64,000 nucleotides of DNA from Melampsora larici-populina 98AG31 (taxonomy: Eukaryota > Basidiomycota > Pucciniomycetes > Pucciniales > Melampsoraceae). Made by a program: the position numbers and the translations under genes. The stretch spans positions 84,233 through 148,232 of the forward strand of contig NW_006768766.1 in the NCBI RefSeq assembly GCF_000204055.1, written 5' to 3'. Shown here in pieces: positions 1 through 64,000 of this stretch; the first letter of the stretch is position 1, and each line of letters opens with the position of its first letter. A model generated the notes under the pieces. That model searched no databases and was not told the origin of the DNA. It worked only from the letters and a program-made list of their open reading frames with translations.

Positions 1-640
1 CAGAAAATATTATCTTTCTTGTAGTGTTAAGAGGCTTCTTGACATCCGTCATGAATCCTTGAAGATCAGACCCATCTCAAGACAAAGTGAAAAGTTGAGA
101 GAAGACACGTCCGCGATTTCGAGCTTTAGTAGATGCAAAGTGAGCTATGATGGTCTTCCATAGTTCAATAGGGTTTCTTCTGTTCGATTCATTGATTAGC
201 AACTCCGAAATGCGGTCACTAAGTTTTAAACGAAGAAATCCAAGTAGATATTTGCATCTAAGGTCATAGGTGGCTCTGAGGACAGGGTCAGTAGGTACAG
301 GTTCAATACCATCGACGATTCCATCAAGATTCTTCAAGATAATGTATGCTTCGACTTTAAGGTACCAGGTGGAGAAATTATCTTCAGTAAGAATAGGAAC
401 TCCTGAATTAGAGTCTGAAGTGCTGGAGTTGAACTCGGTAGTCAAAAGTGCACCAGACATCGTGGTAGGAGGAATGAGTGTTCCTGGATTGAATGTTGAC
501 TCGGTGTTTATGCCGGTAGGCGTTGATGATTGTGAAGAATTAGGTGAGTTTGGATTACTGAAATTGGATTCGAAATTGGTATCGAGATCCGGAAGTGAAG
601 CTGGAGTACTCGGTAGTTCTTCAGAGCTTGGATTGCTCAT
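1..640 (-). pseudogene. Copia-0 gag, interrupted by a TGA stop, continuing past the window edge
   Basis: From the ATG at 640 the minus strand encodes a Ser/Pro/Asn-rich N-terminus, then a copia-type Gag domain. Recognisable parts are the LTEDNFSTWYLKVEAY segment around residue 85 and an ELWKTIIAHFAS segment around residue 160. The frame meets TGA at 77-79 after SQLFTLS. It then continues in the same frame with DGSDLQGFMTDVKK to the window edge, which is what copia Gag normally has next. The TGA is therefore a nonsense mutation inside gag, not its natural end. Gag would form the virus-like particle. No zinc knuckle is reached inside the window. Confidence 0.75.
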
Positions 641-676
641 AGAGTTGATAAATGAGATTTGTTGGATTTAGGGCAG

Positions 677-693
677 CTCTGGGCTCATAACCT
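677..693 (-). promoter_or_regulatory. Primer binding site matching the anticodon arm of initiator tRNA-Met
   Basis: The plus-strand text CTGGGCTCATAACC is the anticodon arm of eukaryotic initiator tRNA-Met. The element, read on the minus strand, therefore has the complementary GGTTATGAGCCCAG directly after its 5' LTR. Drosophila copia and yeast Ty5 are known to prime reverse transcription with a half-tRNA ending in this anticodon loop. The match and its position between LTR and gag support the same priming here. It differs from the other two copia elements in the window, which match a tRNA 3' end. Confidence 0.75.
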
Positions 694-706
694 ATAAAGG
701 TGAAAG

Positions 707-1002
707 CTTTAGGAAGCACGAAGTGTTCTCAGCAAAGAGTGGAGAACACGAGTCAAGTAAAGTGAAGTACCTTTAGGAAGCACGAAGTGTTCTCAGCAAA
801 GAGTGGAGAACACAAGTCAAGTAAAGTGAAGTACCTGATGGTACGAGAAACAAAAGAATAAGAATGGATTACTAAAGTAATATCATCAACTCATAAAGAC
901 AAACCTTTAGGAAGCACGAAGTGTTCTCAGCAAAGAGTGGAGAACACGAGTCAAGTAAAGTGAAGTACCTGATGGTACGAGAAACAAAAGAATAAGAATG
1001 GA
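707..1002 (-). repeat. Copia-0 LTR repeat modules, order A-A-B-A-B
   Basis: A 64-bp unit A occurs at 707-770, 771-834 and 905-968, nearly identical. A 34-bp unit B follows the second and third copies at 835-868 and 969-1002. On the minus (sense) strand unit A begins GTAC and ends AAAG, and every module junction reads AG|GT. The same layout with unrelated sequence occurs in the LTRs of Copia-1 and Copia-2. Confidence 0.85.
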
Positions 1003-1336
1003 TGAAGAAGGAAAAACAAGAGGAAGAATCATTCATTCTTATATGTGTAGATTCTCGTATAACCATGGTACAAGAAATGGATTGTAGAAGGAAGCAAAAA
1101 GTAACAACATCATAGGATAATTGATTATGATGTCATGACTAAAAACAGAGAGAATTAATTATCTTTATAACAATTACAAACGCTTGATTCATCAACAATT
1201 TTTTTATTTCACCCATCCATTAAGTACTCCACTAGGACTTGATCAATCAGTTTCCCTACTTTGACTCCTTATCCTTCCACTTGATCATTATTATTCCTAT
1301 TTTTTGGAACTGTTATCTTTTTTCATTCTTGTTGTT

Positions 1337-4186
1337 ATGTCTAGTAGTAGCAGCCCTGAATCCTTGGATCAACAGTTGCAGTCCTCAAGACCGCCTGTAT
1401 TGTCAACACCTGTTTGTTGTTCAACCAGGCTACCAACACCTTGCGAGAGATTGCCTGGAATGGTTGTACCCTCTTCTGATAGCCAAACCGTGATCTCTCT
1501 TCCACAAGCTACCGGTTTGAAGCGTAAGAAGAACACCCCGACTGAAAAAACTAATGTTGTGGGATCTTCCCAACAGGCAGACAAGAAGCGGAAGAAATCA
1601 CCTTCTGTGTTGTCTAAGGTGAGTGATTGTACAATGTTTACAATAACAATGTACATTTATACTGATGATACCTTTAATTGGATAGCCACTGGGTAATGAT
1701 GAATCAGATAAGCCACTGGAATGCAAAATGAATCAAGATTCCAACAATGGCCTCACTTATTGTCAGAAAGCAAAGATTTTGGAATCTAGTGATGGTGACG
1801 AGGAAGGGGACAAGGGGCCTGAGTATGAACCTGTTGAGGATCATTTTGGAACCCCAGTTTATGAAGGAACTGATGTAACTTTAATACCTTTCAATCAAAG
1901 GTGTCATTATGTGGTTTGAAGATAACTGTACTTACTTATCCTTTCCTTTTTTATGTTTTCTTCTCAATTGACAGAATCAAGACCTGCCTCTGGTGGCTTA
2001 CCTGTGTCTCTGGTGCCAGAAGAAAGTGCAAATCTCTGCTGATTCAAAGTCCAACCTCAAGACACATTGTGATGGATACAACAAAAACAATGTCAATCCC
2101 CGTGTCAACAGCGGCAGAAAGCTAATGACAGTGGCCTGCTATTGCCACCATCTGCTTTTGAAGTCAAAGTTGTTGCAGCAGGTCAAAAACAGATGTCAGA
2201 CTTTTTCAGCAGCAACCTCCCCTTCAAGAACAAGGTACTTGACCAGATTCTCAAAGTCTGGATTCTATCTGAGGTGTTCCCTTGGAATTGCATTGAGGAT
2301 TCTTTGCTACACCTTGCCTTTTGGTATGCTTGACAAGATTCAAAGATCTTTGGATGTATGTGGGTGGCTAGAGAAGCGGCTGGTATGTACACATCATTTC
2401 AAGCCACAGTGTTGAAAGAAATCACTGTCAGTATTTTTCCATTTAGAAAATGTTATTCAATTTGATTGTGACTGACTAACATTTCAATTACTTGTTTGTA
2501 ACTGACAGAACAATGTTGGGAAGTTCACCTTTATACACTATGGTTGGACAACACACAACAACATACATGCCTTTTAGGGGCCGCTGTGACATTCATTGAT
2601 GCAGATTGGAATTATCAGGTACACCATCTAACCCTTAAGTTGATCCCTTGGCATCACAAGGGGGTTTGGATTGCACAGCCTTTGGTACATTTTATGAAGA
2701 AGCATAACCTTCAATATAAGATAAGTTTCACTCCTTCAAATTTTTCTAATGTTGTTTAATTTTATTTTTGTTGCCTCTTTTTCTATCTTTATAGTATCCA
2801 TATGCTTGCGCAGGTGACTGATTCAGGGTCTAACAACATCACAATGGCCAATGAAATGCACACTCAATTCCTGCTACATGAAGAAATCAAAGAATATCTG
2901 GACAAGAACAAAGACCATGAGAACAAAGAAAATAAGGATCAATCCAGCCTTCAGTACACTTGGAACCCAAGTACTGACTACGCCAGATGCTTCCTCCACA
3001 AGAATTCTTCAACGGTAAAAAGACGTTTGGAAAAACTTGGTTGTACATCTTCTTTGCAATTGCAGGACCGTGAAGATATCTTGGGTGTATTTCCCTTCTC
3101 AGGAACCTTGCCAGTCATTGCTGAAGAGAATGAGGACACTCTCAATAACGACCCTTTGACACCCATTGTAATCAACCTAGCTGATGATAACCACAATGCA
3201 CCTGAAGAGGCTGAAACCAATCATGGCTCTGAAGACGATGAATATACAGATGACGTGCCGGACTACAATGACCAATCTGAAAATCAAACGGACAACCTTG
3301 AACCTACATTTGAGGTAGCTCCAGATCTCACAAGTAGTTATCACACAACTGCTTCAAGAAAGCATGCAATTTGCCTAAATGACCTTATCAGCAAGGTAAG
3401 TAACAAATTTGACTTCATCTCTTGGTCAATTTCATCTCACTAATCCTTTCAATGCTAACTTCCAACTCAGGCCAACTTCATATCACGTTGTGTGGTTAGG
3501 TCTGTTGCATGGAGGCGACACTTTTCAGGAATAGCAAGTATTATGAATTTGAAAGTTCTACCTTTGACTCCCGGTTACAATGCCACTTGTTGGAATACGG
3601 AATTTGATTCACTTAATTGGAGTGTCCAGGCATGCAAAGTGAGTGTTTATAAAACTTTAACTTATATTTTATTGCAATTGATAACATGTTTGTATTGTCA
3701 GATTGTTAACAAACTTTTAGCTGATGATCTCAAACTTGTGAAAAAAAGAAACATCAAAAGGGCAATCGAAAGGCACATGGATACTTTCATGAAATTTTCT
3801 TTGCCCCAGACAACTGGTCTGCCCTTGAGGAGTTGACAATGGAACTCACTGTAAGTGTGTTACAAAAGATTTTCCCTCATCTGAACCTCCATCTGACTAT
3901 CACATGTTCCAAAAGCCTTTTCTGGATTTAACTAAGCAAATGGAGGGTGATAGACGCACAGGTTGCTTGGTAATTCCCGAGTTTTACACCCTCAAGGTCC
4001 ATCTTGCCTTGCGGGTTGAGGAACTAGCAATGGGCAACACTCTTTTGTCCATGGTCCGATTGATGCAATCACCAGTTGATAAGTATTTCAAGGAGGCTTT
4101 GGCGTGTGATACCACAGTCATGACCACCCTCCTAAACCCACTTTTCCGCCTACAATTCTTTGAACAAGCTTTTGTATTGGAAGTTC
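1337..4186 (+). pseudogene. hAT1 transposase, N-terminal and central part
   Basis: Spliced pieces read as a rust-type hAT transposase. They are a Ser-rich, Lys-rich N-terminus (MSSSSSPESLDQ at 1337, intron donor near 1620), a BED-type finger (LCLWCQKK...LKTHCDG near 2000-2070), an LKLIPWHHKG segment (about 2635) and TDSGSNN (about 2817) carrying a catalytic-type Asp. Further downstream are FLHKNSSTVKRRLEKLG (about 2990), LTKQMEGDRRTG (about 3930) and a LLNPLFRLQFFEQAF stretch (about 4135). In-frame stops at 2331-2333 (TGA after FWYA) and 2575-2577 (TAG after IHAF) show decay. Coding stops at 4186, where the G-alpha carrier begins. The same protein architecture occurs on the minus strand in hAT2. 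Confidence 0.8.
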
Positions 4187-4425
4187 CAACGCCACCGGCG
4201 CTCCGCCCGAGATAGCGGCAGCGGCGCGGTAGCACAGCGCGCGCTCCGCTCGCGCTATGCCTTTTTTTATATAGCGGGTCCCGGGTTTCACTATAGCTAT
4301 GGTGAAACCTGGAGGCATATAGCGGTTTTGAGATCCGCTCTCTATAGCGGTATTTCGCTGTGCTATGGCACAGCGACCGCGAGCGCATATCAACAGGGCG
4401 CCTCAGAGCGCCCCTTAGTGCCTCA
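4187..4425. repeat. GC-rich subterminal block of Pack-1, left side
   Basis: This block is strikingly GC-rich in an AT-rich window and dense in GCTCCGC, AGCGG and GCGCTATG motifs in both orientations. It includes a stem-loop pairing GGTTTCAC with GTGAAACC (about 4284-4311). The inner edge at about 4397-4420 has GGGCGC and GCGCC motifs like those at the inner edge of the right-side block (11833-11855). Arrays of short subterminal motifs are typical transposase-binding regions of hAT-like elements; that role is inferred here. Confidence 0.65.
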
Positions 4426-4735
4426 GAGAACGGGTGATTGTGGTTCCGTGGCCCGTGGGTAATCTCCAGATCAGACTACCCACCTCAACCTCATATTTAC
4501 CACCATCGGTCTCACCACACATTCACCTCCACACCCTCATACCACCAATGACATTCACCTCCACGCCTCCAAATCATCCAAAAGGAAGTATCCTTCAAAC
4601 CTTTTTTGGATACTGCTGTTTCCAGATCGAACATACCCACCTCAACCTTGTACCACCAACAATCTCACCACACATTCACCACCATGCTCTCATAAATGTT
4701 TAAACAAAATGAACATCAAATAATTTTATATAACA
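4426..4735. repeat. CCACC-rich stretch with a diverged internal duplication
   Basis: Two diverged copies of a roughly 75-bp CACC-rich segment (about 4469-4545 and 4620-4692) share ACCCACCTCAACC, TCTCACCACACATTCACC and CTCATA. No gene is recognised. The stretch lies between the GC-rich block and the G-alpha fragment. Confidence 0.55.
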
Positions 4736-4739
4736 TCCA

Positions 4740-4834
4740 ATAGAATCATATTGAACCAAGTGAAACAGAGTTATCCAAAGGAATTTTATTTTCAAATACA
4801 ATTCAATCAATGGCAGTGATCTTAGACGTGATGA
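4740..4834 (+). pseudogene. G-protein alpha subunit fragment, part 1 (upstream of Copia-1)
   Basis: The frame reads EPSETELSKGILFSNTIQSM followed by AVILDVM. This corresponds to the helical-domain segment of fungal G-alpha subunits (family pattern: ...FSNTxQSMRxxLDAM...). The frame runs straight into the copia insertion and, after removing Copia-1 and one GATGA copy, continues as KMIEIPLG at 11065. The upstream GTP-binding P-loop (GxGESGKS) is absent, so only the part after it was captured or retained. G-alpha proteins relay GPCR signals at the plasma membrane; this copy cannot, being truncated and split. Confidence 0.8.
4830..4834. repeat. Target-site duplication GATGA, left copy (Copia-1)
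   Basis: GATGA at 4830-4834 directly precedes the LTR, and GATGA at 11060-11064 directly follows the other LTR. A 5-bp duplication is the expected signature of copia integrase. Confidence 0.9.
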
Positions 4835-5670
4835 TGTGAATGTTTTGGAGCCTGAAAACACGGGTCTGATATAAAGCACCTTGGCTTTGATAAGCTACTG
4901 ACTCAACCACACGTTCTAGTAAAAAGGCTTCTGACCTGATATAAAGCACCTTGGCTTTGATAAGCTACTGACTCAACCACACGTTCTAGTAAAAAGGCTT
5001 CTGACCTGTGAGCAGGTTCAGAATAGTAATGTAGAACAAGTTAGTTGAAGTTATCTTAAGCTTCAATAACTGATCTTCGGAGTAGCACAAGAGACAAGAT
5101 TCTCTTCCCAAAGATATAATTTTATTCACCTGATATAAAGCACCTTGGCTTTGATAAGCTACTGACTCAACCACACGTTCTAGTAAAAAGGCTTCTGACC
5201 TACAACACCAAACAAGTTAATAGAGAAAATATAGAGAAAAAGGAGAAAGTTGAATGTACCTGTGAGCAGGTTCAGAATAGTAATGTAGAACGAGTTAGTT
5301 GAAGTTATCTTAAGCTTCGATAACTGATCTTTGGAGTAGCACAAGAGACAAGACTATAAGGTAAATAGAAAACATAAGAAATGAAACATAGAGAAAAGTA
5401 TTGTTAATGATAAAACAGTCAATGAATGAAATAGTGAAATTTACGTACTTCTCTTCCCAAAGATGGGGAAAAGAGAAGTACGATGAGAGAGGATTTTGGT
5501 ATATAAGGAATGAAAACTTTTGATTTGATTAGTTGGGGTAATGTTAATGATCTTCTTTCTTCTCGTCTAAGATTGAATCTTGGTGATGTTCTTCTGGGAT
5601 TGCGAATCACTTGCAGTTAGGTGTTGCTTGTTATGTACATAACTGAGTGCGTCAATTGGAGTTTTCAACA
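4835..5670 (-). repeat. Copia-1 3' LTR
   Basis: This is an 836-bp copy of the LTR at 10224-11059. A 70-bp module A occurs at 4866-4935, 4936-5005 and 5130-5199. A longer module B, beginning CTGTGAGCAGG on the plus strand, occurs at 5006 and about 5261. On the sense strand every junction between modules reads AG|GT. A TATA box (TTATATACC on the minus strand, about 5496-5504) is followed by an inverted repeat (GTACTTCTCTT / AAGAGAAGTAC, 5446-5480). Confidence 0.93.
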
Positions 5671-5678
5671 CCCCCCTT
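5671..5678 (-). promoter_or_regulatory. Copia-1 polypurine tract
   Basis: The plus strand reads CCCCCCTT directly next to the 3' LTR, so the element's sense strand has AAGGGGGG. This purine run is the expected primer for plus-strand DNA synthesis. Copia-2 has the equivalent run at 21845-21852. Confidence 0.85.
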
Positions 5679-5701
5679 CAATCGACAGAATCAAAAGACC
5701 C

Positions 5702-8700
5702 TTACTCGTCAATGTGTTTTAAGCCTATTTGGCGTCTAAACTTGTTGAAGGGCCCAGGATGTAATGGTTTAGTTAGGATATCCGCGATCATGTCTTCTGT
5801 CTTGCAGTGTGTAAGTTTGATGATACCTTCATTAACCTTTTCGCGCAACCAATGGAAGTGAATTTCGATTGCTTTTGTACGTCCGTGTAGAACAGCATCC
5901 TTTGAAAGGTCTATAGCACTCAAGCTATCACAGTTGAGTAGGTAGGGTGTAGGTTGAGTGAAACCAATGGACTCCATAAATCTGGCGAGCCATATCATTT
6001 CGTTGCCCGCTTCATTAGCGGCGCGGTATTCTGCCTCCGTGGATGATTTAGCAACAGTTTGTTGAAGCCGACTCCGCCAGCTGATTGCGCCACCACAAAA
6101 AAGAAAAATGTATCCAGTGGTAGAACGGCGAGTGCTTTTGTCACCTGCCCAGTCCGCGTCGGCAAAGTGTTCTGGGAGAGTATATCCGTTGTTGCTTGAA
6201 ACGGCGGTTGATGCTGTGTTGGTGTAGTGAAGACAGTGGTTGATGGTGCCTGACAAGTATCGCAGGACGTGCTTGAATGCCTCCCAGTGTCGTAAAGAGG
6301 GCTTGTGGAGGTGTTGAGAAAGACATCCCACCGCATATGTAATGTCAGGGCGGGTACATTGATATAGATACATAAGGCTTCCCACACCACTGTTGTATGG
6401 GAGGTTTAGTAAAGCGAACGAGCGAGCCTCGTCATCGGTGGATTTAGTGAGCTTTGTCCCGCCTGGGAAAGGTGTGGATGCAGATTTGCAGTCGGTCATT
6501 CCAAAACGCTCAAGAAGCGAGCGCGTCATTGCCTCCTGACCAATGATGTAGTGGTGATTTGAAGCACGGACAAGTTGAATACCTACCACGCAAGTTGAGA
6601 TGCCTTGGTCTTCCATTGGCCAGAAGGTGCTGATTTCCTTCTTGAATTCTTGAATTTTGTTGCCAGTGATGGCCAAGTCGTCTACGTGTAGGTAGAATAA
6701 ACAAACCTCATTGATGCGTCTTCTGATGTACACACATTCATCAGCGGGTGATTGCTTGAACCCGGCCTTGATGCATTTCTTCTTGAAGTCGTCATTCCAA
6801 TCTCTTGCCGATTGCTTGAGTCCGTATAGCGCCTGATCTACCTCACAGACAAGATCATCATCTTCCTCACCCTCTTCGTAGCCTTCTGGCTGCTCCATAT
6901 AGATTTGTTCTTTGAGTTTGCTATTGAGGAAGGCTGCAATGGCGTCCATAGAATGAATTTCGTAGCCATGATAGGTTGCGAAGGCTACTAGGGCTCGAAA
7001 TGCTGAGGGTTTACCTGTTGGAGCAAAGGTGTCGGTGTAGTCAATGCCGTAGGTTTGTGTATAACCTTTGGCAACAAATCTAGCTTTATATTTATTGATT
7101 GTTCCATCTGGATGTAGCTTGACTTTGAAATGCCATCGGCTGCCTACCACGGGTCTATTAGTTGGTTGTGGTACTAGATGCCATACTTTGCGATCATGCA
7201 TGTTCTGAATTTCCTTGCCGCAGGCTGCTTTCCATTTGTCACGGTCTGAGTTGTTCATTGCCGATTTGAAGTTATGAGGTTCATTAACCAAACAAACAAC
7301 GGTTCCGACAGCGAATGCATACGGGAAGTGATCATGAAGATCCATGAAGGCACCATCGTCATCCCAGTCGGCGAAACTGGCGGAAGGACGATAGCGTTCA
7401 ACAGGGACTCGTTCTCTAGTGGACCGTCTAGGCTGGTATTGAGGGACATCTTCCGTGCGCTGAGGTAGCTCGATAGGTTGAGTAAAAAGGGGTTCAGAGA
7501 CATTTAGGTTTTCTTCCTCCTGGTGCATTCCTTCACCACCAGGGTATGGGACGTCGTCGTTGATTTCCTCGATTGCAGGATTATCAACGGAAGGATCCGG
7601 TAAAAGTGCGTTTTCCTCTTCATCAAAGGACAGGTGCGATAGGTCGAAAGCTTTCATCTTCTTGAGTGGAAAAGATGTTTCTCGAAAAAGAACGTCATGA
7701 GACACGACAATAGTGTTGGATTCAATGATGAAGACCTCATAGTTGAGGTTGTGTTCTGTGTGGCCTAGCAGAATGGCTTGACGTGAAACAGGTTGAAACT
7801 TACCACCGCGAATGGCTTTACGTATTAAAACGTAGCATAAGCAACCGATGGGTTTAACGTGGCTGACGTTGGGTTGTCTTCCATTCCATAATTGGAAAGG
7901 TGTTTTACCTAAAGGAAGCAATGAGGAGATGGTGCGGTTTTTTAAGTAGACAGAAGCTTTAATGGCGTAGATCCAGAATTTGACAGGTAGGTTGGCTTCG
8001 AGCATAATAGCTCGTGCCGGCTCAGTGATAGTCCGATTTGATCTTTCAGCTACACCATTTTCTTCTGGTGTGTAAGTGGCAGTGGTACGGAGGTAGATAC
8101 CCAGATCTTTACAATAGGGCACTAGCATATCGTTGATGAACTCGTAACCATTGTCGAGGGTGAACATCTTGACTTCTGAATTACACTGCCTTTCTACTAG
8201 GGTAATGTATTGCTTGATTTTATTGAAGACAACATCTGCTGATTTGGTGCTTAGACCCACTACATGCCTATATCTTGAAAAGTCATCGGTGAATAACATA
8301 AAATACATGCTTCCATCCACCGCGACTGATCTGATAATACCACTAAGGTCCAGGTGAATGTTTTCTAACAGATTTAAGCTACGGACATGAGTTTTGTTGT
8401 GGGGAATGCGATGGGCTTTAGAAAGATCACAGGGGGTACAAGATAGGCTGTCAGGAATGGACGAGGCTTTAAGATCCAGTCCTATGAGACTTCCATGTAG
8501 CAGCATAGTTTTCATATATTGGACATTCGGGTGACCTAGACGACGGTGCAGATTGAGAACGTTTTCGTCAGTACTGGAGGTGATGGTGTTGGCTTCAGGC
8601 GTTGAAGTGATGTGTTGAATTCTCACCGAGGATCTGAGTAGGTTGACGTTATCACTCAAAGTCCCAGTGAAAGCGCATTTATTGTTCTTGGTGATTATGA

Positions 8701-10186
8701 AACGATTGTCCTTCTTAGTGATGAAATCGTCCTTTAGTAGGATTGTTCCACCAATAAGACTGCGTTTGAGGTCGGGAATGTGCAAGCAATTTTTTAAAGT
8801 AAAGTGATGACCGTCAGGACCTAAGAAATTCACTTCGCCTTTGCCAACAATTTTGAGTGTAGCTTTTCCTCCTGCCATTTTAAGGGAATTATTGGAGCTT
8901 TCCAGGTTATGATAGTTGGTGAACACATGTTTGTCTTTGAACATATGGTGTGAAGCTGCCGTGTCAATAAGCACGTCGATATCGTTTGGTTGCCGATGAT
9001 CATTAGTAATTGACAAGGCTTGAACCGACATGTGGCTGGCGCAAGGACTCATGGAGTTGAAGGCATCTTCGAGTTGCTCGATGGTTGGTTCGTCCTTGAA
9101 GATGGTGGCGGCAGAGGATGATTTGGTGAGATTTCTTGGCGGTTCACCGTTCCATTGACCAAGCTTGACCCTTTGTTCAATCCATTCTCTTTGAAGGTGT
9201 TCGTTGCCAGGTTTCTTAAAGCACATGTCCGGAGTATGATTAATGCCCCTGCATTTCTTTTTAGTGCATTTGTTTTGATTTTTGTTACGAGAATAAGAGT
9301 TAGAGACGAAACTAGCTTCAGCTGAGTGATTCAGAATGGTCGTTTGCTTTGTGACAATTGGGTTCTTCGTTAACATTGCAACGGCGTCCATCCTTTTCTT
9401 TAATTCAGACACAACCAAATCATAATCTTTTATACCAGCAATTGCGATTTCTTTTGCATCTTGAAAGTAGCTGTTGTTTAGGGAGATTAATAACTTTCTG
9501 CCAAGATCTTCATCACTCATTGTTCCGCCTGCTGTTTTGTACTTTGTGACGGCGGTTTGGAAATTTTCGATATGAGTTAAAAGAGGCAGATTGGGGGCTT
9601 GGACAATAAGATTCAAAGAACGTTCTAATAATAATCGAAGTTCTTCAGATCTTCCTGAATGGTGCGTGGTGATAGCCTTCCAAAGTTTTGCTGGTAGGTT
9701 TTGAGTGTCTGGTCCATCGTCTTCATAGATAGTCATCTTAGGCTTGAATCTAGCTCTGTTGATATCGTCCATATTGTTTAGCATCCAGCTTGTAATACAA
9801 GCTCTGCTAACCTCGTCATCGAATTGACTATTTTCAAGTTTGATGGAATCAGAGATTAAGTATTCAGATATGAACATTGATTTTAGTCTTGACTTGATGA
9901 AAGAGGCCCATAGCATGTATGTTTCATCGGTGAGCTTTTTTAGGGATCTATCAAGAGATTGGTTTAAGATCATTGCTTGTTGTTGAACATTCATTTCAAC
10001 TGGTAACGGTGGCATTGATGATGACATGGCTGGTTTAGATAATGGATTAAGAGAGCTGGATTGTGGTGGTGGTCTGAGCGAAGAGGAGATATTGACGGAT
10101 GTGCGATCACCTTCGTTGTCTGAGTTATCAGATGGAGGGATTGGACTGGTCGTTTGTGCGAAGAATTTATCCGGATTCAGACTCAT
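5702..10186 (-). CDS. Copia-1 Gag-Pol polyprotein (intact frame, 1494 aa)
   Basis: This single uninterrupted frame encodes Gag, protease, integrase, reverse transcriptase and RNase H in Ty1/copia order. Approximate residues: zinc-knuckle-like CX4CX4HX4C near 305-320 (two residues longer in the first gap than the usual CX2C), protease DTAASHHM near 406, integrase HHCC finger (HRRLGHP near 545, C..C near 580) and its catalytic D, D, E (HLDLSG near 610, TLDNGYEF near 675, PEENGVAER near 708). Reverse transcriptase YLHVDDL is near 1165. RNase H has ADADWAGD near 1340 and SSTEAEYRA near 1380. All key residues look present, so the protein could be active. Gag and Pol lie in one frame without a visible frameshift site. 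Confidence 0.95.
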   Translation of the reverse strand: MSLNPDKFFAQTTSPIPPSDNSDNEGDRTSVNISSSLRPPPQSSSLNPLSKPAMSSSMPPLPVEMNVQQQAMILNQSLDRSLKKLTDETYMLWASFIKSRLKSMFISEYLISDSIKLENSQFDDEVSRACITSWMLNNMDDINRARFKPKMTIYEDDGPDTQNLPAKLWKAITTHHSGRSEELRLLLERSLNLIVQAPNLPLLTHIENFQTAVTKYKTAGGTMSDEDLGRKLLISLNNSYFQDAKEIAIAGIKDYDLVVSELKKRMDAVAMLTKNPIVTKQTTILNHSAEASFVSNSYSRNKNQNKCTKKKCRGINHTPDMCFKKPGNEHLQREWIEQRVKLGQWNGEPPRNLTKSSSAATIFKDEPTIEQLEDAFNSMSPCASHMSVQALSITNDHRQPNDIDVLIDTAASHHMFKDKHVFTNYHNLESSNNSLKMAGGKATLKIVGKGEVNFLGPDGHHFTLKNCLHIPDLKRSLIGGTILLKDDFITKKDNRFIITKNNKCAFTGTLSDNVNLLRSSVRIQHITSTPEANTITSSTDENVLNLHRRLGHPNVQYMKTMLLHGSLIGLDLKASSIPDSLSCTPCDLSKAHRIPHNKTHVRSLNLLENIHLDLSGIIRSVAVDGSMYFMLFTDDFSRYRHVVGLSTKSADVVFNKIKQYITLVERQCNSEVKMFTLDNGYEFINDMLVPYCKDLGIYLRTTATYTPEENGVAERSNRTITEPARAIMLEANLPVKFWIYAIKASVYLKNRTISSLLPLGKTPFQLWNGRQPNVSHVKPIGCLCYVLIRKAIRGGKFQPVSRQAILLGHTEHNLNYEVFIIESNTIVVSHDVLFRETSFPLKKMKAFDLSHLSFDEEENALLPDPSVDNPAIEEINDDVPYPGGEGMHQEEENLNVSEPLFTQPIELPQRTEDVPQYQPRRSTRERVPVERYRPSASFADWDDDGAFMDLHDHFPYAFAVGTVVCLVNEPHNFKSAMNNSDRDKWKAACGKEIQNMHDRKVWHLVPQPTNRPVVGSRWHFKVKLHPDGTINKYKARFVAKGYTQTYGIDYTDTFAPTGKPSAFRALVAFATYHGYEIHSMDAIAAFLNSKLKEQIYMEQPEGYEEGEEDDDLVCEVDQALYGLKQSARDWNDDFKKKCIKAGFKQSPADECVYIRRRINEVCLFYLHVDDLAITGNKIQEFKKEISTFWPMEDQGISTCVVGIQLVRASNHHYIIGQEAMTRSLLERFGMTDCKSASTPFPGGTKLTKSTDDEARSFALLNLPYNSGVGSLMYLYQCTRPDITYAVGCLSQHLHKPSLRHWEAFKHVLRYLSGTINHCLHYTNTASTAVSSNNGYTLPEHFADADWAGDKSTRRSTTGYIFLFCGGAISWRSRLQQTVAKSSTEAEYRAANEAGNEMIWLARFMESIGFTQPTPYLLNCDSLSAIDLSKDAVLHGRTKAIEIHFHWLREKVNEGIIKLTHCKTEDMIADILTKPLHPGPFNKFRRQIGLKHIDE

Positions 10187-10211
10187 TCAATAGTTGGATC
10201 GTTTGAAATTA

Positions 10212-10223
10212 CTCTCGCTACCA
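10212..10223 (-). promoter_or_regulatory. Copia-1 primer binding site, tRNA 3'-end type
   Basis: The minus strand reads TGGTAGCGAGAG immediately after the 5' LTR, complementary to a tRNA 3' end ...CTCTCGCTACCA including the CCA tail. The GCTACCA end matches initiator tRNA-Met acceptors of other fungi, but the rust tRNA itself is not in this window. Copia-2 has the identical 12-mer. Confidence 0.8.
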
Positions 10224-11059
10224 TGTGAATGTTTTGGAGCCTGAAAACACGGGTCTGATATAAAGCACCTTGGCTTTGATAAGCTACTGACTCAACCACA
10301 CGTTCTAGTAAAAAGGCTTCTGACCTGATATAAAGCACCTTGGCTTTGATAAGCTACTGACTCAACCACACGTTCTAGTAAAAAGGCTTCTGACCTGTGA
10401 GCAGGTTCAGAATAGTAATGTAGAACGAGTTAGTTGAAGTTATCTTAAGCTTCAACAACTGATCTTCGGAGTAGCACAAGAGACAAGATTCTCTTCCCAA
10501 AGATATAATTTTATTCACCTGATATAAAGCACCTTGGCTTTGATAAGCTACTGACTCAACCACACGTTCTAGTAAAAAGGCTTCTGACCTACAACACCAA
10601 ACAAGTTAATAGAGAAAATATAGAGAAAAAGGGGAAAGTTGAATGTACCTGTGAGCAGGTTCAGAATAGTAATGTAGAACGAGTTAGTTGAAGTTATCTT
10701 AAGCTTTGATAACTGATCTTTGGAGTAGCACAAGAGACAAGACTATAAGGTAAATAGAAAACATAAGAAACGAAACATAGAGAAAAGTATTGTTAATGAT
10801 AAAACAGTCAATGAATGAAATAGTGAAATTTACGTACTTCTCTTCCCAAAGATGGGGAAAAGAGAAGTACGATGAGAGAGGATTTTGGTATATAAGGAAT
10901 GAAAACTTTTGATTTGATTAGTTGGGGTAATGTTAATGATCTTCTTTCTTCTTGTCTAAGATTGAATCTTGGTGATGTTCTTCTGGGATTGCAAATCACT
11001 TGCGGTTAGGTGTTGCTTGTTATGTACATAACTGAGTGCGTCGATTGGAGTTTTCAACA
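10224..11059 (-). repeat. Copia-1 5' LTR
   Basis: This is the 836-bp promoter-bearing LTR. Modules are A at 10255-10324, 10325-10394 and 10519-10588, and B from 10395 and from 10649. Every junction reads AC|CT on the plus strand, so AG|GT on the transcribed strand. The presumed transcript starts downstream of the TATA near 10890 and would contain all modules before the primer binding site. Confidence 0.93.
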
Positions 11060-11665
11060 GATGAAAATGATAGAAATCCCATTAGGTTCATCTCAATTAG
11101 AACCATTAGCCAAATTGATTTGTTCTCTACCTCCTCAAATTGAAGATCAACCTTCAGATCCCTCTGCTGTACAAGCTATTTGTTTACTTTGGAATGATCC
11201 TGATGTACATCAAAGTTCCGATTGTAATGGAGAGTATCAGCTCAGTTTTTCATTTCTCTTGAAAATAACTAGTGATCCTTTTTGATTTCATCTGTTCTTT
11301 TCATCTTTTTATAGGCTTAATGTTTCAGCAGCATATCATTTTGATTCTATAGATTGGATCGGAAAACCAGGTTATTTACCAAACGATCGAGATGTATTAA
11401 GATCCAGAGTCGGGAGAACTGGGATTACTGCAACTGTCTTTGTGATTGGTCGATTGAATTATTGAATGTTGGATGTGGGAGGTCAGGGAAGTGAAAGGAA
11501 GAAATAGATTCATTGTTCTTAAAATGTAACAGCTATAGTGCTATTGAATGAACATATTTTATTCGATTTGTAATTCAGGATGGTTGACAAAAACTTTTAT
11601 AATTTTGTTTTAGATGAAACCAATTTGTCTAAAGAAAAATTCAGGATTCAAAAATTTAAAATTAC
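11060..11665 (+). pseudogene. G-protein alpha subunit fragment, part 2
   Basis: After the TSD the frame continues with LEPLAKLICSLPPQIEDQ and VQAICLLWNDPDVHQ. An intron remnant ends at about 11313, and the next exon reads [20 protein letters not shown], then [18 protein letters not shown]. It then shows the switch II region as DVGGQGSERKK (11472-11505), where the family has DVGGQRSERKK. In-frame stops precede and follow this region. Near 11580-11650 WLTKTFIILF and LKKN resemble the family's W...KTSIILFLNKIDLF region. This is a clearly decayed G-alpha copy, truncated at both ends. Confidence 0.85.
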
Positions 11666-11832
11666 TTTCTTGACTTTCAACCCTTACCATCACATGCAAC
11701 TGATCAAGATAGATCATAAGCTGGTGCTGATTTCTTTTTTAATAAGTTTATTAGTCTTGATCAAAGTCCTACTAAACAGGTCAGTTTTCTTTCTTTTTTT
11801 CTCTTTGACTTTTCTATTTAAAAAATTCCCAA

Positions 11833-12027
11833 CAGCGCTTTTAGGCGCTTTCAAACGTGAGACTTGCCTATAGCGGAGCGGAGCGATCTAAAAGACCGCA
11901 CCGCTCTCAGAAGTCATAGCGCTCCAAAAAGAATAGCGGAGCAATTAGCGTTTTATCATAGCGCTGAATTGCTCCGCTCATGAAATTTCGAGATATAGTG
12001 GAGCGGAGCGGAGCGCCGGTGGTGTTG
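11833..12027. repeat. GC-rich subterminal block of Pack-1, right side
   Basis: This is a block of GCGGAGCGGAGC, TAGCGCT and GCTCCGCT motifs ending in the right TIR at 12008-12027. Its composition is the mirror of the left block at 4187-4425. No coding is seen. Confidence 0.65.
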
Positions 12028-12257
12028 TCAATGGAACACAAAGTAACCAGTCAAGCATGTAAGCTCTTACAAGATCTATTCAATACTCACAAGATACAGC
12101 TTGATTCAACTGCAAGTAAGACACAAAATCAACATGCTTGTAAGGCTCCTAAGACTGTGTCATCAAACAAGGCGGGTCCCAACAATCTGTTACATCTTTT
12201 CGAGGCTCAAGAGCCTGAGGTCAATTGAAATGAGATTGCTTCTTATCTCAAGGGTAC
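12028..12257 (+). pseudogene. hAT1 transposase, middle segment after the Pack-1 insertion
   Basis: The frame resumes with HKVTSQACKLLQDLFNTHK, the stretch that follows FFEQAF in hAT transposases. It then has a low-complexity linker and NEIASYLKG, preceded by a TGA (EVN-stop-NEI). At 12257 the frame is broken by the MITE. After excision of the MITE and one GGTAC it reads YLKGTHPMSV, as expected for a hAT protein. Confidence 0.7.
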
Positions 12258-12556
12258 ACCATGTCAGTATCCGTGTAGCACGTCGACGTGCACACACGGA
12301 GAGTTGTGAAGAAAAACAGAAAGCTGTTTGGTAGGCTTTAGACTGAGATCGGTGCCAAGCACCCTTTGTGAATGACAATTTGACAAAAGAATTTGTGGGA
12401 TCCTTTGTCAGCAGTTGGGTTCAACTGAGTGCCAACGTCCCAGTTGACAAAGGGAAGACATGCCTATTGTGGAGACCTCTTTAATGGGTCTTTCAAGTAT
12501 GTATTGAAAGTATTTGGTGTGTGCACGTTGACGTGCTACACGGATACGGACACGGT
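12258..12556. mobile_element. 299-bp MITE with about 42-bp TIRs and GGTAC target-site duplication
   Basis: The left end ACCATGTCAGTATCCGTGTA (12258) and the right end (inverse to 12556) are near-perfect TIRs extending through a SalI-like palindrome GCACGTCGACGTGC to about 12298 and 12516. GGTAC lies on both sides (12253-12257 and 12557-12561). Removing the element plus one GGTAC restores the hAT1 reading frame, which confirms the boundaries. No coding capacity is visible. A 5-bp TSD does not fit hAT (8), Harbinger (3) or Tc1/mariner (2), so the superfamily is open. Confidence 0.85.
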
Positions 12557-12561
12557 GGTAC

Positions 12562-12618
12562 TCATCCCATGTCTGTTTGCAACAACGCACAAAAAAAAAC
12601 AGCTGTCTTTCCTTGGTG
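12562..12618 (+). pseudogene. hAT1 transposase, short segment between MITE and hAT2
   Basis: The frame reads HPMSVCNNAQKKTAVF and then CCTTGGTG. Joined across hAT2 (minus one CTTGGTG) it becomes FPWWR, which fits the conserved WW motif before the hAT dimerisation domain. The segment is 57 bp long between two insertions. Confidence 0.7.
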
Positions 12619-14548
12619 CAACACAGCCACTGTAATATCCTATACTAGTATCAGCCAATACTAGTATAGTACCGTAGGCACCGGTACTTTTTTTACCCTG
12701 GGTATAGTATAGTATCGGCCTCTGGAATTCGATACTTCCGGTACTTCTCTTGCTCTCTCTGTTTGACTCCATGGCAACATCAGGGATGCACAAATGAGAT
12801 GCTTTCCATTGATATTCATTGAATGCAACTTGAAATTGAAAGAAAATATCATAAAAACCTCGCTTCACTCTGTTGATTTCTTTTTATCTTTGGCTTTGGA
12901 TTGCACATCAATTATTGTTTGATCTATTGCATGGCTTGCCTTATTATTTCAACACAATTACTATCAATTTTTCACTTGTTATACACTATTCATTAAATAC
13001 ATTTTGTGAAGAGAAAAGTTCATAAGCTTGAAATGAGAACAATGAACAGAACAATGAACAGAACGAACTCAATCGCCAGCAAAATGTGGAGGCTGGTTCA
13101 TAGTCTTGTGTAAAACCTGAGCAGCTTTATCATCCTTGATGCACTCCTCCATAATCCGGTAGGCCTCCTCAAATCCTGAATCTAGTGGGACTCCATTTGA
13201 AATCCATAGCCAACTACTCACACAACATTCAATTGTCCTTGGAACTAATGTTCCACGGTCTGTGGTGCAGACATCCGCAGCTGATGAAAACGTTCGCTCA
13301 CCAGCGGCCGAGCTCCCACTGACAGCAAGATATCGGCGAGCTAGACTTGAAAGAATAGGGTACTTTCCTTCGTGGCTCTGTCAATGAGAGAATTCAATTT
13401 CAGACTCTTGACCTAATTTACAAGAAAAAAAGAAGATGAAGAGAACTCACCTGCCACCACTTCAATGCCAGGTTAGGGTCCATTGCAACATCCTGTGAAG
13501 GTGCATCATGTGAAAGCTGATATTCAGTTAGTTCATCAATTGTAGAGTTCCCCTTTTGTGCATCATGGAGATGTAACATTGGGTCGTATGCATTGTCGTT
13601 GCATTCGGCACTTGTAGGTGTTGCTTCTGGTTGAGATGCTGGAGCTTGTGATGAATGGTTTTGTTCAAGTTGATGCTTGCGAGAATAGTATGCATCAGCC
13701 AACAGTTTGTTGGCTTTTGCAGTTACAGGAGATCGAGGTCCAAATCCTGCATTGGAAAAGCTGGCTCTCCAGCTTGGATGAAGGATTGTGGCCATCAAGA
13801 GAGCATGTGAGGATGTTGCTTCGGCAAGGTACCTCTTCACTTGCGTGAGCATAGCATAATGCATCGGATACATCGGAGAGGTGGTTAATTCTTGGAGAAG
13901 TTTGGACTCCAAGCGAGTCTTGAGCTTGAGGTATTCTCGGATTACCATTGAGCCAGTTGGGCCATCGCCTTCCATTCGTTTGGTAAGCTGTGCAAAATGC
14001 TAAAGAACATAGATTGATCAGCACAAAGCCATGTTTAATGAAAAAAATGTAGTAACCTCGAGCTCAAGGTTAACTGTCTTGATCAGCTTCCAATCATCCG
14101 GGGTGAAGCTGATCTTGAGGAAGCATCCTTTAGTGTAGTTGATGGTGGGGTTGCACGTATTTGTAGCTCAACAATCGGCGTCGTCTTGCTGATCATTTTT
14201 GAGAATCTCATCAATAATCTTCATATAGATACAAGGATTAGTACATGCTTAGAATTCAAGAACATAGGAGCTGAGTGGGATAGTTATAGGGTATACAAAT
14301 ATGTTCTGGAAATTTCCCAAAGGTTTTTTCCAGAATGCCAGAAGTTTTTTTTTTGGTGAGTTCTGGCTTTCTGGCTTTTGGCATATTTGAACGCAGCGCA
14401 CTTCCAGAACACCAGAAACCCCACTACATGACTCATCCACCACCCCTCGTCCCCACTCACATCATCACTTTACATCACCATCAGCCAGCTTATCTCAAAA
14501 CTACACTTGTCTCAAATCCGCTCTACCACACCTCCTACTCCTCCTGCA

Positions 14549-16233
14549 ATGCCTCGATCAAGCCGTCGTCGACTTCTGAAACGGTCAGTCCATCTGGCAA
14601 TCAACGAGAAGAATCGCATCACACAGCCGAACTTTTCAACTTTAGCATTAGTGAAAAAAAGAAATCATGAAAGTTTATTCATACTTCGTTGTCTGCAAGC
14701 AATCATCACGCATCAAAACCAACAATCGGAGGCTCTAGCGGATAAGGATAATGATGTTATTGATGATCTCGTGGCTAAGAAGCCCTTGTTGCTTTTGTTG
14801 CTAGGCGCGCTGGAGTTCCACTTGGCCTGTGCAAAGTCAGTCAAGCTTCTACTACTTGGACGTCGTCTACGTCAAATAGCTCAAAATGAAGTCCATCGCC
14901 TGGAAGAGGCTTTACACATTTTGAATACAACCCGTTATGTTCATGATCGGCCATCTCGTGAACGGAAAGACTTAAGAAACACCTCGTTTCCGCACCGATT
15001 TTGGGAAGGAGGTGATTCCTTTATAGCTATAGTAAGTGCGATTTCTGATAGTTTCTTGCTTTCAGCTAATATTTGCTATTTGACTTCCTCTTTTAGGCTC
15101 GAATGAGCGAGGAGCGTTTTTGGACATTGGTGGACTTGATTAAGTCCAGTGAGGTATTTCAAAGTTGGTCAAATCACAAACAAGCACCGGTGCCTTGGCA
15201 GCTGCTTGTGGCTCTAGCAAACCTTGGATCTTCGGGAAACGGAGGCGATCACTCACATATAGCATATATGTTTCACATTTCAGGTGAAACAACTTCCTCC
15301 TTTGGTGAAACTTTGTTCGGTTCATTTTGTTTACTGATACGGTGCAATCTTTTAGAAGGTAGTGTTCAAAACTGGACCAATCGATGTATATATGCCATCC
15401 TTGAAATCGAAAAAGAATGGGTCTTTTGGCCAGATGAAGACGAACAATTATCACTCAAATCTGAAATGAAGTCCACTGTCTTCACAGATACAGTGGGCTT
15501 CATGGATGGGACTCTGATTCCACTGGCCTATGCACCGGTGAACAATCCGGAAGACTACTGGACACGCAAGAATTTTTATGCTTTCAACGTGATGCTAGTC
15601 TGTGACATACACAAAACCATACGATTCTACGAGCTGGGTTGGTGCGGGTCTGCTCATGATCAAAGGGTTTTTCGTTCTTCTGTAGTAAGTTTTTTTTGCG
15701 ATGTGAGCTTGATGTAGGCATTCCAGGGTATCTAACCGACTTCCTTGAAGCTCTTCACAAATCCTGAAGAATTCCTGGAAGATGACGAGTATCTATTGGC
15801 GGATTCAGGTTACACTTTATCTCCACACGTGATTACGCCGTTCAAACGCTGCCAGGGTCGACGTTTGGGAAATAACAAAAATGCTTTCAATGAGGAGTTA
15901 AGTAAGTGGAGGGTAGTAATTGAACAAAGCATTGGTATGCTGAAGGAGAGGTTCCAGTCTTTAAAAGAGATCAGGGTCTTATTATGTGGGGTATCAAGCG
16001 CTAAAAGAGTGAATTCTTGGATTCGAGTATGTATAATCTTACATAACTTCTCAAAAGCAAACGGGGAAGAGTGGCATACCGAGTTTGGGGCCAACCAACA
16101 AGCCTCTTTTCGCAACGCTGGACCTGCAAGGCCTACTGGCAACCCGTCTTCAGGAGATGTGTATGATTTTGGACAAGATACAACTAGGCGTGATGCTCTA
16201 TTTGCAGAGTTTATTTCACATAGACGCGTTTGA
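14549..16233 (+). CDS. PIF/Harbinger DDE transposase (4 exons, 493 aa)
   Basis: Exons are 14549-15031, 15097-15283, 15356-15684 and 15751-16233; total length is a multiple of three. The third-position intron at 15284-15355 is 72 bp and stop-free, so an unspliced reading frame also stays open. Splicing it joins MFHIS to EGSVQNWTNR, the pattern normal for this family. DDE_Tnp_4-type motifs are FMDGTLIPLA (first Asp), LLADSGYTLSPHVITPFKR (second Asp) and VVIEQSIGMLKERFQSL (Glu). An in-frame ATG at 14507 could be used instead; 14549 was chosen because MPRSSRRRLL begins the basic N-terminus. It cuts and pastes the element together with the accessory protein. Confidence 0.88.
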
Positions 16234-16895
16234 CTGGTTCAATCAAAGTTGTTCTTTCGTCTCATTTGTTCATCTAAAATTAGCTTATTTTAGGATTTCA
16301 TTCGAAACTCTTATTTAAAATGGTCCGATTTACATTTTCTAATATGTGCTTCTCTGTACTTTCAAAACTCTCTTTGAATAAATCAATGAGTTACAATTGT
16401 GAACGTTTCTCTTTTTGACAATGTTCAGATTTCTTAATGATTTTGCTTTGTGAATGTAATCAATGACCAAAGAAGATTAAATTGCAAATAACATTCATTC
16501 CTTCAAAACATGACAATGTTTCTAACGACAACAATCCAAATTGACATGGTATTTGAAACTTGGAACAGAATAAAATTGAGAAATTGAGAGCGACTGACAA
16601 CTCTAAACCAAATACATAAATCTTTTGATTGATTGATTGTTGCACGGTGAAGGATTCATTTTGATGACTTGGGAAAGATATTGGAAAAGAAATCAAAGAG
16701 TACAAAACGAGAGTGAATGAAACGGATAGACTCTTGATTGGAGGTTTGCAGTTGAAAAAGTTGTTCCGATTTACGAAATCGAACAGAGCCATTGAAAATT
16801 TGTTAAATGATCTTTGCAAAGATTCATTTATCAGAGCTGATAAACCAAAATAGAATCAGTCATACTGTTGAATACGTTAGAGAAAGACTGAGTAA
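16234..16895. other. Convergent intergenic spacer inside the Harbinger element
   Basis: AT-rich sequence lies between the two convergent Harbinger genes and holds their 3' ends. I see no credible gene. Open frames here have no recognisable domain. Confidence 0.6.
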
Positions 16896-18778
16896 TTACG
16901 TTTGATCAACACTCTTGTATAAATCTTCGGCAATGACTTTTGCTTGATCATAAGGGATTTTGTTGTCCTTCATAAGCTGATTGATGAATTGCCCTTTGGC
17001 GACTGCCAATTCCAATTCCATAGAGCGTTTCGTTTTTTGTACATCCAATTGTGCCGCCTCAAGCTGACAGACCTTAAGCTTTGCATCCACCTGAGCTTGT
17101 TCAATTTGCTCGTTTTTGGTCAACAAACTCTTTGAATTGTGGTTTGGAATCAAGGCACCGGCCAAATCCTTCATGATATCCTTCATTTGATTATTTTCAA
17201 GCTCGGATTTGATGAAAACCTCTTCAAGCCGGGTGATTGCGGAATTTGTTTCGGTGTCTGGCTGAGAAAGTAATTGAGTAACTTGAGATTCAGCACCACG
17301 TTTGTTGTTCTTGCGAGTTTGTGAAGATTGACCCGAACTACTGCTATATAAGCTGCGAGTTTTAAACGATGGACGCTGGACTTCTGGAGATACTTTGTGA
17401 TCTAGAGAAGAATCCACATGAATTAATATTGGTTGATCGAATCATGATAAAGCCAAAAATATTCACCGTTACGTTGAATCTGTGTATCTAGAGACAAGTG
17501 GAGAAGAAGACACGTTAGTTCAAATATAACCAATCAACAAACCAAAACTTACCATCATCTTCAAATTCGTCGTTCAGAGCATGTCGCATTTGATCATTGA
17601 AATTCTCTTCAACTTGATCAGTTAAGGCTTTTTGACGATAGAACTCTTCATTTGAATCGTCAGAATGATCATCGTCGAATCGAGTGTTTGGTTCCAAAAC
17701 ATCAGAGACTTGTGAGGACTTCAACCTCTTTGATGAGCTCCCTACAAAATCTAAAGAACTGTTGGCAGGATTCGGTGCAGCACTGGTTGCTACATCGAGT
17801 CGAGTAGCCTTGTCTCGAGTGCCCAGGATGTGTTTGATTTGATAATAGTATTTACATTTATGATTGATTATGTAGTCTGAAATAAAACACGATTAGCAGA
17901 AGTCATGAGTCAAACTTAACCATTGATAGACTCACCCTCTATCAACGACTTCTTACGCTCCAAATAAGCTGGGTCGTCATCAGACCAGCCTTCTTTTTCC
18001 TTCTCCGCCTCAAGGTCATTCATCACACCCTTACCAGTCCCATCCAGCCACTCAACCGCTTTATTGAACTTCTTTTCAAGCTCCAAAATCTGGAAGAAGA
18101 AAGGCGTTAGTCAGTTATAAAACAACCTGTAACTAATATGAACAGACTTGCCTTTCCATGCACGTTCTTGACGGTTCGGCCATAAAATCCATGTTGAGCT
18201 AAGTAATCGATAATGTCCTCCACTGTATGAGCTTTAACTATAGTGCTGTCCTTATAACGAGCCCAATTACCATAAGTTGTAATCCAATTCAACAGCACAC
18301 TCATCGCGCTTTCCCCCTTATCATTTTTTTCGTCTTCCCAATAAACTGGCGCCTTTCTAGTGGACACTCCTTCATCGGCTTCTTTGGCTGATCGTTTCCT
18401 GGAGGTGTTGTTTGATTGAGACTTCGGGCTCTTTGGGGTCTTTGGGATCTTGCTCGAGGTGGCTTTGCGAGTCAAAGATGACTGGGGCTTAGTTTTTTGA
18501 GCCTGAGTAGTCTTTCTCAAATTCTTCTTTTTTGGTGAGACTTGATTTTCGATTGGTGGGAGCGAACCCATTGAGTTGAACGAGGATCCAAAAGCTGAGG
18601 GTTGAATGACTGTTGCCGGAAAAGGTTGTGAATAGAAGCTTGGTGAACCAGAACCGAAGTTGAAAGGAAGGGCAGTGGGGTGAACTTGAAAGGTCAAAGG
18701 TGTGATGAGAGGGTTATTTTGAGGACTGCTAGGTTGGCTGGAGGTGGGGGTATCATCTTTGATCACTTGATCAGTCAT
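16896..18778 (-). CDS. Harbinger accessory protein with a SANT/trihelix-like DNA-binding region
   Basis: The start is MTDQVIKDD at 18778. A Ser/Pro/Lys-rich N-terminus (KTPKSPKSQSNN...) is followed by YWEDEKNDKGESAMSVLLNW with ITTYGNWARYKD, which looks like the Myb/SANT or trihelix domain of Harbinger partner proteins. Downstream are an acidic segment (DDDHSDDSNEEFY, about 17670) and a Glu/Gln-rich, probably coiled-coil C-terminus (ITRLEEVFIKSELENNQM and on) ending at 16896. Exon 1 (18152-18778) ends at AAG|GCAAGT, a GC-AG intron (18090-18151); exon 2 is 17936-18089; a further exon covers about 17555-17880 and the last one about 16896-17403. In Harbinger elements this partner helps nuclear import and TIR recognition. 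Exact splicing of the last introns is less sure. Confidence 0.75.
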
Positions 18779-21058
18779 GTCTGAATGGTATGTGGGGAAT
18801 GGATCGGATTTAAGTTGGGAGCACGCAGCTGAAGGTTTGTGTAGTACTGGGTTCATAGACTGAGTTCTGAACTTCTGTGTTTTCCCAAATGCCAGAAGGG
18901 TTCTGGCGTTCTGGAAAAAACCTTCGGGAAATTTCCAGAACATATTTGTATACCCTATTAGATGAAAGAAACTTACATCCCAAGCTTTCCATGCGCAATG
19001 ACGGCTATCCCATTTAATATTCCACCTTATACCATAACCAGCAATCAATGCATCAAATTGGAGTCCCAAAGTAGCTGCAGTCGCAGTTACAAGCGCTCGC
19101 ATAGAAGCTGAGCTGGTGAGTTTACGAATTACAAAATCAAGCTGCAATGACCAGCGGTTTTATCAGCTACATAAGAACAAGCGTTATTTTAGACAAAAGA
19201 TCTTACCCGCTTCAATAGTCCATCCAGATGAGACGCATTGTGTTGATCTGCTGTAGAGGGCGGAACAATGAAAACCAGTTTGTGTGTATTTGCATAAGGA
19301 TTAGCAATTGGAATTGAACTGGTGTGGTTTTCATTGCTGTACCAGTCTTTGCCAACAGTTTGGGCGGAATTGTCAAGAAGATTATGTGATTCATTGCCTT
19401 GAAGAGGGTCTTGAGTGTTGGATACGGGTAGGTTAGTACTCTGGTTGGCTGTGGCGGGGATCTCTTCTTCTTCTTCTTCTTCAAGACCTTCTTCAACAAC
19501 AGATAGGAGATCATTCACTGGGAAGCTTCCAAGTACTGATTTTCGAACTACTTGAGCAGGTGGTGGTGTGACTCCAAGAGCCTCAAGACCCCCATTCACT
19601 ATTAGCAACATCTTGTGACAAAAACACTTGACCATGTTATCCTCAGGATGCCAATTGTAATCTTCACCGGCGTCTTCTGCAATCTTAGAGAGTCGCTTGT
19701 GCATTGCAGTTGCCATTGTATAGTTGTTTGAGCCCGAGTCAGTTGTCTGGGCTAAAAGGTAAATGGAATGAAGAATCAAATGAAATATCAGCTCTTGGTA
19801 ATTACGAGTAACATCAAGGATAGTTGACAAAAGTACTGATCTTTTGATACAGATTATTCTTCTCAAGGATACCTACTAATGGCTCTGCAAGCCATTCTCC
19901 TTTATGATACCATGCCACAAGCTTGAGTGCCAGGTGTTGTGTTTGATAGGTCCAATTTTTATCGATGTAAGTGACCGAAACACCCAGAAATGCGTAACGA
20001 TTTCCAGGAGTTTTCCAGACATCTTGAGAGAGACAAAACGTTGTATCAAGGTCCTAGGAATAACAGCGGATGTGATTGGTTTTGAGAATGCAATTACTGT
20101 GACGGAATTGAAAACAACAAACCTTAAGCCTTTTCATTACACATTGACTGAGTGAAAGATAAGCTCTATGAGCTTCATGAGCAGTCCAAGCCCGTCCATA
20201 CACATGGGCTTCAGGGTTTGAGTACCTAAATGCAGCACGTAGCATATTGTCCTCCATCCTGCGCCAAGGTAGAGCCTGACGAAGGATCCAAAACATCAAG
20301 ATTTGATTTAATATTTTATTGTTGAAAGTCCATGTTGATCGGACCACAGCTTGACCCTTTGTCTTCAGCCTCCTCTCATATGCAGTCTCGGGTAAGTCAA
20401 TTCCTGATTCTATTGCTTGAGATCGTGCTTTACATCCAGGATTACCCGACTTTGAGTGTTGCATTGATCCATCTCGATGAACCTTTAGGTTCTTGTCTGT
20501 ATCAGCACTGCCTCGAACATACAATTTGCACCATAAGCAAGGAAAAGAGAGGTATGGACCTTTGATGGGCTTTGACACAAGTTTTTCAAGACAAAGTTAA
20601 AAAATAGTCTCTTAAAATTACATCATTTCCACCTCTTATGGGTGTACCATAGTATTCAATTGGTTTCGAGTGCTTGCATACCTCCTTTTGAGGCTTAATC
20701 TTTTGATTCTCCTTATCAGAGTCCTGTACAAGATTGACATGTGTTTGGAGGATATTTGATGAAGTAGTCTATTTTTTGCAAAAGGAAAAAGGTCAGATTG
20801 TATTTCAGAAAGAAAAAACAAGGAACTTACTGCAGAAGTTGATATCACTGCTTCGGCGAGCAAATCTTTCTTGGTTTTACGCTTTTTCTTAACCTTGGGA
20901 TTCGAGTTGTTCTTACGCTTTTTTGGGATGTGTTTTGAAGTTTGAGATGAATCAGAATTGGAAGCCGATGTACCTTTTGACGGTTGTCGAGAGCGGGTCG
21001 ATCGGCGTAGAGAGTTTGTTGTTGAGAAGTTGGATTTTGCAGAGGACTCATCTGAAGT

Positions 21059-21844
21059 TAAAAATGTACTTGGTGCTTTGAGATACGGGATCTGATAACA
21101 AGCTTATAGCTGATAAGCACAACGTCAAACAACAGACGTGTGATGATAAAGATCCTGACCTGATAACAAGCTTATAGCTGATAAGCACAACGTCGAACAA
21201 CAGACGTGTGATGATAAAGATCCTGACCTAAAGGCACAGTTAGATGTGTTAGTCTATTAGTTATCTTTTATCAATAACTGATCTTTGGAAGTGATGAAAG
21301 AAGCAAATTTCTCTTTCCCAAAAGATAGTATTATATTCACCTGATAACAAGCTTATAGCTGATAAGCACAACGTCGAACAACAGACGTGTGATGATAAAG
21401 ATCCTGACCTACAACGTTGATCAATCTAATCAGAATTCGTACAAATATGTTAAGAAGGAAAATGAAGTTGTTTAGTACCTAAAGGCACAGTTAGATGTGT
21501 TAGTCTATTAGTTATCTTTTATCGATAACTGATCTTTGGAAGTGATGAAAGAAGCAAATCTATATAAATTTGAAATAGAGAAACAGAAAAGCAGAAAACA
21601 TTAATATAACCATAGTGAGATAACAAAAATATAAGGATTACTTACTTCTCTTTCCCAAAAGATAGGGAAAGAAAAGTAATTGATAAAACGGGTCACTACA
21701 TATATGAGATTTCTTTATCTAAACCGTTGGGGTTATGATATCTTTTGAGTAAATAATAAACCATCTACAATATGTCATTTGTTAATCTAATTTATCATTC
21801 CGTTACCAAAACTCTTTACTTCTCGTCGATTGGATACTTCAACA
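21059..21844 (-). repeat. Copia-2 3' LTR
   Basis: A 68-bp module A occurs at 21092-21159, 21160-21227 and 21341-21408. Module B (CTAAAGGCACAG... on the plus strand) starts at 21228 and 21479. All five internal junctions read AC|CT on plus, so AG|GT on the sense strand. A TATA (CATATATG, about 21700) precedes an inverted repeat (TTACTTCTCTTTCCC / GGGAAAGAAAAGTAA, 21641-21680). Confidence 0.93.
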
Positions 21845-21852
21845 CCCCCCCT
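21845..21852 (-). promoter_or_regulatory. Copia-2 polypurine tract
   Basis: CCCCCCCT on the plus strand directly follows the 3' LTR, so the sense strand carries a purine run of G residues there. This is the expected plus-strand primer. Confidence 0.8.
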
Positions 21853-21875
21853 CAATCGACACAATTAAAATATCC

Positions 21876-24800
21876 CTACTCATTGCTTCCCTTGACTCCT
21901 ATACGTCTCCTAAATTCATAAAACGGGCCTGGATGAAGAGGTTTTGTCAATATATCCGCTAACATATCCTCCGAAGCACAGTATGTCAGTTTGATTACCC
22001 CTTCCTTCACTTTCTCTCGTAACCAATGATAGTGAATTTCAATTGCTTTCGTTCTGCCATGCATAACAGCATTTTCAGATATATCTATGGTGCTTAAGCT
22101 ATCAGAATTTAATAGATAAGGAGTTGTTTGAGGTAAATCCAATGACATAAGTAGTCTAGCCAACCATATCATCTCATCACCTGCCTCGTTTGCTGCCCGG
22201 TATTCGGCCTCAGTTGAAGATTTCGCAACAGTTTGTTGTAAACGACTACGCCAACTGATAGCTCCTCCACATAATAAAAAAACGTAACCAGTAGTAGATC
22301 GCCTTGTACTCTTATCTCCTGCCCAATCCGAATCCGCAAAGTGTTCTGGTAAAGCGAACCCGTTGTTACTTGAAACAGTAGGAGGTAGTTGTGGGATAGA
22401 TGGAGAGATGTCTCGTTTGTAATGTATACAATGATTTAAAGTGCCTTTCAAGTACCTTAGGACGTGCTTAAATGCTTCCCAGTGTCGTAATGATGGATTT
22501 TCAAGATGTTGCGATAGGCATCCTACCGCATACGTGATGTCAGGCCTCGTGCATTGAGACAGATACATTAGACTCCCAACGCCGCTTCGGTAGGGTAAAT
22601 TCAATAAGCTGAATGATCTCGCTTCGTCTGCTGTTGATTTTGTGAGTTTGGTTCCACCAGGAAATGGAGTAGATGCTTGCTTAGCGTCGGTCATTCCAAA
22701 TCTTTCTAATAAAGACTTAGCCATAGATTCTTGTCCAAGTATATAATGATGTGATCCAGCTCTGAAAATTTGTATTCCCACCACACAAGTTGAAATCCCC
22801 ATATCTTCCATTGGCCAAAATCCACCGATCTCCTTTTTAAACTCCTCAATACTATTTCCTGTTATTGCCAGGTCATCAACATGCAAATAGAACAAACACA
22901 CATCATGAGACCGTCTACGAATATAAACGCATTCATCGGCGGGTGACTGAATAAAACCAGCTTTCAAGCACTTTGATTTAAAATCGTCATTCCACTCCCT
23001 CGCTGATTGCTTCAAGCCATAGAGAGCCTGAAGTAATTCACAGACTAGATCTTCGCCTTCGATTTCATAGCCCTCAGGCTGCTCCATGAAGATTCTATGC
23101 TTCAAACCGCTGTTAAGAAAGGCAGCTATGGCATCCATTGAATGTACAGGAAGACCATGATAAGTAGCAAAAGCAATTACTGTTCGAAAGGATGCTGGTT
23201 TCCCAGTCGGAGCAAATGTATCGTCGTAATCTACTCCATAAGTTTGAGTATATCCCTTCGCCACAATCCTTGCTTTGTGTTTATTAATTGAACCGTCTGT
23301 GTTAAGTTTGACCTTAAAGTGCCACTTACTACCCACTACTGGATGATCCGAAGGTCTAGGCACCAGTCTCCAAACGTTTCTGTCTTCCATATTTTTCATT
23401 TCCTTATCACAGGCTGATTTCCATTTATCACTATCTGGGCATTTCATAGCCGACTTGAAACTGTGAGGTTCTTGAATTAATCTAACAACTGAGCCCACAG
23501 CGAAAGCATAAGGAAACGAGTCATGTAAATCAGTAAACGCGCCCTCATCATCCCAATAGGCGAAACTAGCGGAGGGTGAATATCGATCAACAGGTCTTCT
23601 GTCTCTATCTGAACGTCGAGGTAAAACAGTGTCGTCAACGTTTTCAGATTGTAATGCTTGCTGAGCGGGTAAGATGAGCTCTTCCTGGTGCATTCCTTCA
23701 CCACCAGGAACTGTAACGTCGTTGTCTTGCTCCTCAATTTGAGGATCAAGAGCGGAAGGATCCGATAAAATTAATTCCTCATCTTCATCAAAGGATAAAT
23801 GCGAGATGTCAAAGGTCTTCATTTTCTTGAAAGGAAAGATAGTTTCCTTGAAGATTACGTCATGTGATATAACTATGCTGTTTGTGTCGAAAACAAAGAC
23901 TTCGTAGTTAAGATTGTGCTCGGTGTGGCCAAGTAGGATTGCCTGCCGAGACACCTGTTGAAACTTCCCATGACGAATCGCCTTCCTGATAAGAACATAG
24001 CATAAGCAACCTATAGGTTTGAGATGAGTAATATCAGGTTTCCGGTTGTGCCATAATTCAAATGGGGTTTTATGATCAGGTAAAGATGAGGTAATGGTAC
24101 GATTCTTCAAATACACAGCAGCTTTGATGGCATACATCCAAAACTTAACAGGAAGGTTTGCTTCAAGCATCATCGCTCTTGCAGGTTTGGTAATGGTTCT
24201 ATTTGATCTCTCAGCAACCCCATTCTCTTCAGGGGTGTAGGTGGCAGTTGTTCTGAGGTATATGCCCAGGTCTTTGCAGTATGGAACTAAAGTATCATTT
24301 ATAAACTCGTAACCATTATCTAGAGTGAATGATTTAAGCTTTGAATTACATTGCCTTTCGACCAAAGAGACATATTGACGGATTTTCAGAAAGACAACTT
24401 CAGCTGATTTTGTATTAAGACCAACAACATGGCGATATCTTGAGAAATCGTCAGTGAAGAGCATAAAGTATGCACTGCCACATACTGCATTAGTGCGAAT
24501 GATACCGCTTAAGTCTAAATGGACATTCTCTAGTAGTTTCAAGCTTCGGACGTGAAGATGGTTGTGAGGAATCCTATGCCCTTTAGCCAAAGCACAAGAG
24601 TCACAAGACAACTGATCAGGAAAATCGGATGAATCGATGCCCGATAAACCCTCCACAGCTCCTTTTGATACCATTGATTTCAAATATCTGACATTCGGAT
24701 GACCTAAACGGCGGTGCAAGGTAATGACAACATCGTCAGCTGATGAAGTAATAGCGTTTGCTGCAGGAGTTGATATAGGAGTAGGTGCATCGGGCGAAAT

Positions 24801-26435
24801 CGGTCTCACATAAGATCGCAAGAGATTCGTTCCGTGGTTCAGATCACCAGTGAAAGCTCGATTCCCATCCTTGGTAATGACGAAAGAATTTTCTTCTTTC
24901 TTAATGATGAAATCACTGTTGAGAAGTAAAGTACCTCCGATCAAACTTCGCTTGAGATCGGGAATATGAAGACAATTTTCAAATTCGAAAATGTGACCAT
25001 CAGGCCCCTTAAATTTCACGCTGCCATGTCCAAGAATTCGAAGAGTAGCTTTTCCTCCAGCCATGTCGAGAGCTTCATCCCGATTACTGATGTCGATATA
25101 GTCGGTAAACACATGACGTTCTTTGAACATGTGATGAGATGCTGCCGTATCAATTAGAACTTCGGCAGTTTGTAATCCATCAGCTAAAGACAGCTTGGAG
25201 AGTGATAAAGAAGATACATGACTGGCAGAAGCGTTGATCGAGTTAAAAGCGCTCTCTAATTGCTCAATAGTTGGCTCGTCTTGAAATACAGTGGCCGCAG
25301 CAGATGACTTCGTTAAGTTCCTTGGAGGTTCGCCATTCCATTGGCCTAATTTTACGCGCTGTTCAATCCATTCTCTTTGTAAATGTTCATTCCCCGGCTT
25401 CTTGAAACAGTCATTAGGTTCATGATTAATACCGGAGCATTTGGTTTTAGTACATTTAGCTTTAAATTTGTTATTGTGTGTGAATGAATTCGACGCGAAG
25501 TGAGCTTCTGCAGCGTGATGAACGGTAGTGGTCTTAGGAATCGTGGTCTTAGTCAACATAGAAACAGCATCAAGTCGCTTTCTAAGTTCAGATACTACTT
25601 TGTCGTATTCCTTGACTCCTGAAATCGCTATTTCTCTGGCGTCTTGAAAATGGTTGTTGTTAAGTGAAATCAAGAGTTTTCGACCAAGATCCTCATCTGA
25701 CATCTGACCTCCAGCAGTTTTATATTTTGTAACAGCTTCTTGAAAGTTTTGAATATGAGTCAAGAGAGGTGTAGTGGAAGATTGGACAATAAGATTGAGA
25801 GCTCTTTCTAATAATAAGCGGATTTCTTCAGATCTACAGGAGTGATGATCGGTGACTGCTTTCCATAATTTAGAAGGTAAGTCTTGAGTATCTGGTCCGT
25901 TATCACCATAGACCGTTATCTTGGGTTCAAATCTAGCTCTATTAACATCATCCATGTTATTCAACATCCAGTTCGTTATGCATGCCCTGCTCACTTCATC
26001 GGTAAATTGACTACTTTCTAATTTTATGTCATCTGATATCAAATAATCCGAAATGAATAGAGACTTCAGTCCTCCACGAATAAACGATGCCCATAACATG
26101 TAATTGTCGTCAGTTAGTATTTTCTTTGATCTACCAAGTGATTGATTTAAAAGCATGGCTTGTTGTTGAAGAGTAGACTCATTTGAAACGTTTTGTGATG
26201 ACATGATTAGATTCAAGTTATCTGGTGATGAGTTTAGATCAGGATTTACGTGATGTTCGATGAGGGATGGAGATGTAGGATCTACGTGAGGATTAGATTG
26301 GCTATTACGATTAGTAGGTGATAAAAGTAGTTGGGATATGAATCTGGTTGTTTGATCTCCTTCGTCTTCTGAATGTTCGGACGGTGGGACTTGAGATGAT
26401 GATTGAGCAAAATAAGGGTCAGGTTCTTGACTCAT
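21876..26435 (-). CDS. Copia-2 Gag-Pol polyprotein (intact frame, 1519 aa)
   Basis: The domain order is the same as in Copia-1, to which it is clearly related over its length, particularly in Pol. Approximate residues: zinc-knuckle-like CX4CX4HX4C near 322, protease DTAASHHM near 427, integrase HRRLGHP near 570, catalytic residues in HLDLSG (636), TLDNGYEF (700) and PEENGVAER (736). Reverse transcriptase YLHVDDL is near 1184; RNase H has ADSDWAGD near 1363 and SSTEAEYRA near 1408. No stop or frameshift is present and all catalytic residues are visible. Together with near-identical LTRs this makes it the best candidate for a currently active element in the window. Confidence 0.95.
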   Translation of the reverse strand: MSQEPDPYFAQSSSQVPPSEHSEDEGDQTTRFISQLLLSPTNRNSQSNPHVDPTSPSLIEHHVNPDLNSSPDNLNLIMSSQNVSNESTLQQQAMLLNQSLGRSKKILTDDNYMLWASFIRGGLKSLFISDYLISDDIKLESSQFTDEVSRACITNWMLNNMDDVNRARFEPKITVYGDNGPDTQDLPSKLWKAVTDHHSCRSEEIRLLLERALNLIVQSSTTPLLTHIQNFQEAVTKYKTAGGQMSDEDLGRKLLISLNNNHFQDAREIAISGVKEYDKVVSELRKRLDAVSMLTKTTIPKTTTVHHAAEAHFASNSFTHNNKFKAKCTKTKCSGINHEPNDCFKKPGNEHLQREWIEQRVKLGQWNGEPPRNLTKSSAAATVFQDEPTIEQLESAFNSINASASHVSSLSLSKLSLADGLQTAEVLIDTAASHHMFKERHVFTDYIDISNRDEALDMAGGKATLRILGHGSVKFKGPDGHIFEFENCLHIPDLKRSLIGGTLLLNSDFIIKKEENSFVITKDGNRAFTGDLNHGTNLLRSYVRPISPDAPTPISTPAANAITSSADDVVITLHRRLGHPNVRYLKSMVSKGAVEGLSGIDSSDFPDQLSCDSCALAKGHRIPHNHLHVRSLKLLENVHLDLSGIIRTNAVCGSAYFMLFTDDFSRYRHVVGLNTKSAEVVFLKIRQYVSLVERQCNSKLKSFTLDNGYEFINDTLVPYCKDLGIYLRTTATYTPEENGVAERSNRTITKPARAMMLEANLPVKFWMYAIKAAVYLKNRTITSSLPDHKTPFELWHNRKPDITHLKPIGCLCYVLIRKAIRHGKFQQVSRQAILLGHTEHNLNYEVFVFDTNSIVISHDVIFKETIFPFKKMKTFDISHLSFDEDEELILSDPSALDPQIEEQDNDVTVPGGEGMHQEELILPAQQALQSENVDDTVLPRRSDRDRRPVDRYSPSASFAYWDDEGAFTDLHDSFPYAFAVGSVVRLIQEPHSFKSAMKCPDSDKWKSACDKEMKNMEDRNVWRLVPRPSDHPVVGSKWHFKVKLNTDGSINKHKARIVAKGYTQTYGVDYDDTFAPTGKPASFRTVIAFATYHGLPVHSMDAIAAFLNSGLKHRIFMEQPEGYEIEGEDLVCELLQALYGLKQSAREWNDDFKSKCLKAGFIQSPADECVYIRRRSHDVCLFYLHVDDLAITGNSIEEFKKEIGGFWPMEDMGISTCVVGIQIFRAGSHHYILGQESMAKSLLERFGMTDAKQASTPFPGGTKLTKSTADEARSFSLLNLPYRSGVGSLMYLSQCTRPDITYAVGCLSQHLENPSLRHWEAFKHVLRYLKGTLNHCIHYKRDISPSIPQLPPTVSSNNGFALPEHFADSDWAGDKSTRRSTTGYVFLLCGGAISWRSRLQQTVAKSSTEAEYRAANEAGDEMIWLARLLMSLDLPQTTPYLLNSDSLSTIDISENAVMHGRTKAIEIHYHWLREKVKEGVIKLTYCASEDMLADILTKPLHPGPFYEFRRRIGVKGSNE

Positions 26436-26457
26436 TCGTTACGAATCGACGATATGA

Positions 26458-26469
26458 CTCTCGCTACCA
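26458..26469 (-). promoter_or_regulatory. Copia-2 primer binding site, tRNA 3'-end type
   Basis: TGGTAGCGAGAG on the minus strand abuts the 5' LTR and is identical to the 12-mer of Copia-1. It is complementary to a tRNA 3' end with CCA. Confidence 0.8.
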
Positions 26470-27255
26470 TAAAAATGTACTTGGTGCTTTGAGATACGGG
26501 ATCTGATAACAAGCTTATAGCTGATAAGCACAACGTCGAACAACAGACGTGTGATGATAAAGATCCTGACCTGATAACAAGCTTATAGCTGATAAGCACA
26601 ACGTTGAACAACAGACGTGTGATGATAAAGATCCTGACCTAAAGGCACAGTTAGATGTGTTAGTCTATTAGTTATCTTTTATCGATAACTGATCTTTGGA
26701 AGTGATGAAAGAAGCAAATTTCTCTTTCCCAAAAGATAGTATTATATTCACCTGATAACAAGCTTATAGCTGATAAGCACAACGTCGAACAACAGACGTG
26801 TGATGATAAAGATCCTGACCTACAACGTTGATCAATCTAATCAGAATTCGTACAAATATGTTAAGAAGGAAAATGAAGTTGTTTAGTACCTAAAGGCACA
26901 GTTAGATGTGTTAGTCTATTAGTTATCTTTTATCGATAACTGATCTTTGGAAGTGATGAAAGAAGCAAATCTATATAAATTTGAAATAGAGAAACAGAAA
27001 AGCAGAAAACATTAATATAACCATAGTGAGATAACAAAAATATAAGGATTACTTACTTCTCTTTCCCAAAAGATAGGGAAAGAAAAGTAATTGATAAAAC
27101 GGGTCACTACATATATGAGATTTCTTTATCTAAACCGTTGGGGTTATGATATCTTTTGAGTAAATAATAAACCATCTACAATATGTCATTTGTTAATCTA
27201 ATTTATCATTCCGTTACCAAAACTCTTTACTTCTCGTCGATTGGATACTTCAACA
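26470..27255 (-). repeat. Copia-2 5' LTR
   Basis: This is the 786-bp promoter LTR, with the module order A-A-B-A-B seen in the partner LTR at 21059-21844. The differences I found are in module A copies 1 and 2 (one base each) and in the first B copy (one base). Confidence 0.93.
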
Positions 27256-27745
27256 GAAGTCTCTCCCGATTCATCAGTGTTTTCATTGGATGATTGTGGT
27301 GGTGGGTTCTTTTTGAATGGCATGGTGGTTTTATGAGTGTGATGATTTATTCAATAAGATGAAGATGTTGATGTGAGTTGATTCGATTTCGTGTTGGTTT
27401 GATCAGACTGATGATTGTTCTCACTCCAGTTGAGACCAATCAAAAGTCACAAGGAGTTGGTTTCTTGACCAGTCAAGTTTCCAAAACCTTGTTCTATGAT
27501 CCTGATCGATATATAGTTGATTTAATCGGTCAATGGGTTGATGAAGCGATAAAGCAGGTGATCGTATGGGATTTGTTTTGTGGTGAGGTATTGTATAGTA
27601 CCACCAATCTCAAACGCAATACTCACAATACCAAGTATGAAATTTTGATTTCCGGTACTAGTACCGGGCAGTATAGTACTGCAATCCCTGTACTATACTG
27701 GTACTGTACCGTAATAGTATAGTACAGTGGCCGCGTTGCTTGGTG

Positions 27746-28080
27746 GAGGGTATGGTCTTATTGCACATTTTTTCTCCTTTGGTTTGGACACTGATCAACC
27801 CTCTTCTGAAATTCATAGGTCAACTGTGGGGAATTCCCTGTCCTAGCCTCTCTCGCACAAGACTCTTTGAGTCTGTCTGCAAGCTTGGCCATTGTGGAAC
27901 GCACTTTTTCAGCAGCAGCTGATATTTTTTCTTTGGACTGAGTACAACTAGTACCACATACCATTGAATGTTGCGTAGGTTCTTGGCTATGGTGGTGTCA
28001 ACGTGTACCCCTAGGGCACAATTATAAGGAGGCAAATGAAGGCATTATGGCATTTGGGGGTGGTAGAAAGCCTGACAAAG
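27746..28080 (+). pseudogene. hAT1 transposase, C-terminal dimerisation region
   Basis: After hAT2 and its TSD, hAT1 coding resumes. FPVLASLAQDSLSLSASLAI then VERTFSAAADIFSLD is the hAT dimerisation signature (family: ...LAxxxLxxxASSAxxERTFS...). It is interrupted by TGA at 27939-27941 and continues with QLVPHTIECCVGSWLW. The order and strand match the upstream hAT1 pieces at 1337-4186 and 12028-12257. Confidence 0.75.
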
Positions 28081-28218
28081 AGTACTATTGTCATTTTTTT
28101 AACTGAATATTGAGATATTTGGTCAAGTTTCCTTCTCTTATAGAATATTTGGTCTTTTTTTATGAATTTGTACACTTTCTGTTCCTGATGAATCAAATCA
28201 TCAAGTTATTCCTGAAAT

Positions 28219-28372
28219 TGTAGCTCTTTTTTGGTGTTGCTGTGTTGCGCGCAATGGAGTGCAACACAGCAGGAGCTACCGTTGCTAGTTGTGTTGCCGC
28301 CATGGTGAGAAATAAAGCTTAAGTTGTGTTGCACAAATTACCCCATTGCGCGCAGCGCAGGGCAGCGGCCCA
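28219..28372. repeat. Inverted repeats, possible small MITE or hAT1 terminus
   Basis: TGCTGTGTTGC and GCAACACAGCA form one inverted pair. CTGTGTTGCGCGCAATGG and its near-inverse, ending GCGCAGCGCAG, form another pair of about 18 bp. The motif GTGTTG/CAACAC is also the end motif of hAT2 and the Pack elements, so this may be the damaged right end of hAT1. Boundaries are uncertain and no TSD was found. Confidence 0.4.
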
Positions 28373-28379
28373 TTTTTGC

Positions 28380-29640
28380 AAAGGGGGTGGATAAGCTCAC
28401 CAAAGGTCTGCTAGACAAGGGCTGAAGTGACAGGGAGGAGAAATAGGATAGCAGCTGGAGCAAGATGAAGCATGTGATACAGTCTGGACTCTGAGGAAAT
28501 CAAGAACATAAAACCCTACTGCCAATAGAGTTTACCCAGCTCAATTGTGTGCAGATCCCGCATTGTATGCACAAAGAAGGCTAAAGAAGGTCTCAGTACC
28601 ACACGCCAAGCGTGGCGGGGTGTGCCTGGGGCTCAGGACGTTTGACAAGCGTCTGAGTGATGGGAGGCAGGCACACTGGCAGCTCTCAGCGGGTCATCAC
28701 ACCTGGGAGGGTGGTCAGGTCCAGGGAGGACACGGGCCAACACTGCCTTTGGTTTTGGAAAACCAAACTTGGTTTTGGGAAACCAAGAGCCTCAGGCTGG
28801 GCCCTTCACCCCCCTGTACTTGCCCTCTTGACTATCATAAAGAGGGCACTTGAGTTATTTGTTCAACTCACTAAGTCTTACCAAAGAGCTATAGGCCCCA
28901 GAATGGGGCCTCAGCTGTTGGAGTCCATCCCATAACAATCACAGCAAGTGAGGGAATGAATGAGAGGAACCACCATAACACAGGTGGTTCCATTGTCCAT
29001 GAAATCCTGCAGATATTTGTGACAGTTGGACCAGTGAAATCTCAACGCCAGTATCAGGAGGATACTGCGCCACCACTTGAGAATTTCCCTTCAGCCAATC
29101 CATCTCTCACAAATCAAGATCTTTCCGGAAGAATTTCCCACAATCACATTGGTGATCAATTTTTTGTGCACCCCCCACCCACCCAACAGAGTGCACTCAA
29201 CATCCCACCCACCGCCTGGAGGACACAGGCCGAGGCTGCCTTTGGTTCTAAATTGTTTAGATAGTGCTCCTTGCGATGAAGCCTTACACGCTTTAAAAAA
29301 AATAAGAGGGCACTTGCTTGGGTGATTTGTTCAGCACTCACTGAGTCTTACCAAATAACTATAGGCCTCAGAATGGGGCCTCAGCTCTCGGAGTCCATCC
29401 CATAACAATCACAGCAAGTGAGGGAATGGAGAAACTCAGCCAGTGAACAGAACTCCTTGAGGGAAGTGTGTGTACTGTGGCACTGCAGTAGGTTAGTCTT
29501 GGTGTGGACCTTCTAAGAGGGCAAACCGCAACTGCAGCTGAACCTCGCAAACACAATATCAGCTCCAACACTGTCTCATAGGTGCACAACATTTATGCAA
29601 AAGTACCAAAGTAAACCCTTTTATTGTGCCGCAGGATATT
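28380..29640. repeat. Unclassified element with a diverged direct repeat of about 220-240 bp
   Basis: The segments 28715-28956 and 29207-29430 are diverged direct copies. Both contain GAGGACACRGGCC, CTGCCTTTGGTT, AAGAGGGCACTTG, ATAGGCC..CAGAATGGGGCC and the shared run CATCCCATAACAATCACAGC. No coding domain was recognised. Two direct repeats about 0.5 kb apart would fit a small LTR-type element or a tandem duplication, but no PBS, PPT or TSD was identified. The left part (28590-28680) has short GC-rich palindromes. Confidence 0.45.
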
Positions 29641-30240
29641 CTTGGTAAGATCTCATAGAGAATCTATAGCAATTCTTACATTATGAGTCCAAGTTTGTTT
29701 CACTTACAATGATATACAACAAAACACTTGGAAAAAATGCTATAAATGTTTGCCCATTTGATACATATCACTCTCAATGCTCTGATTTTGAGTTTCAAGT
29801 AATTACATATTGATTAAATTCTACCGAAATCTTACAAATTATGTAACCATAATAACAGAAAAAAAACCCATGTCCATCTTACAATCAATCTCAAATTCAA
29901 AGGTCAATTTTTAAAGAGAGAGAGAAAAAAGAAGAACAAGTGAGGACTGAAAAATCAAAACAATCAATCTTAAAACAAACTTTTTCTTGCACCGCCTAGG
30001 ATTTTTCCTTTAACAAGTACACTTGCAATATTTCGATCATCACCCTAAAAAGTTAATCAAAAAACCACCCAAAACACAAAACCAGATCAGTATCATTAAA
30101 TCATTCAAATCAAAATCAAATATGAAAGAAGTTACAAACAGTAAACAAGAATTTTTCAAACAAATCATTCAATTGAATTTCTTTTTCAAATTCATCAATA
30201 AAAAAAATCGGACCACAGCGATCCTGATACTCTTCAAATC
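29641..30240. other. Intergenic, AT-rich
   Basis: No gene or repeat was recognised. The stretch is AT-rich with poly-A-like runs and short open frames only. Confidence 0.5.
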
Positions 30241-30244
30241 CAAA

Positions 30245-31400
30245 TCAAATCAATTCATCATCTTCAACCTTTCCAATCGCATCAAAGGAAACTCCAGTGT
30301 GAACAATAATCCCGTCAAACTCTTTACCAACTACAAAGTTACCAATTTGTTCTTCAAGATTACAAACTCTTGCACCACCTAAAGTAGCCAAATAAAACAA
30401 ATTCTTAATCAAAAGTACTATTTTGAATCTCATGAGTTTCTTTTAAAGCATGATGATGATGATGATGATGATGGAAACCTAAAGCTTTAGTAGCAATCAT
30501 TCCATCTCTTATACAACTCAAGATTCCAATCTCATGATCTTTTATAGAATCCTCCACTGAATTTTCCTTAAAACTTTCAAATGTTTCATTCCGATCCATC
30601 TACGACCAAAAACAACATATCAAATTAACCATCATCCTTAAACAAACCAATCTTTCTGGGTTTTTTGGTTCAACTTACATTACCTTTTTCAATAAATGCA
30701 CGTTGACCAGCAGCAACACAAACTTGACTTGAAACTTTTGAAGCCGAAAGATGAATCAAAGTAAAATAACAACAAGCAGTTGTACCTGAATTTAATAATC
30801 TCTTCACAACTTTTTCAAAAATCCTTTGTGAATAAATGTTGTATGAATATTTTGTTTCTTCTAAAAAGGTCACATTCTTAAGCCAATCAAGTACTAAACC
30901 GTCATCAATCAAAGTTTTAAGTTAGAAATCAATGAGTTTTAAGGGGTTTCATGGGTATGCAAGTTTTGGGATTGGATACTTACATTCATATTGTTGTCCA
31001 ACTCCTACATTCGTATACTGTACAGCATCTAAAAACCTCAGATCAGTCTCATTAAAGATTCAAGCAAACCTTCCCAAACCCCATGAAAATACCAGAGACA
31101 AAAAATCAAATCAAATCAAGGACTCACGAGTATGAGTATCGATAAAACCAGGCAAAAGAATCTCTCCATTTCTCAGAATCTCGATCGATTAACTTCTTCT
31201 TTTGAATCCAATTCCTCTTCAATAAACGAATCACATCACTTTTTAGATTCCATTCTTGATTTGTCAAGGTTTCTTTTTCGATTCCAAAGATCTTTCCATT
31301 TGAATTGAAAACAATTAAACCGGTTTTGATTAGTTGTAGTTCTTCCGGTGAGAACAAATGGATGAATGATCTTATTAAAACTGGTATTGTTCCAGACTGT
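30245..31400 (-). pseudogene. Guanine deaminase-like pseudogene, internally deleted and frameshifted
   Basis: Spliced minus-strand pieces match guanine deaminase (amidohydrolase family, guanine to xanthine). From about 31400 an FSPEELQLIKTGLIVFNSNG start region is followed by GEILLPGFIDTHT (family metal-binding DTHTH), reached only after a frameshift near 31185. Next are DAVQYTNVGVGQQYE (about 31025), LDWLKNVTFLEETKYSY and SGTTACCYFTLIH (about 30880-30740). MDRNETFES follows, then immediately the late segment EIGILSCIRDGMIATKALGF. The final LFYLATLGGARVCNLEEQIG and VGKEFDGIIVHTG end at 30245. The core between MDRN and SCIRD, which holds the remaining catalytic His and Asp, is missing, and a second frameshift precedes LFYLATLGG. 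A CAT-triplet run gives eight His. It cannot be an active enzyme. Confidence 0.75.
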
Positions 31401-31404
31401 TCTG

Positions 31405-31878
31405 ATTGACAAATCGATCGAAAAATTTAGTGATGTTTGATTGAGATAGGTGTGGGTGTGAGTAGAATTGTGAAGAAGAAAAGGGTGATACAGAGTTGAC
31501 TTACATTCAGTTGGATCAGATAAAGTAGAGGTACCAGCTGATTTACAGCTCGATCACGAGCACGTTGTTTGGCGCGTCCCTTTTTAGTTGAAGTTGAGAT
31601 GGCAGTAGAAGGTGTTCGATGTGATGGAATGATCGGGGTGGTTTGTGAATCGCTTTCTGAATCTGATTCGATTGATTCGACTGCCACTAAACTCACCATG
31701 AAAGAGATTGGGTCAGTACATTATGGGACGATGAGTTGAACGAGGATATGAACTTACAAGCTTGAAATGAACCACCAGTTGAGAAACCAGGTTTGAGTGA
31801 ATTGGTGGTTTGAACTTGTTTGATTGATTGGTTGGTTGATGAAGTGCTGCTGAGCTGGTATTTCTTTTGAATGGTCAT
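31405..31878 (-). CDS. Small hypothetical protein, upstream of the deaminase pseudogene
   Basis: The ATG at 31878 reads MTIQKKYQLSSTSSTNQ. A GTAAGT donor follows SFQA. The next exon starts near 31690 with VESIESDSESDSQTTPI and a basic segment KKGRAKQRARDRAVNQLVPLLYLIQLN, ending at another GTAAGT. Splicing to the next acceptor (near 31405) ends within a few residues. No domain is recognised. It may be a real short gene, or a remnant of the 5' region of the deaminase locus. Splice sites are good; function is unknown. Confidence 0.4.
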
Positions 31879-31899
31879 CAAAAGCTTAAGTACTACTTA

Positions 31900-32900
31900 C
31901 TCAAAACTGACAGTCGACGTTAAGGGGTTACTTAAATACTTAAAAACTCAATCAACAAACATTCAAATTTTAACATTCATCTGGATGCTTTCACCCTTTT
32001 GGTATTTTAGATTCAGGAGTACTCATCAAGTTGAACAAACCGCTTACTATATCTCTCATAAACAATCCATATATCATCTCGAATGGCCTCAATCCATGCA
32101 GTTTTATAGAAAAACAAATTATTACCCATCTTCAATGACCTACGTACCTGTCATGTGTTTCTGAGAAGATGGAAGGATTTGGATGAAGAGCTGTGACGCG
32201 TTCAGCTTAAGGCTATCAATCAACTTTTGCTTCATTCATACTACTCTTGATCACATGTTCGATTGTTTGCATGTGACGAATACGCCTGAATACGCATCAA
32301 TAAGAAGAAAGCTACAGGATGATAGCAAATATAATTTGGTTTCCGTGTGATCGGAAATCTGAGTGGAAAATTCTTTACTTCCTCTTAGACTTGTGTACGT
32401 TGTCGATGAGAGAGGGCAGCTAAGAAATTATTGTCCTACTCATCTAGCGTATGGCTGAGATTTGTTGAATCATCTGTTAATCGGATAGAATGCAGAGTTC
32501 TCGGAGAATGAGACCCAGTACAAAATACTTCAGTCGAAACTCGCAAACCAGCCACCTCAAACCGAACAATTTCTTACAAGCAATGTTGCTAATCCCATGA
32601 GACTTATACTTCTTTGATGCATAACTGAGCTGTACCAAAATACCAGATATGGCCATTCCGGCTCAAGGCAGATATCGAAGCTTTGGAATATCTTGCCTTC
32701 TTTTTGGATTTCTTGAGACAAGAAGATTGATCACAGTAATCTCAATCATTTTGACTCGTGAATCTAATCACCAAAAGTCGATTTTGCGTTAATATGTAGG
32801 CTCGCTGAGCTGCCTGTAGACCTCTCACTACTTCGTCAACATCGTATTCAGTAAAGTGGAGTGTACAACTTTAAGTAAATCTGAAGCAGAATGCGCCCTC
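31900..32900. other. Intergenic, nothing recognised
   Basis: No coding region, tRNA or clear repeat is visible in this stretch. Confidence 0.5.
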
Positions 32901-32901
32901 A

Positions 32902-33313
32902 GAACTTCCTTTTCCAGTCTCAGCTTGAAGGGCTGGTACAAATGCGAGATACCGGACTGGACGCTGAGAGTAAATCAATCCATTCAAGTTGATTAGCTTT
33001 GAGGATATAAACGCTTTTTTACACCACCAAAAATGCCACAAGAAACTCCCACTCAGAACCTCAGAAGATCACATGACTTTTAAGACATACACAATTCAAA
33101 ACTTCCTCTTCCAGTTCCAGTTTGGAAGTTTGGTACAAATGTGAGATACCGGACTGGACGCTGAGATTAATCTATTCAAGTTGATTAGCCTTGAAGATAT
33201 AAACGCTTTTTTACACCACCAAAATTTCCACAAGAAACTCCCACTCAGAACCTCAGAAGATCCCACGAATCTTAAATTTCTCCAAAATAATGGGAAGCTC
33301 TTTTAAGACATAC
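32902..33313. repeat. Tandem duplication, two diverged units of about 190-215 bp
   Basis: Unit 1 (about 32902-33090) and unit 2 (about 33099-33313) share GAGATACCGGACTGGACGCT, TATAAACGCTTTTTTACACC, ACAAGAAACTCCCACTCAGA and a final TTTTAAGACATAC. They show scattered substitutions and an insertion near the end of unit 2. No coding is recognised. Confidence 0.8.
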
Positions 33314-33319
33314 ATGTTT

Positions 33320-35030
33320 TTCCCAGTCTTTGTTCAAAGTAGGCCTTAAAAGTAAGATTGAGGATTTTAAGACTTTATCAGTTTTTTCTTCAAAACACAA
33401 TATCAGACTATCAAATCCAAAAAGTTGGATAAGAAAGTCTTAAGTTGTCAAGAAAAGCTTTGTGAGTTTATTTCTCGTTGAGTAATTTGTTAGATCTTAT
33501 CGATAACATTCATTGTCAAAAAATTCATCTATTCAATCTACTCAATCGGTATGGAACGGCTCGCAACGTGACAGAAAACCAAGAAAACCTAAGTACCTTG
33601 ATGTTTAGGACCTCTCCATCCTTTCCAGTTATTATAAACAGGACTATCCCTTATGGGTTCTTGGTGGGGTCGGATGCGAGACAGTCGTATCTTGATAATG
33701 AGCAAATCTCTCATGTTCATCATACCTATTTCTCTACTGTTAGATGGATCGATCCGTTCTGAAAATTATATGATGCCTCCAATCAACGATCAAAGCTTCT
33801 CTGGCTGATAAGAGGAGATAGTGAATGTGGGGAATCCAATTGTGTTCGGCGACTTGGATATGAAATTCATATATAATTATATATAACTACAATAAGCAAA
33901 TTCTTTCCTGCCTCCGCACGTGTTGTTTTCGTAATGTGGTCTTGAATGCTCTTGAATGATAAGTTTGACTGAGAATCATGTACAAACCAAGTAACAAGAC
34001 CAATTCTCAGTGAAAGCGAGGTGTATTCATTTGTATACTCCAATAAACAACTCCTTACACCTGTCGATCCCAACTCCCTGTTACTGTGGAATGCTTCAGG
34101 GCCAGCCATCTGATAGAGAATTATAGCGATCAAGCAACACGGATCCCAGATAGGAACCATTTACTGCCAAGAAGCTTAAGCCTTGCCAAAGTAAAAGGCA
34201 TCGTGCTTTTGGCGCGATCTGCTATTGTGAATTGTTCGGTGAATCTCCTCGTGAATATAAAGCTGAATAAAGTGCGTTCTATGATATGAATGAGAAGCAT
34301 CAAAAAAGCAGAAAATAGCATAGATTTTGAGCCTAGCTACGCGACATTTAATTAGGTCTGAGAAATCAACAAAAAGCTATCAGGCCTGTGAAAATTGGAG
34401 ATGATTTTGATGATCAGAACATGAGTTGAGTTTGAAGATTGAGAGAGAAATATACCTTTGTATGTCTTTCCTCGAGAGAGTCGCCAGAAAAGTCCCAGCT
34501 GCAGGCAGAGGCAGGTAGTACTAGAACGCTCGGCCAATCGTCATCGCAGTATTATGAAAGGTACACGATCCATATGAGTCAATGGAAACGTTAGTCAAAT
34601 AATCCATTCGGGCTTGAGCGAAGCCTGTTATTCAATCTCTGAACTCAAAGAGTTTGAATTATCAAAATACATCAATAGAGTGGATTAAAGCAAGCTGGAG
34701 GTGGGTATCAACATTTGAGGTAGAGAAGGGGCAACTATATCGTTATCTTTCTATCCGACATGGACTGAACAGCTCGCGTCAATCAGTACATCTGTATTTT
34801 TTCGCGCGTATATCAGCTTTATGATCCAAACAAAGATAATGACTCACGTGACGTGCGTTGAAGCTGATCCGGCAACTCAGTATCTGAGCCATACAAATAC
34901 CGTTTGTTTTCCAGAGCGATCCGAATTTCACTTCATCACCCGTACCACCAGCTTCCGATTCCATTCCTCAAATCCCCCTTCAACCTTTCCTTACCTTTCA
35001 CTTCTGATCTAACTTAACCAACTTCTCTGA
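33320..35030. other. Intergenic, nothing recognised
   Basis: Only short open frames without recognisable domains are present. The last 150 bases before 35039 are pyrimidine-rich, as is common upstream of fungal start codons. Confidence 0.5.
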
Positions 35031-35038
35031 TTCCAGTC

Positions 35039-35730
35039 ATGCCTCTCCCCCAGTTTAACAAGATCTCCTTTCGTGATAGTCTTCGCGCTTTTCCAGTCTA
35101 TTTTACAGTTTCCGTCTGTCTTCACATGATCTTATTAAACTTTGGTCATCTTGAACTTCACCCTGTCACGAACTTTTTCACCGTCTTCATCTTGGATATT
35201 ATCTTTACCATCTTCACCTTTCCCATTCTCTACTTTCTCTACTCTTCCTTCATCAGACTCTTATCTTGGATGATGAATCGTCGCTCTCTTAACCAAGATT
35301 TCGACATTCCTCTTCATAGATTTTATCCTGCGATCTCTCCACCTATTGCTTGTTTATGGGCTCCTTTGATCAACGTTACTCGTCCTACTGAACCTCCTTT
35401 GACCAACCTACCACCACCTTTTCCCAAACAGGACCCCGACTTTCTTCGTACTATCTATGAACCACGTCTCAGAGAATATGTACCCCCGATTCAATTATTC
35501 GAGGTCTCTGAATCATCTGAAGTCGAAGTATCGAGGCCCTTTGTTCTATTCGACCTCTCAGACACTACCTCTTCACCATGTATGTCTCCTTCTCCTTCTC
35601 CTTGTCTTTCCCTTCCTCTTCTCATTTGATCATTTACTGATTTGTTTTATTTTGCTGTATTTCAATTACAGCTCAATTTTGTGCGGTGAATGTAGATGAA
35701 AACATCTTGGGCTTTGTTCCATTGAATTGA
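35039..35730 (+). CDS. Hypothetical membrane protein, two exons
   Basis: The ATG at 35039 follows a CT-rich leader (TTCCAGTC-ATG). Exon 1 is 35039-35579 and the intron is 35580-35671 (GTATGT...TTACAG). Exon 2 ends at TGA 35728-35730 with NVDENILGFVPLN. Residues about 15-38 (FPVYFTVSVCLHMILLNF) and 45-75 (TNFFTVFILDIIFTIFTFPI...) are hydrophobic and likely membrane segments. The C-terminal half is Pro-rich and presumably soluble. If the intron is not spliced the frame ends at 35629. No family is recognised. A copia-derived open frame lies 146 bp downstream on the same strand and may belong to an alternative transcript. Confidence 0.5.
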
Positions 35731-35875
35731 GGTGAGCACTTCTTCCCTTTCATGCTTATGAGTTGCGTACTGATTTCTTTCCATTTCTTCATCATGTATA
35801 GCTTGATCTTAACTATTTCACATCCTCTCATTTTCTCTATTCCTCCATGTCTCTGATCTTTGGACATGTGAATTA

Positions 35876-35998
35876 GCGGATCCTTCTGTCTTTGCTCGTT
35901 CACTTATGGAAGAGCAAGATGACTACGCCGTATGTCCTGGTGGTGAAGGAATGCACCAGGATGATAAAATTGTAATCAATTTCTCTCTAGATGAATAA
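35876..35998 (+). pseudogene. Copia Pol fragment (linker between integrase and reverse transcriptase)
   Basis: The open stretch reads ADPSVFARSLMEEQDDYAV, then CPGGEGMHQDD, and stops at 35996-35998. Both complete copia elements have the same region between integrase and RT (DPSV...PGGEGMHQEE). No LTR or other Pol part is adjacent, so this is an isolated piece of about 120 bp. An AG directly precedes it (TGTGAATTAG), so it could serve as an exon of the gene ending at 35730. Confidence 0.7.
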
Positions 35999-35999
35999 T

Positions 36000-37060
36000 T
36001 TGTTAACTGCATTATCAACTTCTTCTCGTACACTCCTTGTCTTTATTATTTTATGTAAAGCAGTTTTCATCCTCTCTCAACTATCAATTGTTTCTGAAAA
36101 AAATATACGTGTATTGGTTTTTTTGTTATTCATTTTGGGTCTGCTTTATTGATAACTCATTATTGTTTGTTACGGATAAATTGGAGGCATGACTGTTTTT
36201 TAATACTGTCTGCATTTCATATCTGCTGTTTGTCTAGGATATCAGTCAAAACAAAGATGATCACTCATACTTGATCTTTGGTGATAAATAAGTTGTCAAC
36301 CAATGGGTCCAGAGAAAACAGAAACAGAATTGAATTGGATCTTTGTGCAATATAATGAGATATTTCTTTGAGGCAGTAGAAGAAAGTGCAATATTGTGTT
36401 TTTCTCACAAAACAAAATCACAAGAGAGGTTTCTTACAAATAAGTTGAAAAAATGATGACTTATGCACACAAATTTCATTCTAAGGTCATAATGAAATAG
36501 GAGATTTAAGCTTTCAAAGAATGTTTGAAGTAATTTCCTTTTTCAGATTTTTATGTTACAAAAATGTAAAAAGATGCATTGCATAAGTTCTTAAAAAAAG
36601 CAGCAGCATTCCGATCCAAATGGTATTATATAATCAATCTATCTTAGGCCAGGTTAGTGGGATCTAAAAAATACGTGATAGAGTGAATTCAGATTGGTCC
36701 AGAGCCTTACAAAGGTTTAAACCTTTGTAGGTTGATCTAGATATGAAAATTATTAGAATAGCTGTGGATCTTGGCTAGATCAAAGAAAGTAGATGTTTCT
36801 GTACGTCTCTATCAAAGCGGGGAGTAAGGTCAGAGAAGGGTTTTGAGTGGTCGGAACAAGAAGTCCTTATGTAATGGTTCAGGAAGGGAAGCGTACAAAA
36901 GCAGTTCCTAAGCATTGTACTTGGTCTCCTGATCCGCGCTGATCAGGTGGAAATGAGTATTACATCTAAGTTTGAATCATCCGTCCGTTAAGCTATGAAG
37001 GAACAACTGGTAGAGATTGATGAGTCGAGGCCGGGAGAAGATTTGACCAAGCTCAAATTG
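36000..37060. other. AT-rich intergenic stretch, nothing recognised
   Basis: No gene or repeat family was recognised here. Confidence 0.5.
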
Positions 37061-37061
37061 C

Positions 37062-37390
37062 TCAGTAAACCTCCACTATAGTGTTTTTGAATCTTGGCAC
37101 ATACATCACTTTAATACCAACTCCGTGTGTTAACATCTGTGATACTATATACTTAAAAAGTAAGCGTACTATTTTGCTTGGATTATGTGAACTGAAAAGG
37201 TGGCATACTGATTCAGAGTCTGTTAAAATTACTACTCGTGTGGGTTTACAAGGCAAAGTTATGTCGATAGACAAAAGTACAGCTACGAGCTTGGTCCAGT
37301 ACAAGTCGCGAGCAGGAGAAGGTAGTTTTGAACTCCAAGCCTCATTCGATAGGGGTCGCCAGATTAATGAATATCTTGGTTTGATTTGTA
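37062..37390 (-). pseudogene. Retroelement RNase H-like domain fragment
   Basis: The minus strand reads LYWTKLVAVLLSIDITLPCK, then ILTDSESVCHLFSSHNPSK and GIKVMYVPRFKN. This resembles the RNase H region of retroelements (family: ...aELlAvllal...tDS..v...s........v.v..vpg..N..AD.LSR). The catalytic-like TDS is present. The expected ADxLSR end is degraded (IVEVY-stop). No reverse transcriptase, LTR or neighbouring domain was found. It is a relict. Confidence 0.55.
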
Positions 37391-37826
37391 AGGTAGCCGA
37401 AGATAAACATAGCCAAGGGTTGTGGAGTTGTCATATAAACTTCACCAATCATCTTCTCACTCACATAATTTGGTTATAAATCACTCTCCCCCAGTTCTCA
37501 TGTTTGAAATCGATTGCCTTCATCTCAAATATATGCCTTGTACTACTGGAGTAAAATAAAATCAAACATCCACTCAAAACAAAGAATGTACATTATATTG
37601 TTATACAAAATTGATCAAGTTCCTTCAGTAGTCTTGAAAATCTAGTACATAAAACGCTCATCAAAGCAAAAACATAATCGATCCTTACCAAAACACTTCG
37701 AAGTTGAAGATGAAAGATGGTCTCAGTAGTAAAAAATCAATGGAACCACATCTTCAATAAATTGATTCACTTCATTAAATTCGACTATGAACCTTTGCTA
37801 TCAATCGGGATTCAAGGTAAAATAAA

Positions 37827-39917
37827 TCAAGATTCCCATTTAGCTTTTTTGATTCGATTCATTGATTCTTGATCTAATTTAATTTGATTAAGATCTCTCT
37901 TAGGTGTGAAATGTTGATTAGAAGTTGATTTAGAATGAAGATGATTGGAATTTAGAGGAGATTGATTTGAATGGATCGAATTAAATTCAGTTTTCTTTAA
38001 TAATCGTTTTCCAGCTGGACTTAAAATCTCTTCTCTTTTAGGTTTCCATCCTCCGATTTTAGACGTTGAATTGACTTCATGTTGAGATTTACTAGATCTC
38101 AATCTTTCACGACTTTGATCTTTCAAAACCGTTTTCCTTAATTGACTTATATGTGTACCACCTAATCCGTTACCAAACTTTTCTCGTAGACTTTTACTTG
38201 CTTGTCTTGCCATACCCATAGCTAATTCTTCACGTCTAGGGGTCTTTGGAATTTTGAATGGTCCTTCTTCTCTTAGTTCTTCTTCTTGTGGATTTAATGA
38301 GATTGGTGTTGACATAATTTCACCCCATGTCATTAGTTCGTCCAGTTGATTGGATTCTTTCAATTTATTCGCATTTGGTGTTGGCATTGAAGATACAAAT
38401 CCAAAACCATTGACCCGAGGTGACATTGATTCAGGAGCTGGATCTGATGTTTGAAAAAAATCAAAAACTTCCTTAGACCCGCGCTTTGGAAGATTTCAAA
38501 GATGAAAAATTACTCACATGGTGTACCATTGATTGCAGCAGCGATATGACTTCGAGTAGGACTGAGAGTAGTCATGCTCATACGACTCGAGGATTTCGCT
38601 TGCTTCAGAGCGTCTTCTATCAAATTATCGTTTGACATACGTGTGTTGGCATAGTTGATACCTTTGGGCCCACCTAGTGAAACTGTCGGTGCGGCTGGAA
38701 AGGGAGGTGGTGGCATAGATTGATGAGACGAGATGTTTGCGTCAGGCGCAAACATGAGGGCGTTGCGAGTGACATGCGGCCAAGCGTTCGGATTCTTGAC
38801 TGGTTGAGCATTAGGTGCAACTGCTAAATCGATGGCAGTGACTGCTCTCCCTTTTCCCTTGGATTGACGAGATTCATGATCAGGATCAGTGCTAGTGATT
38901 TGCTGGTCAGAAGGAGAATTTGGTGCCGAATTTGGTGTATCGAGGATTAGCTTGGTTGAATCTCGATCTTCAGCTTCAATAGCAAGTCGCTCATCCTTAG
39001 TGATAACATTTTCAATCATTTTCCTTTCACCAGGTCTACCACTCATACCCTCAATCAATCCTACGCCTTTTCCACCTTCAGTCATTTTCGAAATCATTTC
39101 AATCAAGTGTTCTCGTTTCAAGGTAGCTTCAAGGAGTTTAGCGTTTTGTTTATTAGATGATTCGAATGCCCATGTATATTTAAGTCGTTTAAGTTGATTA
39201 GCATTATTGAGGATTTCTGAAAAAGATGAATTATCTTCTGAAGTGTAACGTGCACAAAAGTCATCGAGTGAAAGATTTGAATCATAATTCTTGGGTTTTA
39301 ATGGGGTTTGTTGATGAGCAGAGTAAGAGATTGGAGTCGCGATAGGAGTGTCTCCACATTGAGTTCCCAAAGGAGTCATTCCCGGTATACCAGCTGAGAA
39401 AGGGAGATTCAAATATCAATAAAAGTACAATAATTTTGGATGTTAGATTGATTGATAAATTCTTACATGATGGACCGGGTCTTGGTGTTGGACCGTCGTC
39501 TTCCCAGCGATGTGATCTGATAGGATTAGTATTTGACCAACTCATCCCTTTGACATGATTGATTTGACGGTCAGTAAGATCCATTGAAGTTGAATTAGTA
39601 GATTGTAAAAGTGTAAGTTTTCGACGACGTTCATCTTGCCATTTTTGACGTTCTTTATCAAATTGATCCAATGACGGAAAGAAATCGCGTTTGATGATAG
39701 ATGAAAGTGCTTCGATATATTCATCTTCTTCCAAAACTCTTTGTTGTTTAAGTGAGATGGTAGGTGCAGATTGAAGATGACCGTGTATTGGATGATATGT
39801 AACAGGTTGAAGTCCTCTACTTTTATCACCTGGTAATAAGATTGGAGTCGATGGCGGTTTTAATTTAATGAGATCTCTTTTTGTCGGTGTGGCTTGATTT
39901 GAATTAGATTCTGGCAT
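37827..39917 (-). CDS. ESS2: ESS2/DGCR14-family nuclear splicing factor (3 exons, 647 aa)
   Basis: Exons are 39467-39917, 38518-39393 and 37827-38443, with introns 39394-39466 and 38444-38517. The sum is 1,944 nt with an open frame. Family marks: VLEEDEYIEALSSIIKRDFF (residues about 50-70), the YTSEDNSSFSEIL segment (about 195), SHIAAAINGTP before the last intron, and FGFVSSMPTPN with LMTWGEIMSTP in the last exon. ESS2 (human ESS2/DGCR14, fission yeast Bis1) is a nuclear protein of the spliceosomal C complex. The start at 39917 (MPESNSNQATP) was chosen because the conserved N-terminus follows; an in-frame ATG at 40025 would add 36 residues. No damage is seen. A MITE lies about 160 bp upstream. 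Confidence 0.87.
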
Positions 39918-40078
39918 GTTGACGATGAGGTTGAGGATGGTGTTGATGATGGTGATTGGATTTGTTGAAGGTCGAAATGAGAAATCATGAGGACTCAATT
40001 CATACAAGTTGGATTTAACTCTCAAAATTTAAAGATTAAATCTCAAGTCACTTAAGAGTTAAGATCAGACCTAGTCCA

Positions 40079-40446
40079 AGGGTCTCCCGATTCTGCGAGG
40101 TCTTGGAACAGACCCCCGATGTCGATTTTTAGATGTAGGGGGTCAAAAAAAGAACGTTGCACAGCGGTCTACCTCTAGTCGAGGGTCAACCCTTGATTGA
40201 GTGATATGAGCATGCTTATACTCAATCACCCAGTTTGATTCTTGAGTCAAACATGTTCTGTATTCATCACGTGGAAGCATCTGCACGTGATGTCGAGACC
40301 CCGCCTAGCCCTCGCAGATGTGGAGGGCCCCTCTCAAAATCTGAAGACTCTTGATGTCTCACCCCCGATAATGCGAGGTCCGCTGGAGCGTTTTTTTGCA
40401 ATTTGACCCCCCACATTGTCGAGAGCCCGCAGAATCGGGAGACCGC
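40079..40446. mobile_element. MITE of about 370 bp with GGTCTCCCGATTCTGCG inverted ends, upstream of ESS2
   Basis: GGTCTCCCGATTCTGCGAG at 40081 and the inverse of GGTCTCCCGATTCTGCGGGC ending at 40443 are 17-bp matching TIRs. Further inverted motifs lie inside (GACCCCC / GGGGGTC, TGCGAGGTC). No coding capacity. Target-site duplication is not clear. It occupies the probable promoter region of ESS2. Confidence 0.7.
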
Positions 40447-40499
40447 TGGGGATGCTCTTAATATCCGGCAGGCACTCGATCGTTTCATCACATTCACCA

Positions 40500-43400
40500 A
40501 TCTCTCAATTTACAAGTTCACCACATGTCCTCAGAGCAAAAAATTGGCAGTTGGTATTGTAGCTTGACCGCTGTGAGCAAGGCAAAGAAGCAGTTTAGAG
40601 GAAAACGCTATGGAAAAAACTCTTGGATTTTCTCGGATTGAGTCATGATTCAATGACACACAAAGCACTCAGGTATGAGGGGACAACTTATTCGTCCGCG
40701 ATACAAATGTGGTGACTCAAACGATGGTTTTTGGTTATCTTTGAATTCATTGTGTATAATCATGATAGACAGCCATTGTGATTGTAGATTCAATCAACTG
40801 GTACAAGTGGGATTCATATTCCCTTCAACATTTTGTGCTTTGGGCGCCTTCATACATAGTATCATGTCATGTTTTAACATTGGTAGAATTTATAAACAAA
40901 ATACCATGCTTCATCAAATGCTGGGATGTATAGACACAAAATTCGATTGGAACCATGCGCGCATTGATGGAAGTGATAAATGTTCATCTTGGAATTGATA
41001 AATATGAGCAGGAGTTTTTAAGAAACTTGAGAAAAGTCCCCCAAGTAGTGAGGGATATTACGACGTTGGACTCCAATTTCAGGATGTCCATTTCCGATGG
41101 GTGATCTATCTGTGACAACGCCTTCAAGTTCTCTGAGTGAAAAGGATCAATAACAGATTGAAGCTTCAGCATTCTGTCACATATATGGAATGGGAAATTC
41201 AAACAGAACATCAAGGATGGATACTAACTCAAGTGCAAACTCTACGAAATTGGTAGCTGTGGTTGTCAATTGTGAATAAATGAATTGAATGACTGTGGAT
41301 TCACAAAAAAATGGAATCATTGAGGAATTCGGTCAATCATGATTGTGTCAGGGGAAGGAGATACGTACGTGACAATACTACACAAGCGGATAGGAGGATT
41401 GAAATGATTTGTGTGTACATTTTGAGATAATTTCAAGGAAGTTGGAAGTACAGAATGTTGAAGGTTCTTGGAGAATTTTCGGTGCAGAAGTGAAATGGAA
41501 AGGAGACTCCCTCTCATGCTTTTGGGAGCAGTGTGAGGTGGTCGAATGTCGAAATGTGGTCAAGCAACAATGGTCTGATTAGATTCCCATTTTACAGCTA
41601 GTCAATGTGTGACAAATGCGCGAGGTTTGGTGGCCTAGAACCCTCTAAATTGACTGACCAAGATAAATGAAACTTTTGTATTGATGCTGAACAAGAAACA
41701 CTGGTGAAAGCTGCTTGCATACTGCCCAGTCCAAATCAACCAATGACGCTAGTGACCCAAACCAACAACCAATGAGATTCTGCTGGCCCGTCTTCGCCTC
41801 ACGATTTGGGAAGTGGATGCGAGTACAATTTCTGGTCCCGTTTGTGCGGAACGTGGAGCAGGTTGAAGTGATCGAGTCCTTGGAAACCAAGTTGACTTGC
41901 AAAATGTTTGATCAGCGATTGAGATTTGTGTCATTTTTCCTGACATTGGGTCTGAAGTTGCTACAGCACAATCTTAACTTTAATCCCTTCTCACTTTGTC
42001 CATCATACTCTTTCTCATTTCTCACTTTTTTCGCTTCAGGCAAGTTCACACTGCGTCTACGAATAATTGTTTCTCAGCCTCAAGGTGGGGCAAAGTTTCT
42101 TTTTTAAATAAATGCTTATGTCGTTCTCCTAGAAGGCTTCCTGAACGTTTTGGATGATAACCATCTCATGGACATGGTTGGATTACTAGGAGCCGAGTGC
42201 TCTTGTCGTCAAGAAGATTCTAAGATGCAAGTTGATGATACAATTTGATTTTTTCGTCACGGTAAAGCTCTGGAAGCTCTGGAGGGGTCTATTATCGTGT
42301 TGAATTGCAGCTCCAGATTTGTGATGCAAAGAGGGGAACAGTGTGCTATCCTTGGTTTTTGACCATCGTGATCTGGCGATTTTTCAAGTCTATCAGCATG
42401 TCGAGTAATCAACTAATTCATAGGGGCGATAGTTCCGACCCATGGTGATCAACCAAAGCCCCTCGCGTCTCCCGAATTCTCAAGCTCCCAGACATCTGCA
42501 TCTTTATGTCTTCTGGATTCAAGGCCCTTTTCAGTTTCAGGTACCTCATTAGCTTTTCACTTGAGCTCCCTATGTTTACTTGGTTCGGTCCACAGAAGTC
42601 TCTTCAAGACAGATTTACGAGGTGTCTTCCTCAAGGTCTCATGATGGTCAATAATGCCAAGGATTTGGTTTCAGTCGACTGACTCGCCAGGTGCACCGAT
42701 AGGAGGCCGGGAAGTTACTCGTGATCCCAAACTCAAGTTGCCCTTTTGGAGCCTGGTTTTGTCAAAGTTCAGGATGTTGACCAGCTATATGTGCAGTCCG
42801 ATTACTACAGTGTTTTGACCCATATATCATATGCAATTGACATATATATATATATCTACAGGCTATTTACTCACACTTCCGCTCCCAAAAATCCTCATAC
42901 TCACAGTGCATGAATCGTGCCTATCATCTATCCCCTTATAACCTGTCCTTCCATATCCTAGGAATTTGTCACACGTAACTTTTCAAGATGGCTTGCCTTC
43001 ACAACGCAAACCAGAATTTCAAGCCTTTATTCCATTCTTCCAGGTGGTGTGTCAGTGTGCATTACTTCATCCGACTTTTTCTCACTTGAATCTCGCTCTT
43101 CAAACCTTGCAGCGTGATCTGTTCAATCACTCTTCCTCTTCAATACTACAAAGCTCCACTGGAATTGAGAACCCAGAAAACTTTGGATTGGCAAGAATGT
43201 CAATTTATACAGCTGTGTCAGTGAAGTCTTGAAGTTCATTTGATTTTGTATTTATATTTTTTTGAATCATGAGCTCTACTCCCATTTTCAGATTTCACCA
43301 TGTGTGTGGTGTGGTATCACATTGACGCGCAGGTATGATAGGGATTCAATACTGATACTGACTCGACTTAGTCTCCAAAGAGGCCTCATGAAAGAGGTAA

Positions 43401-44700
43401 GCTTCCTCTTTGTGAACGGTGTGGTTGAGACTCTTGAGCCCTGTTTTTGACAAAGTATGTGGAAAATATACGCCCTCCCTCAAATAATATATCATTGAGC
43501 AAATCACATAAAAGGAAGGTCAGGAAGATAGAAAGAGGAAGTGCAAAAATCTACGGCATCTCTTCTATCACTTCTGCATTGCCGGACCTATGTAAACTTA
43601 AACTTTGTTAGTGCGGGACTTTGTCAAGTTTAAAACTCTGATCACATCCCAATGCCCATGCTATGTCCCATTGCACATGTCAACTTGACAACTTTCAAGC
43701 AAACTCTGCGTCCTGAATGGTGAGAAATGCATCCTTTAGTTAGTCTTGAAGATCTCTTTGTGATGTCATGAGGAGAACGGTGTTCGTGCTCTCAAACTGT
43801 ATGTGGTGGTCAGAATCCAGATACTATCCAATATCCTCTTGATCAGTCTTGACTCTTGAACTCTCGATGCTGTTTTAAAGAGTCACTTGATCTCAATCTA
43901 CAAAACCTTGCAGCAACAGACTGTCGATGATCATCCCCACCTTTGACCAGATTCTCTGGTATGTATCATATAAACGTATGCTAGGATATGCAAGACAACT
44001 TTTGGCAAGTCACTTGATATTTGCATACCTAGGTTTTGAAAGATGATTGGTTGTGTTCGTATGATTCTGATGTGAAACTTTTCTTGACTGCTGTTGTGGT
44101 TGTGAATGACAAGAGAATCAAGTTGTGGGAAGGTATAGCAATCTATAAGCATAGTTCAAGTTGTATGCTACAGTAAGATTTTAAGTACGTAACCCTTGAT
44201 TACCTGAGAAATGGTTTTTGAAATGTCAGGTTACGGAATTTGGTTACTTGATTTGATTTCCTTCAACACTTCAACTTCCTTCGTAGCTTTCTCTCAGGAC
44301 CATTCGCACTCAACAGGCTGGGTCGAAGCAGTTTTTTTTAATTTATCAAAAACTCTTGACCCTTGACCTTGGTGCCTGGTTGAATTAAAGTCCTACATTG
44401 TCATTGCCGAACGTCCGAACGTGTCAATTCCGACCTGACGGAAAGGCGTTTGGTGTCGCTTTTTTTTTCTCGTCCATCGAACGATCATTGCATGAATGAT
44501 TAAGAAATTATAAAAAGATGATGTGGTCTTCGTTCTTCATCCTCATTGAACAATTCTTCATACATTCTAATCTTTCCTCAAATCATTTCATATCACATTG
44601 AAAAAAGCGATATATCTTTGAAATCATCGGTTTGAAATTCAAGGCCTTAAAATCATTCGAAACTCTGCCTATATAATCTTCTCATATCCTCTTCATTCGG
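40500..44700. other. Long intergenic region, no supported gene
   Basis: Several short open frames exist (for example 40675-40998, 41715-42107 and 42966-43232 on plus), but none shows a recognisable domain or convincing exon structure. A TA dinucleotide run lies near 42842-42855. Decayed host or transposon genes may be hidden here. I cannot name any. Confidence 0.45.
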
Positions 44701-44916
44701 TAGTGGTCTTGATAAATCAAACTCGTTCAAACTCGATCGAAGTCATCAACACTGCCCTCATCACCTCCGACTCGAATTATCGCTTGCTGATTTCTGAATT
44801 TCATCCTTGTCAGTCTTTCTTCCTCTTATATTTACGATCAAATGAATACCTATTGATGTTTTGGCCTCGTTCACATCTCTCATCATATCTCACTTCTTGG
44901 ATACCTCAGAGATACC

Positions 44917-46217
44917 ATGGCCCAGTTTCAACCTTTGACGGATACCTCTATGCCGTACTTTCTCAACAATCGAACGACATCAAGCTCGTCTCTCAAAACC
45001 CGCCAACGTGAAACATACGAAGCTTCTCATGATGTTGTGTCTCGACCTCTGGCACCTCAACTCCAAATCACCTTGGCTGACGGTGATTCTGATGATGAGG
45101 ACCATCTACGAGGTCGCCGCCCATCTTTAACACCGGACAACTCATACCCGGCCTGTGAGCTTCCCTTCTCGTCTGAGCCAGCTCTCGAATCCGAGCTAGA
45201 AACCGAACTTCCTCCTCTCAAGAAGTTGAGATCGTCGCGGAATGGTGGGGTCAGCGAAGATGGAGTAGACTCTGGCTTCTGCCCTGAAACCGTTCGAGGG
45301 ATCCTGACTAAGAAGGACCACAGTTCCCAAAGTTCACCCGAAGGTTCGGGTCATTCTAGCCCAGTTCAAATGTCGCCCATTTCTCAAGAGCTTAGCTCAT
45401 TACCGCTGTCAAGAGCTCATACTGTTAACAGTCGCCCTGACCCTCGACCCACTTCTCGTCGAAATTCATCATGTCAATCTGCCGTCTCATCCCTCAATTC
45501 GAACAAGACTGTCCGCTTTGCAACAGAAAAGAGCCCTCCAACTTGTAATCCATTGTGTCAGAGACACCAGCCATCAGATCATCCTGCCTCAAGATGTTCA
45601 TGTCATCTCGAAAACCCAGTGGCCACCGTCATGTATTTGACACATTCTGCAAAGGTGTATGATCGGACTTCGATTGTTGTTGAAAAAAGCCTACGTCTCC
45701 CTCCTCGTCAAGATGCCTCTGAATGTGGACGATGGGTCCAACGTTGCGAGTCATCCACAGCAGTTGAGGGTCGTGAAAGGTCTAGGCTAGGCTCGTGTAG
45801 TCCTACGCCAAATTTCAACAGGTACATTCATAGCTGGATCGTTTGTATCTATCATCCGGTTCAGCGTTGATTCTTACCTTTCTTTGTAGTGACGACACGG
45901 CAAGTCGGAATAAGGACTGCGAAGCATGGAGAGATAAGAACCATGCTATCGCTAGCAATGTTCCTGAAGGTGTAAATAAGGACACCTTTCCTAGAAGTCC
46001 TCCGTCGACATCCTTCCCATCTATGGCTACCCACACATCTGGCCTCAATTTACAACAGTTCAGGAAACAAGAACAATTTGAGGAAGATCTGGATGACGAG
46101 GATGAAGAAGCTCGATCTGAGACGGAGGTGGATGACGACGATGAAGTAGATTGTAGTGTTGGAACCTGGTCACAAGGACAAGTGTTTAAAGATGATGATA
46201 TCCTAGGTGGATTTTAG
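44917..46217 (+). CDS. Ser-rich hypothetical protein with a candidate PP1-docking motif (2 exons, 410 aa)
   Basis: Exon 1 is 44917-45821 and exon 2 is 45890-46217, with intron 45822-45889 (GTACAT...TTGTAG). The total is 1,233 nt in frame. The N-terminal half is rich in Ser, Pro and acidic residues. In the middle, NSNKTVRFATEKSPPTCNPL contains KTVRF, an RVxF-type protein-phosphatase-1 docking motif. It is followed by CQRHQPSDHPASRCSC and VMYLTHSAKVYDR. The C-terminus is strongly acidic (EEDLDDEDEEARSETEVDDD) and ends ILGGF. This composition suits a regulatory, possibly nuclear, protein in the style of PP1-binding proteins, but the function is not shown. The start was chosen as the first ATG of the long frame after a CT-rich leader. 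Confidence 0.7.
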
Positions 46218-47065
46218 AAACTCTACCCCATAGAATAAAATGTTTTCTTCTTCCTTTCTATTTCTTGTCTTTGTAGATCTGTTGCTGTGACAACGATTAA
46301 TGTCAACTTGTTACAAAGAACAGATTTTTTTATACATAGTTGTAATTTGGACGCTATAAGTTTCTTCTTTTCTTTGGAGAGAGTTTGATTCTTTTTTCTT
46401 TTTTTTTGAACATTAATTTTGCAGACGCTATTTTTTTTGGTTTGCTTAACATTAGAGATATATGAATGAAACAAAGTCATCCTTATTACACCTTTTTCTA
46501 GTTGGAAGAGCCCTGTTACAATTGCATGTACCATCAGTTTTCCCCCTCCATTGGACCCATGGCTTTGTTTGCTAGGTCCAGCTTGTAATTTCTAGATAGT
46601 TGAGTAAAGGTGTACAATTTATGATAAAAATTGATAAACCTCACTTGATATCTCTTTGGGTTCTTGTTCCCATCTGTCATTAAGTTGTGTCAAACTTATT
46701 TGACCTTCTCCGCTAAAAATTCGGTGGTGCACATCAGATCTTATGTATGCTCTGACAGACTCTGACCGCCCGATGTCCCGCCTGATGTCTGAGACCCGGG
46801 CGGGCTTAAGATCCATTGGTCTTATGGAAGAAAGTGAGCGTTCATGAAAATTAAATCATACACTTTAAAAATGATTTCGTACTCCTCATAAACTTATAAC
46901 CAGAGTTTTTCGGACTTAGCAAACTCAGATTTATAGCGTGCCGTCACGTATTGGCCAACATGAATATTACAACATAGTTCCACCTTGGCAATAACGGAGG
47001 GGAACTAAACCTCACAACCTTCATACATAGTTAAGCTTAATACATAGTGACTTTTGCCGACAAAG
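46218..47065. other. Intergenic, nothing firmly recognised
   Basis: No gene is seen. Around 46740-46815 a GC-rich stretch (CGGGCGGGCTTA) is faintly similar to 54480-54510 and may be a small repeat. Confidence 0.4.
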
Positions 47066-47072
47066 GCTGACA

Positions 47073-48811
47073 CAACACCTGAAGCGCTCCGCGGCGCTCC
47101 GCTTTTTGGACAAATTTGTGAGGCGGTGCGGTTTGCCGCTACAGATGAGACCCGCTCTCGATCCGCTTTAAGAAGACACCCGCTACATGCGTAATGCAGC
47201 GCGGCGCCAATTGGAGCCGCTCTCGCTCCGCTTCATCAGTTTTGGGGGCAAGGGAGCGGTATGAGGCGATTTTTTGCTCACATTTTTTGTTTTAAGTATT
47301 CGCACTGCAATAAAGATGTAAGTACAATATGATAGAAAAATAAGATCATGTACTATATGAAATGTGACTAGAAAGATAAGTAAGCAAGAGAAGTCGATAA
47401 AGTAAGGAGATAGGCAGTAGCACAAGAAAAAAAATAGAAAGAATGAAGTAAGAAAATATATAATCAATAAGTGACAGGCTAAAGTAAAATACAAGTAAAA
47501 GGATCTAAAGATAAGATAAAATAAAATGGGAATACCATGATCAGTTTAATCAAGAAATGAGTTGAGGTTGGTGGAGGAGTCGTATTGTTTATAGTCCTGA
47601 GAAGCGTCAAATAACAGACCGAGTAGATGATTTCTGGAAAATCAATACCAAGTGACAAGACTCCCTCGATTTAGGGGCTGAGGATACCGTTGGAATCCTG
47701 GCAACAGTGGCAATTGAAATGTGCAATTGAAATCAAATCTGATTCGTGTTTTACTTAGTCTTTACAGCTTTACAAATCAGTGTCTGTTTTGTTGGCTCGA
47801 GATTGGACTACAAGCACGTTCTATTTCAACAAACAAACAAATCAAAGTCAACTTCAATTCATGACATATCTTGCCCAATCTTTGTAAGACTTCAAGACCG
47901 ATTTTACATACCAACATAACTTTCTAAAACAGTTGGTGGAGGTTCATTTCCTGATAAAAGTACCCCTGCACGGTACATGATTTCAGTTTGCTTGTGAATT
48001 TAAAGGTTTGTGATTTCTTGAAGGTAAGTTTTAATCAAAAGCTTGAAAATTGAGTTATTTTGAAGACCAATATTGGAGTTAGAAAATGAGATTGAAGTTG
48101 ATGAGAGTTGATTTGGCAGTGATTGCTCGATGATTATCCAGACCAGAAGCCGAAAGAAAACATTGCTTGATGAGAAATGATAATTACAATTGAGATTGAG
48201 TGATAGATTTAAATTTGATTGAAGTAGACCAAAGCTTAAGTTGAGCAAGATTAAAAGAATGGTTTGAAGACCAAAGTAAATTTAAAATCAAATGTCTAGC
48301 TAGCAAAGGTAATAATCTAAAGATTGATAAACAACTTGAAGGTGATTCGTATAATCGAGAAAGAGTCTGTTCTGGTAAATCGTGTAAGAATTCGGATACA
48401 CTTGAACTGATTTCGATTTTATTGGTCTTTTCCATCTTTCAATATTGAATGAAGCTTTTAAAGTGAATGGAGCTTTGTAAATCGAATCGAATGAAGTTTG
48501 CGTGATTGACAAAACCGGATGAGTATGATCATCCAAACCACACGTATCTGAGTCTGTGGGATCCTGAACGATGGTCTGATAGTGTTCTGATGGTGGAAGC
48601 CAACCGCTGCATACCGCTCTGAGAGGTGCCTGCGGGGCGTAAATTTGACCCGCCACGCTAATTTCCCAATCCGCTTCGTACATAATCTCAGAGGTAGAGC
48701 GGTGGCGGATCGGTTGGTAGATGAGCACCCAAAACTTTGTAGCGACGGCGGAGCGGACCGCCCCGCCCCCGCTCCGCATCCGCTTTTTGCAGCGGGTCGC
48801 TTCAAGTGTTG
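47073..48811. mobile_element. Pack-2: TIR element carrying a TFB2 gene fragment, 7-bp target-site duplication GCTGACA
   Basis: The element is 1,739 bp. The left end is CAACACCTGAAGCGCTCCGC (47073-47092). The right end is the inverse of CAACACTTGAAGCGACCCGC (48792-48811), 17/20 matching. GCTGACA flanks both sides (47066-47072 and 48812-48818); an eighth matching G is ambiguous with the TIR. Both ends have GC-rich GCTCCGC/AGCGG blocks (about 47076-47270 and 48600-48810). The AT-rich interior holds a piece of the TFIIH subunit TFB2. No transposase is encoded. Ends and architecture match Pack-1 at 4187-12027. Confidence 0.85.
48184..48435 (-). pseudogene. TFB2: Captured fragment of TFIIH subunit TFB2/p52 (N-terminal part)
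   Basis: The 83-residue frame reads MEKTNKIEISSSVSEFLHDL, then LYESPSSCLSIFRLLPLLAR, HLILNLLW and LKLWSTS. This is the N-terminal signature of TFB2/GTF2H4 (family: ...FL..L....L.RLY..P..CLA.FR.LP.LA.....LL....P...V.LW...). TFB2 belongs to the TFIIH core and supports XPB in transcription and DNA repair. The frame ends after KSITQSQL. Only faint continuation is visible downstream (NEPPPTVLESYVG, near 47935). The piece lies within Pack-2, so it is a transposed copy and not the host gene. Confidence 0.75.
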
Positions 48812-48819
48812 GCTGACAG

Positions 48820-49686
48820 TCCTTGTTGAGGTCAAATGTGATATGATGGGCAGGAAGTTCCAAAGAGGCTATGCTTTCTTCACAAGAAAAATAACTGGTC
48901 GTTCAAATGAAAAACGCTGGTTATCCGATCTCCTATTTTGGACAGTGTGGGCAAAAAAAATCGCGATCAACTCGTACGGAAGGCAAACCCCTTTTGCCTT
49001 GTCTTGGGCTTGACGAGGTCATGTCATTGCCCTGATGTCTTCGAGGGTTAGTTTGTGAGATCCAGGTGTTTGCTTGGTGGCAACCACCGGTTTAAGTTCT
49101 CAAAAGCTTGCAAATCAGCTTTGCGAGCTCGATCTAGTGGAAAACTCAAACCGATCATTTGGATTCGTGTGAATTTTTCATTTTTATGTACTCATCAACC
49201 TGTGATGGTGATTGCGACCAATTCTAACAAAGAATATCACAGGCATTACAAAACTTGACAAAGGCCCAGTCGACAAATCTCCGCAGGTTTCCAATGTTGA
49301 ATGTGCCACGAGTATGCCAAGGTGAGTATCCTAAAGCTGCGCCTTCACATCCCTGCTGGCTCTTGTGATACACCAGGCTTCCATAGACTCAAGCTGCCTC
49401 TCGCTCCTTGTTCAGGTCCCCTATTTACTTGCGCCGCGCTAAGAAAAGGTGAGACGATGAAGTATATATTTCAGTTGCAATGTATGAGACTGCCTGATAT
49501 TAATACTTCGATAAGTCAGTGAACCCTGTCCCATGGTTGTTGCCAGGGGCCGGGCTCTCCTCACACTTTCCAAGTTGTCTATATATTTTAATCATCACAA
49601 ACTGCTCATTGAGCCCCAATTCCTCATTCTGTCAATTAGGTATCTTTCCAATCTCGTTTTCGATTCTTTGCATCTATATCATCATC
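48820..49686. other. Intergenic, nothing recognised
   Basis: Only short open frames without domains. The last part contains the presumed promoter of the secreted protein gene starting at 49687. Confidence 0.5.
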
Positions 49687-50419
49687 ATGTTATCCTTCCA
49701 ATCTCCTCAAAAATTTGTCATCATATTGATGGCTATATGCATCACACACGTTGCTTTCACAAAAGCGGATACTGTCAAATGTACAGCTGGTTATGCTCCA
49801 GGTTCAGGTTCAACAACTGCAAGTTCAAGTAAGTAAAAATAGTTAATTTTCTTTCTCAAACCAACCTAATTCATTCCAACTTTGAAAAGCATGCCAAGAT
49901 TCGCGTAATTACTCTTGGAACTGCCCGGCAAAACAGTGCTCAAGAGACAGTCAGTTTTGATCTTCTCTTTCAAACAGCTTGTTTTTTCCCTATACGTTCT
50001 CTAAACGCATTTTATCCACTTATGATGCTTGTAGATAAACAATTTGCACCTATGAAGGGCTGTACGCATCAAAATATTCCTGGTAACAGCGACCAACAGT
50101 GTGTGCGATATACATTCAGAAATGGACAGTATGGTTAGTAACCTTTCCCCAGTTCTTCTATTGATTGTTGAGATCCAGTTGTCATTCTGAAAATTCTTTA
50201 TACTTTCATTTTACGATGATTTTATAGATTGTTGGAATTCTGGTACACCTCAATCATACTCTTGTCCTTACACACTCACGAATGTACCCTTCATAAGTAA
50301 GTAATCATTGATACCTTTCTATGTCTCTTGAATCAAGTTTTGTTCATTCAGCGTACGTATTTCTTTTCGGATCAGCTTGTTCAGGATGTAACCTCCCAAA
50401 TATGGGAAAACGCAATTAG
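49687..50419 (+). CDS. Small secreted cysteine-rich protein, candidate effector (5 exons, 145 aa)
   Basis: Exons are 49687-49828, 49890-49949, 50035-50133, 50228-50296 and 50352-50419, total 438 nt in frame with TAG at the end. Four introns of 55-94 bp have GT...AG ends. Residues 1 to about 27 (MLSFQSPQKFVIILMAICIT...) form a signal peptide with a likely cut after FTKA. The mature part carries ten Cys, including CQDSRNYSWNCPAKQCSRD, KGCTHQ, DCWNSGTPQSYSCPY and CSGCN. Small, multi-exon, Cys-rich secreted proteins are typical of rust effectors and apoplastic proteins. No named family is recognised. The start was chosen because only this ATG gives the signal peptide. Confidence 0.7.
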
Positions 50420-50424
50420 ATATC

Positions 50425-51195
50425 TCTCGCATCCTAAAGTTGTATATATACCGCTGGACCTGAGGCCGGATGGCTTCGATATGACTTGGTATAGAAGTAT
50501 CACCACATTCAATCTGTTAGCATGACAAACATATAAAATCTCTTCCTCCTCATGTGTATAAGTAACGAATAAGCATTTGTTATCTTTGTATCTGCAACGC
50601 CACAAATCGCTGCAAGAATAACATTGTTATTCCCAATGACGAAGCTCTTGAGCTCCACTCACACCCCCTGCGCGCCCTCGATATCCTGGAGTTCTTTCTT
50701 CTTGATGTTTAAAAAAAATTCGTCTCCTTGGTATAACACTGAGAAAACAAGTTACAAAAAAACTAGATGTCTATCTGGGCTGGTTAGATTTTTACTTTGT
50801 GCTCAAATTCATCTCCTACCTCCGCTATTTGTGTCCATTTGAGATACCTTAAATTTGTGCTGGAGAACTCCAAGTTATTTTTTTGATTGCTAAAAAACCT
50901 TTGCTGATGGCCACTGTTCATCAAGATCGTCTTCTGATCTCCAGTCAGTATACTCCATCGGTTTCAATTATCTTTACAGTACCTTCATTAGTTTTATTCT
51001 ATTTATTCCAAGAAAAGAAAAATCTCTCCAATGGTTGCCAAGGAGTGCAATATGTTTACAAAAGCTTCCATTTTTATTACTTGATTATGTAAGATATGTA
51101 AGATAGATGTATACAATTTTTGACAAGTTGATCAAAGGACTGATTCAAGTTGGAATGAATGTAATCCTTTGAGATCAAATGTTAACAATTGATGA
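50425..51195. other. Intergenic, nothing recognised
   Basis: AT-rich sequence between the cysteine-rich gene (+) and the convergent gene at 51200-53170 (-). No feature is seen. Confidence 0.5.
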
Positions 51196-51199
51196 AAGT

Positions 51200-53170
51200 C
51201 TATGTAGAATATTGAGGTGTCTTTAAATCATCAGCTTTGAGCATTCGAATAGGATTTTTACCAGTTTGCTGTAGGACTTGATTCACAACGTTATAGATCT
51301 CCTGATTTAATTTACCTCTTGAACCTTTTATTTCATTATCACCAAGCCAAGTGATGACAGGAAGTCCGTTTTTTGATATTTTTGTAAGTTCTTCATGCTC
51401 TTTTAACAAGTCTTCTATTTCATTTAAATGTCTGATAAGTAAATTATAATTTTCTTCTTCTAAACCTTCTTGTTTTCCTACTTTTAGAATTGATCTTAAT
51501 TTTGAGTCCGCATTAGTCATTGACATTCTTGCAATAGCAATATCGAAAGCTGTTTTCGATAAGGGAACTTGAGACACCGATTCGAGCAACCCAGGAATAA
51601 ATTGTCAGATTACGCCCAGCTATTCTCACCCTATAAGATATAGCTTACCTTCAGATTTCATCTCTGGATTTTGACTGATCGCAGAGATTAAAGCTATCTG
51701 TTCAGGAGGAAATCTCATGATCTCCTTCTCAACGTTCACCTTTGCGTTCTCAATCGCATAGAAACCTCGAGATAGATGTTCACCAATCGTCTTTCCTAAC
51801 ATAATGATATGTTCAATTATCCTATCGACTTCAATCGGTTCTTTTGTACCCGGAAGTACGATTTGACGAGGGATTCCTACACTTTCTCTAGCCTTACGTA
51901 AACCATCACTCAACCATACTAGTTGAAGTGGAACGAATCGGCCAATGATTGACAATACAATCATTCGATTCACTGTCACTGGATCCTCAATCCCTTCTAA
52001 AATCAAACTAAATGTCAGACTTCGATCAAAATCATAAGCAAAAAGTACGTGATCAATTTACCTAAAGGTGTATTTTTTTCTAAATCCCTTGCTGATAATT
52101 TGAAGAAGATTTCCATGTACAAGAGGAATCAGATTTCTAGCTTGCACAAACCAAGAAACAGAGTGGTGATATACAAATGTAAAAAGACTGACGAGAATTA
52201 GCTTCGCGGACCAAAACACGCATGACATCTGTGACATGGAATATTGAGATCAATTCATCAAAGACACATTCAAGAAAGATTGGTCAAACATATGCGGTGA
52301 GAGAAGCTTGAACATACCTTTTTCAGCTCCTTCATAATCTTGCATTTGTGAAAGTCTTTTCATTAACCTACTTTCAAGGCCATTTCCAAAGCCCAAACTT
52401 GGAGGTTTTGGTGAAATTGATGTAATTTTTTCAAGTTCAGAAAGATAAGAGTTTAAATTTGTTGTTGGGTCTGAAATTTTTGAATTCGAATCTAATAAAC
52501 TTTTTTCAAGTTCTATTCTTACTCTTCGTCTTGGGACTAAATTTTCAATAATCTTTGGTTTGGTTATAGCCTCTTCTTCTTTTCCTTTGAGACAGAAATC
52601 GAAGACAATGATTTGTGTTCAGTTGACGTATTTCTTCTCAAGATGAAAGAACATTGTAAGTCGATAGTGATACAATGGCAAGGTTGTCTCTTACCTATAA
52701 TGGAAGGTGTATCAGGTATCTTTGCAACCCGTTCATATTTTGATGTTCTTAGAGGTACTAAAACATGTAAATGTGACCATCAGAAAAAGAAATCATTTCC
52801 ACATTTCAAATACCAAAAGGACTAACATAATCTTATCAATCTATCTATCATCATCCTCGCCCATGAACTTTGACTTGTATCTTTGCCCGAGAATCCTAAA
52901 AGGTAGTCAAATTTGATTTCCAGAGTTCATTCAGATCAGAATACCTCCAAATGATCATCAAACATCTTTTAATTAAATTCACTCACGCAACAATCCAAGA
53001 GGCCATATTCTAATCTTTTGTCTTGATCCAGTGAACGCTTTTTGCCCAACGTCAATTTCTTTGAATAGGTTGATAGAGTCAGTCGTCTCAAGTCTAGTAC
53101 TAGCAGAACCGACAAATAAAAGTAAAGCTATAAATGAGATCTTCATAGTACAATGACTATACATTTTCAA
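51200..53170 (-). CDS. Hypothetical secreted protein, multi-exon
   Basis: ATGs at 53170 and 53143 (MKISFIALLLFVGSASTRLE) precede a signal peptide; the second gives the cleaner one. Exon 1 reads to WPLGLL (donor GTGAGT, about 52986). Phase-compatible exons follow: PLRTSKYERVAKIPDTPSII (about 52710-52770), KPKIIENLVPRRRVRIELEK to QDYEGAEK (about 52320-52590), DVMRVLVREANS (about 52200), and EGIEDPVTVNRMIVLSIIGR through SQNPEMKSE (about 51650-52005). The last exon runs from VSQVPLSKTAFDIAIARMSM to LKTPQYST (51200-51589). The junction around 52080-52200 is not resolved. No domain is recognised. Helical, charged segments dominate the mature part. Secretion is inferred from the N-terminus only. Confidence 0.6.
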
Positions 53171-53174
53171 GAAA

Positions 53175-55600
53175 TTTTAATCCGGGAAATGCTTAGTTAT
53201 CGGAAAACAAACCAGAGAAGGTTTCATAGATTCAATCATTGAATTTATCTATATCAACTTATAGTAGTTAAACATGGTAAAAACCCACAAGAAAAATTTC
53301 CTAGTGAAACAAAGAAAAAATGATTTCATCTCATTTTCAAGTAGTCTGACACATTGATTTGTTAATCTAGATTCCTTTAATCGATAGTCAACTTTCAGCA
53401 GGATGTCCTAAAGATCAAATGAAGATCCTATTAAGGGAGAATTCTCCATAGTCCAGAAAAACACATGTTTATGTTTTGGAATAAAGGTATGGAATCACGT
53501 TGGGACAAATAAACACGTTTCATCTATAACATGAACATCATTCACGAGCTTCAATTGACCAACTCAACAACTTTTACCGGAGCCATAGAGAGGTGGTAAC
53601 GGGCGCCACAGAGGGGAAACATCGGAAGCACCCGGGTTCCGAGGCGAAGGAACGGAGGCAGCCGAGGGGAAGCAACGGAGCCTCACAAAAGCAGATGACA
53701 GATCCTTCGAAACATCTTTCAAGTGCACTAATTCGTTTGCTCAAAGCCATCGTTTCAGGTCTTTTTTTGAAAATATAACTAGCACTCATGGTCTTCATTC
53801 ATAATACCTGCAGGGTTCTCGTTTGCTTGGATGAGGACCGCAACAAGTATATATGTGGGCTATAGTGTCCGACTTCTGGGAATACTAGATCGACTCATCT
53901 TTGAATCAAAAAAGATTCAGAACCAGACGTTACTTGACTGCAAACTCTTTCGTGTGTCAAGGATTTCACTTTCCTCTGTACCCTTTGGGCATTTACCTTC
54001 AGCGGTTTTTCTTGAGACCTGTAGGGTTTTTTCTTGCTTTCATGATAACCTATGATAACCGCAGATCTTGACTCATCTTTTGAATCCAAAATGAAAAATC
54101 AAAGCTCGAGACTTGTAAAAGGAAAAGTTGAAGTAAGATTCTTGGCCTTGGTGATTCAAGATCGACCTATGATTGAAACCGCTTGATAAGCTTATTGGTC
54201 AAGGTTCTTGAGATGAATTGCCGATCAGTTTCAAGAAGATTTGAGTTCATTCGAGCAAATCTGTCACTTCATAAGGTAGATCGCATTTTTTTGGAAATCG
54301 GATTTTGATTTTTTGTGAACCGTATGGACGACGTAGATCCTGGTAGATCTGTCTGGACATTCTGGACTCTGAATGATGAAATGTTTGACCTTTCTTTTAG
54401 AAAGTGCCTCCTGAAGTAATGCAACGACCCGACCCGTAACATCCGGGTGAACCCTCGGTACATCAGATCCGAACCGGCTTTGAGTGAAACTGGGCGGGCT
54501 TACCTGGTCTGGCCCACTCATATGGACAGAGGGCAGGTTTTGATGATATCATCCATGAATTTTGCAAAAGATAACATCATATTTTCAAATAATCACATTT
54601 GAATAGGCTTATGGCCATCCCAGGCTTTTGGTAAGGCATTTGAAGTAAATACATCATAACTTTTAAGAATTGAAGGCAATTTGTTGTCAATCTCATGGGT
54701 CTTTAGGGTCTTAGCAGCTCTTGTCAAGCTGGGCTGCCGGACTGGGTCAACCAATTTTTTCATTATACTGGCCCCTAGCAGGATCAGCACTTCTGGGTAC
54801 CAGGTCAGTGCATTACTCCTGAGGCGTAGGCAATCAGGCACTGTAACCATTTTTGCTCCACTATGGTAAATACCCCTGTGGGGAAAAGGACATACACTGG
54901 CTGTTCAAAGTATTACAAATATTTGAGCTTTGGATACATGTAGTGGTGCTAAAGGAGGGTGTGAATTACAAAGAATAATTAGATAGGGGATGTTGTTCTT
55001 GATTGACTCTGAAGTTGTTTCTCAGCACTATCAAGTACATTTGAAACCAGTTTCTAGTGCTGAATTTGTATACAAGGAAGGCAAAGTAGTGAGAGCAGAC
55101 TGCTTGGTGGTGAATCTTGTAGGTAGGAAGAAAGGGCTGAAAATTAGACACAAGACATGTATATTTAAAATGACACCGCTTTGATTGAACAAGAACTGAA
55201 GCACTGAAAAGCACTGAGCTCCATTGTTTACCATGGCTGCAGGAATAAGATAATCTGACTGAAGACCAGAAGCATTGGCACCTATTATGAGGTTTCAGGT
55301 CAAACTTATTTTGTGAAAATCATAAAAAACCAGACAAATTTTTTACAACAGTGGATGATTAGAAACTTATCTTGATCTCATATAGAGATGCTGTGAAATA
55401 TATGAGCGCAAATTAGCAAACTTGCCTGTTTTAGTATCCGGACAGTGCTGCACCAGATGATCTGCAATTGGGAGCAAATCTGACTTTGAAGTTTGTACTG
55501 TGTTTTTTCTTTCTTTACCAAATCCATCAAACCAAATTTGTCTCCAATCATTTTATTGATCATCTGAATCCTGCTTATCTCACCTTTGTTTCCAAGCCTG
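53175..55600. other. Intergenic, nothing firmly recognised
   Basis: A short GC-rich stretch lies at 53580-53710, and another at about 54420-54530 contains GGGCGGGCTTA. No coding gene is supported. Confidence 0.45.
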
Positions 55601-55604
55601 TTTA

Positions 55605-55749
55605 GGGCGCGTTCACTTAAGGGATTTCTGACCAGAAATCACATTCTGTAAAATTTTTAATGCAAAAATGAAACATACACCACCAAATAGACACTTTAAA
55701 TTTTGCAGAATGTGATTTCTCACCAGAAATTGCTTAAGTGAACGCGCCC
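55605..55749. mobile_element. 145-bp Tourist/Harbinger-type MITE with TTA target-site duplication
   Basis: GGGCGCGTTCACTTAAG at 55605 and its inverse ending at 55749 are TIRs. The inverted similarity continues through TTTCTG..GAAATCACATTCTG to the centre, so the whole element can fold into a long hairpin. TTA flanks both sides (55602-55604 and 55750-55752). The ends differ from the Harbinger at 14287-18957, so another Harbinger family must have moved it. Confidence 0.88.
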
Positions 55750-57479
55750 TTAGTGATTTGCCACTTGAACACCAAAGTCAAGCTTGAAAGAAATCAAGAT
55801 TATGGTCAATCTTGAAAGAAATGACGATTGAAGTTGAGCTTAAAATTGAAAGAGTAAATTCAAGAGAAAACTTGGAAGAGGATTTAACTCCATGCCTGTT
55901 TCCTATGAGCACATCAATGTGCTCATACAGAGAGCTGTGTAATAAATTAAAACAGTTTTCGTTCAGTTCTATCTCCATAATACAAGAATTCTTTGTAGAC
56001 AAGGACGTCAGAACCTACTGTTTTTTGATTGTCCGTTAGATGTTGGAAGAAAGGATTTGTAGTGCCTTTATTTCTCAGTGGTGGGTCATCTTCACACCCC
56101 TTTGAAACTTGGATAGTGTCTTGGCATGACAAGAGATCATGGCAATAAGTTATAAATTTACATTGGCTAACTCTTGTTCCTGAACTTCACAGGTGATCTT
56201 GTTGCCACAACTTTCATCCATCTACTTGAGATGATACTCCATGCCTTACTGGCTGAACTCCAACATGGAAATAGTATGGTTTTGAAGGTGAGACCATCTC
56301 CATATTTTCTTTGCAGGTACAGTCTTTTATTGGAGTCGATCCTCTTTGTTAACCTGATTCAAAACACTAGTTGTGAATTCCAATTTTCATCCTTGAGCCA
56401 TCACAATTGATTTACTGATTCTTTGAACTGTGATTTTGGTTGCAAACCTGAAATGCCACAAAGAAAAGTGTACAATGTCTTGTTGAGGTTATGAGTATTG
56501 ACTTACAAATTGAACTACAAATTGTGGCAAGCAAGCTCAACATAAAATATCTTAGACTTGAACCTCCCTGATGACTGTTTCAGACTGGTGGAAGAGCTTA
56601 ATAAACATAAATACTTTTGAGTGGTGTGCGTTTAGCATCCCTGTTGTCAGAAACAGGGTTGAGCTGACTCAACCAAACCACCTTTGTCTGATAGACATCT
56701 CACTTGGACAAAGGGCAGCTGGTAAGTGTATCCAAAGATATATTCAAAGGGTTTATCATCCCTCCACAAGATGTCTCTTGTGTGAACGTGCTCATGGAGG
56801 ACGGACATGTTGTAAGAGAACTAAAACTGAATGTTGAAACAATGGAGGTAAAGAGGTAAAGAAGTGGTGAAGTCAAGAGACAATTTTGGTCATGAAAATC
56901 AAGACCTGATCTTGACTTGTCTTTTTCAATTGGTCAGCCATAAAAATTAACACAAAAGTGCTCCAACTTGTCCTGATTGTTTTAATCTTGCACAAATATG
57001 CAGGTGTCCCAATTTTTTTCAATTTACAATACATTTTGCAACATCAGACAGCTTGCTGTACTGCAAAATACCATAACAATTTTGACTTGAAACCCCCTAT
57101 TTTAGTCCAGATTTAAGATTGCTTATACACTTCCAGCATCAAAGAGGTTCTCAGATGGGAACATGGGTCCTAAGGACCAGATTCCACTTCTGTTACTGTT
57201 GAACAGCTTCATGAATATCTCCCAAGTAGCAATTGTGATATCCATGTAGTCAATTTTCCAAAATGTTTAACTCAATCTGAACAAAGTTACAGAATGTATT
57301 CCATGCGATTTAATCATGCAGATGAGCAGATGACTGAGCAGAGCTGTATGTAGTCCTTTATCAAGAATTTACTCACATGTTTACACATATGCACTGTGAA
57401 CATCATTCAACTTCCCCAAGTTGGAAAAGGAAAATGATTAATAGTACAGTTTGTAATAAATTAAGAGGATCCAACACTG

Positions 57480-57930
57480 CACACCTGAGCCACAACACTC
57501 ATACTACATATGTGCAGCAAGCTGATTAAATAGTTGTCTATCATGTACATACAGGTCTGCTCAGTTTTTTGCCCATCAGAATAAATAAATCACATGTTAT
57601 ACCACATGTAACTTTTTTGACTTTTAAAAAATTGTCCCAAAAATTCACTACATAGAATTCTGTAGCTGCTCAGGCAATATTGTTGAAGCTATTTTTTAGT
57701 AACAGAAAGGGTGTTACATGCAGTTGAGTTGATACAATTACACCAAAACGTTGAGTCAGTAGTCAATCTTTTGAATGCTTTTGTCAATCTGAAAAAAGTT
57801 ACAGCATGTATTACCTATGAATAACTTATCCTGATGAGCAGATAACTGAGCAGAACTGTATGTACATGATAACCACCTATTCCCTGAGCCGGTTACACAT
57901 ATGTAGTGTGGGTGTTATGGCTCAGGTGCG
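57480..57930. repeat. Long inverted repeat, about 450 bp overall
   Basis: The left arm (57480-57600) and right arm (57815-57930) are inverted copies over about 110 bp. They share ACCTGAGCCA, ACTACATATGTG, ATCATGTACATACAG and CTGCTCAG. A third, direct, weaker copy of part of the right arm lies at 57320-57390 (GATGAGCAGATGACTGAGCA). It looks like a foldback or MITE-type element. The TSD is not clear. Confidence 0.6.
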
Positions 57931-58096
57931 GAGTGATAGATTGTTTTATGACAAATCATACTCCCAATCATTTTTTCCTGCCCACTTGGTGAAGTTTGAT
58001 AAAGTTTGCAGTGATGTAGCATATGCTTTGTGGCTCAGATATGTAGTCAAAGATGATTCAATGACCCATCCTACTCTCAATCATGTTCCCAACCTA

Positions 58097-58400
58097 GGGC
58101 CCCGTTTGGTTGCAATTATTTTACTGTGGTATTTGGACCATCACAGTAAAATAATCGCAAATCAAATTTGGGTGTTTGGTAACCCAAATTTAGAGATTAT
58201 CGTACCACATTAGGGCGGTTCAAGAAGGGTTTGGCGAACCCCCTCGACGCAACCTGGCGAACCCACATTTTAAGGTCGGCCAGTCCTTAAAATCCCGGTT
58301 CGCACATTGCCGAACACCTTAAATTTACGATTTAAGTGCTCTTAAATCCAGGGTCAAACCAACCGTTTTTTTCATTCTGGTTCCAACAGTTGTTTTTTTG
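58097..58400. repeat. Foldback sequence beginning GGGCCCCGTTTGGTTGC
   Basis: ATTATTTTACTGTG and CACAGTAAAATAAT form a near-perfect stem around 58116-58156. AATTTGGGT and AACCCAAATT form another at about 58165-58190. The start GGGCCCCGTTTGG resembles ends of Harbinger-like MITEs, but no inverse end or TSD was found. It lies just upstream of the phosphofructokinase fragment. Confidence 0.5.
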
Positions 58401-58599
58401 CGATTCTCTTTCCTTTATTAAATGGGAAAGTTTTTTTTGTGGTTTAATGCATGATTTGTTATATCATCACTTATATCTCGCAGAGCTTTACCCCTTTGAA
58501 ATTTGATATCACATCCTCCAAATAGCCTCTCACTCAGCCATCTCCTCCATTTGATCTTCCGTTTTCCAACATGCCTCGTATTTCCGAACGAGTTACTGT

Positions 58600-59587
58600 G
58601 ATTCGCGATTTGATCAATTTATGTGTGGTTTCCCACATCGCCTCCCCATGGTTCATCTGCCAGGTAAGTTCAAATTATGGAGTGAAGATAATGAATTTGA
58701 ACTCATTCTTGATGCCTAAAATTCCACAGCTACGATCAGCAACAATGTACTTATCACTGAATGGAGCTTAGGTAGTTATACCAGTATCTATGTCTTGGTT
58801 GACGCTTGTGATTCGATCCGACAAAGTGCATCTGCTAGTCGGAATAGGGTTTTCGTCGTGGAGACGCAAGGTGGAGAATCTGGATATATTGCTCTACTCG
58901 GTGGTCTTGCTGTTTGTCATTTTCTTTATTATCCGGATCTCTTGGTAAATAGGTATAGAATTATAGTTGAGCTCATGTTTCTTCTTGATCTACACATAGG
59001 CTGGGGCCAATATTGTTTATACGCCTGAGCTACCTGTCACACTCACCCAACTGAGTGCTGATGTCGAATTCTTCAAGAAGAGATTCAGAGCTGATCCGAA
59101 GGGTAAATCTCAAGGAAGGCTTCTTGTCCGATCCGACAAATCCTCTAGTACCTATACCAACGAAGTAGTCACGAAGATCTTGAAGGAAGAAGGTGATAAA
59201 CTATTTGATGCACAACAAGTCAGTCTTGGACACGTTTTACAGGGTGGAGTACCTTCACCAAGCGATCGAACTCGAGCAGTGGGTATGTCAATCAAATGTA
59301 TTCAATTCCTTGAAAGACATTGTATAAAAGTAGTAGCCTGTAATAAGGAAGTCGAAACCCCAACAGAAGGAAGGAATACAGGTTTACCAACAGTAGAGAA
59401 ATCAAGTGGAGAAGAAGAAAACTTTGGAACGATTGTGATCACTAGAAGTCAAATTCGAATAGCTGGATTAAAAGAAATGGTAGAAGGAGCTGACCTAAAT
59501 AAAAGAAGAGGTAAACAAACTTGGTGGTGGGAATTAAAGAAAGTAGTGGAAATCATGAGTGGTAGATTACAAGATGGATTTGAATAA
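58600..59587 (+). pseudogene. Phosphofructokinase, C-terminal half only
   Basis: Exons are about 58600-58663 (LPMVHLP), 58730-58911 and 59000-59587, with introns 58664-58729 and 58912-58999. The sequence reads ATISNNVLITEWSLGSYTSI, VDACDSIRQSASASRNRVFV, VETQGGESGYIALLGGL, NIVYTPE, GRLLVRSDKSSSTYTNEVV, VSLGHVLQGGVPSPSDRTRA and a Lys-rich end. This is the C-terminal half of eukaryotic 6-phosphofructokinase, whose QGG and SLGHxLQGG segments lie in the regulatory half. The whole N-terminal catalytic half is missing. The upstream ATG at 58571 (MPRISERVTVIRDL) is in another frame relative to the PFK exons. It cannot make an active enzyme. Coding from 58730 onward is free of stops. Confidence 0.82.
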
Positions 59588-59589
59588 AA

Positions 59590-60965
59590 GATTTAAAAAG
59601 TCAATTTATCATTTCTAAAAGCAAAACAAAAAGAGAAAGTTTGTATGAATCACTTGTAGTATATCTCATGCTAGTTTCAAAAGTGTAGTTGATCTAGAGT
59701 TTTTTGCAATCAAGAAAAAGTTTCAAAAGAAATTGATTATATAAACTGAATCAAGTTCCAAAACCTCACAGAAGCCTAGGTGTAATCTGATGTACACCAA
59801 AGTGATTAAAAGTTGGCGAGATCTAACATTTTTCATCCTCAAATGTTTTCTTTTTCAAGAATCTAGAGATGTACTAGACAAAACAGATCCCCAATGTTCT
59901 ATCAAAAGAAAGATTTATGATGGAGTTTACTAAATCAAATCGCTTTGTAGTTTCTTCCACTACAACATGCTCATCTCAGAGTTCACAACATTGATTGTAA
60001 ACCCGACTTGAATTGAAAGTTGCTATAAAAAAAGGTATGTAGAATCATCAAGATCTCAAACATGGTAAGGATTTCAAATAAATTTGTCTATTTTGTATTT
60101 CTCAATGAAGAAACCGAAGAGAAGAAAAAAATCCATTTCTCTCCTTCAAGAAAAATCAAAAACCAAACCCACAATCTTGATTCGAAAATCTCAAATTTTC
60201 AACAAGAAATTTTTCAATCTAAATATTGTATATTCACCAATCCAAGAAAAAAAATCTTAGAACAGAAATGCATGAAAAAAGATAATTCCAAAAAAACAAT
60301 TTGCTTTACAATTGGGAAAGTTTTGTTGATCAAGTCCGTAATACATTAATAACAAAAAAACGAAAAAAAAACATTAAATAAAATCAAAGAAAAACGAGTT
60401 ACAAAAAACAAAGAAAGGAAGAAAGGAAAGAAAACCCAATTTTCAAGACCTATAAGAAGAAAAAAACGATCTGGTAATTAACAAATCGTGTGTACAGAAA
60501 ATTTGTTAATGAAAGAGGCAAGGGTTGGAAAAAAAAGAAAAATCAGGGACAGCGCTCGAAAAAAGGAAAATGGAAGCAATCTTGTTTTTCGTTTGTTGTA
60601 CCTGATACAACACTTTTTTTCAAAAATCACAGGTACAGTCAATTCCATAAAGAATGAAATGTTCAAAATTCGAAAAGACCTGATGGTCCGTGCACCGCGC
60701 AGCACCGGCCACATCTGATCAGGCCACGCTGTCAAATAAGTGCTCACGCACTCGATGATCTGCAGATGATTGTTTCTTCTAGTTGTCTTTTTTTTAGTCT
60801 TTGTTTTTTGAAAGTTTTTTTTTCTGGTCTTGTTTTTCTTTGTTGGGGGTTGGGGTTGACCCTCCCATCCATTCTGAATCACCTGCCGAGTCGCCCTTTT
60901 CCGATTGTTTGTTTCCAACCGGGTTTCCTGTGTTTCCGTCTTTCCGACCATTCCATTCGACCCCC
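59590..60965. other. Intergenic, A-rich, nothing recognised
   Basis: Many poly-A runs and short open frames; no supported gene. The last 200 bases are T-rich and pyrimidine-rich and precede the transposase start at 60970. Confidence 0.45.
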
Positions 60966-60969
60966 AAAG

Positions 60970-62133
60970 ATGGGATTTCAACGATATTCCGAGGATCTCA
61001 AGCTCCTGGCCACTCGATTGGCCATGGAGCGTGTTCCTCTGGCCGAAATCAACATTCGATTAAGATCCAACATATCCCCAGTTTCGCTATACCGATGGAA
61101 AAATTGCTTACGCAACACGAACAGCGTCATCAGAGACCCAGCAACCTACGAGACACGAGGTCGACCCTTTCTTTTGTCCGACGAGAACCTTGCCGTACTT
61201 CACGACCTTGTGAACGATCGCCCCGCGGTCTACTTGGACGAGTTGCAAATAGAGATTGCTGCTTTAACAGGGTTGACTATCTCTCGTGCAACCCTCTGTC
61301 GTGAACTTCATCAGCGTCTAGGACTATCTCTGTTAGTCACGCGAGGAGTGCATCCGAATCAATCCCCGGTAGAGCGGACCGATTTTATGTTTCGGGTGGC
61401 AGGAATACCACCCGAATACCTGGTTTTTATTGGTACGTGATTGATTCACATTTCCTCGAGCGAGTCCATATTACTAACCCTCTTTCACTGGTAGATGAAA
61501 GCGGAGTTGTCGGTCGTGATGCTTCTCGAACCCACAGTTGGGCCAAGCGAGGAACTCACACAATTCGCCAGCACCGATACACCGAACGTAGTCATTGGAC
61601 CCTCCTCCCTGCCGTTAGCGAGGAGGGAATGATTGCAGGAGTTGTTCTAGAGGGGCCGGTCCGCAGGATCGATGTGGAGCTATTCTTGAAGAATGACTTG
61701 GTAAGGCATCCTTCTAATTCCCCTTCACGTTAGTTTATTCATGTTTTCTCATTTTGGGTTGGGCCACATAAACATTTCATTCTAGCTCCCGGTGATGAAC
61801 CGATACCCTGGGCCAAACTCGGTGCTAGTCATGGACAATGCACGAGTTCATCATGGTGGAAGAATCTTGGACCTTTGCAACCAGGCTGGAATCCTGGTCA
61901 TCTATCTCCCAGCGTATTCACCTGACATGAACCCCATCGAGAACGCTTTTCACTGTACCAAGTCTTGGTTGAAAAGAGAAGATCGATGGCTTTTCGAGGC
62001 CGACAAGGCCGAATACCTCCTCCTTTTGGCCGCCAGAGTCATGACTCGGCAGTTGATGCAACCCCTCATTGCACACGCGGGTTACACCACTCGGCACTAT
62101 TGGGTTAGATACAATGCTAGGTTTGATCATTAG
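60970..62133 (+). CDS. Tc1/mariner (IS630-type) transposase, DD34E, 3 exons, 338 aa
   Basis: Exons are 60970-61432, 61495-61700 and 61786-62133, total 1,017 nt in frame with TAG. The N-terminus is a helix-turn-helix region (RYSEDLKLLATRLAMERVPL, LYRWKN) with a GRP hook-like motif (TRGRPFLLSDENL). The catalytic part has FIDESGVVGRDASRTHSWAK (first Asp), VLVMDNARVHHGG (second Asp) and YLPAYSPDMNPIENAF (Glu). I count 34 residues between the second Asp and the Glu. The start MGFQRYSEDL was chosen because the family begins shortly before the HTH. No stop or frameshift is seen. TIRs and a TA duplication were not located, so whether the element is complete is open. Confidence 0.87.
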
Positions 62134-62139
62134 ACCCAT

Positions 62140-63050
62140 TCCCTCTCGAATGCCTTTCAAGTAATTTGGTTGTTGTTTGCTTTGAATAGCGCTTTCGAAT
62201 AGCTCAGTTTGTCCTCTTAATAGCGATTGTTGTGCTATGTTATGAAAGTTTGAATTTGTCGTGTTTTGTTCTCAGTTCCGTTATCTTTCAATGATTTTGA
62301 ACGGCATTCAGTTGTCTCTTGTGTGCTTACCGATTACTTGTGTTGTCCATTTGTCAAATCGATCCTTAATCACGCTCAGATGATCTCCTATACTTTGTGA
62401 TGTGTCCGAGCTGCCCAAATGAAATGCTAAGATGGCTCTTGATTGGTTTATCATAATGAGTATCAACTGCAGTGGTCCCATGTTCTCTAACGTACACCTG
62501 ACATTGAGTCACCTTTCCGCTGACTCAATGTGAAGACCACCACATTGAGTCAATTGGGCAAAGTGATTCGCGATTTCAATAATCGACGAGTCACTTTCCA
62601 AAGCATGTGACCTTTCGAAATGCCGTCAATTCCCATATCTCACAGTGCTCACCAAAAAAGGGGGAGAGCCAATAGCTAGCTCGCTCGCATTTGGAAGGTT
62701 TGGTTGTGATCAGAGGCATGATTATGATTTCACATTGCCACATGAGACATCTTTCAGCCAGCAAACAGAGGAATTGCACACATAACTAACACAAAACTAA
62801 CACAAAACTAACAAAAAACCAGGGAAACAATCGATGGTAATCATAGTAGTATTTTATCGGGAGGCAGTATGATTTTTTTTAAACAAAAAAGGTGAAACAC
62901 TAATACAAAAACATTTGATTAGCAACATACTGGTTTCTTTTTTGAGTGGAAATCGAATCACATGAGACATTTTGTTATTGGTTCAACCATAGAAATTTTT
63001 GATGTTTGTCAAACTACATATCGAGGCGTTTTTGGAGTAGGAAAGAGAAG
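62140..63050. other. Intergenic with a short inverted-repeat cluster
   Basis: At 62498-62555, TGACATTGAGTCA, TGACTCAATGTGA and CACATTGAGTCA repeat the same core in both orientations. This might be a binding-site cluster or a small foldback near the transposase gene. No coding is recognised. Confidence 0.45.
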
Positions 63051-63054
63051 GAAA

Positions 63055-63923
63055 CTATTTTTTGAAATTTTTAGAAGGCATCACTTTGATGTCACAGTCA
63101 TCTTCGGAATCCGGAACGACATAAGCCATGTCTCGCAGCTTGCTTTCTTCAACATCAACAAGATGATGGTAGAAACGGCGAGCACACTCCATCAACGCCC
63201 AACCAGTCCCAAATGGGATTCCCCATCGCTCCATATCGCGCGCGTCGTATGAACCCGGGAATAAGAAAGGATAAAAATTTTGAATCCCATGGTCTTCAAA
63301 CGCCTCGATGACAAGGTCCTCCTCATTTTCAGGCACGTCAGCAAATGCCACAAAATCGTGGATGGTCGAAAGGTACGCTAGTCTCTTTGCCTCCTGACGA
63401 TCTACCTCCACATCCATATCCTGCATCTCAGCATAACCCCAGGGAGTCCCAGGCGATCGTGCCACTTTGAGTTCTTGATTCGATGTCTTTGAACGCTTAG
63501 AGGACATGATTGGGTTCGTCGTTACGAGGTCCCGCTTGATGGAATGCCACTTGAAGGCTGGATCTTTTGGTGGTGGGTTATCCTTGGTAACCCCGTCAAT
63601 TCCAGCGGCCTAGATTGTTTGACATACGTCAACCAAAGTGATTACAAGGGAGAAGGGCGAAAAAACTACATACTATAGCTTTCGCCCACTTGACCATGTG
63701 TTCAAAGGACAAGGTCATGATTCGGGTAGGTTGAAGCTTATCGACTAGGCAATATCCCTCCTTGCAGGTGTTGCCAAGCGCCTTATGATGAGCAATCAAG
63801 TCTGTCAAGATCTGTTTCTGTTTGGGAACCGGGTCAGAATGATCGAGCTCGTCTTGCGAAGTCGTGCGCCCATGTTGAACGACGTTTCGAGCGGCCAAAA
63901 CTGCGTGAGCCAAAGATCGTTTC
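63055..63923 (-). CDS. Hypothetical protein, 3' part, 5' end beyond or near the window edge
   Basis: The 3' exon runs from about 63612 down to 63055: GIDGVTKDNPPPKDPAFKWH, then SIKRDLVTTNPIMSSKRSK, an acidic and helical middle (FVAFADVPENEEDLVIEAFE), GIPFGTGWALMECARRFYHH, and YVVPDSEDDCDIKVM to the stop. An upstream exon (to about 63923, acceptor TTTTTAG) reads KRSLAHAVLAARNVVQHGRT, ILTDLIAHHKALGNTCKEGY and FEHMVKWAKAIV, ending at GTATGT. The intron is about 63613-63672. No domain is recognised. The CxxGYC...FEHMVKWAKAIV layout looks like a lineage-specific protein family, possibly transposon-associated; that is inference. More exons probably lie to the right. Confidence 0.55.
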
Positions 63924-64000
63924 TAAAAACAAAAAGAGAAATGATCAAAGTTGATATGGGAGAGATGAGTGAAAGGGTGAGTGGACCACACGTACCTCGT

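Follow-up and report, generated by a model that had tools for sequence, protein, structure and literature searches.

Do the small cut-and-paste transposons of a rust fungus repeatedly pick up pieces of host genes and copy them? The question is raised by a stretch of 64,000 nucleotides of the Melampsora larici-populina 98AG31 genome (the window), in which two elements bounded by terminal inverted repeats (TIRs), Pack-1 and Pack-2, hold parts of host genes. In plants, the capture of several genes by TIR transposons is a major strand of genome evolution, and it has also been demonstrated in animals. Pack-type capture is already known in both, and hAT capture of one gene is known in ascomycetes. 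Repeated capture and copying of many genes by small TIR elements is hardly documented in fungi: the fungal cases in the literature searched concern, as far as the available parts of the sources go, single genes or domains, namely histone H3, TET/JBP and a transporter-type coiled-coil frame (PMC6710886, PMC3538342, PMC12730594). A narrow keyword search of the literature joining hAT gene capture with template-switching gap repair gave no match. The answer developed here is that both elements are very probably non-autonomous transposons of the hAT7 kind, mobilised in trans, which became mosaics of host loci through template-switching repair and then transposed.

Two elements with pieces of host genes

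The original prediction of two TIR elements with host-gene pieces at 4187-12027 and 47073-48811 is confirmed by the TIRs and by Pfam and donor matches (Table 1). The shared 20-bp TIR ascribed to them holds for the Pack-1 pair, which matches at 19/20 positions; the right TIR of Pack-2 has 17/20 in common with the left. One 20-bp TIR for all four ends is rejected because the Pack-2 right end diverges, and two TIR subfamilies take its place.

Table 1. Positions of the features of Pack-1 and Pack-2 in the window
Feature	Position	Strand	Remarks
Pack-1, non-autonomous hAT7-type element, ACCGG TIR subfamily	4187..12027	+	split by nested Copia-like element
Pack-1 left TIR, CAACGCCACCGGCGCTCCGC	4187..4206	+	
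Pack-1 G-alpha fragment, part 1	4739..4834	+	element 553-648 against L071 1410-1504; 82% to donor C15
Copia-like LTR retrotransposon inside the G-alpha fragment	4835..11059	- (strand of long frame)	type assigned by eye
LTRs of the Copia-like element	4835-5670 and 10224-11059		98.9% identical
TSD GATGA of the Copia-like element	4830-4834 and 11060-11064		5 bp, by reading
Long open frame of the Copia-like element	5702-10186	-	
Pack-1 G-alpha fragment, part 2	11060..11539	+	element 6874-7353 against L071 1500-1996; 78.5% to donor
Pack-1 G-alpha fragment, part 3	11549..11806	+	80.8% to donor 2147-2406
Pack-1 right TIR, CAACACCACCGGCGCTCCGC	12008..12027	-	
Pack-2, non-autonomous element, TGAAG TIR subfamily	47073..48811	+	
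Pack-2 TSD GCTGACA	left 47066..47072, right 48812..48818	+	7 bp, perfect
Pack-2 left TIR, CAACACCTGAAGCGCTCCGC	47073..47092	+	
Pack-2 captured piece 1	47617..47777	+	78% to G000:C24:1000920; about a dozen weaker matches elsewhere
Pack-2 captured piece 2	47785..48116	-	75% to locus G000:C54:476369
Pack-2 captured piece 3, N-terminal TFB2 fragment	48170..48439	-	88% to TFB2 gene at G000:C1:3452473
Pack-2 right TIR, CAACACTTGAAGCGACCCGC	48792..48811	-	

Pack-1 is bounded by its TIRs as predicted, but what lies between them is not one element: the nested Copia-like element accounts for 6.2 kb, leaving ~1.6 kb for Pack-1 proper. Its ends are ~70-89% similar to those of other family members. The G-alpha piece matches its donor gene at the DNA level and scores below the curated Pfam cut-off (7e-11, 42.3 bits, cut-off 48.8). 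In a single alignment, part 2 retains the non-coding stretch that separates two coding blocks of the donor, and a homologue of part 3 is present in five other elements among those fetched. A target-site duplication (TSD) of 3-12 bp was sought at Pack-1 and none was found, the left flank reading AAGTTC and the right flank TCAATGG. Pack-1 had also been described as interrupting a hAT transposase frame exactly at its ends. This is borne out in part: open frames do abut both TIRs; the frame on the left has a weak match to the hAT RNase-H model (E 0.005, below cut-off) and the frame on the right matches no family model. For an empty site of such a hAT gene, no DNA-close copy occurs among the fetched loci, and tblastx gives only distant hAT relatives.

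Pack-2 has the perfect 7-bp TSD expected of it. A second copy at G000:C24:389058 is 100% identical (rounded) across the 1361 bp compared and carries a different TSD (ATGCTAA, flanks read by eye). The TFB2 piece matches its Pfam family above the cut-off (2e-13). The donor locus of piece 2 adjoins a weak VHS-domain match (6e-5, 23.4 bits, cut-off 29.8). The prediction of one gene piece per element thus stands for G-alpha and TFB2 and falls short for Pack-2, which also matches two other loci; judged by these matches, Pack-2 is itself a mosaic. No tRNA was found in the window.

A genome-wide family with hAT transposase relatives

Pack-1 and Pack-2 are members of a genome-wide family with at least two TIR subfamilies (ACCGG and TGAAG). 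The TIR pattern occurs in the assembly at 90 exact places, 41 of which lie outside the fetched stretches or have no partner within the stretch fetched, and at 219 places with up to one mismatch; the reversed control gives 3. All 17 close TIR pairs are inverted, and all 16 pairs outside the window have perfect 7-bp TSDs. Across the insertions, coding ones included, 30 carry a perfect 7-bp TSD, one further insertion has one mismatch, and two complete insertions lack a TSD (Pack-1 and the L067 copy at C18:837046); lengths of 5, 6, 8 and 9 bp tried at family insertions gave no match. Inverted TIR pairs with 7-bp TSDs around different host-gene pieces are found genome-wide, as anticipated. The idea of one small transposon type survives as repeated capture across the family and yields on the number of TIR subfamilies.

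The GC-rich subterminal blocks first seen in the window are a family trait: AGCGG/CCGCT/AGCGC/GCGCT motifs reach 50.4/kb in the left 250 bp and 58.2/kb in the right 200 bp, against 1.05/kb inside, in a sample of 25 elements, nested ones and two near-copy pairs among them. The seven elements whose borders are known keep ~190-390 bp of GC-rich end sequence per side, and more is kept at the left of Pack-1 and Pack-2. (L037, L038 and L042 are one and the same element.)

Related copies encode a hAT transposase. A query made of two L044 frames and one L049 frame, joined by X, matches the hAT RNase-H (9.7e-7) and dimerisation (6.8e-6) models, both above their cut-offs. The hAT C-terminal motif occurs at 8 loci in 7 distinct places, and one transposase exon has at least 155 matches (150 of 966 candidates scored). 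The ends of the coding copies L039, L044 and L066 can be aligned to those of non-coding elements; a candidate zinc-finger piece of L039 matches no family. The TSDs (n=29) favour T at position 2 (17/29), A at position 6 (14/29) and C or G at position 4 (24/29). The hAT pattern is nTnnnnAn, which the family bias appears to resemble closely. Judged from these sequences, the family is hAT and not MULE, and it fits hAT7 because of the 7-bp TSDs and the hAT transposase domains in related copies, a comparison with published hAT7 made by description only. For the TGAAG subfamily of Pack-2 the transposase source is only inferred: transposase matches lie 2.4-7.5 kb inward of 5/19 TGAAG-like TIR places (by eye, no control). 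Helitrons have neither TIRs nor a TSD, and membership of that group is rejected because the elements have both.

Donor loci and mosaic interiors

All nine gene-carrying interiors searched match other genomic loci, with best matches at 75-94% identity; the search left out the interiors of L028, L043/L052, L048, L053, L060/L065, L069, L045 and L050 and part of Pack-1. The captured genes, whose donors were named by Pfam, include G-alpha, TFB2, CDC20/Fizzy, TOP3, SAPS, prenyltransferase-beta, kinase and oxysterol-binding-protein genes. Separate, readable G-alpha and TFB2 genes were found, as predicted, at C15:1261772 and C1:3452473, both TIR-free in the fetched stretches, and none of the 17 donor windows of 0.3-3.5 kb contains a TIR-like pattern. 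Some donor matches (L042, Pack-2 piece 1) fall on several paralogous places. The prenyltransferase (L040), kinase (L046) and VHS (L051) pieces match Pfam weakly (0.043, 0.019 and 0.081), and their identities rest on the donor loci. Pfam gave no family for pieces of L042, L028, L043, L048, L069 and L050, weak matches that were left unused for L041, L053 and L060, and nothing for the donor frames L098, L100, L101 and L103.

Six of the nine searched interiors combine two or three unlinked sources, on different contigs, into a mosaic; L040 and L041 have one donor locus each. Among the nine measured junctions that join different sources, six have a 1-3 bp overlap, no gap or a 4-7 bp filler, and three have gaps of 24, 53 and 97 bp.

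Filled elements transpose, because near-identical copies carry different TSDs: the L067 type, which joins TOP3 with SAPS, has five copies at 99-100%, four of them with different TSDs. Carriers of the G-alpha piece group together by their ends (97/90) in a tree built without L054 and L065, which are near-copies, or the TGAAG-type elements L069 and W2, and since they form one group the G-alpha piece was captured once. In L047, 22 bp between the CDC20 and G-alpha pieces match the L046 kinase piece at 20/21 and the kinase gene at 19/21. By this remnant, CDC20 has replaced an earlier-captured kinase piece, itself placed beside the older G-alpha piece.

How the pieces were acquired

The favoured sequence of events would have three stages: (i) transposase from related full-length copies would mobilise Pack-1 and Pack-2 in trans, (ii) an element would break or be excised, most likely the capture step, so that a gap opens between intact TIRs, and repair synthesis would jump between unlinked templates, giving a mosaic that includes non-coding intervals and whose fragments are joined at short or zero overlaps, (iii) the filled element then transposes, as the copies with different TSDs show. 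Within one clade the G-alpha piece came early and the kinase piece joined next; in L047 the CDC20 piece later displaced the kinase piece except for 21-22 bp.

The most serious competitor, improbable as it is for the mosaics, is fusion of neighbouring insertions, in which the outer TIRs of two nearby elements are mobilised as a unit with the DNA between them. This is the model for plant Pack-CACTA elements, and it has been put forward for plant Pack-TYPE elements, hAT among them (PMC8903248); the single-donor interiors of L040 and L041 fit it equally well. The two models differ in their predictions: template switching predicts mosaics lacking end remnants, and neighbouring insertion predicts remnants. 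Transposon-end motifs were sought within 25 bp of 13 internal junctions (including three gaps inside one donor and the CDC20/kinase junction of L047, placed by hand) and occur at none; together with the two or three contigs combined in most interiors and the TIR-free donor windows, this stands against neighbouring insertions, and template-switching repair is favoured because of the 0/13 count.

Assignment to Pack-MULEs or another superfamily is rejected as very unlikely. The earlier analogy with Pack-MULEs is apt for what the elements do, and the general anatomy is the same (TIRs, host-gene pieces, no transposase); it fails for the superfamily, since the TSD is 7 bp rather than ~9 bp, the TIRs are short and related copies encode hAT transposase. 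MULE TSDs measure about 9 bp (8-11). An origin of the pieces from spliced mRNA or from a retrocopy, rejected as less probable still, has a precedent in the histone H3 of a Pseudocercospora hAT element (PMC6710886), but the G-alpha piece aligns to its donor through the interval between coding blocks, the TOP3 and prenyltransferase pieces appear to span such intervals too, and the L041 block covers two open frames with the intervening stretch; no exact exon-exon junction occurs among the pieces examined. That the pieces are ancestral loci hit by chance TIR-like repeats was tested and refuted, with no support found for it, by the separate readable donor genes, the perfect TSDs at outer ends and the near-identical filled copies at several sites.

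A further reading is plausible though tentative: hAT7 ends may act as a running gene-fragment shuffler, in which breakage, repair by template switching and transposition would recur and so load one lineage serially (G-alpha, then kinase with a Mob1-neighbouring stretch, then CDC20), and recently moving chimeras such as TOP3-SAPS, with its five near-identical copies, may be transcribed. If true, it would document step by step how a cut-and-paste transposon of a fungus captured genes serially. The rust family offers nine searched cases, copies that are nearly identical, donors that are known and junctions resolved to the base, and so makes DNA acquisition by cut-and-paste elements directly testable. 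As candidate consequences, captured pieces could be mistaken in annotation for genes or paralogues in rust genomes, and could feed small RNAs against their parent genes.

Comparison with known systems

The published systems are compared here on the available parts of each source. Closest are the hAT7 transposons of Pucciniales, including Melampsora larici-populina, described in 2025 (PMC12730594), which share the hAT transposase, the 7-bp TSDs and the rust hosts. Those are coding families, twenty with a TET/JBP gene, whereas the present elements are non-autonomous with host-gene fragments, a type of hAT7 of which the available part of that paper holds no mention. The other fungal likeness is the capture of a host gene by hAT elements in the histone H3 transduplications of Pyrenophora tritici-repentis and Pseudocercospora (PMC3538342, PMC6710886). 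There a single gene lies alongside hAT transposase sequence; here many genes are involved, mostly without transposase. The P. fijiensis H3 was judged to be of transcript or retrocopy origin and has an 8-bp TSD (PMC6710886), in contrast with genomic fragments and 7 bp here.

Plant Pack-TYPE and Pack-hAT elements (PMC8903248) are likewise non-autonomous TIR elements with captured pieces and interiors more variable than their ends, and some contain pieces of two genes. The plant hAT TSD is 8 bp and neighbouring-insertion capture is favoured there, whereas the rust elements have up to three unlinked sources and no end remnants. Pack-MULEs (PMC6446971) are alike in role and anatomy and differ in superfamily, TSD and TIR length. 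Animal Pack-TIRs, including Pack-hAT-N8_XT, share gap filling with template switching at short microhomology, and become multicopy by transposition; their single-copy cases are attributed to gap filling that is independent of transposition and has a cis bias (PMC8277862). In contrast with those single-copy cases, several filled types of the rust family are multicopy, with donors on other contigs.

Two gene-bearing elements and their surroundings

Pack-1 and Pack-2 are non-autonomous elements bounded by terminal inverted repeats (TIRs), each enclosing a piece of a host gene, as the original prediction had it. Pack-1 has GC-rich ends and 20-bp TIRs (19/20 positions identical) around a G-alpha piece that matches its Pfam family at 7e-11 with 42.3 bits, below the curated cut-off of 48.8, and Pack-2, flanked by a perfect 7-bp target-site duplication (TSD), carries a TFB2 piece (Pfam 2e-13, above the cut-off). 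The TIRs, which had been taken as common to both, are related yet form two distinct sets: CAACRCCACCGG (ACCGG type, Pack-1) and CAACACYTGAAG (TGAAG type, Pack-2). The original prediction left two features unmentioned: Pack-1 is divided by a Copia-like element with 98.9% identical LTRs and a 5-bp TSD, GATGA, read from the sequence, and no TSD was found at the outer ends of Pack-1.

Coordinates of the features discussed (window positions unless a contig is named)
Feature	Position	Observation
hAT-like motif frames upstream of Pack-1	2760-4186	LAQVTDSGSNN..., by eye; likely remains of another hAT family
RNase-H match upstream of Pack-1	3862-4185	Weak, E 0.005
Pack-1	4187-12027	
Copia-like element in Pack-1	4835-11059	Type by eye
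Inverted pair	12257-12557	41 bp, 93% identical, ~220 bp apart; diverged relatives in locus L005; perhaps a small MITE
Open frames	14432-15717	Resemble PIF/Harbinger-type DDE transposase, by eye only
hAT-like locus	18107-20596 (minus)	By eye; LAQTTDSGSNNYTM motif
Second Copia-like element	21092-26970	By eye; 1520-codon open frame, repeat-bearing ends; resembles the one in Pack-1
Pack-2	47073-48811	
Frame	59000-59587	Like C-terminal part of phosphofructokinase, by eye
L094, second partial TFB2 start	G000:C4:576700-577150	91% to Pack-2 piece over 116 bp; TIR-like pattern not found in the 451 bp fetched
L045, G-alpha-carrier-group element	G000:C36:479436-488914	9.5 kb; further long frames in large interior, one resembling another transposase by eye
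Complete insertion without TSD	C18:837046	

A genome-wide family with 7-bp duplications

The window occupies G000:C2:84233-148232. In the genome (98.3 Mb, 243 contigs), the TIR pattern CAACRCNNNNNGCGCTCCGC occurs at 90 exact places and at 219 allowing up to one mismatch, against three for a reversed-pattern control. The search for inverted pairs proposed with the original prediction bears it out: 34 of the 90 exact places form 17 pairs within 10 kb, all 17 in inverted orientation, and a perfect 7-bp TSD flanks each of the 16 pairs outside the window. Fifteen of the 56 unpaired places were resolved as insertions, leaving 41, for some of which no partner was seen within 6.6-kb stretches. A scan of 69 loci and the window, in which L037, L038 and L042 are a single element and L051 was missed through the TIR limit, returned 25 rows at 7 bp and none at 5, 6, 8 or 9 bp. 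Together with copies whose flanks were read by eye and locus L030, perfect 7-bp TSDs amount to 30 insertions; L064 has a TSD with one mismatch, and two complete insertions, Pack-1 and that on C18, have none. Position 2 is biased towards T, position 4 towards C/G and position 6 towards A in the 29 tallied TSDs, no two of which are alike.

Parts of a hAT transposase are encoded by three family elements flanked by perfect TSDs: L039 (5.3 kb), L044 (4.6 kb) and L066 (4.5 kb). A query of two L044 frames and one L049 frame, joined by X, matches the hAT-like RNase-H (Pfam 9.7e-7) and dimerisation region (6.8e-6). The C-terminal hAT motif is present in eight loci representing seven distinct places (L018 and L039 overlap), and one transposase exon has at least 155 genome matches, many with stops (150 of 966 candidates scored). 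It is such a transposase that would mobilise the non-autonomous elements in trans. Inward of 5/19 TGAAG-like TIR places, by eye, lie transposase matches of 43-53% identity (C1, C4, C14, C56, 2.4-4.3 kb; C70, 7.5 kb), and Pack-2 may have its own helper transposase.

Captured genes and their donors

The genome was searched with nine interiors (Pack-1, 800 bp; Pack-2; L040, L041, L042, L046, L047, L051, L067), leaving out L028, L043/L052, L048, L053, L060/L065, L069, and L045 and L050, which have pieces in common with those searched. All nine match loci beyond the family's own copies. G-alpha and TFB2 genes do exist elsewhere, on C15 (Pfam 7.6e-73) and C1 (4.9e-31), and the other donors are CDC20/Fizzy (C21, 9.8e-56; 189.6 bits, slightly below the cut-off, open across the 433 codons read), SAPS (C15, 1.6e-17), a putative TOP3-type Toprim (C9, 1.9e-12), a putative prenyltransferase beta subunit (C2, 4e-65; both names are our reading of the domains), a protein kinase (C9, 6.4e-63) and an oxysterol-binding protein (C38, 3.3e-7). 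Over 67% of the query, the protein encoded at the C21 CDC20 locus is 100% identical to one from the poplar leaf rust Melampsora larici-populina 98AG31. A Mob1 frame adjoins the captured stretch on C93 (7e-21), and a sub-threshold VHS match (6e-5) adjoins the C54 piece. The TIR-like pattern is absent from 17/17 donor windows (0.3-3.5 kb). Donor frames L098, L100, L101 and L103 gave no Pfam match; weak hits of locus L102 to PIG-U and SURF6 (0.004-0.006) were set aside.

Mosaics and the capture step

Six of the nine interiors are mosaics whose pieces have matches on two or three contigs: Pack-2 (C24, C54, C1), L042 (C27, C10), L046 (C93, C9, C15), L047 (C15, C21), L051 (C8, C58, C38) and L067 (C9, C15). 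The G-alpha alignment to its donor runs through the non-coding interval separating two coding blocks, and the template was therefore genomic. Capture probably occurs through gap repair with template switching. The fusion of neighbouring insertions into one element, proposed in PMC8903248, predicts end remnants between the pieces; end motifs were seen within 25 bp of none of 13 internal junctions (nine measured between sources, three single-donor gaps and one hand-set, CDC20/kinase in L047), while single-donor cases such as L040 and L041 fit fusion and template switching alike. By raw counts, six of the nine between-source junctions have a 1-3 bp overlap, zero gap, or a 4- or 7-bp filler; in the other three the pieces lie 24, 53 and 97 bp apart.

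Serial capture and later movement

The same 3' G-alpha piece is common to six fetched elements (Pack-1, L045, L046, L047, L050, L054), stopping close to a common point (donor 2378-2426). In a tree of element ends, the five non-duplicate carriers lie on one side of a single branch (support 97/90) and other cargo types on other branches, with L040 beside the transposase-bearing L066 and L067 beside L035. L047 reads CDC20, then 22 bp, then G-alpha; this 22-bp stretch agrees with the L046 kinase piece at 20/21 positions and with the kinase gene at 19/21, and does not match the CDC20 donor. This kinase remnant means that CDC20 entered an element in which the kinase was already joined to G-alpha: L047 is a serial capture.

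The elements also move after being filled. Pack-2 has a second copy on C24. Across the 1,361 bp that were compared, this copy is 100% identical (rounded; 2451 vs 2455 bits), and its TSD is ATGCTAA rather than GCTGACA. The L067 chimera has five copies (99-100%), with differing perfect TSDs in four and none in one. L060 and L065 share 99.95% identity and differ in their TSDs.

Comparison with known systems

Among the literature matches listed, preprints and most subscription papers being outside the scope, none concerns multi-gene fragment capture by rust hAT elements. In the portions available to us, a 2025 survey of rust transposable elements (PMC12210899) names hAT and MITEs and leaves gene capture unmentioned, and a 2026 review of plant capture (PMC13317346) contains no word starting 'fung'. 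Pack-type elements have been reported in plants and animals (for animals, PMC8277862), and capture of histone H3 by hAT elements in ascomycetes (PMC6710886, PMC3538342). In rusts, transposons bear TET/JBP genes, and hAT elements with 7-bp TSDs that occur in Pucciniales, M. larici-populina included, have been named hAT7 as a group (both PMC12730594).
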